In this document: piece by piece, positions 1 through 64,000 of the stretch
Layout: each line of letters begins with the position of its first letter
Position numbering within the stretch: the first letter of the stretch is position 1
Assembly (NCBI RefSeq): GCF_013371215.1
Contig: NZ_JABWMH010000003.1
Location: forward strand, 124,001 to 188,000
Length of the DNA: 64,000 bases
From: Parasphingorhabdus flavimaris
Lineage (GTDB): Bacteria; Pseudomonadota; Alphaproteobacteria; Sphingomonadales; Sphingomonadaceae
Direction: 5' to 3'
Notes under the pieces: model-generated
Databases searched by the model: none
What the model was told of the DNA's origin: nothing
The model's input: only the letters and a program-made list of their open reading frames with translations
Made by a program: the position numbers and the translations under genes

Positions 1-1806
1 AAACAGGGGCCGGACCTCGGCTTCGACATCCTCGACCAGATTTTCATATTTGACGACGTGAACATTGGTCGGGAATAGTTCGCAGGACCGCTGCCAGTGC
101 CGGAAGGTGAGGTCATAAAATTGCGCCGCGTCCTCGAGCCGGAGAAAATTCGACATCGCGGAGTTGAGCCGGAAATTGCTCATGAAGCAGCTCAGCAGGA
201 CATCGCAGGGATGGCGCATGGCGAGGATGAAGCGCGCATCGGGAAACAGCCGCTGGATCAGCGGCACTTTCTGCAAGAAAAGCGGCGACTTGTCGATCAG
301 CAGATTTGAGGCAGGCACGTCCCCGATCTTTTCCACTTCGGCAAAATATTGCCCGCGGGCCCGCGCTATATCTTCCGTCTCGAGAGCGGGCAGCCTTGCC
401 AGCCCGCCGATTGTTTCATCGACAATGTTCAGCGGCGGCTGTTCCTCCAGCACCGTGGCATCGGGATGGCCCATCAATATGGTATCGAGCAAGGTGGTCC
501 CGGATCGTGGAAATCCGACCAGAAATATCGGGTCTGGCCGATCGGCCCCAGCCTTGTCCGGCGACCATGTTGATATCCATTCGGGGGTGAGCAGATCCAG
601 TTCGGCGCTCAGTTCGTGCCGAAGCTCTGCGGCGCGCCGGAGCGGTTCGGTCGGATTGTCCTCGTGTAGCCGCGCGGCCTCCTCGAAGGCGGCAAATGCC
701 TCCTGCGATCGGCCAAGACGGTCGAGCAGCGTCGCCCGGATATGCGCGCTGCGCTCGGTTTCTATCTCCGCCGGGACTTTCGACAGGGCTTCCAGACCTT
801 TCGCAAATTGGCCCGCCCGCCGATGTTCCAGCGCGCGGAGAAAGCCAAGCGCGCCGTCGTCCACACCATTGGCTTCGGCCAGCGCGATCAGCGGCGCCAA
901 TTCCTCTTCGCGATTGCTATGCTCATATTGAATGGCGAGGCCGAGATAGGCGTCAACCACGTCCGGCTCGAGTTCAATCGCTCGTCGGTAGGCGCGTTCG
1001 GCTTCCCCGATCTGTCGCAAAACGCCACGCTCTATGCCAAGCTTCAGCCAGATATCGGCAGAACCCGGGTCGCGGTCCGAAGCTTGCAACAGGGCCGCAA
1101 GCGCCTCTTCCTGCTGGAGCTGCGCCTTGTAGAATATGTAGAGCCGATAGGGCAGCTGCGATTCATCCGGAAATTCATCGATCGCCCTGACCAGCTCCGC
1201 TTCGGCTTCCTCAAACCGATCGAGGGCCTCGAGCGCAGAAACCAGATTGAGCCGGGCCGGCGCGGCACCCGGATCAATCTTTATCGCCCGCCGCAATGCG
1301 GTCTCCGCCTTCTCGTGCTCGCCCAGCCCGGCGCGGGCATTGCCAAGATTGTTCCAGCATTCGAAATCGCCGGGCTGTTGCGCGACGATCAACTCATAGG
1401 CCTCGACCGCGGCTGAAAATTCTTCCAGATTCTGCGCGAGAAATCCGCGAAAGCGTGCAACGCGCAGGCTCTCGTCCCGGCGCATCAGCTCGGCACTTGC
1501 GACCTCCAGAGCATCGGCTTCGCGCTTCTGGTCCATCAGGATCGAAACCAGATTGCAGGCGATCGTGATATCCTGCGGTCGCAGCGCATGCGCCTGTTCC
1601 AGATGCTGGGTCGCGGCGGAGAGCTCACCCGAGCGCGCGCAGATCATGCCGAGGAAGCCATGAAAGGCCGCCGGATCGCCCCGGCCGTCCTCGAGAGCCT
1701 CCTCCGCTACCGTCCTGGCGCGCGCGAAATCGCCCTCGCTGGCCGCTTGCACGGCCTGGTCCAGCATATCTCTGTCGTCGATCATGTCGGAAGATAGTCC
1801 GGCCAT
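1..1806 (-). CDS. TPR-repeat sulfotransferase family protein (C-terminus beyond the window)
   Basis: The minus-strand frame is open from 1806 to the left edge. The first 400 or so residues form a series of TPR-like helical repeats (motifs such as AWNNLGNA-type and PDVVDAYLGLA). They are followed by a sulfotransferase domain with the PAPS-binding loop FLVGFPRSGTTLLDTIL and a downstream RFILAMRHPCDVLLS stretch resembling the 3'-phosphate-binding segment. Family knowledge: such proteins transfer sulfate from PAPS; the acceptor cannot be told from sequence. I chose ATG 1806 because GAGGG lies 7 nt upstream; an in-frame ATG at 1785 is the alternative. It follows a TonB receptor on the same strand after about 110 bp with two hairpins, so the two may be co-transcribed. 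The gene is truncated by the window, not broken. Confidence 0.88.
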   Translation of the reverse strand, partial: MAGLSSDMIDDRDMLDQAVQAASEGDFARARTVAEEALEDGRGDPAAFHGFLGMICARSGELSAATQHLEQAHALRPQDITIACNLVSILMDQKREADALEVASAELMRRDESLRVARFRGFLAQNLEEFSAAVEAYELIVAQQPGDFECWNNLGNARAGLGEHEKAETALRRAIKIDPGAAPARLNLVSALEALDRFEEAEAELVRAIDEFPDESQLPYRLYIFYKAQLQQEEALAALLQASDRDPGSADIWLKLGIERGVLRQIGEAERAYRRAIELEPDVVDAYLGLAIQYEHSNREEELAPLIALAEANGVDDGALGFLRALEHRRAGQFAKGLEALSKVPAEIETERSAHIRATLLDRLGRSQEAFAAFEEAARLHEDNPTEPLRRAAELRHELSAELDLLTPEWISTWSPDKAGADRPDPIFLVGFPRSGTTLLDTILMGHPDATVLEEQPPLNIVDETIGGLARLPALETEDIARARGQYFAEVEKIGDVPASNLLIDKSPLFLQKVPLIQRLFPDARFILAMRHPCDVLLSCFMSNFRLNSAMSNFLRLEDAAQFYDLTFRHWQRSCELFPTNVHVVKYENLVEDVEAEVRPLF

Positions 1807-1830
1807 CTCTTGCCCTCGCTCTGCAATATC

Positions 1831-1893
1831 CTGGCGGGCCGATTCATGTGCCGGCCCGCCAGATGAAGATGGAGGGTTGCTCCGCTGCAACCC
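1831..1893 (-). repeat. Two consecutive hairpins between TonB receptor and sulfotransferase
   Basis: Two perfect inverted repeats lie in the 112-bp gap. One is GGGTTGC/GCAACCC at 1874-1893 with a 6-nt loop. The other is CTGGCGGGCC/GGCCCGCCAG at 1831-1862 with a 12-nt loop. Neither is followed by a U-run on the minus transcript, so a classic intrinsic terminator is not supported. They could stabilise the upstream receptor mRNA or attenuate read-through into the sulfotransferase. Confidence 0.6.
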
Positions 1894-1918
1894 CCCAATA
1901 TCATGGATCCGCCCGGTT

Positions 1919-4900
1919 TCAGAAGTCGAGCGTGACGCCGGCGAAGAAATAGCGTCCGAGCGCGTCCCAGGTTGCCGGATAGGTGTTCCCGTTGCACGGA
2001 CCGGTAGGGCACAGGTTAGGGGTTCCGCCACCGCCGGAGGTCACCAGTGGCGGCTCCTTGTCAAACAGGTTGTTGACGCCGAGACGGAACTGGAATGTCT
2101 CCTGCAGATCGAACGACAGCACGGCATCGATATAGTTGAATGACGGGATACGGGTGCCGGGTCCGGCATGGTCGGTAAGCCCGCCGGGGTTCAGGGCGGC
2201 AAAGGAGGAGACGGTTTCGGCCGTCACCTTGCCGACATAGCGCCACTGGATCGACCCCCCGATGCCGGAGTCCGTGTTCAGCGATACACGGGCCTTGTGG
2301 CGCCAGCGAGGAAGCGGAGCGCCCGCATCCGATGTTCCGCCCACGCTGCAGGTAGGACCATAGAGGCCTGCGCAATCATAGCTGACCTGGCTGCCGTCCG
2401 CGTTGGTGAGCCCATTCTCGACTTCATAGGAGTCGAGATAGGTGCCGTTCATCGAAAAGGAGATGGTGCCAAAACTGACCGGTACGGAATATCGGCCACC
2501 GACTTCAATGCCCGAGGTCTGGAGACGACCGACATTGTTCGGCAGGTCGACCGTGAAGCCGTTGGGCGTCAGCCACAGCGAGCCCGCGGCATCGCGGTTG
2601 ATGAGCGCGCATGATTCAGGCGTAAAGGTCGCCGAAGCGTTGGTGACACAATTGTTGAGCACGGCATCAACCCCGAAGGTGCGGATCGCATCGTCTACCT
2701 CGATATTGAAATAGTCGACGGTCAGCGACAGTCCCGGGATGAAACTGGGCTGGAGCACGACACCGGCCGTCCACGTCTTCGCCGTTTCGGGCTGGAGATC
2801 GGCATTGCCGCCGAGCAGGCCGTTATATTGTCCCGCCGGATTTGGCGTCACGCCCTGGCCAACCGTCAGGCCCTGCGCGAGACAACCGTAATTGGTGGCG
2901 GTGATGGTGAAACCGGCACAGGGATCGTTCGAGCCGCTCAGCCCGACCGCCGCCGTCCGGAACAGCTCCTGGATATTCGGTGCCCGCACGGCCTGGTTGT
3001 AAACCGCACGAAAGCGAATGTCCGGAACCGGTGCCAGTTCGGCGCCGATCTTGAACGTGTCGGTATTGTAGGTTCGGTCGGCGCTGGTTTCATAATGCGA
3101 GCGACGATAGCCGGCATTGATCTCGAACAGGTCGATAAAGCCGTCCTGAATGATCGGAATCTGCGTTTCGGCAAAAAACTCGATAACATCGAAACTGCCC
3201 GCAAGCGGCAGGGTTGCGCCGCCCTGGCCGGTCAGGTCACCGGTGGCAAAGGCGGTGTCGACCTTCAGCTCGAGCGTCTCCTTGCGCCATTCGCCGCCGA
3301 CATTCACTCGCACGCCGTCCTGCGCCCATGGAAACACAGCCCCATAGTCTGTCAGGTCACCGGTGAAGGAGATATTGGCAACCTGCTCGGTCGTTTCGCC
3401 GTTCTGGAAGCCCGACACGTTGAGATAGTTGACCGCAGCCTGGCTCGCTCCGCCTTCGCCTGCGAACAGGTCATAGGGAACACAGTCCGTGTCGCCAGCG
3501 GTGATCAGCGAGCGGCAAACCACCTGTCCCTGGGTCGGGCTGCCGGGGCGATTGTCGGTCACCGCATCGAGGGCCCGGACCAGGCGGGCGATCGAGAATT
3601 CATTGTCATAGACTTGCGAATATTCGACCTTGCCATATTGATAATAGGCATCGTAGCTCCACACATCCGAAATATCGCCATTCGCGCCGATGACGCCGCG
3701 ATAGGTCGTGTGACCCAGATTGGAGCGACGCGGACCACCTTCCAGGTTGCGACGGAGAGTGAGCGCATAGCCCTGATTATAGGTTCCGCCCTGACCATCC
3801 GCAAAATCGATCGGAGGCGCGGTCGGGTCTGGATTGAACGGCGCCGTGGTCGCCGCCGGGAAGGTGCCGACATAGCCGCTGATCAGATTGTCGGTGTCGC
3901 AGATGACCGCTCTTTGTGCTGCCGACATCAGCGGGTTGTCGCAGTTCAGGGTCAGAGTGTTGCCGAAGTTGCCCGATGGAGCGATCTGGGCCACGGTCTG
4001 GTTGTCCATGAACTGGAATTCCATATAGGGACGGAACGAGTCGCTGACCTCATATTTGACAAAGGCCCCGCCGGTAAACCGCTCGTCGGGACGCTGGAAA
4101 TGGTTGAAGGGTGCGAAGTTGAAGACGCCCAGCCCGTTCACGAATCCGCGATTGGGCGCGAACGTGTAGAAGGTTGAAGTTCCGGTGGTGACGGCGGTGT
4201 CGAACACCAGCACATTGCCATTTGGTGTCGTCGCTGAACCGCCGCAACGATTGGCTCCCCCGGCAACATTTTGCAGAACGCATGAGCTGAAGTCCCGTTC
4301 GGCCTGGGTCACCGCATTGATCTTGCGATAGCCGCCATAGATCATGAAATGACCACGATCATCGGCAAATTTTGATCCGAAGGCGACCGTGGCATCGATC
4401 GAACCGCCATCAACCGTGTTCCCGTCGGGAAACGGAAATCCGCGGGCATCGAGAAACGGCCGGATGAACTGGTTGTTATTGTCGTGCTGGTAGACTCCAT
4501 ATTGGGCGTCGATCCGGAAGCCTTCGAATTCATCGTCGATGATGAAGTTGACAACCCCGGCCACAGCGTCTGCACCATATACCGAAGAAGCGCCGCCGGT
4601 CAGCACTTCAACCTGCTTGAGCATCGCGGCGGGGATGATGTTGATGTCGGCTGCCGAACCACTGGTCGGGGACGGATCGCCCGGGACGAGCCGGCGGCCA
4701 TTTATCAACGTGAGTGTACGGGTGGAGCCGAGGCCGCGCAGATCGACCGTCGCGGTACCGTCTGCACCGTTGGCGAGCGAGGATGCCTGGCTGGCGGCGA
4801 CTGCAGGCAGCGAATTGAGAACATCCTCGATCCGCGTCGTGCCCTGTAGCTTGATGTCCTGACTGCTCACCACCGCTACGGGAGACGAGGCCTCTACGTC

Positions 4901-5089
4901 CGGGCGCGCGATACGGGAGCCGGTAACGACGATGAGCGCATCATCGCCTGCGGCAGACGTATCGGCGCTGTCGGCGTCCATATTGTCGGCATTGATATCT
5001 TGCGCAGCCGCTGGCGATGCAATCAGCGCGAGACTGAGAGCGATGGGAGCGACGGTGGTTTGCAATTTGTAAAAGCGTGCATTCTTCAT
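1919..5089 (-). CDS. TonB-dependent outer-membrane receptor (1056 aa)
   Basis: An outer-membrane gated channel energised by TonB-ExbBD. The N-terminus is a signal peptide ending SPAAAQD. A TonB-box-like IVVTGSRI stretch follows, then a plug domain (about residues 60-180, with IEDVLNSLPAV and DLRGLGSTRTLTLINGRR). A long beta-barrel ends in the aromatic terminus YFFAGVTLDF that is typical of outer-membrane insertion. At 1056 residues it is in the long class common in sphingomonads and Caulobacter (polymer or oligomer uptake; substrate unknown). AAAGG upstream supports ATG 5089. A 20-bp perfect palindrome lies 30 bp before the start, suggesting direct repression or activation. A TPR-sulfotransferase follows downstream. 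Confidence 0.95.
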   Translation of the reverse strand: MKNARFYKLQTTVAPIALSLALIASPAAAQDINADNMDADSADTSAAGDDALIVVTGSRIARPDVEASSPVAVVSSQDIKLQGTTRIEDVLNSLPAVAASQASSLANGADGTATVDLRGLGSTRTLTLINGRRLVPGDPSPTSGSAADINIIPAAMLKQVEVLTGGASSVYGADAVAGVVNFIIDDEFEGFRIDAQYGVYQHDNNNQFIRPFLDARGFPFPDGNTVDGGSIDATVAFGSKFADDRGHFMIYGGYRKINAVTQAERDFSSCVLQNVAGGANRCGGSATTPNGNVLVFDTAVTTGTSTFYTFAPNRGFVNGLGVFNFAPFNHFQRPDERFTGGAFVKYEVSDSFRPYMEFQFMDNQTVAQIAPSGNFGNTLTLNCDNPLMSAAQRAVICDTDNLISGYVGTFPAATTAPFNPDPTAPPIDFADGQGGTYNQGYALTLRRNLEGGPRRSNLGHTTYRGVIGANGDISDVWSYDAYYQYGKVEYSQVYDNEFSIARLVRALDAVTDNRPGSPTQGQVVCRSLITAGDTDCVPYDLFAGEGGASQAAVNYLNVSGFQNGETTEQVANISFTGDLTDYGAVFPWAQDGVRVNVGGEWRKETLELKVDTAFATGDLTGQGGATLPLAGSFDVIEFFAETQIPIIQDGFIDLFEINAGYRRSHYETSADRTYNTDTFKIGAELAPVPDIRFRAVYNQAVRAPNIQELFRTAAVGLSGSNDPCAGFTITATNYGCLAQGLTVGQGVTPNPAGQYNGLLGGNADLQPETAKTWTAGVVLQPSFIPGLSLTVDYFNIEVDDAIRTFGVDAVLNNCVTNASATFTPESCALINRDAAGSLWLTPNGFTVDLPNNVGRLQTSGIEVGGRYSVPVSFGTISFSMNGTYLDSYEVENGLTNADGSQVSYDCAGLYGPTCSVGGTSDAGAPLPRWRHKARVSLNTDSGIGGSIQWRYVGKVTAETVSSFAALNPGGLTDHAGPGTRIPSFNYIDAVLSFDLQETFQFRLGVNNLFDKEPPLVTSGGGGTPNLCPTGPCNGNTYPATWDALGRYFFAGVTLDF

Positions 5090-5551
5090 GGGTCGAGCCT
5101 TTCAATATCGACCCCGACGCATGAGTGGCCACTCATGCATCAAGGTCTGTTATGAAAGCTGCCCTTACAGCTTTGTTGGTGATTTTTATTAGCCACACAA
5201 TTTCCGCCGCGCAAGAAAAGCTGTGGGATTGCAACCAAATATTTTTGTATTTGTAACTTTTCTGCAACAGTCACGGACAGCGCGACCGCTGTGCCGTCGG
5301 AGACTCCTTTATTATGTATGATAGCCGCTAGCGTCCAAAAACAGGGCTTTTCGCCGCCTTGAATGCAGGCGGGCAATCACAAATTAGTTGCAAGGGTTAC
5401 AAACAGTTACATTGATCGACGTAGATTTGCCGTTGGTCGAAGCCGGTCGAAGCCTGTCGACAATTGCATGGGGGTTTGTCGAAGTCCTGATGATTGTCAC
5501 GGTTGATCCAAGTAATCAAAAATGACTGATCCAGATATTGGAGAGTTAAAA
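5090..5551. other. Intergenic region between divergent TonB receptor and UrcA-like gene
   Basis: About 460 bp with no convincing gene. The left part holds the two dyads described separately and AT-rich DNA at 5170-5260 that probably contains the receptor promoter; TTGCGC-N17-TAATAA on the minus strand is only a weak candidate. The right part (5435-5490) has several GTCGAAG words, a common sphingomonad intergenic motif. I see no RNA gene. Confidence 0.5.
5119..5138 (-). promoter_or_regulatory. Perfect 20-bp palindrome upstream of TonB receptor (candidate operator)
   Basis: GCATGAGTGGCCACTCATGC is a perfect dyad ending 30 bp before the receptor start codon, inside its probable leader or promoter. 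A second dyad, AAAGCTG-N6-CAGCTTT, lies just upstream at 5155-5174. The length and symmetry fit a dimeric repressor site. No regulator gene is adjacent, so the cognate protein is unknown. Confidence 0.6.
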
Positions 5552-5905
5552 ATGAAGAGATCAATATTCCCCCGAACAGTCTTTGCCGCAACTTGCGCGA
5601 TATTGGTTGCAACCGGAACATCCACTGCCGCCAGCGCGCAGTGGCGCGAGGTACGTACCGCAACCGTCGAATATGGTGACCTCAATTTGCTGAGCGACGA
5701 GGGCAAGGCAACCCTGCAAGGCCGCATCAGAGGCGCGATCCGTTCCGTCTGCGGGACCTATGACACGCGCTCGATCAAAGACAGGATGGATCACAACCAA
5801 TGCTGGGAGGAAGCCAGCACGTCGGCGCGACAGGCCAGCGTGACGATCATGGCAGAAGCGGCGGCGGGCAAGCTCAAGGAAACCGCGATGGTGATCCGCA
5901 GATAA
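5552..5905 (+). CDS. UrcA family secreted protein (117 aa)
   Basis: A small exported protein of the UrcA family. It has a signal peptide (MKRSIFPRTVFAAT... ending SAQW), then the family pattern VEYGDLNLLSDEGKATLQGRI and a conserved RSVCG cysteine. A second cysteine (NQCWEE) could pair with it. The biochemical role of the family is not established. ATG 5552 is preferred over the in-frame ATG 5522 because GGAGAG sits 7 nt before it and the signal peptide then begins at residue 1. An intrinsic terminator follows about 70 bp downstream, so this is probably a single-gene unit. Confidence 0.85.
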   Translation: MKRSIFPRTVFAATCAILVATGTSTAASAQWREVRTATVEYGDLNLLSDEGKATLQGRIRGAIRSVCGTYDTRSIKDRMDHNQCWEEASTSARQASVTIMAEAAAGKLKETAMVIRR

Positions 5906-5974
5906 TTCGAGAAATACGAGAGCTGCCAACCCCAAATGAAGCAGCTCCATTTGGCCAAATAAACTTCGACAATG

Positions 5975-6005
5975 CCCCGGTGCCCTTACACCGGGGTTTA
6001 TTTTT
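5975..6005 (+). terminator. Rho-independent terminator after urcA-like gene
   Basis: CCCCGGTG, a 6-nt loop, CACCGGGG, then TTTATTTTT. The 8-bp stem is perfect and the U-tract is on the plus transcript, 70 bp after the stop codon at 5905. Confidence 0.9.
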
Positions 6006-6171
6006 GTCTGGCCGCCCGGGCATTGCGGCGCTTGCTTATCGCAGCGGGTGTCATAATAGGAGCAATGCCCGGAGCAGAACCCTATCGGCCACAATCTGCC
6101 CCACCGCCCGGCCGGGTCCAAATTTGCCTGGCAACGCGAGGTCCGGGCGGCATTCGCAAGGTCGTATTTTC

Positions 6172-7125
6172 ATGAGCGATCTGCAGCGGCTTTCCGTGGC
6201 CCGGCGGACCGGTGCTCTCTTTTGGTCCAACGCTTATGTCCTGCTTTCCTTCACCGCACTTTTCTGGGCGGGGAACAGTATCGTCGGCCGTGCCGCGCGG
6301 GACCTGATACCGCCAGCCTCGCTCGCGTTCTGGCGCTGGAGTCTGGCGCTGCTGCTCGTGCTCCCGCTGGCCTGGCCGCATCTCAAGCGCGACTGGCCGG
6401 CACTCAGGGCCAATTGGCGAATCATGTTGCTGCTCGGCGCATTGGGCATCGGCGCGTTCAACACGCTGCTCTACACCGGCCTCCAGTCGACAATGGCGCT
6501 CAACGCGATGTTGCTGCAGGCCGCCCAGCCCGCGCTGATCCTGATAGTGGCGGCTTTGCTGATGAAAGACCATGTCAGCGTTCGCCAGATCGCCGGTGTG
6601 ATTATCTCGCTGGCGGGCGTTCTGGCGATCATATCGCAGGGCAATCCTGCGGCATTGATGGCGCTGGACCTCAATCGCGGTGATGCGATCATCGCCTTCG
6701 CGGTGCTGCTCTGGTCGGTCTATGCGGTCATGCTGCGCCACCGGCCGGACGTTCATCCGTTCAGCTTCCTCGCGGCAACCCTGATGATCGGGCTGGTCTG
6801 TATCGTCCCCTTTTATGCCGCGGAAATCATCCGCGGGCATTTGATCATAGCCTCGCGCGAAAGCGCGCTGGCGATCGCCTATGTCGCCATTTTCCCGTCC
6901 TTCTTCGCCTATCTCTTCTTCAACCGCGGCGTCCAGCTGATCGGGGCCGCGACTACCGGGCAGTTCATGAATATCCTGCCGGTAATGGGCGCAGGCCTCG
7001 CCATGCTGTTTCTTGGCGAACGCCTCTATGCGTTTCACATCGCGGGCATCGGGCTGATTTTCACCGGGATATTCGTGGCGGGGAAGGGGGCTGCTTCTCC
7101 ACCGCTCGCCAATGCCAAGGGCTAG
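6172..7125 (+). CDS. EamA/DMT-family transporter (317 aa)
   Basis: An inner-membrane protein with ten predicted hydrophobic helices arranged as two EamA repeats (about residues 20-150 and 165-300), the layout of drug/metabolite transporters. Motifs include LFWAGNSIVGRA in helix 1 and PVMGAGLAMLFLGERL near the end of repeat 2. The substrate is unknown; family members export amino acids, metabolites or drugs. The frame stays open far upstream (to 5800), but that part overlaps the UrcA-like gene and its terminator. ATG 6172 is therefore chosen, with AAGG about 10 nt before it. No operon partner is evident. Confidence 0.87.
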   Translation: MSDLQRLSVARRTGALFWSNAYVLLSFTALFWAGNSIVGRAARDLIPPASLAFWRWSLALLLVLPLAWPHLKRDWPALRANWRIMLLLGALGIGAFNTLLYTGLQSTMALNAMLLQAAQPALILIVAALLMKDHVSVRQIAGVIISLAGVLAIISQGNPAALMALDLNRGDAIIAFAVLLWSVYAVMLRHRPDVHPFSFLAATLMIGLVCIVPFYAAEIIRGHLIIASRESALAIAYVAIFPSFFAYLFFNRGVQLIGAATTGQFMNILPVMGAGLAMLFLGERLYAFHIAGIGLIFTGIFVAGKGAASPPLANAKG

Positions 7126-7225
7126 AGTGATTCGCAGGGCCCGCGTTCCCCGCCATATTTCCGAACCGGCAAAGATCGTCACGAATAATGCTGACAGTCT
7201 GGCTGATGCGGTCTAAAATCCCTTG

Positions 7226-8230
7226 ATGTACAAAATCCTGACCAGAAAACATAAGCCCGATATCGCGATTGATCTCGGCACGGCCAACACGCGCATCATG
7301 ACCGCAGCAGAGGGGATTGTCTTTGATGAACCGACCCTGTGCTGTTTCTCCGGTGACACGGGCAGCAAAAAACTGGTCGCCGCAGGGCTGGACGCGGTAA
7401 AGATGCGCGGTCATGACACAAATGATCTCGACGTGGTTCGCCCGCTCAGCTTTGGCGTCCTCAATGATATCGACGCCACGCGGGCGTTTCTGGAATATGC
7501 CATTCAGGCGAGTATCGGCAAGCCGCGCAGAGGACGTCTGACGGCGACGATCGGGGTTCCGACCGACGCAACCAGCGCCGAGCGCAACGCGCTGATGACG
7601 GCAGCAAGAGATGCCGGGATATCCTCGGTCAGCCTGGTCGAGGAAACCATCGCCGCTGCGCAGGGCGCCGGTATAGAAATCGACTCGCCGACCGGTACGA
7701 TGATTCTCGAATGCGGCGCGGGTCTGACCGAGGCGGTTGTTCTGTCTCTCGGTGGTCTGTGCGGTCGCGCCGCGATCCGAAAGGGTGGCGACAGTCTCGA
7801 CCGGTCGATCATCGATCATCTCCACTTCAAGCACAAGTTCCTGATCGGTCAGAATATGGCGGAAGAGACAAAACTGACACTCGTCGATCAGATGATCGCG
7901 GACGCCGGAGCAAGCGGATCGATCGACGTCAAGGGCCGGAATATGACGAACGGCCTGCCCGAGACCCGGTCGATTCCGGCGCGGGAACTGGCAGCGCTGG
8001 TCGGCAGGCATATTGACGCGATCGCCGATATGTCGGCCAATCTGTTGAGCAACACCGCCCCCGAACTATGCGATGATATTTATTCGAGCGGCATTCTGCT
8101 GACCGGTGGCAGTGCGGCGATCAGCCTGATCGGCCAGACCCTGACCGACAGGATCGGGGTTCCGGTCGCGATAGCGAATCAATCAAAATCCTGTGTCGCC
8201 TACGGTTTGCACAGTGGCCTGGTCCATTAG
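7226..8230 (+). CDS. Divergent MreB-like actin-fold protein (334 aa)
   Basis: It is similar to MreB along its whole length. Visible motifs are the phosphate-1 loop IDLGTANTRIM, GIVFDEPTLC, VEETIAAAQGAG in the connecting region and the adenosine motif LTGGSAAISLIGQTL. The phosphate-2 loop, normally DIGGGTTE, reads ECGAGLTE here, replacing the conserved Asp and two of the key Gly/Thr positions. No mreC, mreD or rodA is adjacent, so this is not the main rod-shape locus. It may be a polymer-modulating or ATPase-weak paralog. The start is ATG 7226; a TTG just before it is possible. The Shine-Dalgarno sequence is poor. A shape role is inference only. Confidence 0.8.
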   Translation: MYKILTRKHKPDIAIDLGTANTRIMTAAEGIVFDEPTLCCFSGDTGSKKLVAAGLDAVKMRGHDTNDLDVVRPLSFGVLNDIDATRAFLEYAIQASIGKPRRGRLTATIGVPTDATSAERNALMTAARDAGISSVSLVEETIAAAQGAGIEIDSPTGTMILECGAGLTEAVVLSLGGLCGRAAIRKGGDSLDRSIIDHLHFKHKFLIGQNMAEETKLTLVDQMIADAGASGSIDVKGRNMTNGLPETRSIPARELAALVGRHIDAIADMSANLLSNTAPELCDDIYSSGILLTGGSAAISLIGQTLTDRIGVPVAIANQSKSCVAYGLHSGLVH

Positions 8231-8422
8231 CCATCGCGTAACCGATCCACCCGATTGACTTCACTGATCTCCGCTCCATCATATCTTGCATAGGCCTTGA
8301 CCATTCCTCTCGGGCGATATCGAGAATGATTGCCTGGCCGGACCGTGCCGGAACCGAACGGATGTTGCGCATCGTTGGCGTCGCACCGCCCGATGATCCG
8401 AATGCAACCCGGGACTGACGCC

Positions 8423-8644
8423 ATGGAGAAAGAGCTTGCCCACTACCGATGCATCGCCAATGATGGTTCCGGTCTCTATGTCATCGAATATCAGCATTTC
8501 AGGATCGTGGATGTGGACAGTGGCGTTCGGCATTATCCGGGCGCCCGGAGGCTGGTGACCGCCGATGACGAACCGGTTGGCTATATCGATGGAATGACTT
8601 TTGAAATCATCGATACCGGCGAACTGGTCCGTCGGCACAACTAG
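8423..8644 (+). CDS. Small conserved hypothetical protein (73 aa)
   Basis: I do not recognise a named family. The product is soluble and rich in beta-strand patterns (YRCIANDGSGLYVIEYQHFRI, then GYIDGMTFEIIDTGEL), with no signal peptide or membrane segment. ATG 8423 is chosen because the 31 residues encoded upstream (from 8330) are low quality; no strong Shine-Dalgarno sequence is seen. It ends 62 bp before the FMN-dependent synthase-like gene and could share its transcript. Codon use matches the neighbours, so I believe it is real. Confidence 0.55.
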   Translation: MEKELAHYRCIANDGSGLYVIEYQHFRIVDVDSGVRHYPGARRLVTADDEPVGYIDGMTFEIIDTGELVRRHN

Positions 8645-8706
8645 TCCGACACAGGGCTGCCAGAGGCGCGACGGCATTTGTCTGAATGGAATTTCCGGAG
8701 TAGAAA

Positions 8707-10320
8707 ATGATAAGATTTGTGGTTCCGATATTGCTGGTTGCGGCGGCGGCCCTGCTGGGCATCCTGCTTCCGGCCAATCCCTGGCTGATCTGGCTGCTGG
8801 TGCCCGTGCTCCTGGTCCTCGCCGTTGCGCTTTGGGATATGGTCCAGACCAGCCACACGCTGCGTCGCAATTATCCGGTCATCGCCCACATGCGCTGGTT
8901 TTTCGAGGATCTGCGTCCCTATCTGCGCTCCTATATCGTGGAAAGCGATCTCGACGGCAGGCCGTTCAATCATAATGATCGCGCGCTGGTCTATGCGCGG
9001 GCCAAGGGGGATATTTCCTCCCATCCCTTTGGCACCGAACTGAATGTCTATTCCGAGGAATATGACTGGCTCAACCATTCGATGATGCCGAATGAACGGG
9101 CCGCCAGCGAATTCCGGGTCGATGTCGGCGGGCCCCAGTGCAAGCAGCCCTATTCGGCCGCGATCCTCAATATTTCGGCGATGAGCTTTGGCTCGCTCAG
9201 CGCAAAGGCGATCGAAACCCTGAACCTGGGCGCGCAAAAGGGCGGCTTCTATCACGACACGGGTGAAGGCGGTTTCAGTCCCTATCACGCCAAACATGGC
9301 GGCGATATCGTCTGGGAAATCGGCAGCGGCTATTTCGGATGCCGCAGCGACGACGGCAGTTTCGATCCCGACAAATTCGCCGGAACCGCGGTGCTCGACC
9401 AGATCAAGATGATCGAGATCAAGCTCAGCCAGGGCGCCAAGCCCGGCAAGGGCGGGATGCTCCCCGGTGCGAAGGTTACCGCCGAGATTGCGAAAACGCG
9501 TGATGTTCCGGAAGGCAAGGACTGCATTTCACCCGCCGCCCACACAGCCTTTACCACCCCGCTCGAACTGCTCGATTTTGTCGAGCAGCTGCGCCGCCTG
9601 TCCGGCGGCAAGCCGGTCGGGATAAAATTATGCGTGGGTCAGCCGCACGAGATTTTTGCGCTGATGAAAGCGATGCTGCAAACCGGCATCAGGCTTGATT
9701 TCATTGTCGTCGACGGCGGCGAGGGCGGCACCGGAGCCGCACCGGTGGAACTGTCCGACCGCGTCGGCATGCCGCTCCGCGAAGGCTTGATACTGGTCAA
9801 CAACGCGCTGATCGGCGCCGGTCTGCGCGGCGATGTCCGGCTCGCCGCATCGGGCAAGGTGATCAGCGGCGCCAGCCTCGCGATGAACGCGGCGCTGGGC
9901 GCGGACTGGTCCAACGCCGCCCGCGGCTTCATGTTTTCGCTCGGCTGCGTCCAGTCCCTGCAATGCCATACCGGCAATTGCCCGACCGGTATCGCGACCC
10001 AGAGCGTCTCGCGCCAGCGCGGTCTGGTCGTCGAGGACAAGGCCGAGCGCGTGCACCGGTTTCAGAAGGAAACCGCTGCCGCTCTGCGCGATATTGTGGT
10101 TTCGATGGGGCTCGACAATCCCTCGCAAATCCGTCCCCACCATCTGCATGAACGCCTGAATGCGGTCAAATCCAGTTCGATTGACCAGATCTATCCGTTC
10201 CTCAAGGCCAATGCGCTGGTCGATACGCCGGACGCCACGCCTTATGCCCGTTTCTGGGCGGCGGCGCAGGCCGAGAGTTTTCGGGCGCTCCCGGATATGC
10301 GCCAGACGAGCTATGACTGA
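8707..10320 (+). CDS. FMN-binding glutamate synthase family protein (537 aa)
   Basis: Related to the FMN/Fe-S domain of the glutamate synthase large chain, but free-standing and without the glutaminase domain. Two N-terminal membrane helices (residues 1-40) anchor it. The catalytic part runs from about residue 85 to 500, with FMN-barrel motifs (AILNISAMSFGSLS, KPGKGGMLPGAKV, VVDGGEGGTGAAP) and a Cys-rich segment CVQSLQCHTGNCPTG that should hold a 3Fe-4S cluster. The physiological reaction of this membrane-anchored group is not settled. GGAG 7 nt upstream fixes ATG 8707. Confidence 0.9.
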   Translation: MIRFVVPILLVAAAALLGILLPANPWLIWLLVPVLLVLAVALWDMVQTSHTLRRNYPVIAHMRWFFEDLRPYLRSYIVESDLDGRPFNHNDRALVYARAKGDISSHPFGTELNVYSEEYDWLNHSMMPNERAASEFRVDVGGPQCKQPYSAAILNISAMSFGSLSAKAIETLNLGAQKGGFYHDTGEGGFSPYHAKHGGDIVWEIGSGYFGCRSDDGSFDPDKFAGTAVLDQIKMIEIKLSQGAKPGKGGMLPGAKVTAEIAKTRDVPEGKDCISPAAHTAFTTPLELLDFVEQLRRLSGGKPVGIKLCVGQPHEIFALMKAMLQTGIRLDFIVVDGGEGGTGAAPVELSDRVGMPLREGLILVNNALIGAGLRGDVRLAASGKVISGASLAMNAALGADWSNAARGFMFSLGCVQSLQCHTGNCPTGIATQSVSRQRGLVVEDKAERVHRFQKETAAALRDIVVSMGLDNPSQIRPHHLHERLNAVKSSSIDQIYPFLKANALVDTPDATPYARFWAAAQAESFRALPDMRQTSYD

Positions 10321-10341
10321 GACGGCGGGACGACGACAGGC

Positions 10342-10605
10342 CTAGCGGAGCTGGCTGTCCTTGCTGCCCCGCCGGTTGATCCCGGCACTCTTCCGGTCCG
10401 CATCGCGAGCCGACTGGCAGACCACACAGGTCCGCGTGCCGGGCAGGGCGAGCCGGCGCGCCTCGGGAATCTCCTCGCCGCATTCCGCGCAATATCTGGC
10501 GGCTTCTCCCGACGGCATATCCGCCCGCGCGCGCTTTACCGCGTCGGATATCGTATCGTCGATCTGATCCTGCACCGCGCCATCGCGTGCCCAACCGCCT
10601 GCCAT
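10342..10605 (-). CDS. DksA/TraR-type C4 zinc-finger protein (87 aa)
   Basis: A small DksA/TraR-family protein. Its C-terminal half carries CAECGEEIP...RTCVVCQ, the four-cysteine zinc finger of the family. Short members of this type bind the RNA polymerase secondary channel or act as phage/plasmid-type regulators; which applies here is unknown. It lacks most of the long coiled coil of full DksA. ATG 10605 has AAGGA 6 nt upstream and is preferred to ATG 10623. It is convergent with the FMN synthase-like gene (20 bp between stops). Confidence 0.85.
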   Translation of the reverse strand: MAGGWARDGAVQDQIDDTISDAVKRARADMPSGEAARYCAECGEEIPEARRLALPGTRTCVVCQSARDADRKSAGINRRGSKDSQLR

Positions 10606-10822
10606 TTTATATCCTTTGACCATCTTGTGATTAGTCTGTCAGATATAAGAATGGGATCGCCGCATTCAACCGGTCCCTGCTTCTGCATATTCCTTCGCAA
10701 GCACGCGACCATTCTCGCCCCGGATGATTTGTGACGCCATGGTTACGGATCGCCTGGCCGGCTCGATGAAGGGTTCCGGGCCCCTCAACCTGCGCCTGAA
10801 TTTGCCTCACCATGAGACCTCA

Positions 10823-11956
10823 CTATAAAGGCGTGTCCACGAGATAGCGGATCGTCCTGCGATATATCTCCGTCGACTGGGCAAGCACCGACCGGCGCCA
10901 CTCAGGATCGGCGGGAATGAAACTCTCTATGGCCCGGCGTTGCAGGGTCCGTCGCTCGGCATCGTTGATCTGGCCGGCATCGCTTCGCAAAAAGCGATCG
11001 ATCAGCAACGCCCCGAACATCGTGTCGATATCGAAAGTCCCCCATTCGATGACCGCCCCCAGGATTTTTTTGTCCTTCCCGTCGCGCAACGCTTCTTCCG
11101 CAGCAGAAATGACCAGACCGCTGTGCGAAATGGAAACGCCTTCTCCGTAAATATCATCGGGATTGACATGGGACGGGCCCCAGCAGTCCTCCGCGCTCGC
11201 AAATGTCGACTTTTGTCCAGCCGGGTTCACGATGATGAAGGGTTCGCCAAAGTCTCCGATGCCGGTGTGCCAGTCGATGACAACGACCGATTGTGCCGCA
11301 CCCCGGAAATCATCCAATAGGCGCAGCAGGCTCTTGTACGACCAGCTCGCTTCCTGTCCGCCGTAGCTCAGCCCATCCGGGAATTCATATTGGCCCGCCG
11401 CAAAGCCCTCGAAGCCCTGGGCAGTGCCCCATTCCTCACAATAGACATGAAAATTGGCGAGCGCTTTCTCAACCGCATTTTCCGAAGCGCCATATTGCGT
11501 CAGCAACGGATGCAGCGCACGGTAATTTTTATTGTGGGTTGGGCCGCGGGAGTGATCGAAACAATTGCGATTCACATCGACATTATTCTCGTCGCCCCTG
11601 GTAGAATGCGCCCAGCCGTAAGGATTGACCGCGTGCACCAGCACCACAGAGATATCGTCCGGCAATTCCGCCGGTCCGCCATTTTCCAGCCAGTAGAGAA
11701 AGGTTGCCGCACCTGCTGCCGCTTCCAGCCCATGGGTGCCGCAGAGGAAAATGCCGAGACGCTTCGCCCCTTCCGGCCCGAACCGCGCCACATCCGTGGC
11801 CAGCTCTTCCTGATCGGGTCCAAACTGGTCGGGGTGAACATAGCTTTTCACCTCGGCGCCAGCCTTGTCGCAAGCCGCAATGAAGCGGGCGCGCGCATCC
11901 TTGTAACTTGATGAAAAGCAGCGACCGACAGCAAGCTCGTCTGGCTGGTGGGGCAT
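10823..11956 (-). CDS. DUF2817 / M14-like metallopeptidase family protein (377 aa)
   Basis: A DUF2817 protein, related to zinc carboxypeptidases. GIFLCGTHGLEAAAG gives the HxxE zinc-ligand pair, and VVIDWHTGIGDFGEP supplies the third histidine. GAVIEWGTFD near the C-terminus may hold the catalytic Glu. No signal peptide is seen, so it should act in the cytoplasm after import. AAAGGA upstream supports ATG 11956. It is the third gene of a receptor - alpha/beta hydrolase - peptidase unit, suggesting hydrolysis of amide or ester bonds in the compound taken up by the receptor. The substrate is unknown. Confidence 0.85.
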   Translation of the reverse strand: MPHQPDELAVGRCFSSSYKDARARFIAACDKAGAEVKSYVHPDQFGPDQEELATDVARFGPEGAKRLGIFLCGTHGLEAAAGAATFLYWLENGGPAELPDDISVVLVHAVNPYGWAHSTRGDENNVDVNRNCFDHSRGPTHNKNYRALHPLLTQYGASENAVEKALANFHVYCEEWGTAQGFEGFAAGQYEFPDGLSYGGQEASWSYKSLLRLLDDFRGAAQSVVVIDWHTGIGDFGEPFIIVNPAGQKSTFASAEDCWGPSHVNPDDIYGEGVSISHSGLVISAAEEALRDGKDKKILGAVIEWGTFDIDTMFGALLIDRFLRSDAGQINDAERRTLQRRAIESFIPADPEWRRSVLAQSTEIYRRTIRYLVDTPL

Positions 11957-12004
11957 TATAATGTTCCTTTAACTCGAGCTGTTCGCAAAATTCAGGCCGT
12001 CTGG

Positions 12005-12883
12005 TCAGCCTGAAGATTCGAGAAAGTCCCGCAGGAGCAGGTTGAACCGCCCCGGATCATGCAGGAAGGGCGCGTGCGAGCTGCCGGGAAGCACTTGGAC
12101 TTCATCCTTCCAGAGATTGCCCCAGTCGGCCTTCTCGACAAAGTCGACCCTGGCCAGTGCATCATCCTGCCCCATCACGCAGGCGATCGGTCCCTGCCAG
12201 TTGGCGATGACGGATAACTGGTCATGGCCACTTGTTCCTTCGGCCCAGTGCGTTCCCATAGTTTCCCGGGCACGGCCATCGGTGCGGATGGCCGCCGCCG
12301 CAAAACATTCGGGGACAGAATCGAGAGACCCCACGGCATCCTGCACGAAGTCAACAAGTTCCTGATCTGTCGCCTCCGCCCCCATCGCCGGCGATTCGAG
12401 CGCCCGGGCCTGGAAGGCTGCGGCAAAATCAGGCGTGCCCGGCCCGACCGGCGGTGTGCCGACCAGCATGATCCCGGCGATCGCCGTCCCCCGGCTGGCC
12501 AATTCGAGGGCAATATTGCCACCCAGTGACCAGCCCAGAATGACGGGATTGGCAATCTCCAGTTCCGCCAGCAATTGCAGCACAAGATCGGCATAGCCGG
12601 GGATTGTATACTGGCTAGCCGGATCGGCCGCATCGGAAGACCCGCCATGACCCGGCAGGTCTATCGCAAGAAGCGACCATTCGCCGCCCGAGAAAGCGTC
12701 AAACTGGCGATAGAACACCTCTTTGCACATGGAATTTCCATGCAGAAATATCAGATAGCGCGGTCCCCGGCGCACTTCCCAATAGCGCAGCGAAACCCCG
12801 TCGATCGTCGCTCTGCGCTCCTCCCCGACCCGCCGCAGGGCAGAAGCCTGCTGCGAGACCTCTCTATGTCCTGGTGCGTTCAT
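12005..12883 (-). CDS. Alpha/beta hydrolase (292 aa)
   Basis: A classic alpha/beta-hydrolase. It has an oxyanion HGNSMCKEVF segment near residue 48, LAIDLPGHGGS, the nucleophile elbow GWSLGG (Ser about residue 120), an Asp in MGQDDALARVDF and a His in PGSSHAPFLHDP, which complete the triad. No signal peptide is seen. GGAGCAGG upstream supports ATG 12883. The start lies 19 bp after the stop of the upstream TonB receptor gene, and the DUF2817 gene follows after 48 bp, so the three form an operon. Esterase, lactonase and epoxide-hydrolase activities are all possible. Confidence 0.9.
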   Translation of the reverse strand: MNAPGHREVSQQASALRRVGEERRATIDGVSLRYWEVRRGPRYLIFLHGNSMCKEVFYRQFDAFSGGEWSLLAIDLPGHGGSSDAADPASQYTIPGYADLVLQLLAELEIANPVILGWSLGGNIALELASRGTAIAGIMLVGTPPVGPGTPDFAAAFQARALESPAMGAEATDQELVDFVQDAVGSLDSVPECFAAAAIRTDGRARETMGTHWAEGTSGHDQLSVIANWQGPIACVMGQDDALARVDFVEKADWGNLWKDEVQVLPGSSHAPFLHDPGRFNLLLRDFLESSG

Positions 12884-12902
12884 TCATCCTGCTCCACCGC
12901 TA

Positions 12903-15071
12903 TCACCGGAAATCATAGACGATACGAAAACCGAACCGGCGCGGCGGTTGGGTGATCGAGAATGGCCTCGGATCTGCAAAGAAGAACGCGTTGAACACCC
13001 GCGTTTCGATGAATTCGTCCGTCACATTGTCAACAAACAGATCGAGCCGGAAATTTTCATGTTCAAGCGACGCCGTCAGGTCAAGCACCTCGTAGGATTG
13101 AACCGGGAATTGCAGATCAACATCCACACCGCTTCCCGAAAGAATATCGCCGACGTGGCGAAAATTGGCGCCCAGCGTCAGGTCACCAAAATCGCCGATC
13201 GGAATGGTCGCCCGGCCATATAGTTCGGCGGTCCATTCGGGCACGAAAGGAAAACGCTCCCCGGACCGGTCCGCCCCCACGGTATCGAGGTAGGAGCGAT
13301 ATGTTGCATCGGTATAGCCAACGTTGCCGCCCAGGGTGATCCAGGGCGACGGCCGGATCGCCATATCAAGTTCAAAGCCTTCCGATCGACTGCTGCCGGC
13401 ATTGCCGACCGATGCCACCGGCAGATTCGGATCACCGTTGAGAAAGACGATGGTCGAAAGCTGCTGATCGGAAAGGTCGATGCGGAACAGGGCAAAATTG
13501 AAGTCCAGAATTCCGCCAAGAGACGATCCTTTCAGACCGATTTCGTAATTGTCCGAGGTTTCGGGCCCGAAGGATATATTGGTCGTGGCGCTGGCCGGGG
13601 CGAGCGGGAATCCCCCCGCCTTAAAGCCGCGAGCATAGCGCGCATAGGTCGCCAGATCGTCGGTAAGATTGGCTCTTATGGATACGGTCGGCGAAATATT
13701 GGAATCGGTCAACGACCCGCTTCCCGTTTCGCTGATCGCTACGATGCCGGGCAGGGCAAAATCCAGAACCACATCGGAATCAACGGACTCGCGGGCATAG
13801 CGCAGGCCACCTCCGATTTCGAGCCAGTCGACCGGCCGCCATTGCAGATCAGCGAAAAGCGCAAAGCCGTCGCGCGTCAAATCCTGACGCTGGGCATCGA
13901 CCGTCAACCCTCCGGGAAAGGCATCAATGTCCAGCAATTGGACCGATCTGTCGGTCAGCGAGTCTTCGCGAAAGGCATAGGCACCGACCAGCCAGCTCAG
14001 CCTGTCTCCAAATCCGCCGTCGAGGCGAACTTCCTGCGAAAAGAGCGTCTGTTCGCTCTGGATATCCTGCAGATTGGGGCCGCGCTCCGGCGAACCGTCA
14101 AAATCAAATGGCAGCTCGGTGGAAATGTCGCGGAAAGCGCTGATCAGCGTTAGCGCGACATTTCCAAAATCATTCTCGATTGTCAGCGCGCCACCGATAT
14201 TCTCGGTCGTTCCGTCAATCTGAAAATCGCTGCGCACGATATAGTCTTCGCTGCCGCGCGGGACGCCGGGATAGCCATCGAGGCCGCTTTTGCGAGATCC
14301 GTCAATCGCCAGATTGATGTCCAGACCGTTGTCGGGATTGTAGCGCAAGGCCAGACGGCCGGAATATCTGTCACTGGCATTTGCCGATACCGTGCGGCCC
14401 TGTCCGTTGGCCCCCGCGGCATTGGCCACCACATTGTTGCGAAGATAGCCGTTGGTGGTGGAGACATCCGCCGCAATCGAACCAAAGAAATTGTCCGATA
14501 TCTGGCCAGACAGCGCAGCCTGCGCGCGCGCCGATTCGAATTCGTCGAAGGTCAGCGCCAGACGTCCGCGCGTCTCTTCATCCGGGCGGCGAAGCACGAT
14601 GTTCAGGGCACCGCCTTGCGTATTGCGACCGAACAAGGTGCCTTGGGGCCCGCGCAAGACTTCCACCCTCTCCACATCCATGAAGCCGATGTCGAAAGAC
14701 AGGGATGGCACGAAGGCTCCATCGACAAAGGTTCCGACCGCCGGCACCCCGGCGCCTTGCGCGCCGACCCCGCGGATCGCAATATTGAGGAAATCATTGC
14801 CCGGCGAAAGCACGTTGGAACTGAGCGACAGATTGGGAGTCCGCCCGACAAGATCCTCGACATTGTCGACCCGGTCGCGCTCCAGCGAGACGGCCGAGAA
14901 GACCTGCACGGACAACGGAGCATCGATCGCGCGCTCTTCGCGCTTTCGCGCCGTGACCACGATTGTGTTGGACGAATCGTCCGCGACGCCGCTCGCCGCT
15001 TGCGCACGCACCTCGGTGCTCGTTGCGGCAAGCGCCAGCGCACCTGTGGTCAAAAGCAATCCCAATTTCAT
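12903..15071 (-). CDS. TonB-dependent outer-membrane receptor (722 aa)
   Basis: It has a signal peptide ending EVRAQAASG, a TonB-box-like NTIVVTARKREE segment, a plug with NVEDLVGRTPNLSLSS and VEVLRGPQGTLFGRNTQGGA, and a beta-barrel ending in an aromatic-rich PRRFGFRIVYDFR. The size and plug resemble siderophore/xenobiotic-type receptors of sphingomonads. GGGGGAAG 4-9 nt upstream supports ATG 15071. It is the first gene of a three-gene operon with a hydrolase and a DUF2817 peptidase. It diverges from a TetR gene across a region with twin inverted repeats, so repression by TetR is likely. Confidence 0.95.
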   Translation of the reverse strand: MKLGLLLTTGALALAATSTEVRAQAASGVADDSSNTIVVTARKREERAIDAPLSVQVFSAVSLERDRVDNVEDLVGRTPNLSLSSNVLSPGNDFLNIAIRGVGAQGAGVPAVGTFVDGAFVPSLSFDIGFMDVERVEVLRGPQGTLFGRNTQGGALNIVLRRPDEETRGRLALTFDEFESARAQAALSGQISDNFFGSIAADVSTTNGYLRNNVVANAAGANGQGRTVSANASDRYSGRLALRYNPDNGLDINLAIDGSRKSGLDGYPGVPRGSEDYIVRSDFQIDGTTENIGGALTIENDFGNVALTLISAFRDISTELPFDFDGSPERGPNLQDIQSEQTLFSQEVRLDGGFGDRLSWLVGAYAFREDSLTDRSVQLLDIDAFPGGLTVDAQRQDLTRDGFALFADLQWRPVDWLEIGGGLRYARESVDSDVVLDFALPGIVAISETGSGSLTDSNISPTVSIRANLTDDLATYARYARGFKAGGFPLAPASATTNISFGPETSDNYEIGLKGSSLGGILDFNFALFRIDLSDQQLSTIVFLNGDPNLPVASVGNAGSSRSEGFELDMAIRPSPWITLGGNVGYTDATYRSYLDTVGADRSGERFPFVPEWTAELYGRATIPIGDFGDLTLGANFRHVGDILSGSGVDVDLQFPVQSYEVLDLTASLEHENFRLDLFVDNVTDEFIETRVFNAFFFADPRPFSITQPPRRFGFRIVYDFR

Positions 15072-15129
15072 GACTTCCCCCTATTCCGATCAAATGTGCC
15101 CGAAGGAAACAAATGATCCTATTGAAGCT

Positions 15130-15171
15130 ATGTTAATTTAATTAACATTGGATTGTTATCTCGATTAACAT
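15130..15171. promoter_or_regulatory. Twin TetR-type operators between TonB receptor and TetR gene
   Basis: The first site is the perfect dyad ATGTTAAT-TTA-ATTAACAT (15130-15148). The second (15153-15171) keeps the same 8-3-8 architecture, TTGTTATC-TCG-ATTAACAT, with one exact half-site and one degenerate half-site. The centres are 23 bp apart, about two helical turns. The position in the 162-bp divergent spacer fits control of both genes by the adjacent TetR protein. Confidence 0.8.
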
Positions 15172-15233
15172 TAGGATGTCAAGTCCTGACAATCGCTCAC
15201 CGTTTTTTGGGCCTTCGTAGATAGAGCTTCACC

Positions 15234-15989
15234 ATGGAACGCCATCCCCAGAAACCCGATAAACCCCTGAAAAAAATGCGTTACCACCATGGCGACTTGC
15301 GCAATGCCATCATCGATTCGGTGGCCAGATTGATCGAGGAAAAGCGAAGTCTGGCCTTCCAGCTCAAGGAAGTTGCGAAGCTGGTAGGCACATCCCAGCC
15401 CGCCATTTACCGGCATTTCGAAAATAAGGACGCCCTGTTGGTCGAAACCGCAGTTCGAGGCTACCAGCTGCAAAGAGAATTGCGGGAGCATGCCATCAAG
15501 ACGACCGGCGGCACGCCATTGGCCGACATTCTGGCCATTCTGGAAGCCTATACGCTCTTTTCAATAACGCGGTCCGGCTATTTCCTGCTGATCAAGAATC
15601 TCGAAACCAACGAAATATTGGCATCCTCGACCTATCTCGAAGAGCGCAGCCGCTCCATCAAGCGCATCACCGATTTGCTGCAGGATTGCATCGAGAATGG
15701 ACTTCTGGCGGAAACCGACCTCGAAATTGCCCACACCGTGCTGCAGTCGTCAGCCTATGGATTGGCCCATTTATATATAACCGGCCAGGTCGAGTTGATT
15801 ACGCGCCCCGATGTTGACAATTCTATCTTATCAACCCGCATCTTCACTCTCAGTCTGGGCAGCCTTTTGTCCGAGAAGGGCAAAGCGGAATTTGCGAAAA
15901 TAATCAAAAATCGCAATCCCATGGATTTTGCAAAACTGGCTGACGGAAAGATATTATCGGACATCGAAGATGAAGTCCGCTTGCGGTGA
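15234..15989 (+). CDS. TetR/AcrR-family transcriptional regulator (251 aa)
   Basis: The N-terminal TetR helix-turn-helix is clear: KMRYHHGDLRNAIIDSVARL followed by LKEVAKLVGTSQPAIYRHFENKDALL. This is the RYHHGDLR subgroup. The C-terminal ligand domain is alpha-helical and unassigned. It diverges from the TonB receptor-hydrolase-peptidase operon, and the spacer carries two operator-like dyads. The likely job is to repress that operon until a ligand, perhaps the imported compound or a product of it, binds. ATG 15234 is the first plausible start; an internal ATG just before RYHHGD is also possible. Confidence 0.92.
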   Translation: MERHPQKPDKPLKKMRYHHGDLRNAIIDSVARLIEEKRSLAFQLKEVAKLVGTSQPAIYRHFENKDALLVETAVRGYQLQRELREHAIKTTGGTPLADILAILEAYTLFSITRSGYFLLIKNLETNEILASSTYLEERSRSIKRITDLLQDCIENGLLAETDLEIAHTVLQSSAYGLAHLYITGQVELITRPDVDNSILSTRIFTLSLGSLLSEKGKAEFAKIIKNRNPMDFAKLADGKILSDIEDEVRLR

Positions 15990-16183
15990 TCTGCGCTACT
16001 ATATTCGATGGCTGAAGCCGAGCCCTTTGCCGACAGGCTGCTTTCAGGCAGTTCGCCGGGAGAAGCGAACCTTTCCTCGGGTAGCCCATAGCCCCACGCG
16101 TCGATAAAATATCATCTTACCAAAGCGAAGATTAATTGCTCTTCAGCGGTCAAAGCCGATGAACGTCTATTGCAATATCCTGT

Positions 16184-16205
16184 AACTTGTATAACAATAC
16201 CCTCT
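16184..16205 (+). promoter_or_regulatory. Cluster-wide cis-element, copy A (thiolase operon)
   Basis: Contains ACTTGTATAACAATACC, then N2CT. It ends 15 bp before the thiolase ATG at 16221. TATAAC inside the element could serve as a -10, but no convincing -35 sits at the right spacing, which fits activator dependence. The same 22-position pattern occurs before four other units of the cluster. Confidence 0.65.
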
Positions 16206-16220
16206 AACGAGGAGAATGAC

Positions 16221-17450
16221 ATGGTTTATATCTTGGGTGGCTGCCAGACGGACTTTGCCCGGAATTGGGAACGTCAGGGCGAGGATATCGCCTCGGTCTT
16301 TGCTGACACGCTTCACAAGGGTCTCGCGCAAGCCGAGCTTGATGCAGAAGATATTGAAACAGGTCACGTCGGCAATTTTGTTGCGGAGCTGTTTGCCGGA
16401 CAGGGGCTGCTCGGCGGATTTTTCGGGCAGGCGCATCCGGCGCTTGATGGCCTTCCGACGGCGCGGCATGAAGCGGCCTGCGCGTCCGGCAGTGTCGCCA
16501 TCCTCGCTGCCATGTCGGAGATCGAAGCCGGTCGCTATGATCTGGCCTGTGTTCTCGGGCTCGAGCAGATGCGCAATGTTCCCGGGCGTGTCGCTGCCGG
16601 TCATCTGGGCGCTGCTGCGTGGCGCGGACAGGAATATCAGGATGCGGAATATGTCTGGCCGCGATCCTTTTCGGACCTGGCCGAGGAATATGACGAACGC
16701 TATGGTCTGAAATATGAGCATCTGATGCGGATATCCGAGATCAACTTCGGCAACGCCAAGCGCAATCCCAACGCCCAGACACGCGACTGGGCCTTCACCG
16801 ACAAAAGCTTCACCGCCGATGACGAAGCCAATCCGGTCATCGAAGGCCGCACCCGCAAGATGGATTGCGGGCAGGTTACCGATGGCGCTGCCGTCCTGTT
16901 TCTCGCTTCGGAAAAACGGGCCCGGCAATATGCCGACGAGCACGGCGTAACCCTGGAAAGCCTCCCGCGCATTTCTGGCTGGGGCCACCGTTCCGCACCG
17001 ATTTCCTACAAGCAGAAAATCCGCAACAGCGCCGACGGGCCGTATGTTTTTCCGCAGGTCAAACGGGCGGTGGACGACGCCCGCGCCCGCGCCGGGATAG
17101 ACGGCATCGACGCCATCGACATGGTCGAAACGCACGATTGTTTTGCGACCACCGAATATATGGCGATCGATCATCTCGGAATCACCGAAGCCGGCGAGTC
17201 ATGGAAGGCGATCGAGGACGGCAGCATCGAAATGGGCGGCCGGATTCCGGTCAACCCGTCCGGCGGCCTCATCGGTCTGGGCCATCCGGTTGGCGCGACC
17301 GGGGTGCGCATGGTTCTCGACGCCGCCAACCAGGTCACCGAAAAGGCCGGCGATTGTCAGGTCGAAGGTGCGCGTCGCGCGCAGACGCTGAATATCGGCG
17401 GCTCCACGACCACCACCGTCAGCTTTATCGTAGAGCGCGAAGCCGCATGA
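16221..17450 (+). CDS. Thiolase, SCP2-type acyl-CoA acetyltransferase-like (409 aa)
   Basis: Thiolase fold with the nucleophilic Cys at residue 87 (HEAACASGSVAI), ETHDCFATTE in the middle, and the GLGHPVGATG histidine motif. The C-terminal motif is LNIGGSTTTTVSF, the SCP2/non-classical type, instead of the CxGGGxG of ordinary thiolases. The expected role is thiolytic or retro-Claisen cleavage of a 3-oxoacyl-CoA from a ring or branched substrate; the exact substrate is unknown. GAGGAG 7 nt before ATG 16221 fixes the start. It leads an operon with an NTF2-fold protein (ATGA overlap), a CoA ligase and a DUF1295 protein, under cis-element A. Confidence 0.9.
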   Translation: MVYILGGCQTDFARNWERQGEDIASVFADTLHKGLAQAELDAEDIETGHVGNFVAELFAGQGLLGGFFGQAHPALDGLPTARHEAACASGSVAILAAMSEIEAGRYDLACVLGLEQMRNVPGRVAAGHLGAAAWRGQEYQDAEYVWPRSFSDLAEEYDERYGLKYEHLMRISEINFGNAKRNPNAQTRDWAFTDKSFTADDEANPVIEGRTRKMDCGQVTDGAAVLFLASEKRARQYADEHGVTLESLPRISGWGHRSAPISYKQKIRNSADGPYVFPQVKRAVDDARARAGIDGIDAIDMVETHDCFATTEYMAIDHLGITEAGESWKAIEDGSIEMGGRIPVNPSGGLIGLGHPVGATGVRMVLDAANQVTEKAGDCQVEGARRAQTLNIGGSTTTTVSFIVEREAA

Positions 17451-17965
17451 TCGGCAGACGCGAGCTTATCATCATGACAGCGGGCGCGGCCCTCGCCGCC
17501 TGCTCAAAAAAAATCAAAATATCTGGAGAGAGTGACATGTCGACCCGATTTGAACAGTTCAAGACCGTAATCGAATTCTGGAAAAACAAGGATATCGACG
17601 CGGTGATCGACGCGATGAGCGATGATATCGTCTGGCATTATGCCGCCGCGATCGCACCGCCGGTCAGGGGCAAGGACGAAGCCCGCGCCTTTCTCGAACG
17701 TTTTGGCGGCGCGATCGGCGAAGTCAAATGGCGCATTTTCGAGACAGCCGAAACCGCCGATCGCCTGTTTGTCGAAGGCGTCGACGAATATGTCACCAAA
17801 GACGGTGTCGCCGTCGCGGCGCCTTATGCCGGCGTCATCGAATATTCCGGAGACAAGATCAGCGGCTGGCGCGATTATGTGGACTCGGGTGTCATGAGTC
17901 ACATGAAAGCGGGCAATCCCTATCCTGAACAGGTCAAAGAGCTCATCGCCCGGCCAGCCCGGTAG
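17447..17965 (+). CDS. NTF2/limonene-epoxide-hydrolase-like protein, possible lipoprotein (172 aa)
   Basis: From about residue 33 this is an NTF2-fold domain: FEQFKTVIEFWKNKDID, VRGKDEARAF and a C-terminal WRDYVDSG, as in limonene-1,2-epoxide-hydrolase-like proteins. Two starts compete. ATG 17447 overlaps the thiolase stop (ATGA) and yields MIGRRELIIMTAGAALAACS, which looks like a lipoprotein/Tat-type signal with lipobox LAAC. ATG 17537 (MSTRFEQF) has a strong GGAGAG Shine-Dalgarno sequence and gives a cytoplasmic protein. In the LEH R-x-D motif the Arg is replaced (EGVDEY), so epoxide hydrolysis by the canonical mechanism is doubtful. It probably acts on an intermediate of the cluster. Confidence 0.82.
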   Translation: MIGRRELIIMTAGAALAACSKKIKISGESDMSTRFEQFKTVIEFWKNKDIDAVIDAMSDDIVWHYAAAIAPPVRGKDEARAFLERFGGAIGEVKWRIFETAETADRLFVEGVDEYVTKDGVAVAAPYAGVIEYSGDKISGWRDYVDSGVMSHMKAGNPYPEQVKELIARPAR

Positions 17966-17976
17966 GCAAAAAAATC

Positions 17977-19773
17977 ATGACCGATTTCCGAACCGCGCCG
18001 TTTCGCGACGCCGAATTCATGCCCGTTGATTTGGATGTGGACCGGCAGGACGACGGCACCATAATCTTCAAATCAAACATCCCGATGCCTGAGCGCGAGA
18101 CCAATGTCGCGCGCGCCGTTTTCCAGAGTGTGGAAAATAATGCCGGCACAATCGCTCTCGCGCAGCGCGACGGGGAGGATGATTGGGAAGTCGTCAATTA
18201 TATCACGCTCGGCCAGCGGATCGCTTCGCTCGCCAACTGGCTGATCGAAAATGTGCCTGCGGGACGCGCCGTTCTGGTACTGGCGGAAAATTCGATAGAT
18301 TCGGCCATCGTCAAATTCGCATGCTATGCAGCCCGGGTCATCCATACGCCGGTGAGCCCGGCCTTTGCTCTGGCAACCGACTATGCGCGGCTGTCGCATG
18401 TCGCAAGGATGACCAATCCTGCATGTGTTTTCGCACCGGCGACGGCGCCATTTGTCAAAGCGGTAGAGACGGTCCTGGCGGATGACGTTGCGATATTGAC
18501 CGACAAGCCGGAGCTGTTTTCGCGGCCAGCCACGGCTGTTCACGATATTTACGACATTGCCGCAACCAACGCGGTGCAGGAATCGATCAACCGGATCGAT
18601 CCGGACGATGTCGCCAGCTATATGATGACATCGGGTTCCACCGGCCTGCCCAAAGTGGTCCAGCTCAGCATGACGGCCCTGGCCGCCAATACCGCCCAGA
18701 CAATTGCCGCGATCGGCAAGGCGGCAGGGTGGGATGATGTCATGCTGGACTGGTTGCCCTGGCACCACGCGGCCGGCGCCTCGGTGCTGCGCTCCTGCCT
18801 GGTCGAAGGCGGCACGCTCTATATCGATGCGGGGAAACCCGCGCCGGGACTGTTCGACACATCGATCCGCAATTTGCGCGAAATCTCCGTCTGCTATTTC
18901 AACAATGTGCCATCGGGTTACGCGATGCTGGTCGCGGCGATGGAAGACGATCCCGAGCTACGCGCGAGCTTCTTCAGGAAAATGCGGCTAATGCTCTATG
19001 GCGGAGCGGGTCTGCCGCAAAATGTCTACGACCGGCTACAGGAAATGGCGGTCGCGGAGACCGGTCACCGGATTCATATGACCACCGGCTATGGCATGAC
19101 CGAGACCGTCTCCGGTTGCCTGACTATCCATTTCCCGACTCAGACAGTGGGTATCGGCCTGCCGTGCCCCGACGTGACGGTAAAGCTGGTGCCGACAGAT
19201 GGCCGCTATGAAGTCCGTTTGCACGGCCGCAATCTGATGAATGGCTATCTCAACGAGCCGGAGAAAAATGCAGCGGTTTTTGACGAGCAGGGCTTTTACA
19301 AGACCGGCGATCTGGCGCGACTGATCAACCCCGACAATCTCGAGGAAGGTCTCGCCTTTGCCGGTCGTCTGGCGGAAGAATTCAAATTGTCCAACGGCAC
19401 GTGGGTCTATGGCGGGGAATTGCGTGACAGCTTGCTGAAGGCGCTTTCTCCCGACATCATGGATCTGGTCCTGTGCGACGCCAACCGGCCCTATCTGACG
19501 ATGATGGCCTGGCCCGGCCCCAAGGCAGATGCCGACGCCGGACCGCGGATTGCCGAAAAACTGAAGGCCTTCAACGCCAATCGCAGCGGCAAGTCGGCGA
19601 CCATCCAGCGCTTTGCCCTGCTCGCGACAGCGCCTGATCCCTCGGCCCAGGAAGTGTCCGACAAGGGCAGTATCAACCGGCGCGCAGTGATCGAAAACCG
19701 CGGAGACATTGTCGAGCAGCTCTACGCCGACACACCGCCCGCATCGATATTTTGCGTCGACCCGAGCAAATAA
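17977..19773 (+). CDS. Acyl-CoA synthetase, feruloyl-CoA-synthase-like (598 aa)
   Basis: A class I adenylate-forming enzyme. It has the P-loop MMTSGSTGLPKVVQ near residue 214, DWLPWHHAAGASVL, GGTLYIDAGKPAPG, the TGYGMTETVSG adenine motif and YKTGDLARL. The DWLPW...GGTLYIDxGKP pattern is typical of feruloyl-CoA synthase-like ligases of proteobacteria. It activates a carboxylic acid to its CoA thioester with ATP, and an aromatic or cyclic acid is likely. It starts 11 bp after the NTF2-fold gene and lies in the same operon. A second, different ligase is encoded at 23839, so two acids, or two stages of one pathway, may be activated. Confidence 0.88.
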   Translation: MTDFRTAPFRDAEFMPVDLDVDRQDDGTIIFKSNIPMPERETNVARAVFQSVENNAGTIALAQRDGEDDWEVVNYITLGQRIASLANWLIENVPAGRAVLVLAENSIDSAIVKFACYAARVIHTPVSPAFALATDYARLSHVARMTNPACVFAPATAPFVKAVETVLADDVAILTDKPELFSRPATAVHDIYDIAATNAVQESINRIDPDDVASYMMTSGSTGLPKVVQLSMTALAANTAQTIAAIGKAAGWDDVMLDWLPWHHAAGASVLRSCLVEGGTLYIDAGKPAPGLFDTSIRNLREISVCYFNNVPSGYAMLVAAMEDDPELRASFFRKMRLMLYGGAGLPQNVYDRLQEMAVAETGHRIHMTTGYGMTETVSGCLTIHFPTQTVGIGLPCPDVTVKLVPTDGRYEVRLHGRNLMNGYLNEPEKNAAVFDEQGFYKTGDLARLINPDNLEEGLAFAGRLAEEFKLSNGTWVYGGELRDSLLKALSPDIMDLVLCDANRPYLTMMAWPGPKADADAGPRIAEKLKAFNANRSGKSATIQRFALLATAPDPSAQEVSDKGSINRRAVIENRGDIVEQLYADTPPASIFCVDPSK

Positions 19774-19782
19774 GGAATCATC

Positions 19783-20577
19783 ATGAATCTGGTTACTATG
19801 TTGGCGATGAACGCCGCAATCCTGCTTACGCTGTTTTTTGTCCTGTGGCTGGTTTTCCAGAAAACCCGCGACGTCACGCCGATAGACAGCGTCTGGGCAC
19901 TGGGAATGGTGGCGCTGGCGATCAGCAGCTTCTTTCTTGGGAGCGCGTCGGACGATCGCAAATATCTGTTGCTCGGCCTGTGCGCTGTCTGGGGCATCCG
20001 GCTCGGCGGCTATATGTTGTGGCGCTGGCGCGATCATGGGCCGGACCGTCGCTACGAAGCCATGGTCGGCAAGGCCAAGGCGAACAAGGGCTGGGGCTTT
20101 GGCCACGCAACCGCTCGGCTCGTCATCGCCCCGCAGGCACCAATGCTGTTCATCGTCTGCCTGCCGGTCCAGCTCGGGCAAGCCGGACCACCAGTCGCGC
20201 TCGGTATGCTCGCCATGGTCGGCGCTGCGCTCGCCGTCATCGGGATTATTTTCGAAACGGTCAGCGACTGGCAGCTGACGAAATTCAAGAAGAACCCGGA
20301 CAATGCCGGAAAGGTCATGCAATATGGTCTGTGGCGCTACACCCGCCACCCCAATTATTTCGGCGACGCCTGTGTCTGGTGGGGCTTGTTCCTGATCGCA
20401 GCCGAAACGCCTGCCGGAATATGGTCCTTCTTCGGCCCCGCTCTGCTGACCTGGACGTTGATAAAATGGTCCGGCGCGCCGACGGTAGAAAACCGGCTGC
20501 ACAAGACAAGAGAAGGTTATGCCGATTATGTGCGGCGTACGTCCGGCTTCGTGCCGATGCCGCCCAAAAGCAGCTGA
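19783..20577 (+). CDS. DUF1295 (steroid 5-alpha-reductase-like) membrane protein (264 aa)
   Basis: An integral membrane protein with about six helices. The C-terminal signature YGLWRYTRHPNYFGDACVWW is characteristic of DUF1295 and the wider steroid 5-alpha-reductase/ICMT-like fold. Family members include NAD(P)H-dependent C=C reductases and methyltransferases; many bacterial ones are uncharacterised. AAGGAA upstream supports ATG 19783, 9 bp after the CoA ligase stop. As last gene of this operon it probably reduces or modifies a hydrophobic intermediate in the membrane. Only 3 bp separate its stop from the stop of the convergent flavoprotein gene. Confidence 0.87.
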   Translation: MNLVTMLAMNAAILLTLFFVLWLVFQKTRDVTPIDSVWALGMVALAISSFFLGSASDDRKYLLLGLCAVWGIRLGGYMLWRWRDHGPDRRYEAMVGKAKANKGWGFGHATARLVIAPQAPMLFIVCLPVQLGQAGPPVALGMLAMVGAALAVIGIIFETVSDWQLTKFKKNPDNAGKVMQYGLWRYTRHPNYFGDACVWWGLFLIAAETPAGIWSFFGPALLTWTLIKWSGAPTVENRLHKTREGYADYVRRTSGFVPMPPKSS

Positions 20578-20580
20578 TCG

Positions 20581-21510
20581 CTATCCCCCGATAGCGGCCA
20601 GCCGCGCTTTGGCGGCGCGAAATTCGGCGTCCAGCTGATCGCCTATTGCCGCGACGGGTTCCCGGCCCTTGACGGCCTGGATACCCTGTCCCGCGGCCCA
20701 CAGGTCCTTCCAGCGGGTACCGACATCGTCGCCACCATAGTTGCGGGTAGCGGGCTTGGTCAGGTCATCCAGATCATAGCCATTGGCAAGCAGGGACGGA
20801 ATGAGCCAGGACGCCGGTGTGCCGGTCACGCCGGCGCTGACGATCAGATCGGTGGCGTCGCTGCTGACCACCATGTCCTTGTAGTCATCAGCCGCCATGC
20901 TCTCTTCTGCGGCGAGAAAGCGCGTGCCCATATAGACCAGGTCGGCTCCGGCCGCGACCGCGCCGGCGACGCCCGCTCCGTCGGATATTCCGCCGCCCAC
21001 GCAGACAATGCCATCGAAAAATTCCCGGATCGCGGAGACAAAGGCAAAGGGTGACAATTGCCCTGTATGGCCCCCGGCGCCGGACGATACCGCCACCAGG
21101 CCATCCGCGCCTGCGGCGGCGGCTTTCCTTCCCAGAGCGATCGTCACGATATCTGCCAGGACGATCCCGCCATAGTCATGTACCACCGAAATGGCGGGTG
21201 CCGGACTGCCCAGGGCGGTGATCACGATCGGCGGCTTGTGCTTGGCCACCAGCGCAAGGTCATCTGCCAGGCGGTCATTGGTGCTATGGGTAACGAGGTT
21301 CGCCGCCCACAGGCCGTCACTGTCCCTCGTCTCCGCCACGATCTGCGTCATCCACTCGTCGAGCTGCTGCGCAGTGCGGCAATTGGGTGTGGGGAAGGCC
21401 CCGACCAGTCCGGATCGCGCTGCGGAGATGACCATTTCCGGGCCTGATACCAGAAACATCGGAGCGACAACCACCGGCAGACGCAGACGGGAAAGCAAGG
21501 GGTTCGTCAT
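20581..21510 (-). CDS. Nitronate monooxygenase / NPD-family flavoprotein (309 aa)
   Basis: An FMN TIM-barrel of the 2-nitropropane-dioxygenase family. Visible are VVAPMFLVSGPEM at the N-terminus, the catalytic-His segment SSGAGGHTGQLSPF, the phosphate-binding GGGISDGAGVAGAVAAGADLVYMGTRF, and a C-terminal WAAGQGIQAV. Although annotated as nitronate monooxygenases, relatives in steroid and terpenoid catabolic clusters (for example IpdC) act on CoA thioesters. The start (21510) overlaps the thiolase stop by ATGA, so the two are translationally coupled and a CoA-thioester substrate is more likely than a nitroalkane. Confidence 0.88.
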   Translation of the reverse strand: MTNPLLSRLRLPVVVAPMFLVSGPEMVISAARSGLVGAFPTPNCRTAQQLDEWMTQIVAETRDSDGLWAANLVTHSTNDRLADDLALVAKHKPPIVITALGSPAPAISVVHDYGGIVLADIVTIALGRKAAAAGADGLVAVSSGAGGHTGQLSPFAFVSAIREFFDGIVCVGGGISDGAGVAGAVAAGADLVYMGTRFLAAEESMAADDYKDMVVSSDATDLIVSAGVTGTPASWLIPSLLANGYDLDDLTKPATRNYGGDDVGTRWKDLWAAGQGIQAVKGREPVAAIGDQLDAEFRAAKARLAAIGG

Positions 21511-22661
21511 GACAGTCTCTCCACAATGATCGCTGCGCCAACACCTTGTGCGCCGGAGGCTACAACCAGTCCATATTTGCCATCTGCTGCATCCAGGGCG
21601 TCGAGCAAAGTGGATAATAATATCGCGCCAGTCGCGCCCATCGGGTGGCCCTTGGCAATATGGCCACCGCTGACGTTCACCCTGTCCATGTCCGGTTGAT
21701 AGTTGCGGCGGAACAAGGCGTAAGGGACGGCGAAAGCCTCCATGAATTCGATCCGGTCGATCTGGTCGAGGGACAGTCCGGCTTGCGCCAGCACTTTGTC
21801 CATGGCGGCAAACCCAGCGGTCAAAGATTGCCGTGCATCAGCCCCTGTTTCTGCAAATGCAACGACCCGGGCACGCGGGGAGAGAAATGACTTTGCGCCG
21901 CCGATAGCGGCGAGACCCGCCCCATCCGTCATCGGCGGAGCGTTGGCGACCGACATCCGGGGATCCAGCGTCTGGCCGCTTAGCGCATGTGCATATTGTT
22001 CCGCCAATCCGCCAAAAGCCGGTGGCATGGCAGCCAGTTTTTCCGGGCTAGTCACCCGGACGGCTTCATCATGGTCGAGATTGCCGATCGTGATGCGGGA
22101 GGCCAGCAAGGCCGCGTCATTTTCCGCATTGGCCGCGCGCGACTGCGACAGATAGCTCAGGCTATCCATTTCCTCGCGGGTAACATCCTGTTCCATCGCC
22201 AGCAAATCTGCCGCAAGCGCGACCGGAATATAGCGATCCGCCGGTTCAAAGCTCTGGTCGCTGTAATAGTCCGCCCGATCCGCCATGAAGGGCACTTGCG
22301 ACAGCATTTCCACGCCGCCCGCCAATGCGAGCTCGCTCTGGCCGGCTGACACCGCGGCAACCGCCTGGCCGATAGCGGTGAGACCGGATGCGCAGAAATT
22401 GTTGATCGTATGGGCGCTGCTCGTTTCGGGCAGTCTGGACGCTATTTTCGTGGTGAGCGCGATATGGCCGCCCTGCGCGCCGACCTGGCCGACACAGCCC
22501 AGCGTGAGCCGGTCGACATCGGACCGCTCGATTGCTCCGCGTTGTTCGACCGCATCGATCAGCGCACCGACCAGACCATAAGGCGTCTGCTCCGCAAGGC
22601 CGCCGTCCGGTCGCGCTTTGCCGCGTACCGAGCGGACACAGTCGCCGATGAATATATCCAT
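21507..22661 (-). CDS. Thiolase-family protein lacking the second catalytic cysteine (384 aa)
   Basis: An acetyl-CoA acyltransferase-like thiolase with the acylated Cys at residue 90 (NNFCASGLTAIGQA) and the His motif GGHIAKGHPMGATGAI. The last motif, normally CxGGGxG with the base cysteine, reads VVASGAQGVGAA, so the usual C-terminal Cys is not visible. That suggests an altered reaction (a non-thiolytic condensation or a synthase-like role) or another base. ATG 22661 begins 2 bp after the stop of the upstream reductase-like gene; the open frame further upstream is antisense-quality. It is the middle gene of a three-gene operon with tight spacing. Confidence 0.88.
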   Translation of the reverse strand: MDIFIGDCVRSVRGKARPDGGLAEQTPYGLVGALIDAVEQRGAIERSDVDRLTLGCVGQVGAQGGHIALTTKIASRLPETSSAHTINNFCASGLTAIGQAVAAVSAGQSELALAGGVEMLSQVPFMADRADYYSDQSFEPADRYIPVALAADLLAMEQDVTREEMDSLSYLSQSRAANAENDAALLASRITIGNLDHDEAVRVTSPEKLAAMPPAFGGLAEQYAHALSGQTLDPRMSVANAPPMTDGAGLAAIGGAKSFLSPRARVVAFAETGADARQSLTAGFAAMDKVLAQAGLSLDQIDRIEFMEAFAVPYALFRRNYQPDMDRVNVSGGHIAKGHPMGATGAILLSTLLDALDAADGKYGLVVASGAQGVGAAIIVERLS

Positions 22662-22663
22662 GA

Positions 22664-23728
22664 TCAAACTTTCTGTCGTTGCAGGGAAATCGAAGGCGGC
22701 TGGAACGCGAACAGACCGGCCGGCGCAGCGATGACTTCGGGAATGGCATTGATGGCAACCGCGCAGACTGCATCTGTAAGCGCGCGCGACGGGGGCTTCG
22801 AAGGATCGGATTCGGAAATATCGAGCGTCATCCTGATGTCTGGGCGGCCCTTGATATTCATGATCCAGTGTCCTTGTCGCTCGCTGTCGTGCAGACTGGG
22901 ATCCGCCGTCCAGATGATCGACAACAACAGGTCCGTGCCGTTTTCGAGACGTGCGGTCCAGCGCCACTCGGTGGCGGCAACCGTGCCCTTGGCAATGGTC
23001 CCGGCCGCAACCTCGATATCGTGCGGCGCGATCGTCAGTTGATGGTCCGGCTCGATTGCCGATATTCTGCTGCCCAGATGATTGGCGCAGAAATACAGGA
23101 CTTCGGAAAATAATACGCCATAGAGCCCGCTGAGCGGACCCTGGCGGATATCCTTCTCCGCGGGATCGGAACCCAGGCCCATCAGGCCGAAGACAAATTC
23201 CGGGCTTGTCATTGCCGACGCGTCGACCGTTTCAAAAATCTCGACCCTGTCCATATCCACCGACATGGCGCTGGCGGTCATCACCAGCCGCTCCGCCACC
23301 ATGCCGGGGTTTACCCCTACGCCCGCGAGCGTTGCATTGCCTTTGATCGCGGCAGCGCGGAGCGGGCCAGCATAGCTTTCGCCATGCGCGTCCGGCCAGT
23401 GGAAGCCTGCGGTGGAAATAACATTCTTGCCGGATTCCAGCAGGCGGATGACATCGGGAACCAGCGCTTCATAAGGCAAAGTGATCCGCGGCATGTGGAT
23501 CACGACATCTGCATTGCTATCGATAATCGCGTCTACATCGTCGGTGGCAAGGACACCGGTGGGCGCGCGCCTTGCAATATCGCCGACGTCGAGACCCCGT
23601 TTTCTGGCAGAGTAAACCAACGCTCCGACCAGTTCCATGTCAGGATGATCCATCACCATTCGCATTGCCGTGCGGCCCATCGATCCGCTCGCCCACTGGA
23701 TGACCTGGATCGCTTTGCCTGTTTTCAT
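22664..23728 (-). CDS. Dihydrodipicolinate-reductase-like NAD(P)-dependent oxidoreductase (354 aa)
   Basis: A Rossmann N-terminus (IQVIQWASGSMGRTAMRMV), followed by DVVIHMPRIT and the GVGVNPGMVAERL segment, marks the DapB-like/diaminopentanoate-dehydrogenase-like family found in actinobacterial and sphingomonad catabolic clusters. It is not the lysine-pathway enzyme; dapB is at 40.8-41.5 kb. It probably catalyses an NAD(P)-linked oxidation or reduction of a pathway intermediate. It is the first gene of the reductase - thiolase - flavoprotein operon. Cis-element D lies 31 bp upstream of its start, and the region is shared with the divergent CoA ligase. Confidence 0.85.
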   Translation of the reverse strand: MKTGKAIQVIQWASGSMGRTAMRMVMDHPDMELVGALVYSARKRGLDVGDIARRAPTGVLATDDVDAIIDSNADVVIHMPRITLPYEALVPDVIRLLESGKNVISTAGFHWPDAHGESYAGPLRAAAIKGNATLAGVGVNPGMVAERLVMTASAMSVDMDRVEIFETVDASAMTSPEFVFGLMGLGSDPAEKDIRQGPLSGLYGVLFSEVLYFCANHLGSRISAIEPDHQLTIAPHDIEVAAGTIAKGTVAATEWRWTARLENGTDLLLSIIWTADPSLHDSERQGHWIMNIKGRPDIRMTLDISESDPSKPPSRALTDAVCAVAINAIPEVIAAPAGLFAFQPPSISLQRQKV

Positions 23729-23759
23729 CTATTCTGTTCCCGGAAATGTTGCACTTATC

Positions 23760-23781
23760 TGTTGGTATCTTTATGCAAGCT
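23760..23781 (-). promoter_or_regulatory. Cluster-wide cis-element, copy D (reductase operon)
   Basis: On the minus strand the core reads GCTTGCATAAAGATACC, then N2CA. It ends 31 bp before the reductase-like start at 23728 and also lies 58 bp upstream of the divergent CoA ligase start at 23839, so it may control both. Confidence 0.6.
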
Positions 23782-23838
23782 AATACGGTCACCGTCAATT
23801 GGACAGTGAAACCAATTTTGAGATGGGAGAAGGTCGCG

Positions 23839-25530
23839 ATGTTTTTGACGCCAGACAGCCAAACCGAAGATTATCGCGCCAAGGGCTGGTGGGGCACCCG
23901 AACGGTTGACGACATGTTGCAGGATGCAATTTCCTCCCATCCGGCGAGCATGGCTTTGGTCGACCCCCTCAATCGCGAATCACTGGACGGCGTCATGCCT
24001 CGTTCGCTCAGCTGGGCTGATCTGGGAACCGAAGTCGACCGGACCGCAGCGGCGTTGCTCGCGCGGGGTCTGGAAAAGGATGACCGGCTGGTCGTGCAAT
24101 TGCCGAACACGGTGGATGCGGTGATAATATTTCTCGCCGCCGCCCGGATCGGCCTCATCATCAGTCCGGTGGTGATGCAATATCGCGAGCATGAAATACG
24201 CTATATCATTGAAAAGATCGAGCCGGCAGCCTTTGTAACCATTCCGCAATTCGGTGGCTTTGATCATGACAGCCTGGGTCATAGCCTCACTGATGAACTT
24301 GCCGACGTCCAGCTGGTGATCCTGAACGGAACCGGCGAAAGCGCGCTTGATCTGGCCTCGGCCGACATTGCAGCCGTCGGGCATTATCGCGAGAACAACC
24401 CAGTCGACGCCGCCGAAATCCTGACCATCTGCTGGACCTCCGGAACCGAGTCACGGCCCAAAGGCGTGCCCCGCAACCATTGCCACTGGGTGCTCAACGC
24501 CGACGTGATCGTCGATGCTGCCGGGATGGTCGAGAGCGACGTGCTGCTCAACCCGTTCCCGCTGGTCAATATCGGCTCGATCGGTGGCCTGGTGCTGCCG
24601 TGGCTGCAGTTGCAAACCAAGCTGGTTCTGCATCATCCTTTCGATATCGCTATTTTTCTCAACCAGATCGCGGCCGAGAAAGTCAGCTACACGATCGCGC
24701 CACCCGCCGTTCTCGGTGCCTTGCTCAAGAATCCCGCGCTGCTGGAGACATTCGATATCGGGTCGCTCCGCGCGGTCGGGTCGGGCTCCGCGCCTTTGTC
24801 GCCCTGGCTGATCGAAACGTGGAAGAATGTTCACGATATCGAGATCACCAATATATTCGGATCGAACGAGGGCTCGTCGCTCTTTTCCAGTCCAGCCTTT
24901 GTCCCGGATCCCAGCGAGCGCGCGCGATTTTTTCCGCGTCTCGGCGCGAAGGGCGTTGAATGGCCGGGACGGGTGGCGGAAGTCATGCAGACACGGTTGG
25001 TCGACCCGGCGACGGGCGCGGAAATCACCGAGGCGGGTCTGGTCGGCGAGATGCGCCTTGCCGGGGGCACGATATTCAGCGGATACTGGCGTTCACCCGA
25101 ACTCAACCAATCTGCCTTTGACGAGGACGGCTATTTTGCCACCGGCGATCTTTTCGAAATCGCGGGAGAGGGCGCTCTGTCGCGCTATTACCGGTTCGTC
25201 GGCCGCTCCAAGGAAATCATCGTTCGCGGCGGGGTCAATATCTCCCCCGCAGAGCTGGATGATCTGATTGTCGGGCACCCGAAGATACGCGAAGCGGCGA
25301 CGGTCGGGATCGCCGATGACAAGCTGGGGGAGCGGGTCGCAGTGGCTGTGGCCCCCAATGAAGGCGAGGAAATCAGCCTGTCAGATTTGACCGCCTGGCT
25401 GAGCGAGCAGCAAATCGCGATCTTCAAGCACCCGGAGATGCTGGTGACCGTAGACCAGTTGCCCCGCAACGCGATGAACAAGGTCATGCGCGATGAATTG
25501 CGCGACATCGTGATTGCAAAGCTGGACTGA
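23839..25530 (+). CDS. Acyl-CoA synthetase / AMP-dependent ligase (563 aa)
   Basis: A class I adenylate-forming ligase. It has an N-terminal SWADLGTEVDRTAAALLARG, the P-loop TICWTSGTESRPKGVPRN (a slightly divergent P-loop), NIFGSNEGSSLFS, YFATGDLFEI and the C-terminal hinge and Lys region FVGRSKEIIVRGGVNISP...PRNAMNKVMR, with the adenylation Lys near residue 548. It is distinct from the feruloyl-type ligase at 18 kb. ATG 23839 has GGAGAAGG upstream; the upstream in-frame ATG at 23746 is less likely. It is divergent from the reductase operon and convergent with the carotenoid-oxygenase-like gene. It activates an unknown acid of the same pathway. Confidence 0.88.
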   Translation: MFLTPDSQTEDYRAKGWWGTRTVDDMLQDAISSHPASMALVDPLNRESLDGVMPRSLSWADLGTEVDRTAAALLARGLEKDDRLVVQLPNTVDAVIIFLAAARIGLIISPVVMQYREHEIRYIIEKIEPAAFVTIPQFGGFDHDSLGHSLTDELADVQLVILNGTGESALDLASADIAAVGHYRENNPVDAAEILTICWTSGTESRPKGVPRNHCHWVLNADVIVDAAGMVESDVLLNPFPLVNIGSIGGLVLPWLQLQTKLVLHHPFDIAIFLNQIAAEKVSYTIAPPAVLGALLKNPALLETFDIGSLRAVGSGSAPLSPWLIETWKNVHDIEITNIFGSNEGSSLFSSPAFVPDPSERARFFPRLGAKGVEWPGRVAEVMQTRLVDPATGAEITEAGLVGEMRLAGGTIFSGYWRSPELNQSAFDEDGYFATGDLFEIAGEGALSRYYRFVGRSKEIIVRGGVNISPAELDDLIVGHPKIREAATVGIADDKLGERVAVAVAPNEGEEISLSDLTAWLSEQQIAIFKHPEMLVTVDQLPRNAMNKVMRDELRDIVIAKLD

Positions 25531-25538
25531 AGAAGATG

Positions 25539-25583
25539 CCGGGGACCCGTTGATTACGCTATGCGCAGTTAACGGGTTCCGGG
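25539..25583. terminator. Hairpin between convergent CoA ligase and oxygenase genes
   Basis: ACCCGTT (25545-25551) pairs with AACGGGT (25571-25577), with further partial pairing of the flanking G/C bases and a 19-nt loop. It fills the 54-bp gap between two convergent stops. No long U-tract follows on either strand, so it is at best a weak bidirectional terminator. Confidence 0.45.
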
Positions 25584-25584
25584 C

Positions 25585-27045
25585 CTAGAGCTTGTCGCGC
25601 GACACCCAGGTTGAGTGGGTTCCACTGCAGATCTTGTGCGGCAATTTTATCCGGCACACCGGGCCGGCCTCGAAATTTTTTGCATCGATCAGAATACATT
25701 CAGACGTGCCGCTATTCTCGTCCATAATGAAACTCACCAGATAGCCGTCATCCTCCGACTGCGAATTGACCCGCGGAGCAAAGGGCGCTTCCGAAGCATA
25801 ACGCCCGTCGTCCAGAGTGACCGTTTCGCTTTCGCCGGTCTCCAGATCATGTTTGATGAACCCGCAGAATAGAAACCATCCGGGCTTGGCGAAGGTCGAA
25901 TAGACATAACGATATTTGCGACCCGAATATTGCTGGTTGATCATGCCGAATTCGACAATCCGGTCATCCAGCTGTTCTTCCGTGGTAGTGCCGTCCTTCA
26001 GGTTGAAGCGCCAGCGATGGAGCCGCGATTTGAAACTATGCTCGTCGAGATAGGCCATCAGATGCCCGTGCTCACCCGCTTCGGCAATCGGCGGCGGGGA
26101 AGGATCTTCCTGAAAATAGCCGTCCATGATGACTTCATCGCCCTCTTCATAGGCATTGAGCCAGTGCAGCACATAGGTTGGTGCCGCCTCGAACCAGCGT
26201 ATTTCGGATGGATCGCCATGACGCGGGATCAGCGCAAAGCGCGAAGGCATATCATCGTGAAAGCGCACCGCATGAATGTTGCGCTTGAGCAGTTCTTCAT
26301 CCCAGAAGACGGGCAAATCATTCAAAATCGACCAGTTCTCGCTGAACGTCATATCATGGGGCAAGCGCGGACCGGGCAGTTCGATCGGCACATAATGTAC
26401 CAGCTTGTGATCCTTGTCGACCACGCCATAATGCATATAGGGCGCAAATTTCGAATAGTTGAAAAACATCATCTCGCCGGTATTTTCATCGACGCGAGGG
26501 TGCGCGGAAATGCCGTCGATCGGGACCCAGGGGGCCAGCCCTTCCGGCTCCAGTGTCTCGGGATTGAGCACATAGCCTTCGCCGCACTGGTAGAAAGTCG
26601 AAATGGCCTTGCCGGCATGAACCACGATATCGGTGCTGGAACTGTCCTTCAACGATCCGTGCGCGCCGAACCCCGGCCTCAGTGAAGTGCCCGGGCCATC
26701 CATCAGGCCGCCCCAGAGTGACTGTTCCGCTGACTGCTCGGCGTCGAAACAGCGTGTCTTGACGAACCGGTTGCGGTAATTGGCCTTGCCGTTCTGGAAG
26801 CTGATCTGGTGGATCATCCCGTCGCCGTCAAACGGATGATGGCGACCCAGGGGCTGGTGGATCTGGTTTTCGGTATTGCGCAGATAGATGCCGTCAATGT
26901 CGTCGGGAATGGCGCCCTCGATAACCTCCAGATCGGTTGCATCGACTTCCTCCATCAGCGGCGTCCACGCTCCATTGAGATAGGGGTGGTTGCTGGGTTG
27001 CAAGGTCGATTTAATCGGAGGCAGCTTGTCTACTTTCATCATCAT
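25585..27045 (-). CDS. Carotenoid oxygenase family / lignostilbene-dioxygenase-like (486 aa)
   Basis: A seven-bladed propeller non-heme iron dioxygenase that cleaves C=C bonds. The four iron-binding histidines are visible at about 182 (SAHPRVDE), 230 (LPHDMTFSE), 294 (YVLHWLNAYEEGD) and 477 (SGTHSTWVS). The family entry motif IYLRNTENQ and HHPFDGDGMIHQI are also present. Length matches bacterial lignostilbene-alpha,beta-dioxygenases and apocarotenoid oxygenases (about 480-490 aa). There is no signal peptide. In sphingomonads such enzymes cleave 4-hydroxystilbenes; the context of CoA ligases, NTF2-fold proteins and SDRs fits an aromatic substrate. Whether it prefers stilbenes or terpenoids cannot be read from sequence. 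Three ATG codons lie in a row, and the first is used here. Confidence 0.92.
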   Translation of the reverse strand: MMMKVDKLPPIKSTLQPSNHPYLNGAWTPLMEEVDATDLEVIEGAIPDDIDGIYLRNTENQIHQPLGRHHPFDGDGMIHQISFQNGKANYRNRFVKTRCFDAEQSAEQSLWGGLMDGPGTSLRPGFGAHGSLKDSSSTDIVVHAGKAISTFYQCGEGYVLNPETLEPEGLAPWVPIDGISAHPRVDENTGEMMFFNYSKFAPYMHYGVVDKDHKLVHYVPIELPGPRLPHDMTFSENWSILNDLPVFWDEELLKRNIHAVRFHDDMPSRFALIPRHGDPSEIRWFEAAPTYVLHWLNAYEEGDEVIMDGYFQEDPSPPPIAEAGEHGHLMAYLDEHSFKSRLHRWRFNLKDGTTTEEQLDDRIVEFGMINQQYSGRKYRYVYSTFAKPGWFLFCGFIKHDLETGESETVTLDDGRYASEAPFAPRVNSQSEDDGYLVSFIMDENSGTSECILIDAKNFEAGPVCRIKLPHKICSGTHSTWVSRDKL

Positions 27046-27150
27046 TCCCGTTTATCACATTTACATTTTCGGCGTCTCTCGCGCCCTGATTGCGCAACAG
27101 CGATTCGTCTGACTATTTCCTTGACTCGATCATTCGAATATCGCAGGCCT

Positions 27151-27172
27151 CACTTTTATAACAATACCTACT
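27151..27172 (+). promoter_or_regulatory. Cluster-wide cis-element, copy B (NTF2-MFS operon)
   Basis: Core ACTTTTATAACAATACC, then N2CT, almost identical to copy A. It ends 10 bp before ATG 27183, so it overlaps the probable -10 (TATAAC) and start site. It lies in the 137-bp spacer that also separates the divergent oxygenase gene, and could control that gene too. Confidence 0.65.
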
Positions 27173-27182
27173 GGAGGATTTT

Positions 27183-27725
27183 ATGAAGTTTCGCAAGATA
27201 TTTTTGCCCGTTTTGATGGGATTGTCACCTCTTGCCGTGTCGCCGGCCAGCGCTGCAGACACGGCGCCAGAAGGCGCCACCTCCGAAGATTCCCACCATG
27301 ATATGAACAAGGATCAGGCCGCCATGCAACAGGACCCCAAAATCGCCGTCGTCCAGGAAATGATTACCGCATGGAACGAAAAGCAATGGAGCAAGGTCGG
27401 CGATCTGTTCACCGAAGATGGCGTGCTTCACTCGATGATGCTTGATCCGATCGTCGGCCGCGAGCCGATCCGCGAGCGGATCATCGGCCTTGGAGAAGGC
27501 ATTGAGGAAATCACTCTGCATATCCACAATATCGGTCGCATCGGCGATGTGGTCGTGATCGAGCGGACCGACGAGTTCATCTATAAAGGCCACAAGGGCA
27601 AGGTGCCGGTCGTTGGCATTCTGGAAGTCGAAGGCGACAAGGTCAGCGTTTGGCGGGAATATTATGATCGCGCCGAGCTGATCGAGGCATTGGGCCTGAC
27701 TGCCGATTTTGATCCGTCAGCGTGA
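27183..27725 (+). CDS. Secreted limonene-1,2-epoxide-hydrolase-like NTF2-fold protein (180 aa)
   Basis: It has a signal peptide (MKFRKIFLPVLMGLSPLA, cleavage after PASAA), a His-rich linker and an NTF2/LEH domain (residues 53-170). The catalytic Arg-x-Asp and Asp of limonene epoxide hydrolase are matched by R128, D130 and D162 (VIERTDEF...VWREYYDRAEL), with nearly the same spacing. The Tyr and Asn that position the water are not conserved (LHSMML). It should act in the periplasm, perhaps on an epoxide or on a carbonyl by acid-base chemistry. GGAGG 5 nt before ATG 27183 is ideal. A GTGA overlap couples it to the following MFS gene. Confidence 0.88.
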   Translation: MKFRKIFLPVLMGLSPLAVSPASAADTAPEGATSEDSHHDMNKDQAAMQQDPKIAVVQEMITAWNEKQWSKVGDLFTEDGVLHSMMLDPIVGREPIRERIIGLGEGIEEITLHIHNIGRIGDVVVIERTDEFIYKGHKGKVPVVGILEVEGDKVSVWREYYDRAELIEALGLTADFDPSA

Positions 27726-29089
27726 GTGAAACAGAGCAGCTCGCTCCTACTGCAGCGATAGAAGCGAGTGCCGCCGGGATAGGTGAGGGTGAACCTCCCT
27801 ATCCCGGCGCGGCTCTGTCCTGGGGCATCGTGGCGATGCTTTTCATCGCCTATATTTTCTCGTTCATAGACCGGATGCTGATCGGTCTTCTGGTCGAACC
27901 GATCAAGAAAGACCTGCTGCTGACGGACACCCAGATCAGCCTCTTGCAGGGACTCGCCTTCGCGCTTTTCTATACGATCGCAGGCATCCCGATTGGCCGC
28001 TGGATTGACCGCGCACCGAGAATGCGGGTCGTCGCTATTGGCATTACCATATGGAGCGGGATGACCGCCCTGTGCGCCACCGTCACAAATTTCTCCCAAT
28101 TTTTCCTCGCCCGCATGGGCGTCGGTGTGGGCGAGGCCGTGCTGTCACCGGCCGCCTATTCTATAATCTCGGACAGCTTCCCGAAGAGCCGGCTCGGCCT
28201 CGCCATGGGTGTCTACGGTCTGGGCTCCGCAATCGGGGCCGGCATGGCGTTCATGATCGGCGCAGTGGTCATCGCCGCCGTCGCCAACGCGGAGACGGTT
28301 ACGGTTCCGTTGCTCGGCGTCATCAAGGGGTGGCAAGTCGCATTTCTTGTCGCTGGCCTGCCCGGCCTGCTTATCGCCCTCGCTTTCGTGCTGCTGCCAG
28401 AGCCGGTGCGACGGATCACCAAGGGGGAAGAGCATCTCACCGGCCAGGTGCCGATGTCCGCCGTTACCCGTCACCTGAAAGACAATAAGGTCTATTTCTG
28501 GAGCATTTTTCTTGCGGTCGGCATGGTCAATCTCTCCGTTCTCGGGTCCATTTCATGGCTGCCGGTCATGATGGTCCGTTCGTTCGGCATGGAATTGGCG
28601 AATGCAGGCTGGCTTTCGGGATCGCTGTTGATTGTTGGCGGCCTGCTCGGGATGGTCGGCGGCGGCGCGCTTATGGACAGGCTTGGCGGCGGCTCACCCG
28701 AATCGCGGCTGAAATTCTGTGCGTGGGCAACGGTGGTCGGAATATTCGGGGCGGTGGCATTCCCGCTGCTCGAAAACACCATTCTCATGTCGGTCGCGTT
28801 CGTGATATTCTTTACCGCAGCGGCAGTAGCTGTCGGCGCTGCGCCATCGGTTATCCAGCAGCTCGCCCCGAACCGGATGCGGGCGACTATTTCTGCAGCC
28901 TATGTGTTCGTGATCAACATCATCGGACTGGGTGCAGGACCGACATTGACGGCGGTGATCGGCGACAATTTCTTCCCGTTCGAGTCGGGTATCCGTTACG
29001 CGATCGCGATTGTTGCCCCCTTTGGCTATGTCGTCGGTGCGATATTATTCTTTGTCGCGGCAAACAGCGTGCGCTCCCACAAAATCTAG
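27722..29089 (+). CDS. MFS transporter, spinster-type (455 aa)
   Basis: Twelve predicted membrane helices with the MFS loop motif GIPIGRWIDRAPRMRV between helices 2 and 3 and FSFIDRMLIGLLVEPIKKDL at helix 1. The pattern is that of spinster-like MFS carriers, widespread in sphingomonad aromatic and steroid catabolic clusters. The start codon is GTG at 27722, overlapping the stop of the periplasmic LEH-like gene, so the two are translationally coupled. It probably carries the substrate, or the product released by the periplasmic enzyme, across the inner membrane. The direction is not certain. Confidence 0.9.
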   Translation: MSETEQLAPTAAIEASAAGIGEGEPPYPGAALSWGIVAMLFIAYIFSFIDRMLIGLLVEPIKKDLLLTDTQISLLQGLAFALFYTIAGIPIGRWIDRAPRMRVVAIGITIWSGMTALCATVTNFSQFFLARMGVGVGEAVLSPAAYSIISDSFPKSRLGLAMGVYGLGSAIGAGMAFMIGAVVIAAVANAETVTVPLLGVIKGWQVAFLVAGLPGLLIALAFVLLPEPVRRITKGEEHLTGQVPMSAVTRHLKDNKVYFWSIFLAVGMVNLSVLGSISWLPVMMVRSFGMELANAGWLSGSLLIVGGLLGMVGGGALMDRLGGGSPESRLKFCAWATVVGIFGAVAFPLLENTILMSVAFVIFFTAAAVAVGAAPSVIQQLAPNRMRATISAAYVFVINIIGLGAGPTLTAVIGDNFFPFESGIRYAIAIVAPFGYVVGAILFFVAANSVRSHKI

Positions 29090-29142
29090 GCCGGACTACC
29101 GACGCGAGACTTCAAGTGGCCAAGCTGGCGCGCAAGCCCGAA

Positions 29143-29172
29143 TGGACAAATGACTAAAGGTGCGCCTATAAT
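29143..29172 (+). promoter_or_regulatory. Strong sigma70-type promoter giving a leaderless regulator mRNA
   Basis: TGGACA (29143-29148), an 18-nt spacer, then TATAAT (29167-29172). The expected transcription start is at about 29178-29180, which coincides with ATG 29178. No Shine-Dalgarno sequence exists between promoter and start, so the regulator is probably translated from a leaderless transcript. Confidence 0.75.
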
Positions 29173-29177
29173 AAAGT

Positions 29178-30149
29178 ATGGAAAAGAAACTCATTCGGTC
29201 CTGTTCAATATGGCGCGCGCTCGAGGTGGTTGGCGACGTACCTATTCTTCTGATTTTGGAAGCCAGTTGGCTGGGCGGCAAAAGATTTGACGAATTTCGC
29301 CGCCGCACAGGATTGTTGAAAGCCCTGCTTTCCGATCGCCTGGGGCGACTCGTGACGGGCGGTTTGATGGAAAAGAAGCTCTATTGCGATAGTCCGCCGC
29401 GCTACGAATATCTGATGACCACGAAAGGTCAGGACCTCTACTGGACCGCGCTGATGCTCCTCCGCTGGGAAAAAAAATGGCAGGTCAAGGACAAGATCAA
29501 TGTGGAATTGATCCACAAGACCTGCGGCAAAATGTTCGACCCGGTTCCGGCCTGCGGGCATTGCAGCGAAGAGATTGATCCGACCCGGGTCGCGTGGAGC
29601 GAAGGCCCGGGGCTGGGCTGGATGAAACCGCTATACAGCCGTCGCCGGAAAACCCGGGAGAGTACGGGCGATACGACATCGCTCATGGATCAGGCGGCGC
29701 AGATCATGGGCGACCGTTGGGGCAGCCTGATCATGCGATCCATCTATACCGGGGTGAACCGATTTGATGATATCCGCGCCGACACCGCGATCGCAACCAA
29801 CATATTGTCGGAGCGTCTGACGTGGCTCACCGATATGGGGATGATCAGACAGAGCCAGTATAACAGCAATCCTCCGCGCTACGAATATCGGCTGCGCCGC
29901 AAGGGTGTGGATTATTATCACGCGCTGCTCATGCTGATGCAATGGGGGGACAAATATTTCGTCGCGCCCGAAGGGCCTCCGCTGCTTTTGACCCACGAGG
30001 AATGTGGCCACGATCTGGATCCGCAAGTCGTCTGTTCGGAATGCAAGGAACATATCTCTTTCCAGGACGTCAGCTACCGGATTATCGACCGCCGTCCAAT
30101 GTCGGAGAATGATTCAGAGCCTGTCCCGGTGTCGCGGACGGCTTCCTGA
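29178..30149 (+). CDS. Tandem HxlR-type winged-helix regulator with two Cys-rich knuckles (323 aa)
   Basis: Two HxlR domains lie in one chain: residues about 5-100 (RSCSIWRALEVVGDVPILLIL...PPRYEYLMTTKG) and 165-265 (AAQIMGDRWGSLIMRSI...PPRYEYRLRRKG). Each is followed by a possible metal knuckle: TCGKMFDPVPACGHC near 113 and ECGHDLDPQVVCSEC near 273. Ordinary HxlR proteins are about 110-130 aa dimers, so this is a covalent pseudo-dimer. It is the only regulator inside the catabolic cluster and is a good candidate to bind the shared asymmetric cis-element. The promoter indicates a leaderless mRNA starting at ATG 29178. The ligand is unknown. Confidence 0.9.
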   Translation: MEKKLIRSCSIWRALEVVGDVPILLILEASWLGGKRFDEFRRRTGLLKALLSDRLGRLVTGGLMEKKLYCDSPPRYEYLMTTKGQDLYWTALMLLRWEKKWQVKDKINVELIHKTCGKMFDPVPACGHCSEEIDPTRVAWSEGPGLGWMKPLYSRRRKTRESTGDTTSLMDQAAQIMGDRWGSLIMRSIYTGVNRFDDIRADTAIATNILSERLTWLTDMGMIRQSQYNSNPPRYEYRLRRKGVDYYHALLMLMQWGDKYFVAPEGPPLLLTHEECGHDLDPQVVCSECKEHISFQDVSYRIIDRRPMSENDSEPVPVSRTAS

Positions 30150-30172
30150 AAACTGGCCCACCCCGAAATATA

Positions 30173-30194
30173 AACTTTCATTACCATACCTTCT
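30173..30194 (+). promoter_or_regulatory. Cluster-wide cis-element, copy C (SDR-NTF2 operon)
   Basis: Core ACTTTCATTACCATACC, then N2CT. It ends 32 bp before ATG 30227 in the 77-bp gap after the HxlR gene. It matches copies A and B at ACTT, AT, AC and ATACC. Confidence 0.6.
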
Positions 30195-30226
30195 CGGCTA
30201 GTCGATAGAAAAGCCGGAGAGGGATT

Positions 30227-31111
30227 ATGACGAAACAGCGAACTGCCTTGGTAACAGGTGCCGGAAAAGGTCTGGGCGCGGCATTCGCCCGCGGGCTGGC
30301 TGCGGATGGCAGCGCGGTGATGGTCAACAATCGCAGCCATGATGGCCAGCCAAGCTCGGCCAAACAGATAGCCGACAGCCTGACCGCAAGGGGTTTCACG
30401 GCGAGCCATGACAACCATGCCGTCGACGGCAATGGCGCAGCCGATGCAATCATCGGTCATGCGGTCGAGACATGGGGCGGACTGGATATATTGGTCCTCA
30501 ATGCCGGGATCACCGGGCCTGCGGCGAAAGTCGGAGCGCTGACCGATGCCGATATCAGAGCCGTGATGGAGATAAATTTCCACGCCAATACCGCGCTGGT
30601 CGACGCCGCCTTGCCTCATCTGATCGCCTCGCCTGCCGGTCGCATTGTGTTCATCGCATCTTCCGCGGGACTCTATGGCGTGCGAGGGCGTGCTTCCTAT
30701 GCCGCATCCAAGGGGGCGTTGATCGCTTATGCGCGGACGCTCGCCGACGAGCTGGCCCGGACTTCTGTGCGGGTGAACATATTGGCGCCTTATGCCGCAA
30801 CCAATATGACCGCCGGCCAGGGCGAGGAGCTGAATGACGTGCTCCATCCTGACAAGGCGGCAGCCGCCGCCGTCTGGCTCAGCCGGCCGGAATGCCAGCG
30901 GACCGGCGAAATCTGGATAGCGGGCGGCGACTATTTCTGCCGTGCCGCAGCCACCGAGAGCACCGGTGGTGGCGCTCCCGATGCCACAGCGGACTGGTTC
31001 GGCGAAAATGTCGAGCAACTGTCAGCAATAGGAAATGGCCGGGAACATTCCGGCGCAGAGGCGGCGTTCGGCGATTTTTTCGATCGCCTGAAAAATATTT
31101 CAACAGAATGA
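30227..31111 (+). CDS. Short-chain dehydrogenase/reductase (294 aa)
   Basis: A Rossmann SDR with the cofactor motif VTGAGKGLGAAFARG, LNAGITGPA, a catalytic Ser in IASSAGLYG and YAASKGAL (Tyr-x3-Lys). The first motif and its continuation (VMVNNR) resemble the 3-hydroxyacyl-CoA dehydrogenase part of MFE-2/17-beta-HSD4 proteins. A C-terminal tail of about 60 residues beyond the SDR core is of unknown role. It should oxidise a secondary alcohol or 3-hydroxyacyl-CoA. GGAGAGGG upstream supports ATG 30227. It is the first of four tightly packed genes (SDR, NTF2, SDR, NTF2). Confidence 0.9.
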   Translation: MTKQRTALVTGAGKGLGAAFARGLAADGSAVMVNNRSHDGQPSSAKQIADSLTARGFTASHDNHAVDGNGAADAIIGHAVETWGGLDILVLNAGITGPAAKVGALTDADIRAVMEINFHANTALVDAALPHLIASPAGRIVFIASSAGLYGVRGRASYAASKGALIAYARTLADELARTSVRVNILAPYAATNMTAGQGEELNDVLHPDKAAAAAVWLSRPECQRTGEIWIAGGDYFCRAAATESTGGGAPDATADWFGENVEQLSAIGNGREHSGAEAAFGDFFDRLKNISTE

Positions 31112-31126
31112 AGGAGAGACAAGAGA

Positions 31127-31693
31127 ATGGCACGACCAAAATCCGTAGAAGAATTGTTCGACCGCGAGGAAATATATGACATATTGATCAACTATGCGCG
31201 TGGAGCCGACCGGGCCGATATAGACCTGATTGCCGCGGCCTATCACGACGACGCTATAGAAGATCACGGCGGGACATTTCACGGACCGGCGAGCGAATAT
31301 GTGGCGTTGATCAGCAAGGTTCTGCCAACTGCGCCGCGGATGTCCCATATTGTCACCAATATCAATATCGAGCTGGACGGCGAGAAAGCCTACACAGAAT
31401 GCTATTTTCTGACCTTTTCGCGCCGCGACCAGATCGACGACCCTTTTGACAGCCTGACCATGGCCCGGGTGATCGACCGGTTCGAACGGCGCGACGGCGC
31501 ATGGAAAATTGCCCATCGCCGCCTGGCATGGGACTGGAACCACGAAATGCCGCTGCTCGAAAGCTGGGGGCGTGGCGGGATCGCCCCCGACCCGTCCAAG
31601 CTGACCAGAGGGGCCAAGAAACCCGACGATATTTTATACGGCGACTGGCTCCGCGGAGACGGCCCGGCAACCCAAAAAGGAGAAATTGAATGA
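31127..31693 (+). CDS. SnoaL-like / NTF2-fold protein (188 aa)
   Basis: A SnoaL_4-type protein (DILINYARGADRADIDLIAAAYHDDAI, MSHIVTNINIEL, WKIAHRRLAWDWNHEMP). It has no signal peptide and no cofactor motif. The fold houses small-molecule isomerases, dehydratases and lyases and the beta subunits of ring-hydroxylating dioxygenases; no alpha subunit is present, so a free-standing enzyme is likely. It is clearly paralogous to the product of 32439-32960, sharing the DWNH-x-MP segment. GGAGAG precedes ATG 31127. The stop overlaps the next SDR start by ATGA. Confidence 0.88.
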   Translation: MARPKSVEELFDREEIYDILINYARGADRADIDLIAAAYHDDAIEDHGGTFHGPASEYVALISKVLPTAPRMSHIVTNINIELDGEKAYTECYFLTFSRRDQIDDPFDSLTMARVIDRFERRDGAWKIAHRRLAWDWNHEMPLLESWGRGGIAPDPSKLTRGAKKPDDILYGDWLRGDGPATQKGEIE

Positions 31694-32439
31694 AGATTGA
31701 AGGATGTACGGCGCTGGTTACCGGCGGCAATCGCGGTATTGGCAAAGGCTTTGTCGAAGAGCTGCTCGATGCCGGAGCGAAGCGGGTCTATATTGCGGCT
31801 CGCAAATTGGCCGATGCCGAAGAATTGGCGCAGACGGCGCCGGACCGGCTGGTTGCGATCGAGCTCGACGTAACCAACGCCGATCAGATTGCAAAAGCCG
31901 CCGAGCAATGCACCGACCTCGATTTGCTGGTCAACAATGCTGGCGCCTTCAACAATGTCACCCTGATGGGGGCGGACGACATGACCGCGATGCGGCAGGA
32001 GATCGAGACCAATTATATTGGCGTTGTCGCCATGTGCCGGGCCTTTGCACCGATATTGAAAGCCAATGGCGGCGGCGCGATCGTCAACGTCTTGTCCGCC
32101 GGTGCGATTATCGCGGTTCCCAATATGGGCGGATATAGTCCGTCGAAATTTGCTTCGCGCGCGGCCTCGGACTGCATTCGTGCCGAACTGGAGCCGCAGG
32201 GCACGCAGGTTTCAGCGCTGATCGTCGGTTCGGTCGACACGCGCATGGCATCGCATGTAACCTGGCAGGAGAAAAGCTCGCCCCGGACGATCGGCAAGGC
32301 CGGCATTCTGGCCGTGGAACATGGCATCGACGAGCATGATACCGATCCGCATTCGGTGTCGGTTCGGGCTTTTCTGGCCCGTGATCCCCATACCATCAAG
32401 CGCTCGATGACCGATGCCCTGCACAAAGGACGCAGCTAA
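31690..32439 (+). CDS. Short-chain dehydrogenase/reductase (249 aa)
   Basis: A classical-length SDR: VTGGNRGIGKGFVEEL cofactor loop, LLVNNAGAFNNV, a catalytic Ser in VLSAGAIIA and YSPSKFASRA with the catalytic Tyr and Lys. It is not a close copy of the SDR at 30227. It starts by ATGA overlap with the preceding NTF2-fold gene, with AAGGAG inside that gene, and shares one base with the following one (TAATG). Coupling to NTF2-fold partners on both sides suggests consecutive steps on one intermediate, for example alcohol oxidation followed by a cofactor-free elimination or lyase step. Confidence 0.9.
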   Translation: MKIEGCTALVTGGNRGIGKGFVEELLDAGAKRVYIAARKLADAEELAQTAPDRLVAIELDVTNADQIAKAAEQCTDLDLLVNNAGAFNNVTLMGADDMTAMRQEIETNYIGVVAMCRAFAPILKANGGGAIVNVLSAGAIIAVPNMGGYSPSKFASRAASDCIRAELEPQGTQVSALIVGSVDTRMASHVTWQEKSSPRTIGKAGILAVEHGIDEHDTDPHSVSVRAFLARDPHTIKRSMTDALHKGRS

Positions 32440-32960
32440 TGTATAAAAACACGATCGAGACGGTTATCGCCAAACAGGATATCCACGATACAATCATGCG
32501 CTATGCCCGCGCCATAGATCGCGCAGACGGTCCGTTGTTGCACAGCTGCTACTGGGATGACGCGATCGAGGAGCATGGCAGCAGTTACACCGGACCTGCC
32601 CATGACTATATCGACGGCGCGATGGAGCGCCTGATGAAAGGCGATGTCATGATGCATCTGGCCGGTAACATTCATGTCGAGCTGGAAGGCGATACCGCCT
32701 GGGTCGAGACTTATCTGCTGACCTTCGCCCGCTTCAAGAAGGACGGAGAAGACTGGGACACGCTGACCGGCGGCCGTGTTTTCGACAAATTTACCTGTCG
32801 GGACGGCGAATGGCGCATCGCCCACCGCAAGATGGCGTTCGACTGGAACCACGACATGCCGTCTTCCGAGAGCTGGTGCGTGGGACTGTTCAACCCCGAG
32901 GATCCCCGCATGATCATGGGACGCAAGGGGAAGGATGACCTGACCTACAGCCGGTTCTGA
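32439..32960 (+). CDS. SnoaL-like / NTF2-fold protein, paralog of the 31.1-kb gene (173 aa)
   Basis: A SnoaL_4-type domain (DTIMRYARAIDRADGPLLHS, YWDDAIEEHGSSYTGPAHDY, MHLAGNIHVELEGD, WRIAHRKMAFDWNHDMP). It aligns along its length with the 188-aa protein two genes upstream, so the SDR-NTF2 pair looks like a duplicated module whose members have diverged. It is cytoplasmic with no cofactor motif. A strong bidirectional terminator lies 25 bp after the stop, ending the operon. In Novosphingobium the NTF2-fold enzyme LdpA is a cofactor-free diarylpropane deformylase, a possible functional parallel. Confidence 0.88.
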   Translation: MYKNTIETVIAKQDIHDTIMRYARAIDRADGPLLHSCYWDDAIEEHGSSYTGPAHDYIDGAMERLMKGDVMMHLAGNIHVELEGDTAWVETYLLTFARFKKDGEDWDTLTGGRVFDKFTCRDGEWRIAHRKMAFDWNHDMPSSESWCVGLFNPEDPRMIMGRKGKDDLTYSRF

Positions 32961-32985
32961 CGGCAGATCATTTCAGGCAAAAAAG

Positions 32986-33017
32986 AAGCCCGCGGACGAG
33001 ATGTCCGCGGGCTTTTT
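32986..33017. terminator. Bidirectional intrinsic terminator
   Basis: A 12-bp perfect stem AAGCCCGCGGAC / GTCCGCGGGCTT with a 5-nt loop, a T-run on the right for the plus strand and an A-run on the left that gives a U-run for the minus strand. It separates the convergent NTF2-fold gene (stop 32960) and TonB receptor (stop 33041). Confidence 0.95.
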
Positions 33018-33040
33018 CATGTATCAGAGAAGCGTCCGGT

Positions 33041-35389
33041 CTAGAATTTGAGAGCGACTTCCGCACCATAGGTCCGTGGCGCGCCCAGACGTGATATTTC
33101 ATCACCGAAGAATGCAATCACGTTCGCGCGATAGACTTTGTTGGTCAGGTTGCGGCCCCAGATCGAGAAGGACAGGTCGCGCGTCGGGCTGAGGGTCAAC
33201 CGTCCGCCCAGCGTTCCGTAACCAGGCTCATTGGCCAGGGCATCGGGGCTCCAGCTCATCTTGCCTTGATGGCTATAGCTCAGATTGGCCGCAAAACCGT
33301 CGGACCATGAACCAAGATCGGTCACGTAGTTCGCGCTGACGTTGAACTGATAATCCGGGGTCCGTTGCAGGAACTTGCCGTCGTTCACATTGCCGACCGA
33401 GTCGGTGAACTCGAGATATTTGGTGTCGAGCAAGGTCAGTGCGCCGTTCAGGTTGAAGCCGGGGAACAGGACAACTTGCGCTTCCGCTTCGATACCCAGG
33501 ATCTTCGCATCGGCGGCATTATCCGTGATGTTGCACAGACAGATCTGCGACGTCTGTGTGACCTGCAGATTCTTGTAGCGCATCGAGAATGCAGCGACAT
33601 TCAACCGAGCACGACGGTCGAACAGATCGAATTTCGCGCCGACTTCGTAGCTGTTGACCTTTTCCGGATCATAGCTGCTCTGCGCTGCCAGAGCATTGGC
33701 CGGATCGTCCTCGAACCCGCCGCCCTTGTAGCCCGTCGAATAGGTCGCATAGAGCATTATGTCGGGGTTGGGCTTGAACTCTGCAGTAACCTGCGGCGTA
33801 AATTGAGACCAGTGGTTGGAGTAGGCGGTCGTGTAACCGCCACCCTCGACATAATTGGCCGCAAGCGGAGCGGACGGAACCGGATCATTGGGTGTGAATT
33901 TGTCGCCCGTTTCCAGCGCCAGACCGGTGACGGTTCCGCTCTTCTTGTCGCGTGACCAGCGCAGGCCGCCGACGATCCGGAACTGCTCGCTGAAGCGATA
34001 GCCCAGTTGTCCGAAGATCGCATAAGAGGTGTTTTCCCCGTCATTGTCCCAAAGCGACTGGCCGTTCAGCGTCGGGATCGCGGGGGTTGCGATTTCGAAA
34101 GCGATAATATCGTCTTTCTTGACTTTATCGTGCTGGAAATATCCGCCGACGATCCAGTCGAACCCGCGGTCATAGGCCTGTTCGGAGACCATCCGGATTT
34201 CCTGCGTGAACTGCTTGATATTCTCTCTCTCACGTACCGGAGACCGGAACAGAAGAGGCAGGACGATCCCGTAATTGTTGCTGGGGCCGATGCCGGTCTG
34301 GTCATATTGGCTGAACGCCTTGCCGCTGCGATAGCCGGTAATGCTGGTAAGCGTACCAAGGCCTTCAAACTCGTTCGACAGGTTAAGCGTCAGTCCCCAG
34401 GCCTCGCGGTCGAGTTGTTGCGGGGTGGGATTCACGTCGCCCTTGTAGGTCTGCCAGTCGGGCAGGCTTTCCCGGATGGAAAGGCCTTCTGGCCGCAAGG
34501 CAGCGACCTGCGCACGCGCCGTGCTCCATGGACCGGCGCCGGCGTCGGGACCATCCAGGGCCACCGAGTGGAAACCGTTCGAACTGTCCTTGGTAAAGTC
34601 GGCGATCAGCAGCGCGCTGAAATCGGAATTTGACGGCAGATATTGCAACTGTCCGCGCATCTGTACGCTGTCGACATTGTCGAGGTCGATGTCATGGGCG
34701 ATATCGCGGGCAAAGCCGTCACGATTGCGCACCTGGAACGCGAACCGTCCGTTGACGCTATCGCTGATCGGCCCGGTGAAATGTCCTTTCACCAGCTTTT
34801 CGTTATAATTTCCGTAGGATGCGTTGAGGCTTCCTCCGTAGGTCGATTCCGGACGCGCGCTGTAGATGCTGATCGCACCGCCGGCGACATTGCGGCCCAG
34901 AAGCACGCCCTGGGGTCCGCGAACGACTTCGACACGGCCGATATCATAGAGATCGAAATTGAACAGGCCGGAGCGGCCGACATAGACGTCGTCGGTGAAT
35001 ATCCCGATCGACTGATCGGCCGTCGGGGAATCAAGCCGCGTGTTGGTGATACCGCGGATGTTGAATTCCTGATCGAGGGGAGACAGTGCGGTGAACGACA
35101 GGGAGGTCGCTTCGCCAGCAAGATCCTCGAAGCTGAGGACGCGGGCTGTTTCGAGGCTATCCGCTGAAAAAGCGGAAATTGCCGCGGATGTGTCCTGCAC
35201 ATTTGTGTCGCGGCGCTGTGCCGTCACGACGATGACATCGAGTTGCATATTAGAACCTGCTTCCGCGGAAGCTTCGTTCTGCGTCTCGGCCTGCGCGGGC
35301 ACCACAGCGGTCTGTGCGAGCGCCGCCGCAGGGAAGGCAAGGCAACTGATTGCTAAAGAAAGGTGACTCGATGTCTTGAACAAACTCAT
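33041..35389 (-). CDS. TonB-dependent outer-membrane receptor (782 aa)
   Basis: It has a signal peptide from MSLFKTSSHLSLAIS to PAAALAQT, a TonB-box-like DVIVVTAQRRDTNVQD, a plug with VEVVRGPQGVLLGRNVAGGA, and a barrel ending YGAEVALKF. This is the class linked to uptake of hydrophobic or xenobiotic compounds in sphingomonads. ATG 35389 has GGGAGA upstream and places the signal peptide at residue 1; the ATG at 35443 gives an unlikely extension. The promoter region carries cis-element E, tying it to the catabolic cluster, so it is the best candidate for the outer-membrane importer of the pathway substrate. Confidence 0.94.
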   Translation of the reverse strand: MSLFKTSSHLSLAISCLAFPAAALAQTAVVPAQAETQNEASAEAGSNMQLDVIVVTAQRRDTNVQDTSAAISAFSADSLETARVLSFEDLAGEATSLSFTALSPLDQEFNIRGITNTRLDSPTADQSIGIFTDDVYVGRSGLFNFDLYDIGRVEVVRGPQGVLLGRNVAGGAISIYSARPESTYGGSLNASYGNYNEKLVKGHFTGPISDSVNGRFAFQVRNRDGFARDIAHDIDLDNVDSVQMRGQLQYLPSNSDFSALLIADFTKDSSNGFHSVALDGPDAGAGPWSTARAQVAALRPEGLSIRESLPDWQTYKGDVNPTPQQLDREAWGLTLNLSNEFEGLGTLTSITGYRSGKAFSQYDQTGIGPSNNYGIVLPLLFRSPVRERENIKQFTQEIRMVSEQAYDRGFDWIVGGYFQHDKVKKDDIIAFEIATPAIPTLNGQSLWDNDGENTSYAIFGQLGYRFSEQFRIVGGLRWSRDKKSGTVTGLALETGDKFTPNDPVPSAPLAANYVEGGGYTTAYSNHWSQFTPQVTAEFKPNPDIMLYATYSTGYKGGGFEDDPANALAAQSSYDPEKVNSYEVGAKFDLFDRRARLNVAAFSMRYKNLQVTQTSQICLCNITDNAADAKILGIEAEAQVVLFPGFNLNGALTLLDTKYLEFTDSVGNVNDGKFLQRTPDYQFNVSANYVTDLGSWSDGFAANLSYSHQGKMSWSPDALANEPGYGTLGGRLTLSPTRDLSFSIWGRNLTNKVYRANVIAFFGDEISRLGAPRTYGAEVALKF

Positions 35390-35772
35390 ATATTTTCTCC
35401 CATCATATCCGGTCATTGAAGCAGCCGGTCTATCTTCGCACATCCGTAAACCATCGTAGTGGGTTCGTCAATGCAAGTTAGTCGAATGTGTTGAAGAGTG
35501 CGACCTCATGCTCAAGGCAGCCGTCCCGGCGAGACGATGCCTCCCTCTCACTTACGGGGATTATCATCCGGATTAAGGTTCGATGCCGATTTAGATGATC
35601 GCATTCCGGGAAATCTTGCCGTTGCAGTCGCCACGCAACAATCCCTGCCCGCCAATAGGCCAACAGAGGCAGCTATCGGGCAGCCGTCCTGAGGGGGATA
35701 TTATCGGTTTCCGATCACTCCGGAGATGCTCCGGGGTTCCGTGTCGCTCTAACCCAATAAATGGCAGAAAAA
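35390..35772. other. Intergenic region between TonB receptor and tRNA-Arg
   Basis: About 380 bp. Apart from cis-element E, and the receptor promoter that should lie near it, I see no gene, RNA or strong repeat. Short open frames on both strands lack ribosome-binding sites and recognisable products. Confidence 0.5.
35458..35479 (-). promoter_or_regulatory. Cluster-wide cis-element, copy E (TonB receptor), most degenerate
   Basis: On the minus strand the element begins ACTTGCATTGACGAACC, then N2CT. It keeps ACTT, AT, ACC and CT of the consensus but deviates in the centre. It lies 68 bp before the receptor start codon, further than the other copies. Confidence 0.5.
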
Positions 35773-35849
<77 letters not shown>

Positions 35850-35932
35850 CAGGGCGTGTACCGCCGGATGGGCGTTTAGCAGCGACATTGCCCGATTGCC
35901 AATCAAATATTTGGCCTTTTGCGCGCGGCGGT

Positions 35933-36340
35933 CTAGTCTTCGCCTTCCGCCTTCGGAATTTTCTCGATCTGCTGGAACTTGCCGAGGCCGCAGGCGCCGC
36001 GCGTGTCCAGCTGGCCGCCGGTCTGCGACAGCACGTGAATGATATCGACGCTGCACAGCCGGTTGGTGGAGGTCTTGTAGGAAAAAGCCTCTTCAAAGCC
36101 GAGGCCGCCGCATTTGTTGGGCAGCTTGTTGCGATAGATATCGCCGTTGCGCATCTCGAAATCGATCGTCTGGTCGTCGATCACGTCGGTCGAGCGGATG
36201 CTCGAACGGGTGATGCAGCTTTTCGGTTCGCCGATCGCGCGGATTTCAGATATCTCGTCGCCGGACGGCTTCTCTGCGGCAAAAGCCAGGCTGCCGGCGG
36301 TCAGGGCGGACGCGATGATGACGGTGGATTGCAGGCGCAT
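35933..36340 (-). CDS. Secreted DUF6491-like protein (135 aa)
   Basis: An exported protein with signal peptide MRLQSTVIIASALTAGSLAF ending before AEKP. The mature part has four spaced cysteines (KSCITR, NKCGGLGFEE, RLCSVD, GACGLGKFQ) and the pattern DDQTIDFEMRNGDIYRNKLPNKC, typical of the small DUF6491 proteins of sphingomonads. The function is unknown; two disulfides are likely. AAGGAGAAGAAC before ATG 36340 is an excellent ribosome-binding site. It is located between tRNA-Arg and nth. Confidence 0.8.
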   Translation of the reverse strand: MRLQSTVIIASALTAGSLAFAAEKPSGDEISEIRAIGEPKSCITRSSIRSTDVIDDQTIDFEMRNGDIYRNKLPNKCGGLGFEEAFSYKTSTNRLCSVDIIHVLSQTGGQLDTRGACGLGKFQQIEKIPKAEGED

Positions 36341-36423
36341 GTTCTTCTCCTTGCGATATCTGCCATTTGGGCGGCGAATTTACATTCCGATATATTTCGC
36401 GAAGCTGAATGCCGGCCGGAATG

Positions 36424-37095
36424 TTACGAATCGTCGGTCCAGCCGTCCGGCGCCGGCGTTTTCTTCTTGAACCGGCAGAGATCGGCAACCGGACAGCGCC
36501 AGCATTCGGGCTTGCGCGCCTTGCAGATATAGCGGCCGTGCAGGATCAGCCAGTGGTGGGCGTGGACGCGGAACGGGGCAGGGGTCTGTTTCTCGAGTTT
36601 CTTCTCCACCGCCAGCACGGTCTTTCCGGGCGCCAGGCCGGTGCGGTTGCCGACCCGGAAAATATGCGTGTCGACCGCAAATGTCTCGGCACCAAAGGCG
36701 CAGTTCATCACGACATTGGCGGTCTTGCGTCCGACTCCGGGCAGCTTGACCAGTTCGTCGCGGTCCGCCGGAACCTCGCCGCCATAGTCGGCAATCAGCA
36801 TCTCCGACAGCGCGATGACATTTTTCGCCTTGGTATTGTAGAGGCCGATCGTCTTGATGTGCTCCTTCAGCCCGTCGAGCCCGAGATCGACCATCTGCTG
36901 CGGCGTTGTCACTTCGGCAAACAGAAGCCGGGTCGCCTTGTTGACGCCGATATCGGTCGATTGCGCCGACAGCGCCACGGCGACCACCAGCTGATAGACA
37001 TTGCCATAGTTGAGCTCGGTCTCCGGCGACGGATTGTCGGCGGCGAGGCGCGAGTAGAATTCGAAGATATCGGCTTTTTTCATGGCCGCCGTCAT
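36424..37095 (-). CDS. nth: Endonuclease III
   Basis: A DNA glycosylase/AP lyase that removes oxidised pyrimidines in base-excision repair. It has a helix-hairpin-helix with the catalytic Lys (LPGVGRKTANVV), the catalytic Asp in AVDTHIFRV and a C-terminal 4Fe-4S motif with C-x6-C-x2-C-x5-C spacing (CKARKPECWRCPVADLC). The family N-terminus aligns with MKKADIFEFYSRL. I place the start at ATG 37095, four codons before it; ATG 37083 and ATG 37143 are alternatives. Length is about 223 aa, normal for the family. Confidence 0.94.
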   Translation of the reverse strand: MTAAMKKADIFEFYSRLAADNPSPETELNYGNVYQLVVAVALSAQSTDIGVNKATRLLFAEVTTPQQMVDLGLDGLKEHIKTIGLYNTKAKNVIALSEMLIADYGGEVPADRDELVKLPGVGRKTANVVMNCAFGAETFAVDTHIFRVGNRTGLAPGKTVLAVEKKLEKQTPAPFRVHAHHWLILHGRYICKARKPECWRCPVADLCRFKKKTPAPDGWTDDS

Positions 37096-37167
37096 GGCCG
37101 GTCGCGGCGCAAAATACAATCGGCCGCTCTGGCCGGATGTCATCCGGGCATCAGCGGCGCCGGCGAA

Positions 37168-37614
37168 TCATTGGGTCAGGCGGCGCTCGTCGAACCATTG
37201 CCGCATGATCGCGGCCTGACAACCGGTCGATCCGTAGGTGCCGACCACCGAGCAGCTGCCCGGGCGGCCCGGCCGGGCGGCTTCTTCATGAGCGGCGAGG
37301 GCGGAGGACCAGCTCTGTTCTCCGGCCTGTTCTTCCGCTTCGACTTCCCGCACTTCCTTTGGAATGCGATAGCGTTCCGATTCGGGGCGTTGCGCGCAGA
37401 CAACGATCTCGTCGCCTTGCGCTTCCGGACATGCATCCTCGCCATAGGTCACCAGAACATTGATCCGTTCCGGCGTGTCGAGAGGAGCGGGCGGACTGGC
37501 CGTCGCGGTCGTGCTCCAGAGACAGGCTGTCGCCGCGATTGCGCCCGATGTGGTGATATGCTTGAGAAAAATGATCCCGGCCTTCTCGCTGTTGCGCTCG
37601 TCGCGGGCCCTCAC
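37168..37614 (-). CDS. Conserved sphingomonad exported protein (148 aa)
   Basis: It has a hydrophobic stretch (HITTSGAIAATACLWSTTATA) that acts as a signal peptide if translation starts near it. A segment resembling a pattern I recall from sphingomonad proteins follows: LVTYGEDACPEAQGDEIVVC then ERYRIPKEVRE. The C-terminal part, CSVVGTYGSTGCQAAIMRQW, has two cysteines. The function is unknown. ATG 37614 gives an unusually charged 17-residue leader, and a non-ATG start closer to the hydrophobic stretch is possible. It lies between nth and another small conserved gene. Confidence 0.7.
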   Translation of the reverse strand: MRARDERNSEKAGIIFLKHITTSGAIAATACLWSTTATASPPAPLDTPERINVLVTYGEDACPEAQGDEIVVCAQRPESERYRIPKEVREVEAEEQAGEQSWSSALAAHEEAARPGRPGSCSVVGTYGSTGCQAAIMRQWFDERRLTQ

Positions 37615-37676
37615 CGGCCGCTGTTTCCCGCGAGCATAAGCGGATATTCATTGCGGGACACTGAACGAACGGCGGG

Positions 37677-37946
37677 TCAGGTCGGGCCGTCGCCCTGTAC
37701 CCGGTCCATCATGTCCATGAAATCCCGGGCGCTGTTGCGATCGGCCTCGTCCTCGAACGCCGTGTCGAGATCAAGATGCGTGCCGAGCATATAGAGGACC
37801 GCCCAGAGCGCGAAACGCCGCCCGCGATCCTGTTCCAGACCGAAGTCGACGCGCATATGCTCGATCCCCGCGGCCATCGCCTCCGGCTGGATCGCGCCCA
37901 GGTCGGCGGTGCCGAAATAGCGTTGCAGCTGATCATCAAAATCCAT
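37677..37946 (-). CDS. Small conserved hypothetical protein (89 aa)
   Basis: An acidic, mostly helical cytoplasmic protein (MDFDDQLQRYFGTADLGAI, RRFALWAVLYMLGTHLDLD, ARDFMDMMDRV). No catalytic motif is seen. Similar short proteins occur next to housekeeping genes in sphingomonads, as far as I recall. The function is unknown. The Shine-Dalgarno sequence is weak, so the start is uncertain. Codon use is like the neighbours. Confidence 0.65.
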   Translation of the reverse strand: MDFDDQLQRYFGTADLGAIQPEAMAAGIEHMRVDFGLEQDRGRRFALWAVLYMLGTHLDLDTAFEDEADRNSARDFMDMMDRVQGDGPT

Positions 37947-38130
37947 GATCAGGGCTTATGGGCTGCGGCGATGCTTGGCAAGCGGGGCGTGGGCGGTACG
38001 GGGTGCCGGTTTATCCTGTCGCTGCGGACAATATATCCTCAGCCTGTCTCCACCAGACCAGAATCTTCATAATTCATCGGCATGATGGGCAAATTCTATC
38101 CAGCAGGTCCATTTCGTCCGGGAGCATAAA

Positions 38131-39384
38131 ATGGCATTTATCAATCATTTCGAAGAGGATGAAGTCGAGCAGGAATATATCCGCAGTGAACGCCAATCCC
38201 GGCTATATTCGACCCGGGCGGTGATCGTCATCGGGCCTCTGATTTTCCTCGGGTTCTTCATGTTGACCCCGGTTTTTTCTTCCAACGAAGCCTTCGCGAT
38301 ATTCAATATCACGACGGTGGTGACTGTCGCATTTTTCGCAACCATAATGTTCGTGACCGGCACCCGCCACTATATTGAAAAGACATGGCTGGATGTGTTG
38401 CCGTTCATCTGCCTGTCGATAGCGGCGGCTGTCTTGATGACCGTTCTGGTACGCACGGTTGATCCCGAACAGCTCGATCTCACCAAGATTTCCGTGATCT
38501 TCTTCGGTTTGATCTACTTTATCGCCAGCGTCCTGTTCGTCGCCAATGTGCGGCTTTTCATGATCTGGGCGATCGGGCTGCTCGGGGTCTTCTTCGTCTA
38601 TATGGAGACCCACGGCATATCGATCGACGAGATGTACCATAGCGTTGTAAACATCGGTTTCTTCCTGTTGTTCGCGATCTTTTCCAACTGGGAGGTTGAT
38701 CGCCGGGCGCGGGAAATGTTCGTCAGTCGTCAACAGCTGGATCTGGAACGCAAAAAGACCGAAAAACTGCTCTACAATGTCCTGCCGCAACAGGTGGCGA
38801 AGCGTTTGCGTGCGGGCGAAGTGGTCGCCGATTCCTTTTCGGATATATCGGTGGTGTTTATCGATATTGTCGGCTTCTCCAAACTCTCCAAACAGCTTTC
38901 CCCCGGACATCTGGTGGAGCAGTTAAACGGGTTCTTCCTGATCGCCGATCAATGCGCGAACCGCCATGGCATCGAAAAGGTAAAGACGATCGGCGATTGC
39001 TATCTCGCAGTCTCGGGCGGGACGACTTCCAATGGCCCGGGTGCGAAGGAAGCGGTCAATTTTGCTATCGATGTGATTGCCGAGATGCAGAATCGCGCGG
39101 CGGAAAGCGGCATCGACATTCAGTTGCGGGTCGGCGTCCACTCCGGTCCGGTGGTTGGCGGGGTGGTCGGAACGAACCGGCTGGCCTATGATTATTGGGG
39201 CGATACGATGAATATTGCCAGCAGGATCGAGGGTGCGGCGGAACCCAATGGTATCGCGGTATCTGCGGCGACCTATTTTCAATGCGCCAATAGCCACAAA
39301 TTCGGTTCGCCCGAAACTATCCCGCTGAAGGGAGTGGGGGATACGACCATCTATCGGCTCAAACCGGCCATGGAGGAGCGGTGA
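38131..39384 (+). CDS. Membrane-anchored class III adenylate cyclase (417 aa)
   Basis: Six predicted membrane helices (residues 28-190), a coiled-coil-like linker (DRRAREMFVSRQQLDLERKK) and a class III cyclase domain (about 230-410). Metal-binding Asp residues lie in VVFIDIVGFSKLS and KTIGDCYLAVSGG. The Lys of EKVKTIGD and the Asp of YDYWGDTMN specify adenine, and the transition-state Asn/Arg are in TMNIASRIEG. It should make cAMP in response to an unknown membrane signal. GGGAGC 6 nt before ATG 38131 supports the start. No operon partner is evident. Confidence 0.92.
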   Translation: MAFINHFEEDEVEQEYIRSERQSRLYSTRAVIVIGPLIFLGFFMLTPVFSSNEAFAIFNITTVVTVAFFATIMFVTGTRHYIEKTWLDVLPFICLSIAAAVLMTVLVRTVDPEQLDLTKISVIFFGLIYFIASVLFVANVRLFMIWAIGLLGVFFVYMETHGISIDEMYHSVVNIGFFLLFAIFSNWEVDRRAREMFVSRQQLDLERKKTEKLLYNVLPQQVAKRLRAGEVVADSFSDISVVFIDIVGFSKLSKQLSPGHLVEQLNGFFLIADQCANRHGIEKVKTIGDCYLAVSGGTTSNGPGAKEAVNFAIDVIAEMQNRAAESGIDIQLRVGVHSGPVVGGVVGTNRLAYDYWGDTMNIASRIEGAAEPNGIAVSAATYFQCANSHKFGSPETIPLKGVGDTTIYRLKPAMEER

Positions 39385-39581
39385 ACTCGCTGCCGCACCG
39401 TTGCTGCTGGACCAGGTGGCACATGATGTTCAGCCAGTCCGGCGCTCCGTCAGCCTCAGGTCATGATATAGCCGCCACGGATCATTACAATCGATGCCCA
39501 GGGCTTATCGGCTGCGCTTGTGGTTGGTAAGCCGGGCCTCCATTTCCCCATTCGCCGGGAACGGATCGCCACGCGGCGCGT

Positions 39582-40067
39582 ATGGAAAACATGGAGAGTC
39601 CGGAAACGACGCTGACAGAGATTTTTTCCTACACGACGATCGGGCTGTCACTGGCCCTGATGTCGGGGCTGGCGCTGGGCCACGTGACCGAGCAATCAAT
39701 GCATCCCCGCCTGTCTACCCCGCCGCCCGCGGACCCGGTCGAACGCTATGCGCTTGGTCAGAACGCCTACAAGATGCCCCATATCCCCGCCCGCATGACC
39801 CGCACACCGCCCGCCGAATATGCCGACGCCAGCCATGAAATCGGCCGCTACGAAAAGGGCGCGCGGGTGCTGGCACCGCAGGAGCCCGCCCGCAAGATCG
39901 AGCGGCTCCGGCTGGAACGGCTGCTTGCCTGGAATGAGGAGAATTTTGGGCGCGGTGACGGTCGGGCAGATCAGGCCGAGACGCTTGCAGACGACCATGC
40001 GCCCATCGATGTCGGCGCGGTAATGGATGCGCCGGAGACGGTGATGATGCGAGCCAGCGGGATATAA
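39582..40067 (+). CDS. Hypothetical protein with one membrane segment (161 aa)
   Basis: I do not recognise the family. There is a single hydrophobic helix near residues 15-34 (SYTTIGLSLALMSGLALGHV), then a proline- and charge-rich soluble part with no known motif. The start is ATG 39582 or ATG 39591, which has GGAA shortly upstream. GC-rich third positions suggest a real gene, but overlapping antisense frames are also open, so confidence is moderate. Confidence 0.5.
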   Translation: MENMESPETTLTEIFSYTTIGLSLALMSGLALGHVTEQSMHPRLSTPPPADPVERYALGQNAYKMPHIPARMTRTPPAEYADASHEIGRYEKGARVLAPQEPARKIERLRLERLLAWNEENFGRGDGRADQAETLADDHAPIDVGAVMDAPETVMMRASGI

Positions 40068-40339
40068 CGCAATCGCACCGGTCGAAGACTGGTTGTCCCA
40101 ATACATTAGCTGTCTGTTCGGTGCAGAATCCGCTATTCCGCCGAAGGTGTGGATTGAGCCAATCGGCGCTGCGGAGAGGAAGGCTGTGCCAGGTCCTGAC
40201 GTGCTACGAATTGGTTCGACTAAGGCCGTAATTTCAACCGCTTATACCTTCTGCCATTAACGAGAAGGAGGCAAAACTTCTGCACTGATGCGCCGTTCAG
40301 GCCATTGTCGCATCCCGACAGCGCGATATTGCAAATGCC
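40068..40339. other. Intergenic region without recognised genes
   Basis: About 270 bp. AGAAGGAGG at 40262-40270 looks like a ribosome-binding site, but the frame that follows (ATG 40288) runs antisense into the small membrane-protein gene and its terminator and is not convincing. No RNA gene is recognised. Confidence 0.45.
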
Positions 40340-40370
40340 AAAAAAAAAGCGGGGCATATAGCCCCGCTTT
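40340..40370 (-). terminator. Intrinsic terminator of the small membrane-protein gene
   Basis: AAAGCGGGGC / GCCCCGCTTT with a 5-nt loop, followed on the minus transcript by nine U residues (the A-run at 40340-40348). It lies 22 bp after the stop at 40392. Confidence 0.95.
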
Positions 40371-40391
40371 AAAAGCAAAATTGTCAAAAGC

Positions 40392-40649
40392 TCAAGGGCT
40401 CGTAGGGGTATCGCTATCGCTTTCGCTGACTTCGGCGATCAGCAAAAAACCACCGATAACAGCAACCGATGCCAAAATTCCGAGAAGCGTACCGCTGCCT
40501 TCAAGGTTCGAAGCATTTTCGGTCTTGGCGGATACGCGCTCGACTTTCGATGCGACGGGCTTTGCAACGCTCTGCTGCGATTGAGCCAAGGCTGGTGCAG
40601 CAATCATGGAAGTGGCAGCAATGCAGGCTGCGATTTTACCAAATTTCAT
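40392..40649 (-). CDS. Small exported membrane protein (85 aa)
   Basis: It has a signal peptide MKFGKIAACIAATSMIAAPA (cleavage after LAQS), a short linker and a C-terminal membrane helix (GTLLGILASVAVIGGFLLIA) with an acidic/Thr tail. The architecture matches small cell-envelope proteins often seen in sphingomonads; the function is unknown. ATG 40649 is preferred to ATG 40688 because the signal peptide then starts at residue 1 and CGGAG lies 9 nt upstream. It is a monocistronic unit closed by a strong terminator. Confidence 0.78.
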   Translation of the reverse strand: MKFGKIAACIAATSMIAAPALAQSQQSVAKPVASKVERVSAKTENASNLEGSGTLLGILASVAVIGGFLLIAEVSESDSDTPTSP

Positions 40650-40799
40650 TATCGTAATCTCCGAATTTCTGTATTTCAATTTTATCATATGCTTCTGAGC
40701 CTAGGGAGACCAATGTTCGGCGGGAAAGTCAATAAAAATTAGCAATATCACGACAATGTACAGAACCTGTCACAATATAGTGACAGTTATTCTCGAATT

Positions 40800-41531
40800 T
40801 CATTGCAAACCCAAAACCCCGTCCATCCCGTACCGCCCGGCACTCTGCCCGGCCAGCCAGCCAGCCGCCTTCACGGCGCCGCGCGCAAAGATCATGCGGT
40901 TTTCCGCCCTATGGGTCAGCTCGATCCGTTCCTCGTCGCTCGCCAATATGACCGTGTGATCCCCCGCCACCGATCCGCCGCGCAGCGCGGCAAAGCCGAT
41001 CGCGCCTTTTTTGCGCGCGCCGGTTATGCCGTCGCGACCGCTTTCGCTGTTGTTGGCCAGATCAATCTCGCGCCCCCGCGCAGCCGCTTCGCCCAGCAGT
41101 TTTGCGGTGCCGCTCGGCGCGTCCACTTTATGCCGGTGGTGCATCTCGACAATCTCGATATCCCAGTCATCGCCCAGCCTGCCCGCTGCCTGCTCGACCA
41201 GCGCCGCCAGCATATTGACGCCGAGCGAGGTATTGCCGGTCTGCAGCACCGGGATATTGGTCGCCGCCGCGTCGATCGCGGCATGATGCGCGTCTTCCAG
41301 CCCGGTGGTGCCGATGACGATCGGCTTGCCCGCCGCCACGCAGGCGTCGAGCGTCGCCTGCAGCGCCTTCGGCGAAGAGAAATCGACCAGCACATCGCTC
41401 GCACCGACCAGCGCCGCGACATCGTCGCCCTGGTCCGCGCCGCCGGCATGGGCGTGCTCCGCTTCCGCGATCGCCGCGACCAGCGCCTGTCCCATGCGGC
41501 CCTTGCTGCCGATAATTCCGATGGCTGTCAT
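40800..41531 (-). CDS. dapB: 4-hydroxy-tetrahydrodipicolinate reductase
   Basis: A reductase of the lysine/diaminopimelate pathway that uses NAD(P)H to form tetrahydrodipicolinate. It has the Rossmann loop IGIIGSKGRMGQALV, VLVDFSSPKA, VIGTTGL and the catalytic HHRHKVDAPSGTA (His and Lys). The length of 243 aa is normal for alphaproteobacterial DapB. It is distinct from the DapB-like oxidoreductase at 23 kb. It diverges from the sirtuin gene, and the spacer contains a 25-bp imperfect inverted repeat. Confidence 0.96.
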   Translation of the reverse strand: MTAIGIIGSKGRMGQALVAAIAEAEHAHAGGADQGDDVAALVGASDVLVDFSSPKALQATLDACVAAGKPIVIGTTGLEDAHHAAIDAAATNIPVLQTGNTSLGVNMLAALVEQAAGRLGDDWDIEIVEMHHRHKVDAPSGTAKLLGEAAARGREIDLANNSESGRDGITGARKKGAIGFAALRGGSVAGDHTVILASDEERIELTHRAENRMIFARGAVKAAGWLAGQSAGRYGMDGVLGLQ

Positions 41532-41574
41532 ATCCCGGTCCCTGTCTTTGGTCCTGTGTTGAACATCCCTCTAG

Positions 41575-41665
41575 CCGTTCGTGTCGAGCGAAGTCGAGAC
41601 ACGTTGGAATCAAATTTCTCGCAAGTTCGCCCCACATGCTTCTCGACTTCGCTCGAAGCGAACGG
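41575..41665. repeat. Inverted pair of a sphingomonad-type intergenic repeat
   Basis: CCGTTCGTGTCGAGCGAAGT and its next five bases (41575-41599) are repeated in reverse orientation at 41641-41665 with two mismatches. Together they could form a long hairpin with a 41-nt loop. The TCGAGCGAAGTCGAGA word is, as I recall, a common REP-like element in sphingomonad genomes. It lies between divergent dapB and cobB. Confidence 0.75.
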
Positions 41666-41678
41666 TTATGGGGGGCGG

Positions 41679-42395
41679 ATGCTGCAAACTATCAACAATA
41701 TCGTCATCCTCACCGGCGCCGGCGTCAGCGCCGAAAGCGGCGTCGCCACCTTTCGCGGGCCGGATGGTCTGTGGGAAGGGCACCGGGTCGAGGATGTCGC
41801 CACGCCCGAGGCCTTTGTCCGCGACCCCGCTCTGGTCCAGAAATTCTACGACGAGCGCCGCGCGAAGCTCAAGACCGTCGAGCCGAATGCCGCGCACCAG
41901 GCGCTGGCGCGGCTCGACCGGACCTGGGCGGGCGAGCTGCTGCTGGTCACGCAAAATGTCGACGACCTCCACGACCGCGCCGGGTCGCAGCGCCTGCTCC
42001 ACATGCACGGCGAGCTCAACAGCGCCTGGTGTCGCGCCTGCGACGCGCATTTTGCCTTTGAAGGGGAAATGGCGAGCGGCCCGGTCTGTCCGCACTGCCA
42101 TGTACCCGGCTGCCTGCGGCCCGACATCGTCTGGTTCGGCGAAATGCCCTATCAGATGGAGCGGATCGAGGCGGCGCTCGCCCGCTGCGACCTGTTCGTG
42201 TCGATCGGTACATCGGGCGCGGTCTATCCGGCCGCCGGCTTTGTCCAGACCGCCCGCTATCACGGTGCCCGCACGCTGGAGATGAACCTCGATCCCTCGG
42301 AGGGCAGTTTCCATTTCCACGAAAGCCGGATGGGCAAGGCGGGCGAACTGGTGCCGGATTGGGTTGATCAGGTCCTGTCGCACGGGCTGTGTTGA
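41679..42395 (+). CDS. cobB: NAD-dependent protein deacylase (sirtuin)
   Basis: A Sir2-family protein: ILTGAGVSAESGVATFRG, TQNVDDLHDRAG, the catalytic His in LLHMHGELNS, a zinc-binding CRACDAHF...CPHCHVPGC cluster, RPDIVWFGEMPY and VSIGTSGAVYPAAG. It removes acyl groups from lysines using NAD. ATG 41679 has a G-rich GGGGGCGG close upstream. The frame is open far upstream through the antisense of dapB, which is not coding. The following GFA gene begins 10 bp downstream. Confidence 0.94.
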   Translation: MLQTINNIVILTGAGVSAESGVATFRGPDGLWEGHRVEDVATPEAFVRDPALVQKFYDERRAKLKTVEPNAAHQALARLDRTWAGELLLVTQNVDDLHDRAGSQRLLHMHGELNSAWCRACDAHFAFEGEMASGPVCPHCHVPGCLRPDIVWFGEMPYQMERIEAALARCDLFVSIGTSGAVYPAAGFVQTARYHGARTLEMNLDPSEGSFHFHESRMGKAGELVPDWVDQVLSHGLC

Positions 42396-42405
42396 GCCGG
42401 GCGCC

Positions 42406-42744
42406 ATGAAGGGCCAATGCCATTGTGGCGCGGTGCAGATCACGGTGCCCGGACCACCGGCGGAGATCAGCCGCTGCAATTGTTCCCTGTGCCGCACGAC
42501 CGGCTGGATCGGCGGCTATTGGCATCCCGACGAGGTCATGGTCGCAGCGCCGCCCGGGGCGCTGAACTCCTATGTCCAGGGCGACAGGATGATCACGACC
42601 TGGAATTGCGCAAGCTGCGGATCGCACACCCACTGGACGCCGCGAACCGCATCACCCGACCGCATGGGCGTGAATATGCGGATATTCGAGCCCGAAGAGT
42701 GGCAGCATCTGCCGGTGCGGGTCGTGGACGGGGCAAGCTTCTAA
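42406..42744 (+). CDS. GFA/CENP-V family zinc protein (112 aa)
   Basis: It is similar to glutathione-dependent formaldehyde-activating proteins. Zinc ligands are QCHCGAV, RCNCSLCR and WNCASCGSH. These small proteins bind zinc; few have a proven substrate, and S-hydroxymethylglutathione formation is the classic proposal. ATG 42406 puts the family N-terminus MKGQCHCG at residue 1. It is 10 bp after cobB and probably co-transcribed. Any link to formaldehyde released elsewhere in the window is speculation. Confidence 0.88.
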   Translation: MKGQCHCGAVQITVPGPPAEISRCNCSLCRTTGWIGGYWHPDEVMVAAPPGALNSYVQGDRMITTWNCASCGSHTHWTPRTASPDRMGVNMRIFEPEEWQHLPVRVVDGASF

Positions 42745-42793
42745 TATGTGCCGAAATTTCTCCAATAAGCCGCGCTACACAGGGAGCCTGAAC

Positions 42794-43918
42794 TTGCGAA
42801 ACCTTTCAATCAATCTGCTTTCGGCCTTTTGCGCCTTTGCCCTTGCACCCGCCGCGTTCGCTCAACCAGCCAGTGAAGGCGACGCTCAGGCGACCGCGAG
42901 CAGTCTGGCGGGCAATTATCACCTGACCGGGGTGATGGAAACCGCGGCGCAGCTGCAGCTCGACGCCGACGGCAGCTATAAATGGATGATGATGGTCGGC
43001 AATCTCGATCTCTATAGCGAAGGCCGCTGGACGCAGGCGGGCGGGCAGGTGACCCTCGGCCCGCACCGGTTCGGCAAGGACATGCCGGTCTTTTCACTGG
43101 GCGAAGCCTATCCCTGGGGGCGCGAAGAAGCGGACGCCGCCTATGACAGCGATACCATCCGACTGCAAAACCGGGCGAAATGGCAATGCGCGTTTCTCGA
43201 TGCTGGCGGCTATTATCAGTCGTCGGATGACACCGCCGCTGCAGAAGACCTGACCCCGTTGCAGCGCTACGAAGCCGCTGCGGCCAGCGAAGCCCAACTG
43301 CGCATCGAGTATGAGCGGGCGATTGCCGCCTATTTTGCCCGCGACCTGTCCGACCCGGATGACAATCTGGAAATTTCCGCACGCAGCGCAAGACGGGGCT
43401 GGGGCCAGGCGGTCGCGGTCCTGGCCAAAAGCGCACGCGCCGTTGGCAAGGCCGCCCGCTATCAGCCACCCTCGCTGCCCGCCGACTGTTTCTTCCTGTC
43501 CGATTATACGCCTGAATATGCCGACCGCGAATCCGGCCCCCGGATCGACTGGAGCGAAGGGGTCGGCATCTGGGTCAACCGGCGCGAGCGGCCCAATGCC
43601 CGGCTGGATATCGCTGCCGAATTCACCTTCGCCGATGGCAGCGTCGAAACGGCGAACAGTCATGAACTCGGCTTCGCCTTCGTCCCCGCAGCTGATGAAC
43701 GACAGCTAAAGACGATTCGGCTGACGTTGCGGCATAACGGGTCGGAATATTCCTCCAGCTTCTCCGTAGCGTCGGACCGTGATGCGCGGGTCTACGCAGT
43801 GAAGCTGGACAATCGCATATTCATCAAGCCGCCCTTCGAGGAGCTTCGGCTCAATATTTCCGGCGATGATCTGGTACCGGCAGACGGCAGCGGCGGCGCC
43901 TATCTCAGGCGCGATTGA
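42794..43918 (+). CDS. Exported hypothetical protein (374 aa), TTG start
   Basis: Starting at TTG 42794, which has GGGAG 8 nt upstream, gives a clean signal peptide (MRNLSINLLSAFCAFALAPA, cleavage after AFAQ). The ATG at 42746 would add 16 unlikely residues. The mature protein contains beta-rich segments (LAGNYHLTGVMETAAQLQLD, GRWTQAGGQVTLGP) reminiscent of lipocalin-like calculation domains, and a helical middle. No known family is recognised and the function is unknown. It follows the GFA gene by 49 bp. Confidence 0.75.
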   Translation: MRNLSINLLSAFCAFALAPAAFAQPASEGDAQATASSLAGNYHLTGVMETAAQLQLDADGSYKWMMMVGNLDLYSEGRWTQAGGQVTLGPHRFGKDMPVFSLGEAYPWGREEADAAYDSDTIRLQNRAKWQCAFLDAGGYYQSSDDTAAAEDLTPLQRYEAAAASEAQLRIEYERAIAAYFARDLSDPDDNLEISARSARRGWGQAVAVLAKSARAVGKAARYQPPSLPADCFFLSDYTPEYADRESGPRIDWSEGVGIWVNRRERPNARLDIAAEFTFADGSVETANSHELGFAFVPAADERQLKTIRLTLRHNGSEYSSSFSVASDRDARVYAVKLDNRIFIKPPFEELRLNISGDDLVPADGSGGAYLRRD

Positions 43919-43938
43919 CCTGCTGTTTCCGGCGAATC

Positions 43939-44343
43939 TTATAAATGCATCGTCACGAAAAGAAACAGGATCCACAGCGCCAGCGCCACGGTCGTCAGCC
44001 AGGTTGCCAGCACGCCCAATTGGCGAAAGCGCGGCGAGCCGCCCTTGTGATGCTGTGCCATGCCGACGATATGCGCGACCCGGCCGATCAGGAAGATTGC
44101 GGCGATAATCGTGATGCCGATATGATGGGCATTGGCCAGTTCGAGGATCGCCAGCATGATCAGGAAGACCGGCGCATGTTCCGACAGATTGGCATGGGTG
44201 CGGCGGGCGGCAAGCAGATCGGGATTGTCGCCGTCGCCGAAGCCGATCTGGCTGGCGAGGCGGACCTTGACCGTCGCATAGGCGCAATAGATCAGCAGCA
44301 GCGCACAAATCGCGGCGGCGAGGCCGGTTACCGGTAATGTCAT
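43939..44343 (-). CDS. MAPEG family membrane protein (134 aa)
   Basis: Four membrane helices and the MAPEG pattern RRTHANLSEHAPVFLIMLAI with RVAHIVGMAQHHKG. Members are glutathione transferase/peroxidase-like membrane enzymes; the physiological substrate in sphingomonads is not known. GGGAGG 7 nt before ATG 44343 is a strong ribosome-binding site. It is convergent with the exported hypothetical gene (20 bp between stops). Confidence 0.9.
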   Translation of the reverse strand: MTLPVTGLAAAICALLLIYCAYATVKVRLASQIGFGDGDNPDLLAARRTHANLSEHAPVFLIMLAILELANAHHIGITIIAAIFLIGRVAHIVGMAQHHKGGSPRFRQLGVLATWLTTVALALWILFLFVTMHL

Positions 44344-44456
44344 GTTATTCCTCCCTGTGTTTTGGGGAGCTTAACCAATTCTCGGCGAAGCGCAACGTGC
44401 GGGGCAGGCGGGCGCGGCTTTGCAGGCGAGCAGCAGGATGCGCCGCGCAGCTATTG

Positions 44457-45044
44457 TCATGCGAGGGGCGCGGTCATTCTGCCCCGTATCGGCGAAACCG
44501 CGGCAGCCGGATCCATCATCATGAGCTCCTCCGGCGGCACCCCGCCGCGGAGCCGTGCCAGCCAGTCGTCGGGGTCATATTCCGTGCCGACGGGGTTCTG
44601 GCCGATGGCTTCGCCATGGAAATAGGCCGTGCCTTCCGCCTTGGTCGGAAACACATCGACGGAAAATTCCATCTGGTTGCCATCGGGGTCGGCATAATAG
44701 AGCGATGCGCTCATGCCGTGATTGACGCACCAATAGGGCCGGATCCCGACTGCCTTCAGCGTTTCGTAATTTGCCAGCAAATCGTTCAGCGAGTCATATT
44801 CCCACGCGACATGATCGACACCAATCATGCCGCTGTCATCCTTGTCGTCCGGATCGTCCGGGCGGATCACGCCGAGATCGGCAAAAGCGAAGCGGTGATG
44901 TTCTTCATCAAAGGTGAGAAACGCCAGCGCTGGGTTCTGATACTGGATTCTGGCCCCGAAAACCGTGGCATACCATTGCAACATGTCCTCAAAACGGCGG
45001 GTCCGGTAGACCACGTGGGCAAGGGCGGATGGTGAATTGATCAT
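44457..45044 (-). CDS. VOC family protein, extradiol-dioxygenase-like (195 aa)
   Basis: Two vicinal-oxygen-chelate modules: ALAHVVYRTRRFEDMLQWYATVFG (His), GVDHVAWEYDSLNDLL (His) and SLYYADPDGNQMEFSVD (Glu), supplying a possible 2-His-1-Glu metal site. Extradiol-type ring cleavage is possible, but many such proteins are isomerases or unknown. ATG 45044 has AAAGGAG upstream. It is on the same strand as, and about 140 bp downstream of, an MFS and NTF2-fold pair, forming a second small accessory group. Confidence 0.85.
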   Translation of the reverse strand: MINSPSALAHVVYRTRRFEDMLQWYATVFGARIQYQNPALAFLTFDEEHHRFAFADLGVIRPDDPDDKDDSGMIGVDHVAWEYDSLNDLLANYETLKAVGIRPYWCVNHGMSASLYYADPDGNQMEFSVDVFPTKAEGTAYFHGEAIGQNPVGTEYDPDDWLARLRGGVPPEELMMMDPAAAVSPIRGRMTAPLA

Positions 45045-45186
45045 GAAGCTACTCCTTTGGTCATGAGGGTTCGGGAAGGGGCGCGGTCGTCCGCGTCCAG
45101 AAATTGCTCTGTCCGCGGTATCGCCGAGGCGGATGAGGCAAGCGCCAGGCCGAGGTGCGCCAGAATATAGGGTTTGATATCGTCCA

Positions 45187-46524
45187 CTAGCCGGCCTGCT
45201 GTTCGTCTTCATTCGCCAGACTGCCTGCGCCAACTCCGGCGAACAGGCACAGGGCCAGTCCGGCAAGAGACAGGGCGGCTACCGCATAATAGGCCGCCGC
45301 ATAGCCGCTGCCTTCGACGACCCACCCCGAGCCACCCGACAGGAGCGACCTAGCGAGATTGGGAGCGGCCATGAACAGCGCAAACAGACTCGCGGCAATG
45401 GTCGGATCGCAAAGTCGCATCGCCCAGACGATGAGAACGATGGTCAGGAGAAGTGCGACAATATACTGGATAGCATATATTGCCATGAAGACTGTACTGC
45501 CTTGCCATATTTCATAGGTGGCACCCGCTATGATTGCCGCAAGAGCCAGGACAAGAAAAAGCACCGTCATAGAATTGCGAAGGCCCGCCCAGCGTACAAG
45601 AAATGTGGTTATCGTGGCACCGGCGATCGCTGCGACCAGCCCGACAATACTCGCAAAACTGCTATAATCGTCACTCCCCCAGCCCAGTTGCTGGACCGCG
45701 AGCGTTGGCGCGACGGAATCCAGAAAGGCAAAAGTCGCCGAGGCCAATCCGGTCCCGGCCAGGAACAGGAGAGTCGGTAGCGATAGCAAGGACCGAAAAA
45801 TGCCCCCGAGGATCGGAAGCCAGGCTGCGTGCTGGCGTTCGGTACATTCTGGTGAAGGTTGGCCGCCGGTCCACGGGAAAAGCCGTTCTCCGGGCCGTTC
45901 CCGGAACAGGGAAACGAACAGGGAGGCAATCCCGACAAAAGCGCCAAACAGAAACGCCGTGATCGAAATCTGGTCATCGACCAACAGCTGCCCGGCGATA
46001 AAGCCGGCAGCAGAAATGCCCAGGGTCTGGGAAGCAAACATAAATCCGTTAACGGTGGTTCGTTCTTCTTCGGGCACGAGGTCAACCGTCATGCCGTCGA
46101 TTGCCACATCATTGAAGGTGGCGCACAGATTGAGCGTGAAACAAAAGGCCGTGAGCAAAATAATCTGGCTGGCCGACGGGGCGGCAATGGCCAGGCCGAA
46201 CAAGGTTGCCATCATCAACGCCTGGGCGACCAATATCCATGACCGACGTCTACCCATCGGCCGATAGGTAAACCGGTCCATCAACAGGCCGTTGAAAAGT
46301 TTCAGCGACCAGGGGAGCAGGGCTGTTCCTACAAAGCCGCCAATTTCTATCGGCGAGGCGCCGCGGGCTGCGAGCCAGGCGGGTATGGCGATCGTGCTTA
46401 ACCCGACAACGATACCCTGCATGAAATAGAGCAATATGATCGCGGTACATCGCAAATATATATTCTCGGACATGGTCGGAACAGCCGGGTAGCCCCTGTA
46501 AAGGGCAGATTTTGCTTCACTCAT
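45187..46524 (-). CDS. MFS transporter, AmpG-like (445 aa)
   Basis: Twelve membrane helices with an AmpG-like N-terminus: YFMQGIVVGLSTIAIPAWLA, LKLFNGLLMDRF and FNDVAIDGMTVDLVPEEER. AmpG relatives import muropeptides, but the sequence is divergent and the substrate is open. The start at 46524 lies within the last codons of the NTF2-fold gene (8-bp overlap), so the two are coupled; an internal ATG (MSENIYLRC) 17 codons in is an alternative. Next to a VOC enzyme gene, it may feed an aromatic or cyclic compound. Confidence 0.87.
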   Translation of the reverse strand: MSEAKSALYRGYPAVPTMSENIYLRCTAIILLYFMQGIVVGLSTIAIPAWLAARGASPIEIGGFVGTALLPWSLKLFNGLLMDRFTYRPMGRRRSWILVAQALMMATLFGLAIAAPSASQIILLTAFCFTLNLCATFNDVAIDGMTVDLVPEEERTTVNGFMFASQTLGISAAGFIAGQLLVDDQISITAFLFGAFVGIASLFVSLFRERPGERLFPWTGGQPSPECTERQHAAWLPILGGIFRSLLSLPTLLFLAGTGLASATFAFLDSVAPTLAVQQLGWGSDDYSSFASIVGLVAAIAGATITTFLVRWAGLRNSMTVLFLVLALAAIIAGATYEIWQGSTVFMAIYAIQYIVALLLTIVLIVWAMRLCDPTIAASLFALFMAAPNLARSLLSGGSGWVVEGSGYAAAYYAVAALSLAGLALCLFAGVGAGSLANEDEQQAG

Positions 46525-46885
46525 AAAAATATCGCTCTTCGATGATCTTTTGGTCGCGGACGGTGTAGATGGCGATCTCGCTAAAAGGTTGCCGCTCGCC
46601 GGTGGCCCGGCGCTTGATCAGCATGTCGATAAACAGGGCAAAATGGTCGCCAGTGATAAAAGGGCCATCGATGCTGAGCTCTTCCATCGCGCTGTGATCC
46701 AGCCAGCTTGTCAGCTTGTAATGCGCGGCCTTATATCCCGTAACGATGGCCGGGCCATGTTCCCTGCTATTCTCCGGCTCCATGCTGACGATATCGACGG
46801 CCCAATATTTTTCTGCCGCAGCAACCGCCTGCCCGTTCAGTAGCAATGATGAAAAATCATGTGCGAGATCACCAAGATCACTCAT
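46517..46885 (-). CDS. SnoaL/NTF2-fold protein (122 aa)
   Basis: A short NTF2-fold protein (LAHDFSSLLLNGQAVAAAEKYW, REHGPAIVTGYKAAHYK, EELSIDGPFITGDHFALFIDM, EIAIYTVRDQKIIEERYFYE). The last part resembles the SnoaL-like domain in which a Glu/Tyr pair closes the barrel. It has no signal peptide or cofactor motif. ATG 46885 has GGAAGGGG upstream; ATG 46912 is less likely. It overlaps the downstream MFS gene by 8 bp. The reaction is unknown. Confidence 0.83.
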   Translation of the reverse strand: MSDLGDLAHDFSSLLLNGQAVAAAEKYWAVDIVSMEPENSREHGPAIVTGYKAAHYKLTSWLDHSAMEELSIDGPFITGDHFALFIDMLIKRRATGERQPFSEIAIYTVRDQKIIEERYFYE

Positions 46886-47021
46886 AGCATCCCCTTCCTG
46901 TGTTCGGGCCAAGCAGAAGAATCCGGCGGATGGCGGGTCGCAAAATCATCCGCCGGACTGGGGTGCGGCTTGGCCGGTTGATGCAAAGGGATGCAATCTC
47001 CGGCCAGACCAAACTTCAAAG

Positions 47022-47474
47022 CTAGCGGACGGTCGCTTCCTGCAGCGTCATCGACCCCGTGACCTTGCGGAATTTCGCCCGGTTGCCGGATTCGGCATCG
47101 AGCTGCGCGTTGGTTCTCTTGTCAAATTCTTCCCATTCCTTGCTGCGCTTTTCCATTTCGGCGCCGCTGGGCCAGGAAGGGAAGGTCCGCGTCAGATACA
47201 TGGACGGTTCACCATCGCGGGGATCGACATTATAATAGATTTTATAATCGCTGATCCAGCCCTTGGACTTGGCGAAATCCTGGTTTTTCTTCCATTCGCC
47301 GGCAAGATAGCTGGCATAAGCCGTCCATCCGGCATCCTCCAGATAGATGCCGGTCATGGTCGTGTAGTCACCGGCGACCAGCGGGAATTCGTCGGCCATA
47401 GCCGGTGCGGACAAGGCCAGCGGCGCGGCCACGGTGATGGCAGTGGCCACCATCATTTTTTTCATCAGTTTCAT
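47022..47474 (-). CDS. Secreted hypothetical protein (150 aa)
   Basis: It has a signal peptide (MKLMKKMMVATAITVAAPLA, cleavage after PAMADE) and a mature domain with many aromatic residues (VAGDYTTMTGIYLEDAGW, YASYLAGEWKKNQDFAKSKG, YYNVDPRDGEPSMYLTRTF). I do not recognise a named family; similar proteins appear beside SARP/TPR regulators in sphingomonads as far as I recall. GGAGAAG upstream supports ATG 47474. It may be the first gene of the NTF2-MFS-VOC group or stand alone. Confidence 0.75.
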   Translation of the reverse strand: MKLMKKMMVATAITVAAPLALSAPAMADEFPLVAGDYTTMTGIYLEDAGWTAYASYLAGEWKKNQDFAKSKGWISDYKIYYNVDPRDGEPSMYLTRTFPSWPSGAEMEKRSKEWEEFDKRTNAQLDAESGNRAKFRKVTGSMTLQEATVR

Positions 47475-47677
47475 TCGTCTTCTCCTGTTCTCTTTCGGTC
47501 AGCGAGGCCAAGGCGATATCGAATTTCACAGCCCCCCATTCGGCAAACACAGCTCTCCCGTTGGCGGAAACCGGGACTTCCGGGCCGCCTGACTGGCTAT
47601 TCATGTCTGCAAATTCGATGGGACGACAGTGCGCCCAAAGCTAACATCGCGTCAACGGCGCTACCGTCAATAATACG

Positions 47678-49792
47678 TCAATTCGGTGGTGAGGGGGCGG
47701 GCAACAGGTCCGGCCAGCCATATTTTTCCCATGCCGCGACCAATCCGATGCGCCTGGCAAAGTCCATGAACTCGGGGTGCATGCGCGTCTGTCTTATCGG
47801 TTCGCCGTCGGCCCAGAGCGACATCAGGCCAACCATATTGGGCGGCGTGATCTGTTGGCCGAGGGTTTTGAACACCATCGGCGCATAGCCCATCCAGACC
47901 GCGGGCCAGACTATGGTCGGATCACAGGGGTCGGGCAACGTCGCGTGCAGCATTTCCAGCACCTGGCAATATTGCTGTCGCGCCTCTTCATCGCCGCTAT
48001 GGATGCCTCTGGCCGCGAGCAGCCAATAGGCGTCCATCGCTTCGGGAGCCATGGGCGTCATGCCCGCCGGCGCAAAAATCACGCTGTTCATGAGCGAACG
48101 CGATTTCTGATATTGTTCCATCGCGAGATCGCGGTCGCCCGATGTCGCCGTCGCCGCCGCCAGATGCAGCGAAGGCTGACCGAGATCCGCCATCCGCTGC
48201 CCCGCATCTATGGCCGCATCGATATTGCCGAGGTTGAGATGGGCCGCGCATAACATCGCATAATTCCGGCCATCGACGGGATCCTGATCAATGGCTGCTT
48301 CGACATAAGGCAATGCCTCTGCCGTCCGTCCGCAATAGAGCAGAAAAGATCCCAGACGCATGACCACAGCGGGATTTTCAGGCTCCAGCTCATAGGCCTT
48401 GAACGCCAGATCCAGGGCACCCACAGCGTTATTCCTGGTCCATTGATACAGGCCAAGCATGGCATAGGCATGCCCCTGTTTCGGCGAGAGTTCGATGGCC
48501 TTTCTCGCGCATTCGGCCATGCGTTCTGCTTCGCCCAATTTGTCGAGACAAGGGGTGAAGACGGCTGTGTAGACATGCGCCTCGGCCAGAGCGGTCCAGC
48601 ATTCGGCGAATTCCGGCTCCATCTCCAGCGCCTGCTCCAGCAGCTTGATGGCCGTTTCGAGTACACCGTCGCCGATCGCCCGGCGGGTCAGGGCCCGGCC
48701 CTGCAGATAGAGACCATACGCCGCCTTGTTATCCGTCATCCGGCGGACGTCATGGTCCGCTATGTCCAGCTCGAGCGCCGCGCACAGTTCTTTGGTGACC
48801 GTGCGCGCAACCTGCTCGCGTGACACAAAGATATCATCCTCCGTGCCATCATAGACATAGCCCCAGCTCTCGAAACCGGTCTGGCCGTCAATCAGGCGCA
48901 CATTGATGCGGACATCACCATCCTGCCGCTGAACCGAACCCTCGACCAGGTGGGACACTCGAAGGACATCGGCAATTTCCGGCAGCGAAAGATTGGTGTC
49001 CTTGAACTGAAAGGACGATGTTCGCCCTGCAACCAGCAGCTGCGGCACCTGTCCCAGCGTGGTGATCAGTTCGTCGACAATACCGTCGGCAAAATATCCC
49101 TGATCATCTTGGCTGTCCAGGGAAGCGAACGGCAATATCGCCAACCGCGTTCTGCCGCTCTGCCGACCAGCCATGATGACGCGTGATGCCGCCGGGTGCC
49201 GCACCATCCACGCATCCAGAAGCTTTTCATGGTCTGCAAGATTTCCGGATGCTTTCAATTTGGCCAGGGCATCACTGACGCTGATTTGCAGCCGCTGATC
49301 TATGGATTGCCTGCGCTCGGCAAGCCAGGTTTCGAAATCCTCTCCAAAATGCAGCTGATCCAGAATTTGCTTGCCGCCGATGGCCAGCAGCAAAGTGGTC
49401 GCTTGCGCCCAATTTCCATCGGCGAGCGCATTTTCCAGATCGGTCAGGTCGGATCGGACCGAACCACCGTTCAGGCTCACCCGGCTCCGCGACACTTCCA
49501 GCAGTTCGCAATCGGCTGCCGCCAGCAATTTCCGCAAATCGAGCAGACATTGTCGCAGACTTGCCCGCGCCTGTGCCTCAAATCGGCCTGGCCACAAAAG
49601 TCTGCTCAGATGGTCGCGGTCAATCGGCTCGTCGGGTGCAAGACAGAGCATCGCCGCCACGGCCCGGGCCCGCCGGTTGGATATGATGATTTCGCTGCCG
49701 TCGGGTGCCAGTAGCTGAAAGCTTCCAAAGAGCGAAAAGCGCGCCGCTGCAACGGGTCTCGACAGCATGTCTTGCTTGTTCGCGAAATCCAA
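47678..49792 (-). CDS. SARP-like winged-helix / TolB-like / TPR regulator (704 aa)
   Basis: Residues about 15-100 are an OmpR/SARP-type winged helix (FSLFGSFQLLAPDGSEIIIS...LSRLLWPGRFEAQARASLRQ). About 215-345 is a TolB-amino-terminal-like domain (RLAILPFASLDSQDDQGYFADG, LVEGSVQRQDGDVRINVRLI). About 355-600 is a TPR array (AYGLYLQGRALTRRA, ALEMEPEFAECWTALAEAHV). Such proteins are cytoplasmic transcription activators of unknown signal, often next to their targets; the secreted 150-aa protein and NTF2-MFS-VOC genes are close downstream. Translation probably begins at TTG 49792, or at ATG 49768 with no clear Shine-Dalgarno sequence. Confidence 0.88.
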   Translation of the reverse strand: MDFANKQDMLSRPVAAARFSLFGSFQLLAPDGSEIIISNRRARAVAAMLCLAPDEPIDRDHLSRLLWPGRFEAQARASLRQCLLDLRKLLAAADCELLEVSRSRVSLNGGSVRSDLTDLENALADGNWAQATTLLLAIGGKQILDQLHFGEDFETWLAERRQSIDQRLQISVSDALAKLKASGNLADHEKLLDAWMVRHPAASRVIMAGRQSGRTRLAILPFASLDSQDDQGYFADGIVDELITTLGQVPQLLVAGRTSSFQFKDTNLSLPEIADVLRVSHLVEGSVQRQDGDVRINVRLIDGQTGFESWGYVYDGTEDDIFVSREQVARTVTKELCAALELDIADHDVRRMTDNKAAYGLYLQGRALTRRAIGDGVLETAIKLLEQALEMEPEFAECWTALAEAHVYTAVFTPCLDKLGEAERMAECARKAIELSPKQGHAYAMLGLYQWTRNNAVGALDLAFKAYELEPENPAVVMRLGSFLLYCGRTAEALPYVEAAIDQDPVDGRNYAMLCAAHLNLGNIDAAIDAGQRMADLGQPSLHLAAATATSGDRDLAMEQYQKSRSLMNSVIFAPAGMTPMAPEAMDAYWLLAARGIHSGDEEARQQYCQVLEMLHATLPDPCDPTIVWPAVWMGYAPMVFKTLGQQITPPNMVGLMSLWADGEPIRQTRMHPEFMDFARRIGLVAAWEKYGWPDLLPAPSPPN

Positions 49793-49942
49793 ATCCTGAT
49801 GCCCCCAATATCATGGCAGCATAACGCGATATGGTTCATGTGCAATTAATCAATTGGATCGTGTTCGGCTCCGGTGGAGCGGACATTGGGACGAAGTCGG
49901 GCTTTCGACCCGTGAAGTTTGCGCCAGTCAGGGATGTGATTG

Positions 49943-50725
49943 TCAAGTTTGCGGCGGGGTGCCGCAGCTTTTGCAATGCGGGTCCTTGGGCAGGTTGATG
50001 CTGCGCATCGCGGGGGCAAGGCCGTCGAAAAGCTGGAGCTTTCCGGCGGGGTCCTGGCCGAAGCCGGTGACCACGCGGATTGCTTCCATCGCCGCGAAAC
50101 TGCCCATCAGGCCGACCATTGCGCCGAGAACGCCAACTTCGCTGCAATTGTCGCAATCATCGGGGTCGAGCGCGTCGCCGACGAAACAGCGGTAGCAGGG
50201 CTTGTCCTCCTGCCAGCCGCGGAACGTGCCGAGCTGCCCCTGAAACTGCCCGATCGCCGCAGAAACCAGCGGGATGCGGTGAGTGACCGAGAGATCGGAG
50301 ACCAGCAGGCGGGTCTGGTAATTGTCCGACCCGTCGATAATCGCATCGAATGAGGCAAAAAATGCTGCACCGTCCTCGCCCAGATGTTGCGCGGTAAGTC
50401 TTTGATTAATAGTGGTTATCTCGACATCCGGGTTGATCCGCTGCGCGGCAACTTTGGCAACTTCAACTTTCGCCTTTCCGATATCATTTTCGGTAAACAA
50501 TACCTGCCGCTGCAAATTCGAAAGCGATATAATATCATCATCAAATATCGTCAGCGCCCCGATTCCGGCCGCCGCCAGATACTGGATCGCCGGGCAACCA
50601 ATACCCCCCGCCCCAACGATCAGAATATGGGCATCAATTATCCGCTTCTGCCCGATTCCGCCAATATCCTTGAGAACGATATGCCGGGCATAGCGGTCGA
50701 GCTGTTCGTCGCTGAGTGGGCTCAT
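49943..50725 (-). CDS. E1-like adenylyltransferase, MoeB/ThiF family (260 aa)
   Basis: It adenylates the C-terminus of a ubiquitin-like sulfur carrier (MoaD or ThiS) for molybdopterin or thiamine synthesis. ATP-binding VGAGGIGCPAIQYLAAAGIG and FDDDIISLSNLQRQ, a catalytic or zinc region KPCYRCFVGD with DDCDNCSEVGVLG, and a C-terminal CKSCG complete the zinc site. There is no rhodanese domain. ATG 50725 overlaps the stop of the upstream gene (ATGA). Whether it serves MoaD or ThiS cannot be told; no partner gene is adjacent. Confidence 0.9.
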   Translation of the reverse strand: MSPLSDEQLDRYARHIVLKDIGGIGQKRIIDAHILIVGAGGIGCPAIQYLAAAGIGALTIFDDDIISLSNLQRQVLFTENDIGKAKVEVAKVAAQRINPDVEITTINQRLTAQHLGEDGAAFFASFDAIIDGSDNYQTRLLVSDLSVTHRIPLVSAAIGQFQGQLGTFRGWQEDKPCYRCFVGDALDPDDCDNCSEVGVLGAMVGLMGSFAAMEAIRVVTGFGQDPAGKLQLFDGLAPAMRSINLPKDPHCKSCGTPPQT

Positions 50726-51132
50726 TCCGGCCAGCGGAAGGTGATCGCCTGACGATACCATTTCTGGTCACCGGAGCGTTTGACCGCTCCATCATGGCCG
50801 GCAAATTTGGTAAGATGCTGTATAACATATGTCTCCAGCTGCCGACAGCCTGTGTCGACGGGAACAACCTTTGTTACCCGGCCCTGGGGAGAGACCTCCA
50901 GCGCTACATCGACCCGTGCATGGACCCAACCGATATCGGAAGTTAGCTTACAATCTGCTTTTTTCGCAATACGCTCGGCCTGTCGTTCATGCCGTTCCAG
51001 AACAGGTAACTTTTTTGTGAACTGGGCCAGTTCGAGATTGTAGAAATCCGAAGACAGTTCCTTGATTTCAATGTCATCTGCGGAAGCGAAAGCACCAGAA
51101 AGCAAAATGGTAGCCAGAATATTGATCATCAC
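50722..51132 (-). CDS. Small periplasmic TonB-C-terminal-like protein (136 aa)
   Basis: It has a signal peptide (MMINILATILLSGAFASA), a charged helical segment, then a beta-rich C-terminal domain: VHARVDVALEVSPQGRVTKV...ETYVIQHLTKFA...WYRQAITFRWP. The pattern resembles the C-terminal domain of TonB, without a TonB membrane anchor or Pro-rich linker. The cysteines (DCKLT, TGCRQL) could form a disulfide. GGAGTG precedes ATG 51132. It is translationally coupled to moeB/thiF by an ATGA overlap, an unusual pairing. The function is unknown. Confidence 0.75.
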   Translation of the reverse strand: MMINILATILLSGAFASADDIEIKELSSDFYNLELAQFTKKLPVLERHERQAERIAKKADCKLTSDIGWVHARVDVALEVSPQGRVTKVVPVDTGCRQLETYVIQHLTKFAGHDGAVKRSGDQKWYRQAITFRWPE

Positions 51133-51163
51133 ATCACTCCTTCAAAAATAAATCGTGAATTAT

Positions 51164-51610
51164 TCATACGCCGGTTGATCCGAAACCGCCAGACCCCCGC
51201 TGTGTTTCATCCAGATCTGCCACCTCGAAAAGTAGGCCCTGCTGGACCGGTGCGACCACGATCTGCGCGATGCGGTCGCCGCGCTCGATGATGAAATCAT
51301 CCTCACCGTGGTTGATCAGGATTACTTTCAGCTCGCCGCGATAGTCGCTGTCGATCGTGCCCGGTGTATTGGGTATGCTGATCCCGTTTTTTAGCGCCAG
51401 GCCGGATCGCGGGCGAACCTGGATTTCATAGCCTTCGGGGATGGCGAAGGCAAAACCGGTGCCAGCCAGTCCGCGATTGCCCGGCGCGATATTCAGCGCT
51501 TCTGCCGCCCGGACGTCCATGCCCGCCGAGCCGCTGGTTTCATAGCAAGGCAGGGGAAGGTCGCCGGCATGATCGAGCCGTTTGACGGCAATATCAATGG
51601 GTTCGAACAT
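51164..51610 (-). CDS. dut: dUTP diphosphatase
   Basis: Hydrolyses dUTP to dUMP and pyrophosphate, keeping uracil out of DNA. All five trimeric dUTPase motifs are visible: [35 protein letters not shown] (catalytic Asp), [11 protein letters not shown] and the C-terminal [10 protein letters not shown]. Length of 148 aa is normal. The start shares one base with the coaBC stop (TGATG), so the genes are coupled. Confidence 0.97.
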
Positions 51611-52887
51611 CAGGCAATTTCCTCGATGATTTTTGCTACGAGCCGCCGCGCGACTTCGGGCTTTGGCAATTGCTCCCAGTTTTCGCTGCCGGTCGCGGTA
51701 ATGATCTGCACGCTATTGTTTGCGCCGCCCATCACGTCCCCCGAAACATCGTTGGCGACAATCCAGTCACAGCCTTTTTTCGCCAGCTTGGCCTGAGCAT
51801 GTTGGACGATTTTCTGCGTTTCAGCGGCAAAGCCGATGAGCAGTCCCGGGCGTTGCTCATGCCGTGCAAGACCAGCAAGTATGTCCGGATTTTCGGTCAA
51901 TTTCAAAGGTTCGGGGGCAGCGCCCTTTTTCTTTATCTTCTGGCCGGATTGGCTGTCAGCCCGCCAGTCGGCGACCGCGGCAACCATGATCGCGATATCT
52001 GCGGGCAGAGCGTCATGGACCGCTTTTTCCATTTCGAGCGCGGTTTCCACATCGACGCGGATGACCCCGGCCGGTGTCGAGAGGTGGACGGGGCCAGCGA
52101 CCAAGGTCACCTGTGCGCCGGCTTCAGCTGCTGCAGCGGCGAGGGCAAAACCCTGGCGGCCGGACGATCGGTTGGCGATATAGCGCACCGGATCGATTGG
52201 TTCGTGGGTCGGTCCTGCAGTGATTAGGACATGTTTGCCGCGCAACGGTCGATGCCGGTCGGGCGCAAAGGCAGGCTGGCCGTCGAGAATATTGGCGCGG
52301 TTTCCCGGCTCGGATTTCGTCGCGCCGTCCGTTGTTGTAAATGAAGCTTCCAGCTGAACGCTGATTTCCGCCATGATCGCTTCCGGATCCGGAAGTCTTC
52401 CGGGACCGAATTCACCGCAGGCCATATCGCCTTCATCCGGATGCATGACGAAGATGCCATCGGCCCTGAGCTGCTTTATATTGCGCTGGGTGGCGGCATG
52501 CAGCCACATCCTCACATTCATTGCGGGGACCGCCATGACCGGCGTGTCGGTTGCCAGCAACAATGTCGTCGCGAGATCATCGGCAACTCCACCCGCCATT
52601 TTGGCGAGCAGATTGGCGGTCGCCGGACAGATGACCAGTAAATCGGCCTCGCGGCTGAGCTGAATATGGCCCATTTCGGCTTCGTCTTTCAGGCTCCACA
52701 AGGTCGTGTGGACCTCGTTTTCGGAGAGCGCTGCCAGCGTCATCGGCGTGACGAACTGCGCGCCCGATTCAGTTAGAACACAGCGAACCGTCATACCGGA
52801 TTTCTTGATCAGGCGGATCAGCTCGCTGGTTTTATAGGCAGCGATTCCGCCGCCAATCACCAGCAGGATATGTTTGGGCTTGGTCAT
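51610..52887 (-). CDS. coaBC: Bifunctional phosphopantothenoylcysteine decarboxylase/synthetase
   Basis: Two coenzyme A steps in one protein. The CoaC part (residues 1-190) binds [32 protein letters not shown] with the catalytic His, [23 protein letters not shown] and [13 protein letters not shown] with the active Cys. The CoaB part (from about 230) has [20 protein letters not shown] and the KIKKKG region for CTP-dependent ligation. ATG 52887 aligns with the family N-terminus; an upstream ATG (53019) would add 44 residues. It forms a likely unit with dut, downstream of ubiE-ubiB. Confidence 0.96.
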
Positions 52888-53051
52888 ATCATTCGATTTA
52901 GAGCCTAGTGGCTCCAAAGCCAAGCAGCATGTGCCTCGGGCATCATCCGGTGCAAAGCAGCCGCCTAATGCAAGAATGAAACCGGTGTTTAGGGCAGGAA
53001 ACGACAGAGTTTGTGGCACCCGTCAGGGGCGTCAACGCTAACCTCGCTTGC

Positions 53052-54605
53052 CTATCCCCACAGGAACATCGCAGCGGCACCCGCCCCGCCAGCGACGATC
53101 GCTGTCAGCACATAGCGCCAGAAATCGCTCGCCGGGCCCTTGTTCCGTTTCTCCCAGATCAATTCCACGTCTGCAACCGGCAGAGCAGGAGGGGCACCGC
53201 CTTTGCGGGGGAGCTGAGCATCAAGACGCCGGACGATATCGGGCAGCATCATGATGGTGCCGAGATCATCATTGATCCGGTCGGCAATCGCTGCTTCCGG
53301 ACCCAGTTCACCGCGAATCCATTCTTTGACATATGGTCCGCTGGTGTCCCACATGTTGATCATCGGATTGAGGTCGGTGGCGATACCCTCGACCATAACC
53401 ATCGTCTTTTGCAGCAGCAGCAAATGCGGCTGGGTCTCCATGTCGAAATCGCGGGTAATCGCAAACAGTCCGTCGAGCATGTCGCCGACCGACAATTCGC
53501 TCACGGGTTTGCCGCGCATCGGTTCGCCGACTGCGCGTAAGGCCGTGGCGAAATCTTCCATGCTGTGATGGTCCGGGACATATTGCGCTTCGAAATGGAT
53601 TTCCGCGACGCGTCTGTAATTGCCGGTGGTCAGGCCGTAGAGAATTTCCGCAAGCCAGACGCGGGCTTTCTTGTTGATCCGTCCCATGATGCCGAAATCG
53701 ATTGCAACAATTGTGCCGTCCGCTTTCACGAACAGATTGCCCTGATGCATGTCGGCGTGGAAATAGCCGGCTTCTATCGCCTGTTTGAGGAATGTGTGAA
53801 CAAGCCTGTTGGCAATTGCGTCCAGATCATGACCGGCCGCGATCAAGCCTTCGCGGTTTGATATTTTTACTCCTTCGACCCAGTCTAGCGTCAACACCCG
53901 GCCGGAAGTTCGCTCCCAGTCGATCGCAGGAATTTCATATTGGTCGACCTGGGTCATATGCTCGGCCAGTTCCGAAGCGCTGGCGGCTTCTCGGCGGAGG
54001 TCGAGTTCGCGCATTGTCCAGCGGCGGAAATTCGCAATCACCGATTCCGGACGGAGGCGCTTGGCTTCGCCGCCGAGCGCCTCGAGATGGGCGGCTGCCC
54101 ATTCGTAGGTTTCAATATCCCGGGTAAATTTCTTGATGATGCCGGGACGCAGAACCTTCACGGCGACATCCTTGCCTTCCAACGTGGTTGCACGATGGAC
54201 CTGCGCGATGGAGGCGGCGCCGACCGGATCGGGATCGATATGGCTGTAGAGTTCGTCCAGCGACTTTCCGAGGCTGAGCTCGATCTCGTCGCGAATCTGG
54301 GCAAACGGGACCGGCGGCAAGCTGTCCTGCAATTGCAGCAGGTCGCGTGCGGCTGCTTCGCCAATTACGTCGGGGCGGGTCGCCAGCGTCTGGCCGAGCT
54401 TGATGGCCGCGGGGCCAATGGCCTGCAGCGCAGCCGAGTAATTGGGCTCTTTCGGCTGGAATGTACCGATCCGCGCAATGCGGAACAGGCGGCGGACCTG
54501 TGGCGGCGTTGCCTTGTGCTTCTCAAGATCGCGCAATGCGCCATGTTTGGCGAGCGTGCGGCCCCATTTTAGCAGGCGGAATATGTGGGTGCGGGAACTG
54601 GTCAT
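53052..54605 (-). CDS. ubiB: Ubiquinone biosynthesis kinase-like protein UbiB
   Basis: An atypical ADCK/UbiB kinase required for ubiquinone synthesis. Motifs include AAIKLGQTLATRPDV (KxGQ), the Ala-rich nucleotide loop near VGAASIAQVHRA, DVAVKVLRPG (Lys), AGYFHADMHQGNLFV and VAIDFGIMGRI. Two C-terminal membrane helices (about residues 490-517) anchor it in the inner membrane. At 517 aa it is slightly shorter than the E. coli protein. It starts 13 bp after the ubiE stop, so the two are co-transcribed. Confidence 0.96.
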   Translation of the reverse strand: MTSSRTHIFRLLKWGRTLAKHGALRDLEKHKATPPQVRRLFRIARIGTFQPKEPNYSAALQAIGPAAIKLGQTLATRPDVIGEAAARDLLQLQDSLPPVPFAQIRDEIELSLGKSLDELYSHIDPDPVGAASIAQVHRATTLEGKDVAVKVLRPGIIKKFTRDIETYEWAAAHLEALGGEAKRLRPESVIANFRRWTMRELDLRREAASASELAEHMTQVDQYEIPAIDWERTSGRVLTLDWVEGVKISNREGLIAAGHDLDAIANRLVHTFLKQAIEAGYFHADMHQGNLFVKADGTIVAIDFGIMGRINKKARVWLAEILYGLTTGNYRRVAEIHFEAQYVPDHHSMEDFATALRAVGEPMRGKPVSELSVGDMLDGLFAITRDFDMETQPHLLLLQKTMVMVEGIATDLNPMINMWDTSGPYVKEWIRGELGPEAAIADRINDDLGTIMMLPDIVRRLDAQLPRKGGAPPALPVADVELIWEKRNKGPASDFWRYVLTAIVAGGAGAAAMFLWG

Positions 54606-54618
54606 CGAATATGTGTGC

Positions 54619-55359
54619 TCAGACCTTCCAGCCGCTATGGATCGCGACCAGTCCGCCCATCAGCGGCTCGACTTTGGTCTGGCTGAATCCGGCGTCGGCA
54701 ATCATTGCACGAAATTTCTCCATCGGCGGGAATTTCGCGATCGATTCGGCCAGATAGCGATAGCTGGCTTCGTCATTTGCCACTGCCTTGCCGACCTTGG
54801 GCAGGATCTTGTGAGAATAGGTTTCGTAAACCTTGTCGAAGCCTGGCCATTTGGTTTGCGAAAATTCCATGCAATAAAATCGCCCGCCATATTTCAGGAC
54901 ACGATGCGCCTCGGCCAGGGCTTTGTCGATGTGGGTGACATTCCGGATGCCAAAGACAATCGTATAGGCATCGAAATGTGCATCGGGAAAGTTCAGCTCT
55001 TCCGCATTCTGCTGGCTCCAGACCAGGCGCGTCTCGTCTTTGTCGAGCGCCCGCTTCACGCCCTCGGCCAACATCTCGGCATTGATGTCGGCTACCGTGA
55101 TGTCGGCGCCGCTATCAACCATGCGAAAAGCAATGTCGCCGGTGCCACCGGCCATATCGAGGATGGATTCACCAGCGCGCGGCTTGACGCGGCGTACGAA
55201 GCGGTCTTTCCACAAGCGATGGGTTCCCGCGCTCATCGCGTCGTTCATCACATCATATTTGGATGCAACGCTGGAGAAAACCGCGCCAACCTTGCCGACC
55301 TTTTCGCTCTCTTCGACTTCTTCATAGCCGAAGGAAACGGTTTTGCTTTCGATAGCCAT
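54619..55359 (-). CDS. ubiE: Ubiquinone/menaquinone methyltransferase UbiE
   Basis: A SAM-dependent C-methyltransferase of quinone biosynthesis. It has the SAM motif SILDMAGGTGDIAFRM, an acidic loop DITVADINAEML, and family signatures YDVMNDAMSAGTHRLWKDRF and FGIRNVTHIDKAL. The length of 246 aa matches the family. It is the first gene of ubiE-ubiB and diverges from mutM after about 105 bp. Confidence 0.97.
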   Translation of the reverse strand: MAIESKTVSFGYEEVEESEKVGKVGAVFSSVASKYDVMNDAMSAGTHRLWKDRFVRRVKPRAGESILDMAGGTGDIAFRMVDSGADITVADINAEMLAEGVKRALDKDETRLVWSQQNAEELNFPDAHFDAYTIVFGIRNVTHIDKALAEAHRVLKYGGRFYCMEFSQTKWPGFDKVYETYSHKILPKVGKAVANDEASYRYLAESIAKFPPMEKFRAMIADAGFSQTKVEPLMGGLVAIHSGWKV

Positions 55360-55464
55360 TTTGTGCCTGTGCTGATTTTTCTTTGAAATCCCAAGTAGAC
55401 GACCCTTGGCAGCACTGCAATCACTCTATAGCTGACCGTTGGACCGTAACCGATAAGGACAGCC

Positions 55465-56277
55465 ATGCCCGAGTTACCCGAAGTGGAAACAACCGTCGCC
55501 GGTTTGCGACCGGTGCTCGAAGGACAGCGGCTGTCGCTGGTCGAGCCGCGCCGCGCCGATTTGCGTCGGCCGTTCCCGGTCGATTTGCGCCAGCGAATGA
55601 CCGGCGCGGCCGTGACGTCGCTTGGCAGGCGGGCAAAATACGGATTGATCCAAACCGATCGCGGCGATGTGATGATTTTTCATCTAGGCATGTCGGGACG
55701 CTGGCGTATTGATCCGGAAGAAATCGAGAAACACGACCATCTGCTGATCGAGACAGAATCGGGTCACCGCCTGGTGCTCAACGACCCTCGCCGATTCGGC
55801 TCGCTCGATTTAGTCCGCACCGACCACCTGGACGATTATAAGCCGTTCATTTCAATGGGTCCCGAACCTCTGGGCGATGCATTTACCGCCGCATATTTGA
55901 AAGCCGCGACCAAGGCACGGAAGGCGCCGATCAAGCAATTGCTGCTCGACCAAAACACGGTCGCCGGACTCGGGAATATCTATGTCTGTGAAGCGCTGCA
56001 CATGGCAGGTATATCGCCGGGCGCGAAAGGCGGAACAATTTCCAACCTACGCTATGAACGGCTGGTTCTTGCGATTAAGCAGGTCCTGACCTCTGCGATC
56101 GCGGCTGGCGGGTCGTCGCTTCGCGACTTCGTACGACCTGATGGAGAACTGGGATATTTCGCCAAGGACTGGCTGGTATATGGCCGTGAAGGAGAGCCAT
56201 GTCATTGCGGCGCGCCGGTGCTGCGCCGAGTCGATAGTGGCCGGTCGACCTTTTACTGTTCGCAATGCCAGAAATAA
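55465..56277 (+). CDS. mutM: Formamidopyrimidine-DNA glycosylase
   Basis: Excises 8-oxoguanine and formamidopyrimidines. The mature N-terminus PELPEVETTV provides the catalytic Pro and Glu. KYGLIQTDRGD contains the conserved Lys region, and LLLDQNTVAGLGNIYVCEAL is the helix-two-turn-helix. The C-terminal zinc finger is CHCGAPV...FYCSQCQK. The length of 270 aa is normal. AAGGAC 5-8 nt before ATG 55465 supports the start. rpsT follows on the same strand. Confidence 0.97.
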   Translation: MPELPEVETTVAGLRPVLEGQRLSLVEPRRADLRRPFPVDLRQRMTGAAVTSLGRRAKYGLIQTDRGDVMIFHLGMSGRWRIDPEEIEKHDHLLIETESGHRLVLNDPRRFGSLDLVRTDHLDDYKPFISMGPEPLGDAFTAAYLKAATKARKAPIKQLLLDQNTVAGLGNIYVCEALHMAGISPGAKGGTISNLRYERLVLAIKQVLTSAIAAGGSSLRDFVRPDGELGYFAKDWLVYGREGEPCHCGAPVLRRVDSGRSTFYCSQCQK

Positions 56278-56389
56278 GCGGTTCACTAAGCTATTGACGG
56301 GAATCGGCTCCCACGCTATTGGCCGCCGTCTTGAGCCGGAAGCCATACGCAGCGCCCCGGCATTTAATTTCAGATTTTGAGGGTTTTTC

Positions 56390-56659
56390 ATGGCTAATAC
56401 GCCGCAAGCAAAAAAACGTATCCGTCGCAACACGCGCCGCACCGTGATTAATAAAAATCGGCTCAGCCAGATCCGTACCAAGATCAAGGCCGTGGATGCA
56501 GCTGTTGAAGCTGGCGACAAGACCGTGGCAGCCGCAGCCCTCAAGGCCGTACAGCCTGAATTGGCGCGCGGTGTGAGCAAAGGTCTGTATCACAAGAATA
56601 CGGCTTCGCGGAAGTTCAGCCGTCTGACAAAACGGGTTGCCGCGCTTCAAACCGCATAA
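56390..56659 (+). CDS. rpsT: 30S ribosomal protein S20
   Basis: Binds the 5' domain of 16S rRNA in small-subunit assembly. It is typically basic: [19 protein letters not shown], then [13 protein letters not shown] and a C-terminal [20 protein letters not shown]. The length of 89 aa is normal. GAGGG 5-8 nt upstream of ATG 56390. An intrinsic terminator follows. The mutM-rpsT-dnaA neighbourhood is typical of alphaproteobacteria, here with a lipoprotein gene inserted and dnaA on the other strand. Confidence 0.98.
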
Positions 56660-56683
56660 GCTTCCTGACATGATTATAGAAAG

Positions 56684-56710
56684 ACCCGTCCGATTGTGGC
56701 GGGTTTTCTT
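56684..56710 (+). terminator. Intrinsic terminator after rpsT
   Basis: ACCCG-t-CC, a 6-nt loop, then GGCGGGT followed by TTTCTTTT; the stem has one bulged T. It lies 25 bp after the rpsT stop. Confidence 0.85.
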
Positions 56711-56932
56711 TTGGGTGACTGCTTTCTGATGCGCTATTCGTGCAACTGATTCGGCTATCCGTAGGTTGAATCGCTTTTCCGCGAATCGTTGGAGTCCCGT
56801 TTTTCCTTGTGCGGTTGATGTGAAACGGCTCAAGTTGCCAATAAGCTGTCAGTCTGTCGCCGTTCAAACCCGGTTCAGCCTGATTTCTTCATCATGCACG
56901 ACAATGATGGTGGGCAATCTGAAGGAAGAAAT

Positions 56933-57607
56933 ATGAATATCTCAGCCAAAAAAGGCTTCAATCGAAACAGACTTTCGTTGCTCGCGCCGCTTGCCTTGCT
57001 CACCCTTGGCGCCTGCGCCACGCCATTTCGCGCCGACGTACAGCGCTTCGTCGCGCTTCCTGACACAACGGGTCAGAGCTTTGCTGTAGTGGCGGCTGAT
57101 CCGGATCTGTCTGGTGGTCTCGAATTTGGACAATATGCCATGATGGTTGAGCAGCGGATGCGTGATCTGGGCTATCGTCTCAGCGACGATCCGGCCGCGG
57201 CAGAACTGATCGTCAGCATGGATTATGATATCGACAAGGGGCGAGAGAAAGTCGTCGCCGACTATGATCCCTTTATCGGGTCCGCCCGATTCGGTGGATA
57301 TTATGGCCGCGGATATTATGGTCGCCATCGCTATCGCTATGGCTTTCACGATCCGTTTCTTTTCGGTGGTTACGGCTTCTCCGGATATGACGGCGTCCGC
57401 AGCTTTACTGTCTATACCTCGGAGCTTGATCTGAAAATCGACCGTGCGGTCGATGGCGAGCGTCTGTTTGAAGGCAAGGCCGAAGCCTTATCGCGATCGA
57501 AGAATCTGACCTATCTTGTTCCCAATCTTGTCGAAGCCATGTTTACCGACTTTCCGGGCAACAGTGGTGAACGGGTCAGAATATCTGTCGCCCCAGAGAA
57601 AAACTAG
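56933..57607 (+). CDS. DUF4136 outer-membrane lipoprotein (224 aa)
   Basis: A lipoprotein signal with lipobox LTLGAC (Cys about residue 29), then a DUF4136-like domain: MVEQRMRDLGYRLSDDPAAA, ELIVSMDYDI, a Gly/Tyr/Arg-rich central segment (FGGYYGRGYYGRHRYRYG) and YTSELDLKIDRAVDGERLFEG. Family members are envelope lipoproteins of unknown function. AAGGAAG before ATG 56933 is a strong site; the ATG at 56894 is less likely. It is located between rpsT and convergent dnaA. Confidence 0.86.
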   Translation: MNISAKKGFNRNRLSLLAPLALLTLGACATPFRADVQRFVALPDTTGQSFAVVAADPDLSGGLEFGQYAMMVEQRMRDLGYRLSDDPAAAELIVSMDYDIDKGREKVVADYDPFIGSARFGGYYGRGYYGRHRYRYGFHDPFLFGGYGFSGYDGVRSFTVYTSELDLKIDRAVDGERLFEGKAEALSRSKNLTYLVPNLVEAMFTDFPGNSGERVRISVAPEKN

Positions 57608-57632
57608 TTCCCTGAGCCCGATTCGCCTCCGC

Positions 57633-59072
57633 TCAGCTTTCGAGCTGGCGGAGGAGCATCCGGACGTCATTGTCCATTTCGCTGTCTTCGCCGCGCAGAT
57701 GCTCGACCAGTTTGACCGCGTGGATCACTGTACTGTGGTCGCGCCCGCCAAATTTCCGACCGATTTCCGGATAGCTGCGGGGGGTCATTACCTTTGCCAG
57801 ATACATCGCAACCTGCCGTGGCCTGGCAACGGCCCGCGCGCGGCGTTTCGATGACATTTCATTGCGATCAAGCCGATAATATTCGCAAACCGTGCGCTGG
57901 ATTTCGTCAATCGTGATCCGGCGGCGGCAGGCACTCAATATGTCCGACAATTGCTCTTCAGCCAGTTCACGGCTGATTTCGCGTCCGGTGAGCTGGGAAT
58001 AGGCGAGCAGCTTATTCAGGCCGCCCTCGAGTTCCCGCAAGTTACGGCTTATCGTGCGGGCAAGAAATTCGACCACTTCTTCCGAGACATGCTGATGCGG
58101 CATGGAGGCGAGGCGATGTTTGAGAATGTCGCGGCGCAGTTCGAGGCCTGCGGACTGGATATCGGCGACCAGCCCCATCGACAGCCGCGACAGCAGCCGC
58201 TGGTCAACACCATCGAGTGCCTGTGGCGGCCGGTCGGCTGCCACGACAACGCGCTTGCCCTGGCTGATCAGCGAATCGACCGTGTGCAGAAATTCTTCCT
58301 GGGTGGAGTTTTTGCCGACAATGAACTGGATGTCATCGATCATCAGCAGGTCGGCTTCGCGCAGGGATGCCTTGAACTCCATTCCCTCGTTGCGGCGCAT
58401 GGCTGATACGAATTCGATCATGAAACGCTCGGCTGACATATAGATGATTTTTGACGTCGGGAATTCTTCCCGAAATGCATGGCCGATGGCGTGCATCAGA
58501 TGGGTCTTGCCCTGACCGGTCGACGACTGGAGATAGAGCGGACAGAAAAGCGGTTTCTCGGCCGCGGCAGTGCGCTGGGCAGCATTGAGAGCGAGAATAT
58601 TGGAATTTCCGGCGATAAACAGGTCAAACGTCATCCGCGGATCCAGGTCCAGACGAAACTTGCTTTCGGGAAACACATTTTGACGGCTGTTTACAGCAGA
58701 ATCATTGGCAGCACTGGATTTGGATATCTGTGCGATTTTCGCGGAGCCGGACTGGGCCTGAAAAACAAGTTCGCTGACCGCCGGATGATAGGCTTTCCAG
58801 GCCATCAACAAACGCTCTGAATAGCGATCCCGAACCCAGTTGGCGGAAAATTCCGACGGGAGAATGAGCAACATCGTGCCGTTATTCGAATCGAAAACAG
58901 ACAATTTGATCGGCTTGATCCACTGACCGAAAATCTGCGCTCCCAGATCACGGCGAAGCCCCGCACAGATCTTTTGCCAGATTGTTTCGAGATCAGCCGA
59001 GATAATATCCTCGTTTGCCACAGCCTCAGTTTCAGACAGGTTACTAACCCGCCCAGATACGATTTCGTTCAC
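57633..59072 (-). CDS. dnaA: Chromosomal replication initiator protein DnaA (479 aa)
   Basis: It binds DnaA boxes and melts the origin. Domain I is N-terminal (IWQKICAGLRRDLGAQIFGQW). The AAA+ domain has Walker A SSTGQGKTHLMHAIGH and Walker B LLMIDDIQFI. The C-terminal helix-turn-helix is RARAVARPRQVAMYLAKV with GRKFGGRDHSTVIHAV. The start codon is GTG 59072 with GGGGGA upstream. It is convergent with the DUF4136 gene. The upstream 540 bp contain a consensus DnaA box, consistent with autoregulation or an origin. Confidence 0.98.
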   Translation of the reverse strand: MNEIVSGRVSNLSETEAVANEDIISADLETIWQKICAGLRRDLGAQIFGQWIKPIKLSVFDSNNGTMLLILPSEFSANWVRDRYSERLLMAWKAYHPAVSELVFQAQSGSAKIAQISKSSAANDSAVNSRQNVFPESKFRLDLDPRMTFDLFIAGNSNILALNAAQRTAAAEKPLFCPLYLQSSTGQGKTHLMHAIGHAFREEFPTSKIIYMSAERFMIEFVSAMRRNEGMEFKASLREADLLMIDDIQFIVGKNSTQEEFLHTVDSLISQGKRVVVAADRPPQALDGVDQRLLSRLSMGLVADIQSAGLELRRDILKHRLASMPHQHVSEEVVEFLARTISRNLRELEGGLNKLLAYSQLTGREISRELAEEQLSDILSACRRRITIDEIQRTVCEYYRLDRNEMSSKRRARAVARPRQVAMYLAKVMTPRSYPEIGRKFGGRDHSTVIHAVKLVEHLRGEDSEMDNDVRMLLRQLES

Positions 59073-59614
59073 GAATATCCCCCGACATTAACCCTCTACC
59101 CCGCACGATAGCGGGGCCAATATTTTAACCGCATGCCTTGTGCGCTTGATCTTTAACTACCCCCAGCCATGGGAATCGATCAGGCGCAGAAAACCCATGT
59201 CGAAAACATGTTTTCAACCATCAGTTTTATTTTCATATTGAGGCTTGGAAATTGCATCCTTAGCCACCAGCCGAGTTTCTTTAGTAAGCCCCTCTTCCCG
59301 AGTCGATCAATAGCGGCGCTGTAAAAAAAGTGAAATAATTCTATTGACAGCGGCAAGCCGTGGAATTTTCTGATTATCTTTTTAAGTTGTTGAAATAGAA
59401 CATATATATCCTGTGGATAACAAGGCATAAGAGGCGAATCGCGGAGTCAGCTTGGGTTCTGCTAACGGGCCGATTAATGATGCAAAATAAGCATCGTAAA
59501 TCGCCGGCAGGAATTCTTGTCGACCAATCAACGCAAATAGACTTGCCAAAGCCGTTATGTTTTGGCAGTGGCGCTCGCCTGACCCCGATGATGCGTGTAT
59601 GCATCTTGTCATGG
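59073..59614. other. AT-rich dnaA upstream region with a DnaA box (possible origin-related)
   Basis: About 540 bp without a gene. It holds the dnaA promoter, a near-perfect 20-bp dyad at 59199-59218 with core GAAAACATGTTTTC, AT-rich stretches at 59320-59410 and one exact DnaA box (TTATCCACA on the minus strand, 59412-59420). Only one consensus box was found by eye, so calling it oriC is not justified; dnaA autoregulation is equally likely. Confidence 0.5.
59412..59420 (-). promoter_or_regulatory. Consensus DnaA box
   Basis: TGTGGATAA on the plus strand is TTATCCACA on the minus strand, a perfect match to the E. coli consensus. It lies 340 bp upstream of the dnaA start codon and next to AT-rich DNA. 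Confidence 0.7.
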
Positions 59615-59690
<76 letters not shown>

Positions 59691-59716
59691 TCATTCCCAA
59701 CCGGAATGGATGCGGG

Positions 59717-60391
59717 TCAGCCAAAATCCAAAATGAACATCACGCAGGCAAGCGACAGAACCGCGGCGGCGATCATTGGAATCGGGCGCAGACGGTTTTC
59801 GGGAAGTTTTTCGGCGGAAAAATCAGCGCGGGATCGATGGCCGGTGACCATTGGTTTGAACAGCCTCTCCTTCAGAACGAAATGATAGACGGCGATCGCG
59901 GTTATATGCAGTCCGATCAGTGCAGCCAGAAGATTGAAATTCAATTCGTGGAGCTCGGCGAACTGCCGGCCGGTCTCGAACGACACCAATATTGCCAATG
60001 GGCCTGATTCGAGGCCGTCTATATCGACGGAAAATAATCCGGTGGCGACTTGGGTAGCGAGTGCGCCCAGCAAGGCAAGGACACCGAATACGGCTAGCGG
60101 GCTGTGGCCAAAGGTCGGGCGATTCTCCCGGACCCGCAGGCTGCGGATGTAGGACTTTAGGGAGACAATCCGCCGTAACATCGGGACAAAACGTGCTGTC
60201 CATGATCCGATGAAGCCCCAGATAAGCCGGAAGAGGACCAGGCCGACCATCGTCAAGCCGAGCCTGCGATGCCAGTCCATATAGCCCTCCTCTGCCGTCC
60301 ACCAGAGAAGTGGCACGAGGATTACCATCAGCCAGTGCACGAGCCTCACGGCCCAGTCCCAGACCATAATGCGTGCCGGATCAGCCGTCAT
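59717..60391 (-). CDS. Cytochrome b561/b-type membrane protein (224 aa)
   Basis: A di-heme cytochrome b domain with four or five helices: VWDWAVRLVHWLMVILVPLL (His), MDWHRRLGLTMVGLVLFRLIWG (His), ELHELNFNLLAALIGLHITAIAVYHFVLKE (several His). Such proteins move electrons between the quinone pool and periplasmic c-type cytochromes. It starts 6 bp after the stop of the upstream cytochrome c' gene, forming a two-gene electron-transfer unit seen in many proteobacteria. Confidence 0.9.
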   Translation of the reverse strand: MTADPARIMVWDWAVRLVHWLMVILVPLLWWTAEEGYMDWHRRLGLTMVGLVLFRLIWGFIGSWTARFVPMLRRIVSLKSYIRSLRVRENRPTFGHSPLAVFGVLALLGALATQVATGLFSVDIDGLESGPLAILVSFETGRQFAELHELNFNLLAALIGLHITAIAVYHFVLKERLFKPMVTGHRSRADFSAEKLPENRLRPIPMIAAAVLSLACVMFILDFG

Positions 60392-60397
60392 GGCGAA

Positions 60398-60913
60398 CTA
60401 GTCGTCCAGGCGATATTTGTCGTGACACGCCTTGCAGGTGCCTCCGGTGGTCTTGAATGCGGCGCCAATGGCAGCGATATCGCCGGTCTGGGCGGCACTA
60501 TCAAGCAGCGCGGCTGCATCCTGCAGAGCCGTGACCTTGAGATTGAAATCTGCTTTATTCTCCCAAATGACCGGCAGAGCCTCGGTTTCGACACCGGATT
60601 CGGGGCCGGTTCCTTCGGGGAACCAGTCGATCATGGTGGCCGATTCTTTCGGCACCGCTGCTGCGGCTGTTTGAATCTGTGAGAGGTCGGGACTGTCCGC
60701 TTTCAACTGGTCGCTGATCGTCTTGAATGCCTTGCCCATTTTCTTGAGCTGGCCCTGTCGTGCCTCGATCTGTTCTTTCACGGTCAGGCCATTGGGAAGC
60801 TCGACACTGGCTGCCTCGGAAGCCGGCGCTGTTTCAGGGGCCTGTTCGCAAGCAGCGAGCAGCGTCAGGCCTGCAAGTGCCGGCAGGATGAGTTCTATTT
60901 TGCAGCGTTTCAT
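60398..60913 (-). CDS. Cytochrome c'-like lipoprotein (171 aa)
   Basis: A lipoprotein signal with lipobox LTLLAAC, then a four-helix-bundle cytochrome c' domain with the heme motif CKACHDKYR at the C-terminus. The preceding helices contain KKMGKAFKTISDQLK and MIDWFPEGTGPESGVETEALPV-type segments typical of the family. ATG 60913 has GGAG 8 nt upstream; the ATG at 60925 is less likely. It pairs with the downstream cytochrome b gene. It probably accepts electrons or binds small ligands such as NO; the role is not shown. Confidence 0.9.
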   Translation of the reverse strand: MKRCKIELILPALAGLTLLAACEQAPETAPASEAASVELPNGLTVKEQIEARQGQLKKMGKAFKTISDQLKADSPDLSQIQTAAAAVPKESATMIDWFPEGTGPESGVETEALPVIWENKADFNLKVTALQDAAALLDSAAQTGDIAAIGAAFKTTGGTCKACHDKYRLDD

Positions 60914-61040
60914 CAAATTCTCCATTTAGCCAATGGAGCACAGGATAGCGAAGCTCAATCGAAACGCAACGCGGACTGCTGTCGAAACTGATTATGTGGC
61001 TATTTGAAGTGCCCGCTTCCGCTTCCGCGAGAATGGCTCA

Positions 61041-61628
61041 TCAACCCTCCGCCAGCGTTTCTTCCAGTAAGGCAGCGGCCTTGGCTCCATCCCAGTCCAT
61101 GGCGCCGATCACCCTCCAGACCTCTTTGCCCCGCGAATCATAAAGTACCGTGGTGGGCATCAGGCCTGAACCAAAGCCGAAGCTTAGACCATTTTCGGGA
61201 TCGATGTAGGGCTCCAGCGCCTGGAAATCATTGCGGGCAAAAAACGGATCGACCTTGTCCGCGCCCTGGATGTCCTGTGACACGACCAGAATCTTGAGCC
61301 GGTCTTTCTCGCGCATTGCCAGTTCATCGAGCATGGGCATTTCAACTATACAGGGTGCGCACCATGTGGCCCAGATGTTGACCAGTACAGGCTTGCCGGT
61401 GAAGTCGCTCAATTGCACAGGGCTCCCGTCGGGGGCCTGAAACGACGCGTCTATCATGGCATTGCCGCGCTGCGAGATGTCGAGCTTTCCGACCAGGCCC
61501 TGGCCGCTCTCGATAATCTCGCCTTCTTCCTGAGTATCGTCACCAGCAAATTCTTGCTCCGCTTCGCTGGACGCTCTATCGCAAGCGGCCAGGCCCACAA
61601 GCATGACCAAGAACAGGACGGTACGCAT
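61041..61628 (-). CDS. TlpA-like thiol:disulfide reductase, lipoprotein (195 aa)
   Basis: A membrane-anchored thioredoxin-fold protein. The lipoprotein signal [16 protein letters not shown] is followed by an acidic linker and a TlpA/redoxin domain with the active site [15 protein letters not shown] and the cis-Pro segment [12 protein letters not shown]. It reduces periplasmic disulfides, often for cytochrome c maturation, which fits the cytochrome genes nearby. ATG 61628 gives the correct signal; the frame is open to 61730 but the extension overlaps argH. It is divergent from argH by 28 bp. Confidence 0.92.
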
Positions 61629-61656
61629 CACAACAGGCACGAAAAATTCCAATAAA

Positions 61657-63033
61657 ATGTGGGGCGGCAGGTTTGCCGATGGCCCTTCGTCAATCATGCG
61701 CGAGATAAACGCGTCGATCCCGTTCGACAAGAAGTTATGGCGTCAAGACATTCGCGCGAGCCTGGCTCATGTCGCCATGTTGGCGGATCAGAAGATTGTC
61801 GAGGCGGAGGACGCGACCAAGATTGTCGATGGGCTGAATCAAATCGCCGAGGAATATGAAACTGGCGGAGTCCCTGAAGATCTCGATCTCGAAGACATTC
61901 ACATGCACGTCGAAGCGCGCCTTTCCGAGATCATCGGCCCGGTAGCCGGCCGACTGCACACCGCCCGCTCGCGTAACGACCAGGTGGCGACCGATTTCCG
62001 TCTCTGGGTGCGCGAAGCGATGGAGATGGTGGATGACGCACTGGATGCCCTGCAAAAGGCTCTGGTGAGTCGCGCCGAAGAACATGCCGACACGATCATG
62101 CCCGGCTTCACGCATCTGCAATCCGCCCAGCCTGTGAGCCTCGGCCACCATCTGATGGCTTATTATGAAATGGTCCGGCGGGATCGCTCGCGTTTCGCCG
62201 ATGCCCGCAAGCGGATGAACGAATCGCCGCTTGGTGCCGCCGCGCTGGCAGGCACAGGTTTTGCGATTGATCGCGACAAAACGGCATCGATGCTCGGTTT
62301 TGATAATCCGACAGCCAACAGCCTCGATTCGGTTTCGGACCGTGACTTTGCTCTGGATTATCTGATGGCGGCAACCCAGTGCAGTCTGCATCTATCGCGG
62401 TTGGCCGAGGAGTTTGTGATCTGGGCGAGTCAGCCATTCGGCTTCATCAAGCTGCCCGACAGTTTCTCTACCGGTTCCTCGATCATGCCCCAGAAACGCA
62501 ATCCGGATGCTGCAGAACTGGTGCGCGGCCATTCCGGGCGGATTGCCGGTGCGATGAACGCGCTGGTGATGACGATGAAAGGCCTGCCGCTGGCCTATTC
62601 GAAGGATATGCAGGACGACAAGCCGCCGGTGTTTGAAGCCCATGATCTGCTCGGACTGTCAATTGCCGCGATGACCGGCATGATTGCCGAAGTGGAATTT
62701 AGCGGCAATCGCATGAGAGCGCTCGCGGAATCGGGTTTCTCGACCGCAACCGATTTTGCCGACTGGCTGGTGCGGGAAGCCAAGCTGCCGTTCCGTGAGG
62801 CGCATCACGTCACCGGAGCGGTGGTATCTCTTGCCGAGGAGCAAGGCTGTGGTCTGGCTGATCTTACGCTGGAGCAATATCAGGCGATCGACAGCCGGAT
62901 TGATGAGCGGGTTTTCGACGTGCTGAGCGTTGATGCTTCTGTTGCCAGCCGCTCCAGCTATGGCGGGACAGCGCCGGATCAGGTAAGGGTCCAGATTGCA
63001 AAGGCCAGGCAGACGCTGGGGCTGGAGAATTAG
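61657..63033 (+). CDS. argH: Argininosuccinate lyase
   Basis: Last step of arginine synthesis, releasing fumarate from argininosuccinate. The N-terminus is [20 protein letters not shown]. The superfamily signature [19 protein letters not shown] carries the catalytic Ser, and [20 protein letters not shown] carries the conserved His. Length is 458 aa. ATG 61657 is taken although its Shine-Dalgarno sequence is poor; an upstream in-frame ATG at 61603 would overlap the divergent tlpA-like gene. The LptM-like gene begins 1 bp after the stop. Confidence 0.97.
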
Positions 63034-63034
63034 C

Positions 63035-63286
63035 ATGAACAAAGTCCATTCGATGCTGCTGCTGACCGGGGTTACGGTCATATTGGCCGCCTGCGGAAAC
63101 CGAGGCGCATTGCAACCGGCCAAAGGCGAAGCTTTGCCTGCCCCGATCTACGGCGAGGCCATAGCGCCCAGCGGCGAAGACCTGCTGATCCCGTCGTCAC
63201 AGGCCATGCCGGAACGCAGTGACGAACTGCTCCGCCGGTCTGAAAAGCGGCAGGATGACGAATTTGACCTGCCACCTCCCGGCTAA
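63035..63286 (+). CDS. Small LptM-like lipoprotein (83 aa)
   Basis: A lipoprotein signal (MLLLTGVTVILAAC) directly followed by GNRGALQPAKGEALP, the CGxxGxLxxP-type start of LptM/LppL lipoproteins that assist LPS translocon maturation. The rest is short, Pro-rich and low-complexity. GGAG 9 nt before ATG 63035 supports the start. The argH - small lipoprotein - lysA order is conserved in many proteobacteria, which supports the assignment. Confidence 0.85.
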   Translation: MNKVHSMLLLTGVTVILAACGNRGALQPAKGEALPAPIYGEAIAPSGEDLLIPSSQAMPERSDELLRRSEKRQDDEFDLPPPG

Positions 63287-63317
63287 TCCCGTTCCATCTG
63301 TTTGAAAGTATAAGATA

Positions 63318-64000
63318 TTGGACCATTTCCAGCTCAAAAATGGTGTATTGCACGCTGAAGACATTCCGCTGTCGCAGATTGCGGAAGAAGTCGGGACCCC
63401 TGTCTATGTCTATTCGCGGGCGACGCTCGAGCGCCATGCACGGGTTTTTCGCGAAGGCCTGAAAGACGCGGGCAAGGTCCATCTCGCCTTTGCGGTAAAG
63501 GCAAATCCCAATCTCGCGGTTCTCCGGATATTGGCCAATCAAGGCTATGGTGCGGATGTGGTGTCCGGCGGTGAATTGCAACGGGCGTTGGCAGCAGGAA
63601 TGAAGGCGGAAGACATTGTCTTCTCCGGAGTTGGCAAGAGCCGCGAAGAACTGACCCTCGGTCTCGACCAGGGCATCGGCCAGTTCAACCTGGAATCGGA
63701 AGAAGAGGGCGTAATGCTCGCCGAGATCGCGGCTTCCCGTGGGGAGAAAGCGTCCGCAACTCTGCGCGTCAATCCGGATGTTGATGCGGGCACCCATGCG
63801 AAGATTTCTACCGGCAAGAAGGAAAATAAATTCGGCGTCGCGATTGACGTCGCGCCTGCTATTTTTGCGCGGCTTTCCCAGCTCGACGGGCTCGACCTTC
63901 GGGGAGTAGCCGTCCATATTGGCAGCCAGCTGCAAAGTCTCGATCCGCTCGAGACATGTTATGCCCGAATGGGCGAGCTGGTCGCGCAGCTGCGCGGGGC
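63318..64000 (+). CDS. lysA: Diaminopimelate decarboxylase (C-terminus beyond the window)
   Basis: A PLP enzyme of fold type III that makes lysine from meso-diaminopimelate. It has TPVYVYSRATLERHARVF, the PLP lysine in LAFAVKANPNLAVL, VVSGGELQRALAAGM, FNLESEEE, RVNPDVDAGTHAKISTGKK and the start of AVHIGSQLQ. The start appears to be TTG 63318; no ATG in frame precedes the conserved DHFQLKNGVLHAE. The coding frame runs off the right edge after about 227 codons. Confidence 0.95.
   Translation, partial: MDHFQLKNGVLHAEDIPLSQIAEEVGTPVYVYSRATLERHARVFREGLKDAGKVHLAFAVKANPNLAVLRILANQGYGADVVSGGELQRALAAGMKAEDIVFSGVGKSREELTLGLDQGIGQFNLESEEEGVMLAEIAASRGEKASATLRVNPDVDAGTHAKISTGKKENKFGVAIDVAPAIFARLSQLDGLDLRGVAVHIGSQLQSLDPLETCYARMGELVAQLRG

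Follow-up and report, generated by a model that had tools for sequence, protein, structure and literature searches.

The described proteins closest to the regulator considered here are the HxlR or MarR-DUF24 repressors YodB, CatR and QsrR of Firmicutes, with which it has the DNA-binding domain PF01638 in common. Proteins of the YodB, CatR and QsrR type are dimers that bind inverted repeats. An asymmetric site bound by one chain with two helix-turn-helix modules is known from AraC/XylS-type regulators such as MarA; these form an unrelated family of mostly activators, whereas the two modules described below are duplicated HxlR domains.

The regulator, which we call the tandem HxlR, is encoded in a catabolic cluster of the window (the whole 64,000-nucleotide stretch of Parasphingorhabdus flavimaris DNA that was analysed). 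It matches PF01638 in two stretches with 105.8 bits against a cut-off of 20.8 (Pfam). The usual architecture, not demanded by Pfam, is one HxlR domain per chain, and two in a 323-aa chain depart from it. YodB, CatR and QsrR are single-domain proteins connected with quinone detoxification genes, whereas the tandem HxlR has two diverged domains per chain, lies in a catabolic cluster and goes with a non-palindromic candidate site. Judged by length, its relatives in the PDB, a YodB chain among them, are single-domain HxlR chains. Its Cys9 near the N-terminus recalls the redox cysteines Cys6/Cys7 near the N-terminus of YodB/CatR (PMC6798810). A further difference from YodB, CatR and QsrR is an HxxCG...CxxC motif after each domain, H-x2-C-G-x8-C-x2-C at residues 113–129 and 273–289 (29514–29564 and 29994–30044), which is possibly a metal knuckle. 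An AlphaFold model built from four sequences reached a pLDDT of 44, too poor to indicate the oligomeric state. Among the matches listed from the open-access literature, no title dealt with a tandem HxlR or with the element described here, which is weak evidence of absence.

The features of the cluster are given below in window coordinates, with genes grouped into predicted transcription units.

16185–16201, + strand: site A, core ACTTGTATAACAATACC, before the thiolase gene (ATG 16221)
16221–17450, + strand: thiolase, first gene of the site A unit (NCBIfam NF004936, above cut-off)
17977–19773, + strand: acyl-CoA ligase (AMP-binding)
19783–20577, + strand: DUF1295 / steroid reductase-like protein
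20581–21510, − strand: nitronate monooxygenase-like flavoprotein, downstream in the site D unit
21507–22967, − strand: second thiolase, site D unit; the ORF overlaps the DapB-like gene and its start is not fixed
22664–23728, − strand: DapB / 2,4-diaminopentanoate dehydrogenase-like protein, first gene of the site D unit
23764–23780, − strand: site D, core GCTTGCATAAAGATACC, in the divergent gap between the DapB-like gene (23728, −) and a CoA ligase gene (probable start 23839, +)
23839–25530, + strand: acyl-CoA ligase, divergent from site D
25585–27045, − strand: carotenoid cleavage dioxygenase-like protein (CCD)
27152–27168, + strand: site B, core ACTTTTATAACAATACC, abutting the Shine-Dalgarno sequence of the SnoaL2-MFS-HxlR unit (ATG 27183)
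27183–29089, + strand: SnoaL-like protein and MFS transporter, site B unit
29178–30149, + strand: tandem HxlR regulator, 323 aa, two HxlR domains, downstream of site B; presumed reader of the sites
29307–29342, + strand: presumed recognition helix of the N-terminal HxlR domain, TGLLKALLSDRL
29784–29819, + strand: presumed recognition helix of the C-terminal HxlR domain, TAIATNILSERL
30174–30190, + strand: site C, core ACTTTCATTACCATACC, before the SDR-SnoaL unit (ATG 30227)
30227–32960, + strand: SDR, SnoaL_4, SDR and SnoaL_4, site C unit
33041–35389, − strand: TonB-dependent receptor, site E unit
35462–35478, − strand: site E, core ACTTGCATTGACGAACC, before the TonB receptor gene (ATG 35389)

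The nearest PDB chain of the CCD-like protein is a carotenoid 9,10-dioxygenase, and the protein scores below every NCBIfam cut-off. The ORF of the divergent CoA ligase opens at 23746. Matches in relatives often begin near residue 28–32, and a Shine-Dalgarno sequence, GGGAGAAGG, points to 23839, which is probably the true start. With that start, site D lies in a divergent gap of 110 bp (23729–23838) and may serve both the DapB-like and the CoA ligase unit.

A sequence-only reading had aligned five 22-mers by eye: 16184–16205 (+), 27151–27172 (+), 30173–30194 (+), 23760–23781 (−) and 35458–35479 (−). All are found at these positions and strands, and all contain the letters described as shared, namely ACTT (GCTT in 23760–23781), AT, ACC and a C at position 21. 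The gaps between 22-mer and start codon are 15 bp for A, 10 bp for B, 32 bp for C, 31 bp for D and 68 bp for E, in agreement with the 10–68 bp given there. In the alignment with relatives the ACTT, AT and ACC columns stand while position 21 is unconserved, and the conserved core is 17 bp long, comprising positions 2–18 of the 22-mer with the pattern RCTT(G/T)CATWA-nnn-WACC. The consensus from 57 sites (46 distinct) is R C T T K C A T W A n n A W A C C, in which columns 3, 15 and 16 are invariant and columns 2 and 4 are kept at 96–98%; two matches labelled x (G056 21605 and G146 25606) had been dropped before the logo and the 57-site set were made. The element had been called non-palindromic, and indeed only two of the eight dyad pairs (3/15 and 8/10) show strong complementarity and the dyad score, equalled in 9.8% of permutations, is not significant. 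The 17-bp element thus lacks the inverted repeat of a palindromic HxlR operator. The five window sites have one common orientation relative to their genes.

An alignment made by eye could be due to chance, and the degenerate pattern as written, RCTTNNATNNNNNNACCNNC, would allow this, as it has 15 matches in the 3.35-Mb genome and its reversed control has 15 as well. Five of the 15 are the window sites, and the only four ACTT versions of the pattern in the whole genome are sites A, B, C and E. The near-identity of A and B is by itself little proof, since the exact 12-mer common to them, TATAACAATACC, occurs three times in the genome; around the third copy (L106) no site above 9 bits was found in 20 kb. 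A genome scan had been proposed as the test that could overturn the shared element, and with the refined pattern it returned seven matches in the window's genome, five of them in the cluster. A further pattern, RGTTNNNNNNNNNWACY, was too loose to be informative. With a matrix from 44 sites (the five window sites included), the five are the best matches of the 64-kb window at 22.7–27.2 bits, site C being the highest, and the next reaches 17.3 bits. The same matrix found no site before the CCD gene of the window. A site-like match of 17.3 bits lies over the CCD start codon on the opposite strand (27032–27048).

We searched 199 genomes of the family with the tandem HxlR. In 18 genomes, G000 included, the match (E up to 1e-78) spans at least some 290 residues, and regions of 38–40 kb around the gene were compared for ten relatives. 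Most of the cluster is kept in the same order in G072, G095, G001, G134 and G146, each of which lacks one or two genes. In G056 the cluster is rearranged and the sites are still present, and four relatives (G198, G153, G054 and G132) have a mini-cluster of CCD, thiolase and HxlR. We then added seven further tandem-HxlR genomes and three contigs (a Sphingomonadales MAG, a Sphingorhabdus MAG and Algimonas arctica), all of which have sites at cluster genes as well, even A. arctica, which belongs to the order Maricaulales.

A matrix made from the five window sites only was run over 574,076 bases that surround tandem-HxlR genes in 20 genomes or contigs other than the window's; from the 20 stretches of the second set, the seven holding a tandem HxlR were taken. 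A match was counted as in place when it lay at most 200 bp before a cluster gene and on its strand, with an overlap of 15 bp allowed, a territory that makes up 3.4% of the sequence. By this automatic rule 37 of the top 50 matches are in place, whereas 60 column-shuffled matrices put 3.2 in place on average and never more than 8. Nine of the remaining 13 are in place by eye and were missed because tblastn did not reach the N-terminus of those genes. The other four are unexplained (G134 16212, G056 21605, G146 25606 and Algimonas 16397), two of which, G146 25606 and Algimonas 16397, are opposite-strand sites in TonB upstream regions. The matches are not independent, as the genomes are related. 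Among the top 60, the automatic rule finds an in-place site for 16 of the 20 genomes or contigs; in G042 and G047 one is in place by eye, and G054 and G173 have weaker sites. All 18 genomes with a near-full-length tandem HxlR have a site before a cluster gene, the weakest being those of G173 (13.6 bits) and G054.

The sites found with the window matrix stand before orthologous thiolase, DapB-like, SnoaL, SDR, CCD and TonB genes. Counterparts of site A occur in G001, G095, G134, G146, G056 and G072, those of site B in G056, G072, G134, G146 and Algimonas (weak in G095), and those of site C, before the SDR orthologue, in G001, G095, G134, G146, G072, L061, L062 and L063. Four full-cluster relatives (G001, G095, G134 and G146) also have a site before the CCD gene. 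The same site is therefore found before orthologous units of other genomes. This strong conservation at orthologous clusters, where the sequence-only reading had advised looking, supports its proposal of a regulon spanning the cluster of about 19 kb.

Some sites come in pairs. Direct repeats 18 bp apart with one weaker copy (L097:12041–12075 and L101:6522–6556) stand in G074 and G047 between the divergent TonB and NMO genes. At L063:16397–16447 and upstream of TonB in G095 and G001, a second, opposite-facing site near the TonB site gives an inverted pair.

As the above regions had been selected by the presence of the tandem HxlR, we used a scan of all 199 family genomes with RCTTKYATWNNNNWACC as a test free of this selection. 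It gave 105 matches (our own sum of the table). Seven full-cluster genomes account for 27, of which 25 lie inside the cluster, and the other 192 genomes for 78; the reversed control has 4 matches in the seven. Two matches of G153 on another contig, in or next to TonB-like tblastn matches and on the opposite strand, were set aside. The density of sites thus follows the presence of the regulator. A distant, 19th tandem HxlR with 33% identity (L122, G159:C310; a 346-aa frame with two HxlR-like stretches) is encoded in G159, whose genome has no match to the RCTTKYATWNNNNWACC pattern, and this protein may have another site. Given the held-out relatives and the family-wide scan we rejected chance alignment, the probability of which we consider negligible. 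We conclude that the element is real, conserved and regulatory.

Two regulator genes are present among the compared window genes (12.9–35.4 kb): a TetR gene (15234–15989) and the tandem HxlR gene. The element could be read by this TetR, whose gene adjoins the thiolase unit, or by an unlinked regulator, binding by the tandem HxlR being itself a prediction. At E up to 1e-15, nothing in the ten relatives' regions matches the TetR, and on this ground we rejected it as the reader. The tandem HxlR was found in all ten, which is by design, since they had been picked by it. Since the TetR is unmatched there and sites occur in 18 tandem-HxlR genomes, the tandem HxlR is the best candidate, as the sequence-only reading had surmised. 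The concentration of motif matches in full-cluster genomes and the retention of CCD, thiolase, HxlR and site in the mini-clusters also argue against a different reader, which we regard as improbable.

In several places a predicted promoter box coincides in part with the site. The −35-type sequence TTGAC is seen at site position 8 in seven TonB sites, and site E contains a −35-like TTGACG at positions 8–13. TTGAC lies at −29/−30 in five SnoaL2 sites (window, G072, G134, G146 and Algimonas). Four CCD sites have it at −25, together with a −10-like box at −3. The promoter score is 7.7 as compared with 6.6 in shuffles, a modest excess. Because of this overlap we consider repression the likeliest mode of action. 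The occurrence of one element in the same orientation and near the start codon of five units could also suggest the promoter element of an alternative sigma factor. However, the 17 bp are not accompanied by a second strongly conserved box at a fixed distance, ordinary −35/−10-like boxes lie at differing offsets, and the genome has only two further pattern matches. As the alignment lacks such a box we rejected a fixed-distance promoter element, and we consider a sigma factor element very improbable.

Another reading is activation by the tandem HxlR. The HxlR protein of Bacillus subtilis is an activator, and an asymmetric site would allow an orientation-specific contact with RNA polymerase. The uniform orientation of the five window sites is not required of a repressor and speaks against repression; by eye, the sites of relatives mostly have this orientation too, while the automatic in-place rule is no test of it, because it demands that orientation. 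On the other hand, site B and its orthologues before SnoaL2 end 13–17 bp upstream of the ATG and abut the Shine-Dalgarno sequence, so that a promoter could not fit in downstream of these sites, and with respect to the predicted promoter boxes the sites are found anywhere between −35 and about +1. A repressor accounts better than an activator for an overlap that shifts in this way, and activation therefore seems unlikely to us.

The reading as operator of a repressor can be set beside single-domain HxlR genes of the family, near which palindromes are frequent. A symmetric palindrome made from the left half of the element, ACTTNCATNATGNAAGT, is present in a single genome of the 199, where it lies 62 bp upstream of the tblastn match of a single-domain HxlR gene; it is the place and not the count that is telling, as its reversed control is found in two genomes. 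Near-palindromes of 17 bp were found upstream of 10 of the first 22 HxlR genes (shuffled mean 2.0, maximum 5) and of 23 of 82 (mean 6.8, maximum 12), the 82 being 81 single-domain genes and one tandem gene (L122), a subset of a longer match list and not all HxlR genes of the family. Near-palindromes of 16, 18, 20 and 22 bp occur at 29, 29, 27 and 25 of the 82; a length of 17 bp is not special, although the first 22 genes had pointed the other way. The other 59 genes have no such 17-bp site, the tandem gene L122 among them. At 17 bp, ACTT, GCTT or ACTA ends are seen at L078, L081, L082, L083, L085, L087 and also L090, and GGTT ends at L077, L086, L126, L138, L150, L160 and L162. An identical perfect palindrome, ACTATGATAATCATAGT, lies upstream of the single-domain genes L082, L087 and L090 in three genomes.

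The upstream sites of L081, L085, L077 and L086 have the same 17-bp register with ends of one type or the other, and are near-symmetric, whereas the window site combines both end types. It looks like half of an ACTT-type and half of a GGTT-type palindrome, which would suit a fused two-domain protein. The recognition helices, which we take to lie where the HxlR fold would place them, are unlike each other in the two domains and each is conserved among close relatives; in mini-cluster proteins they are more variable, and the C-domain helix of G153 (AAPAILSDRL) departs. Single-domain genes with GGTT-type sites encode helices resembling that of the C-domain. A counter-example is L081, with a C-domain-like helix (ISTNIL) and an ACTT-type palindrome, which leaves the assignment of helices to halves unsettled. 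Whether the fused domains have diverged towards a hybrid operator unreadable by single-domain paralogues of the same cell is a proposition for which we see the case as evenly balanced.

Taken together, we consider it likely from the sequence comparisons that the element serves as operator for the tandem HxlR, which would act as a single-chain dimer on an asymmetric site and repress the cluster. Two winged-helix HxlR domains in one polypeptide would form a built-in dimer, and on a 17-bp site with unlike halves one domain would read (A/G)CTT(G/T)CAT and the other GGT(A/T) on the opposite strand. Bound at a unit, the protein would mask its −35, its −10 or its start region and so keep uptake genes (TonB, MFS), genes of oxidative cleavage (carotenoid-dioxygenase type) and those of CoA-dependent breakdown repressed, until a substrate or intermediate of the pathway releases it. 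As site B precedes the SnoaL2-MFS-HxlR unit, the tandem HxlR probably controls its own synthesis too.

The analysis puts forward a DNA site, and with it a regulon, for the two-domain HxlR subfamily that accompanies alphaproteobacterial degradation clusters of the carotenoid-dioxygenase type. Such a regulon would join the transporter, receptor and enzyme genes of one pathway in a single regulated unit, and the subfamily is a natural test case for the way in which a symmetric repressor could acquire an asymmetric operator through gene fusion. If the hybrid operator is indeed unreadable by the HxlR paralogues, duplication and fusion would have insulated a whole degradation regulon from them.
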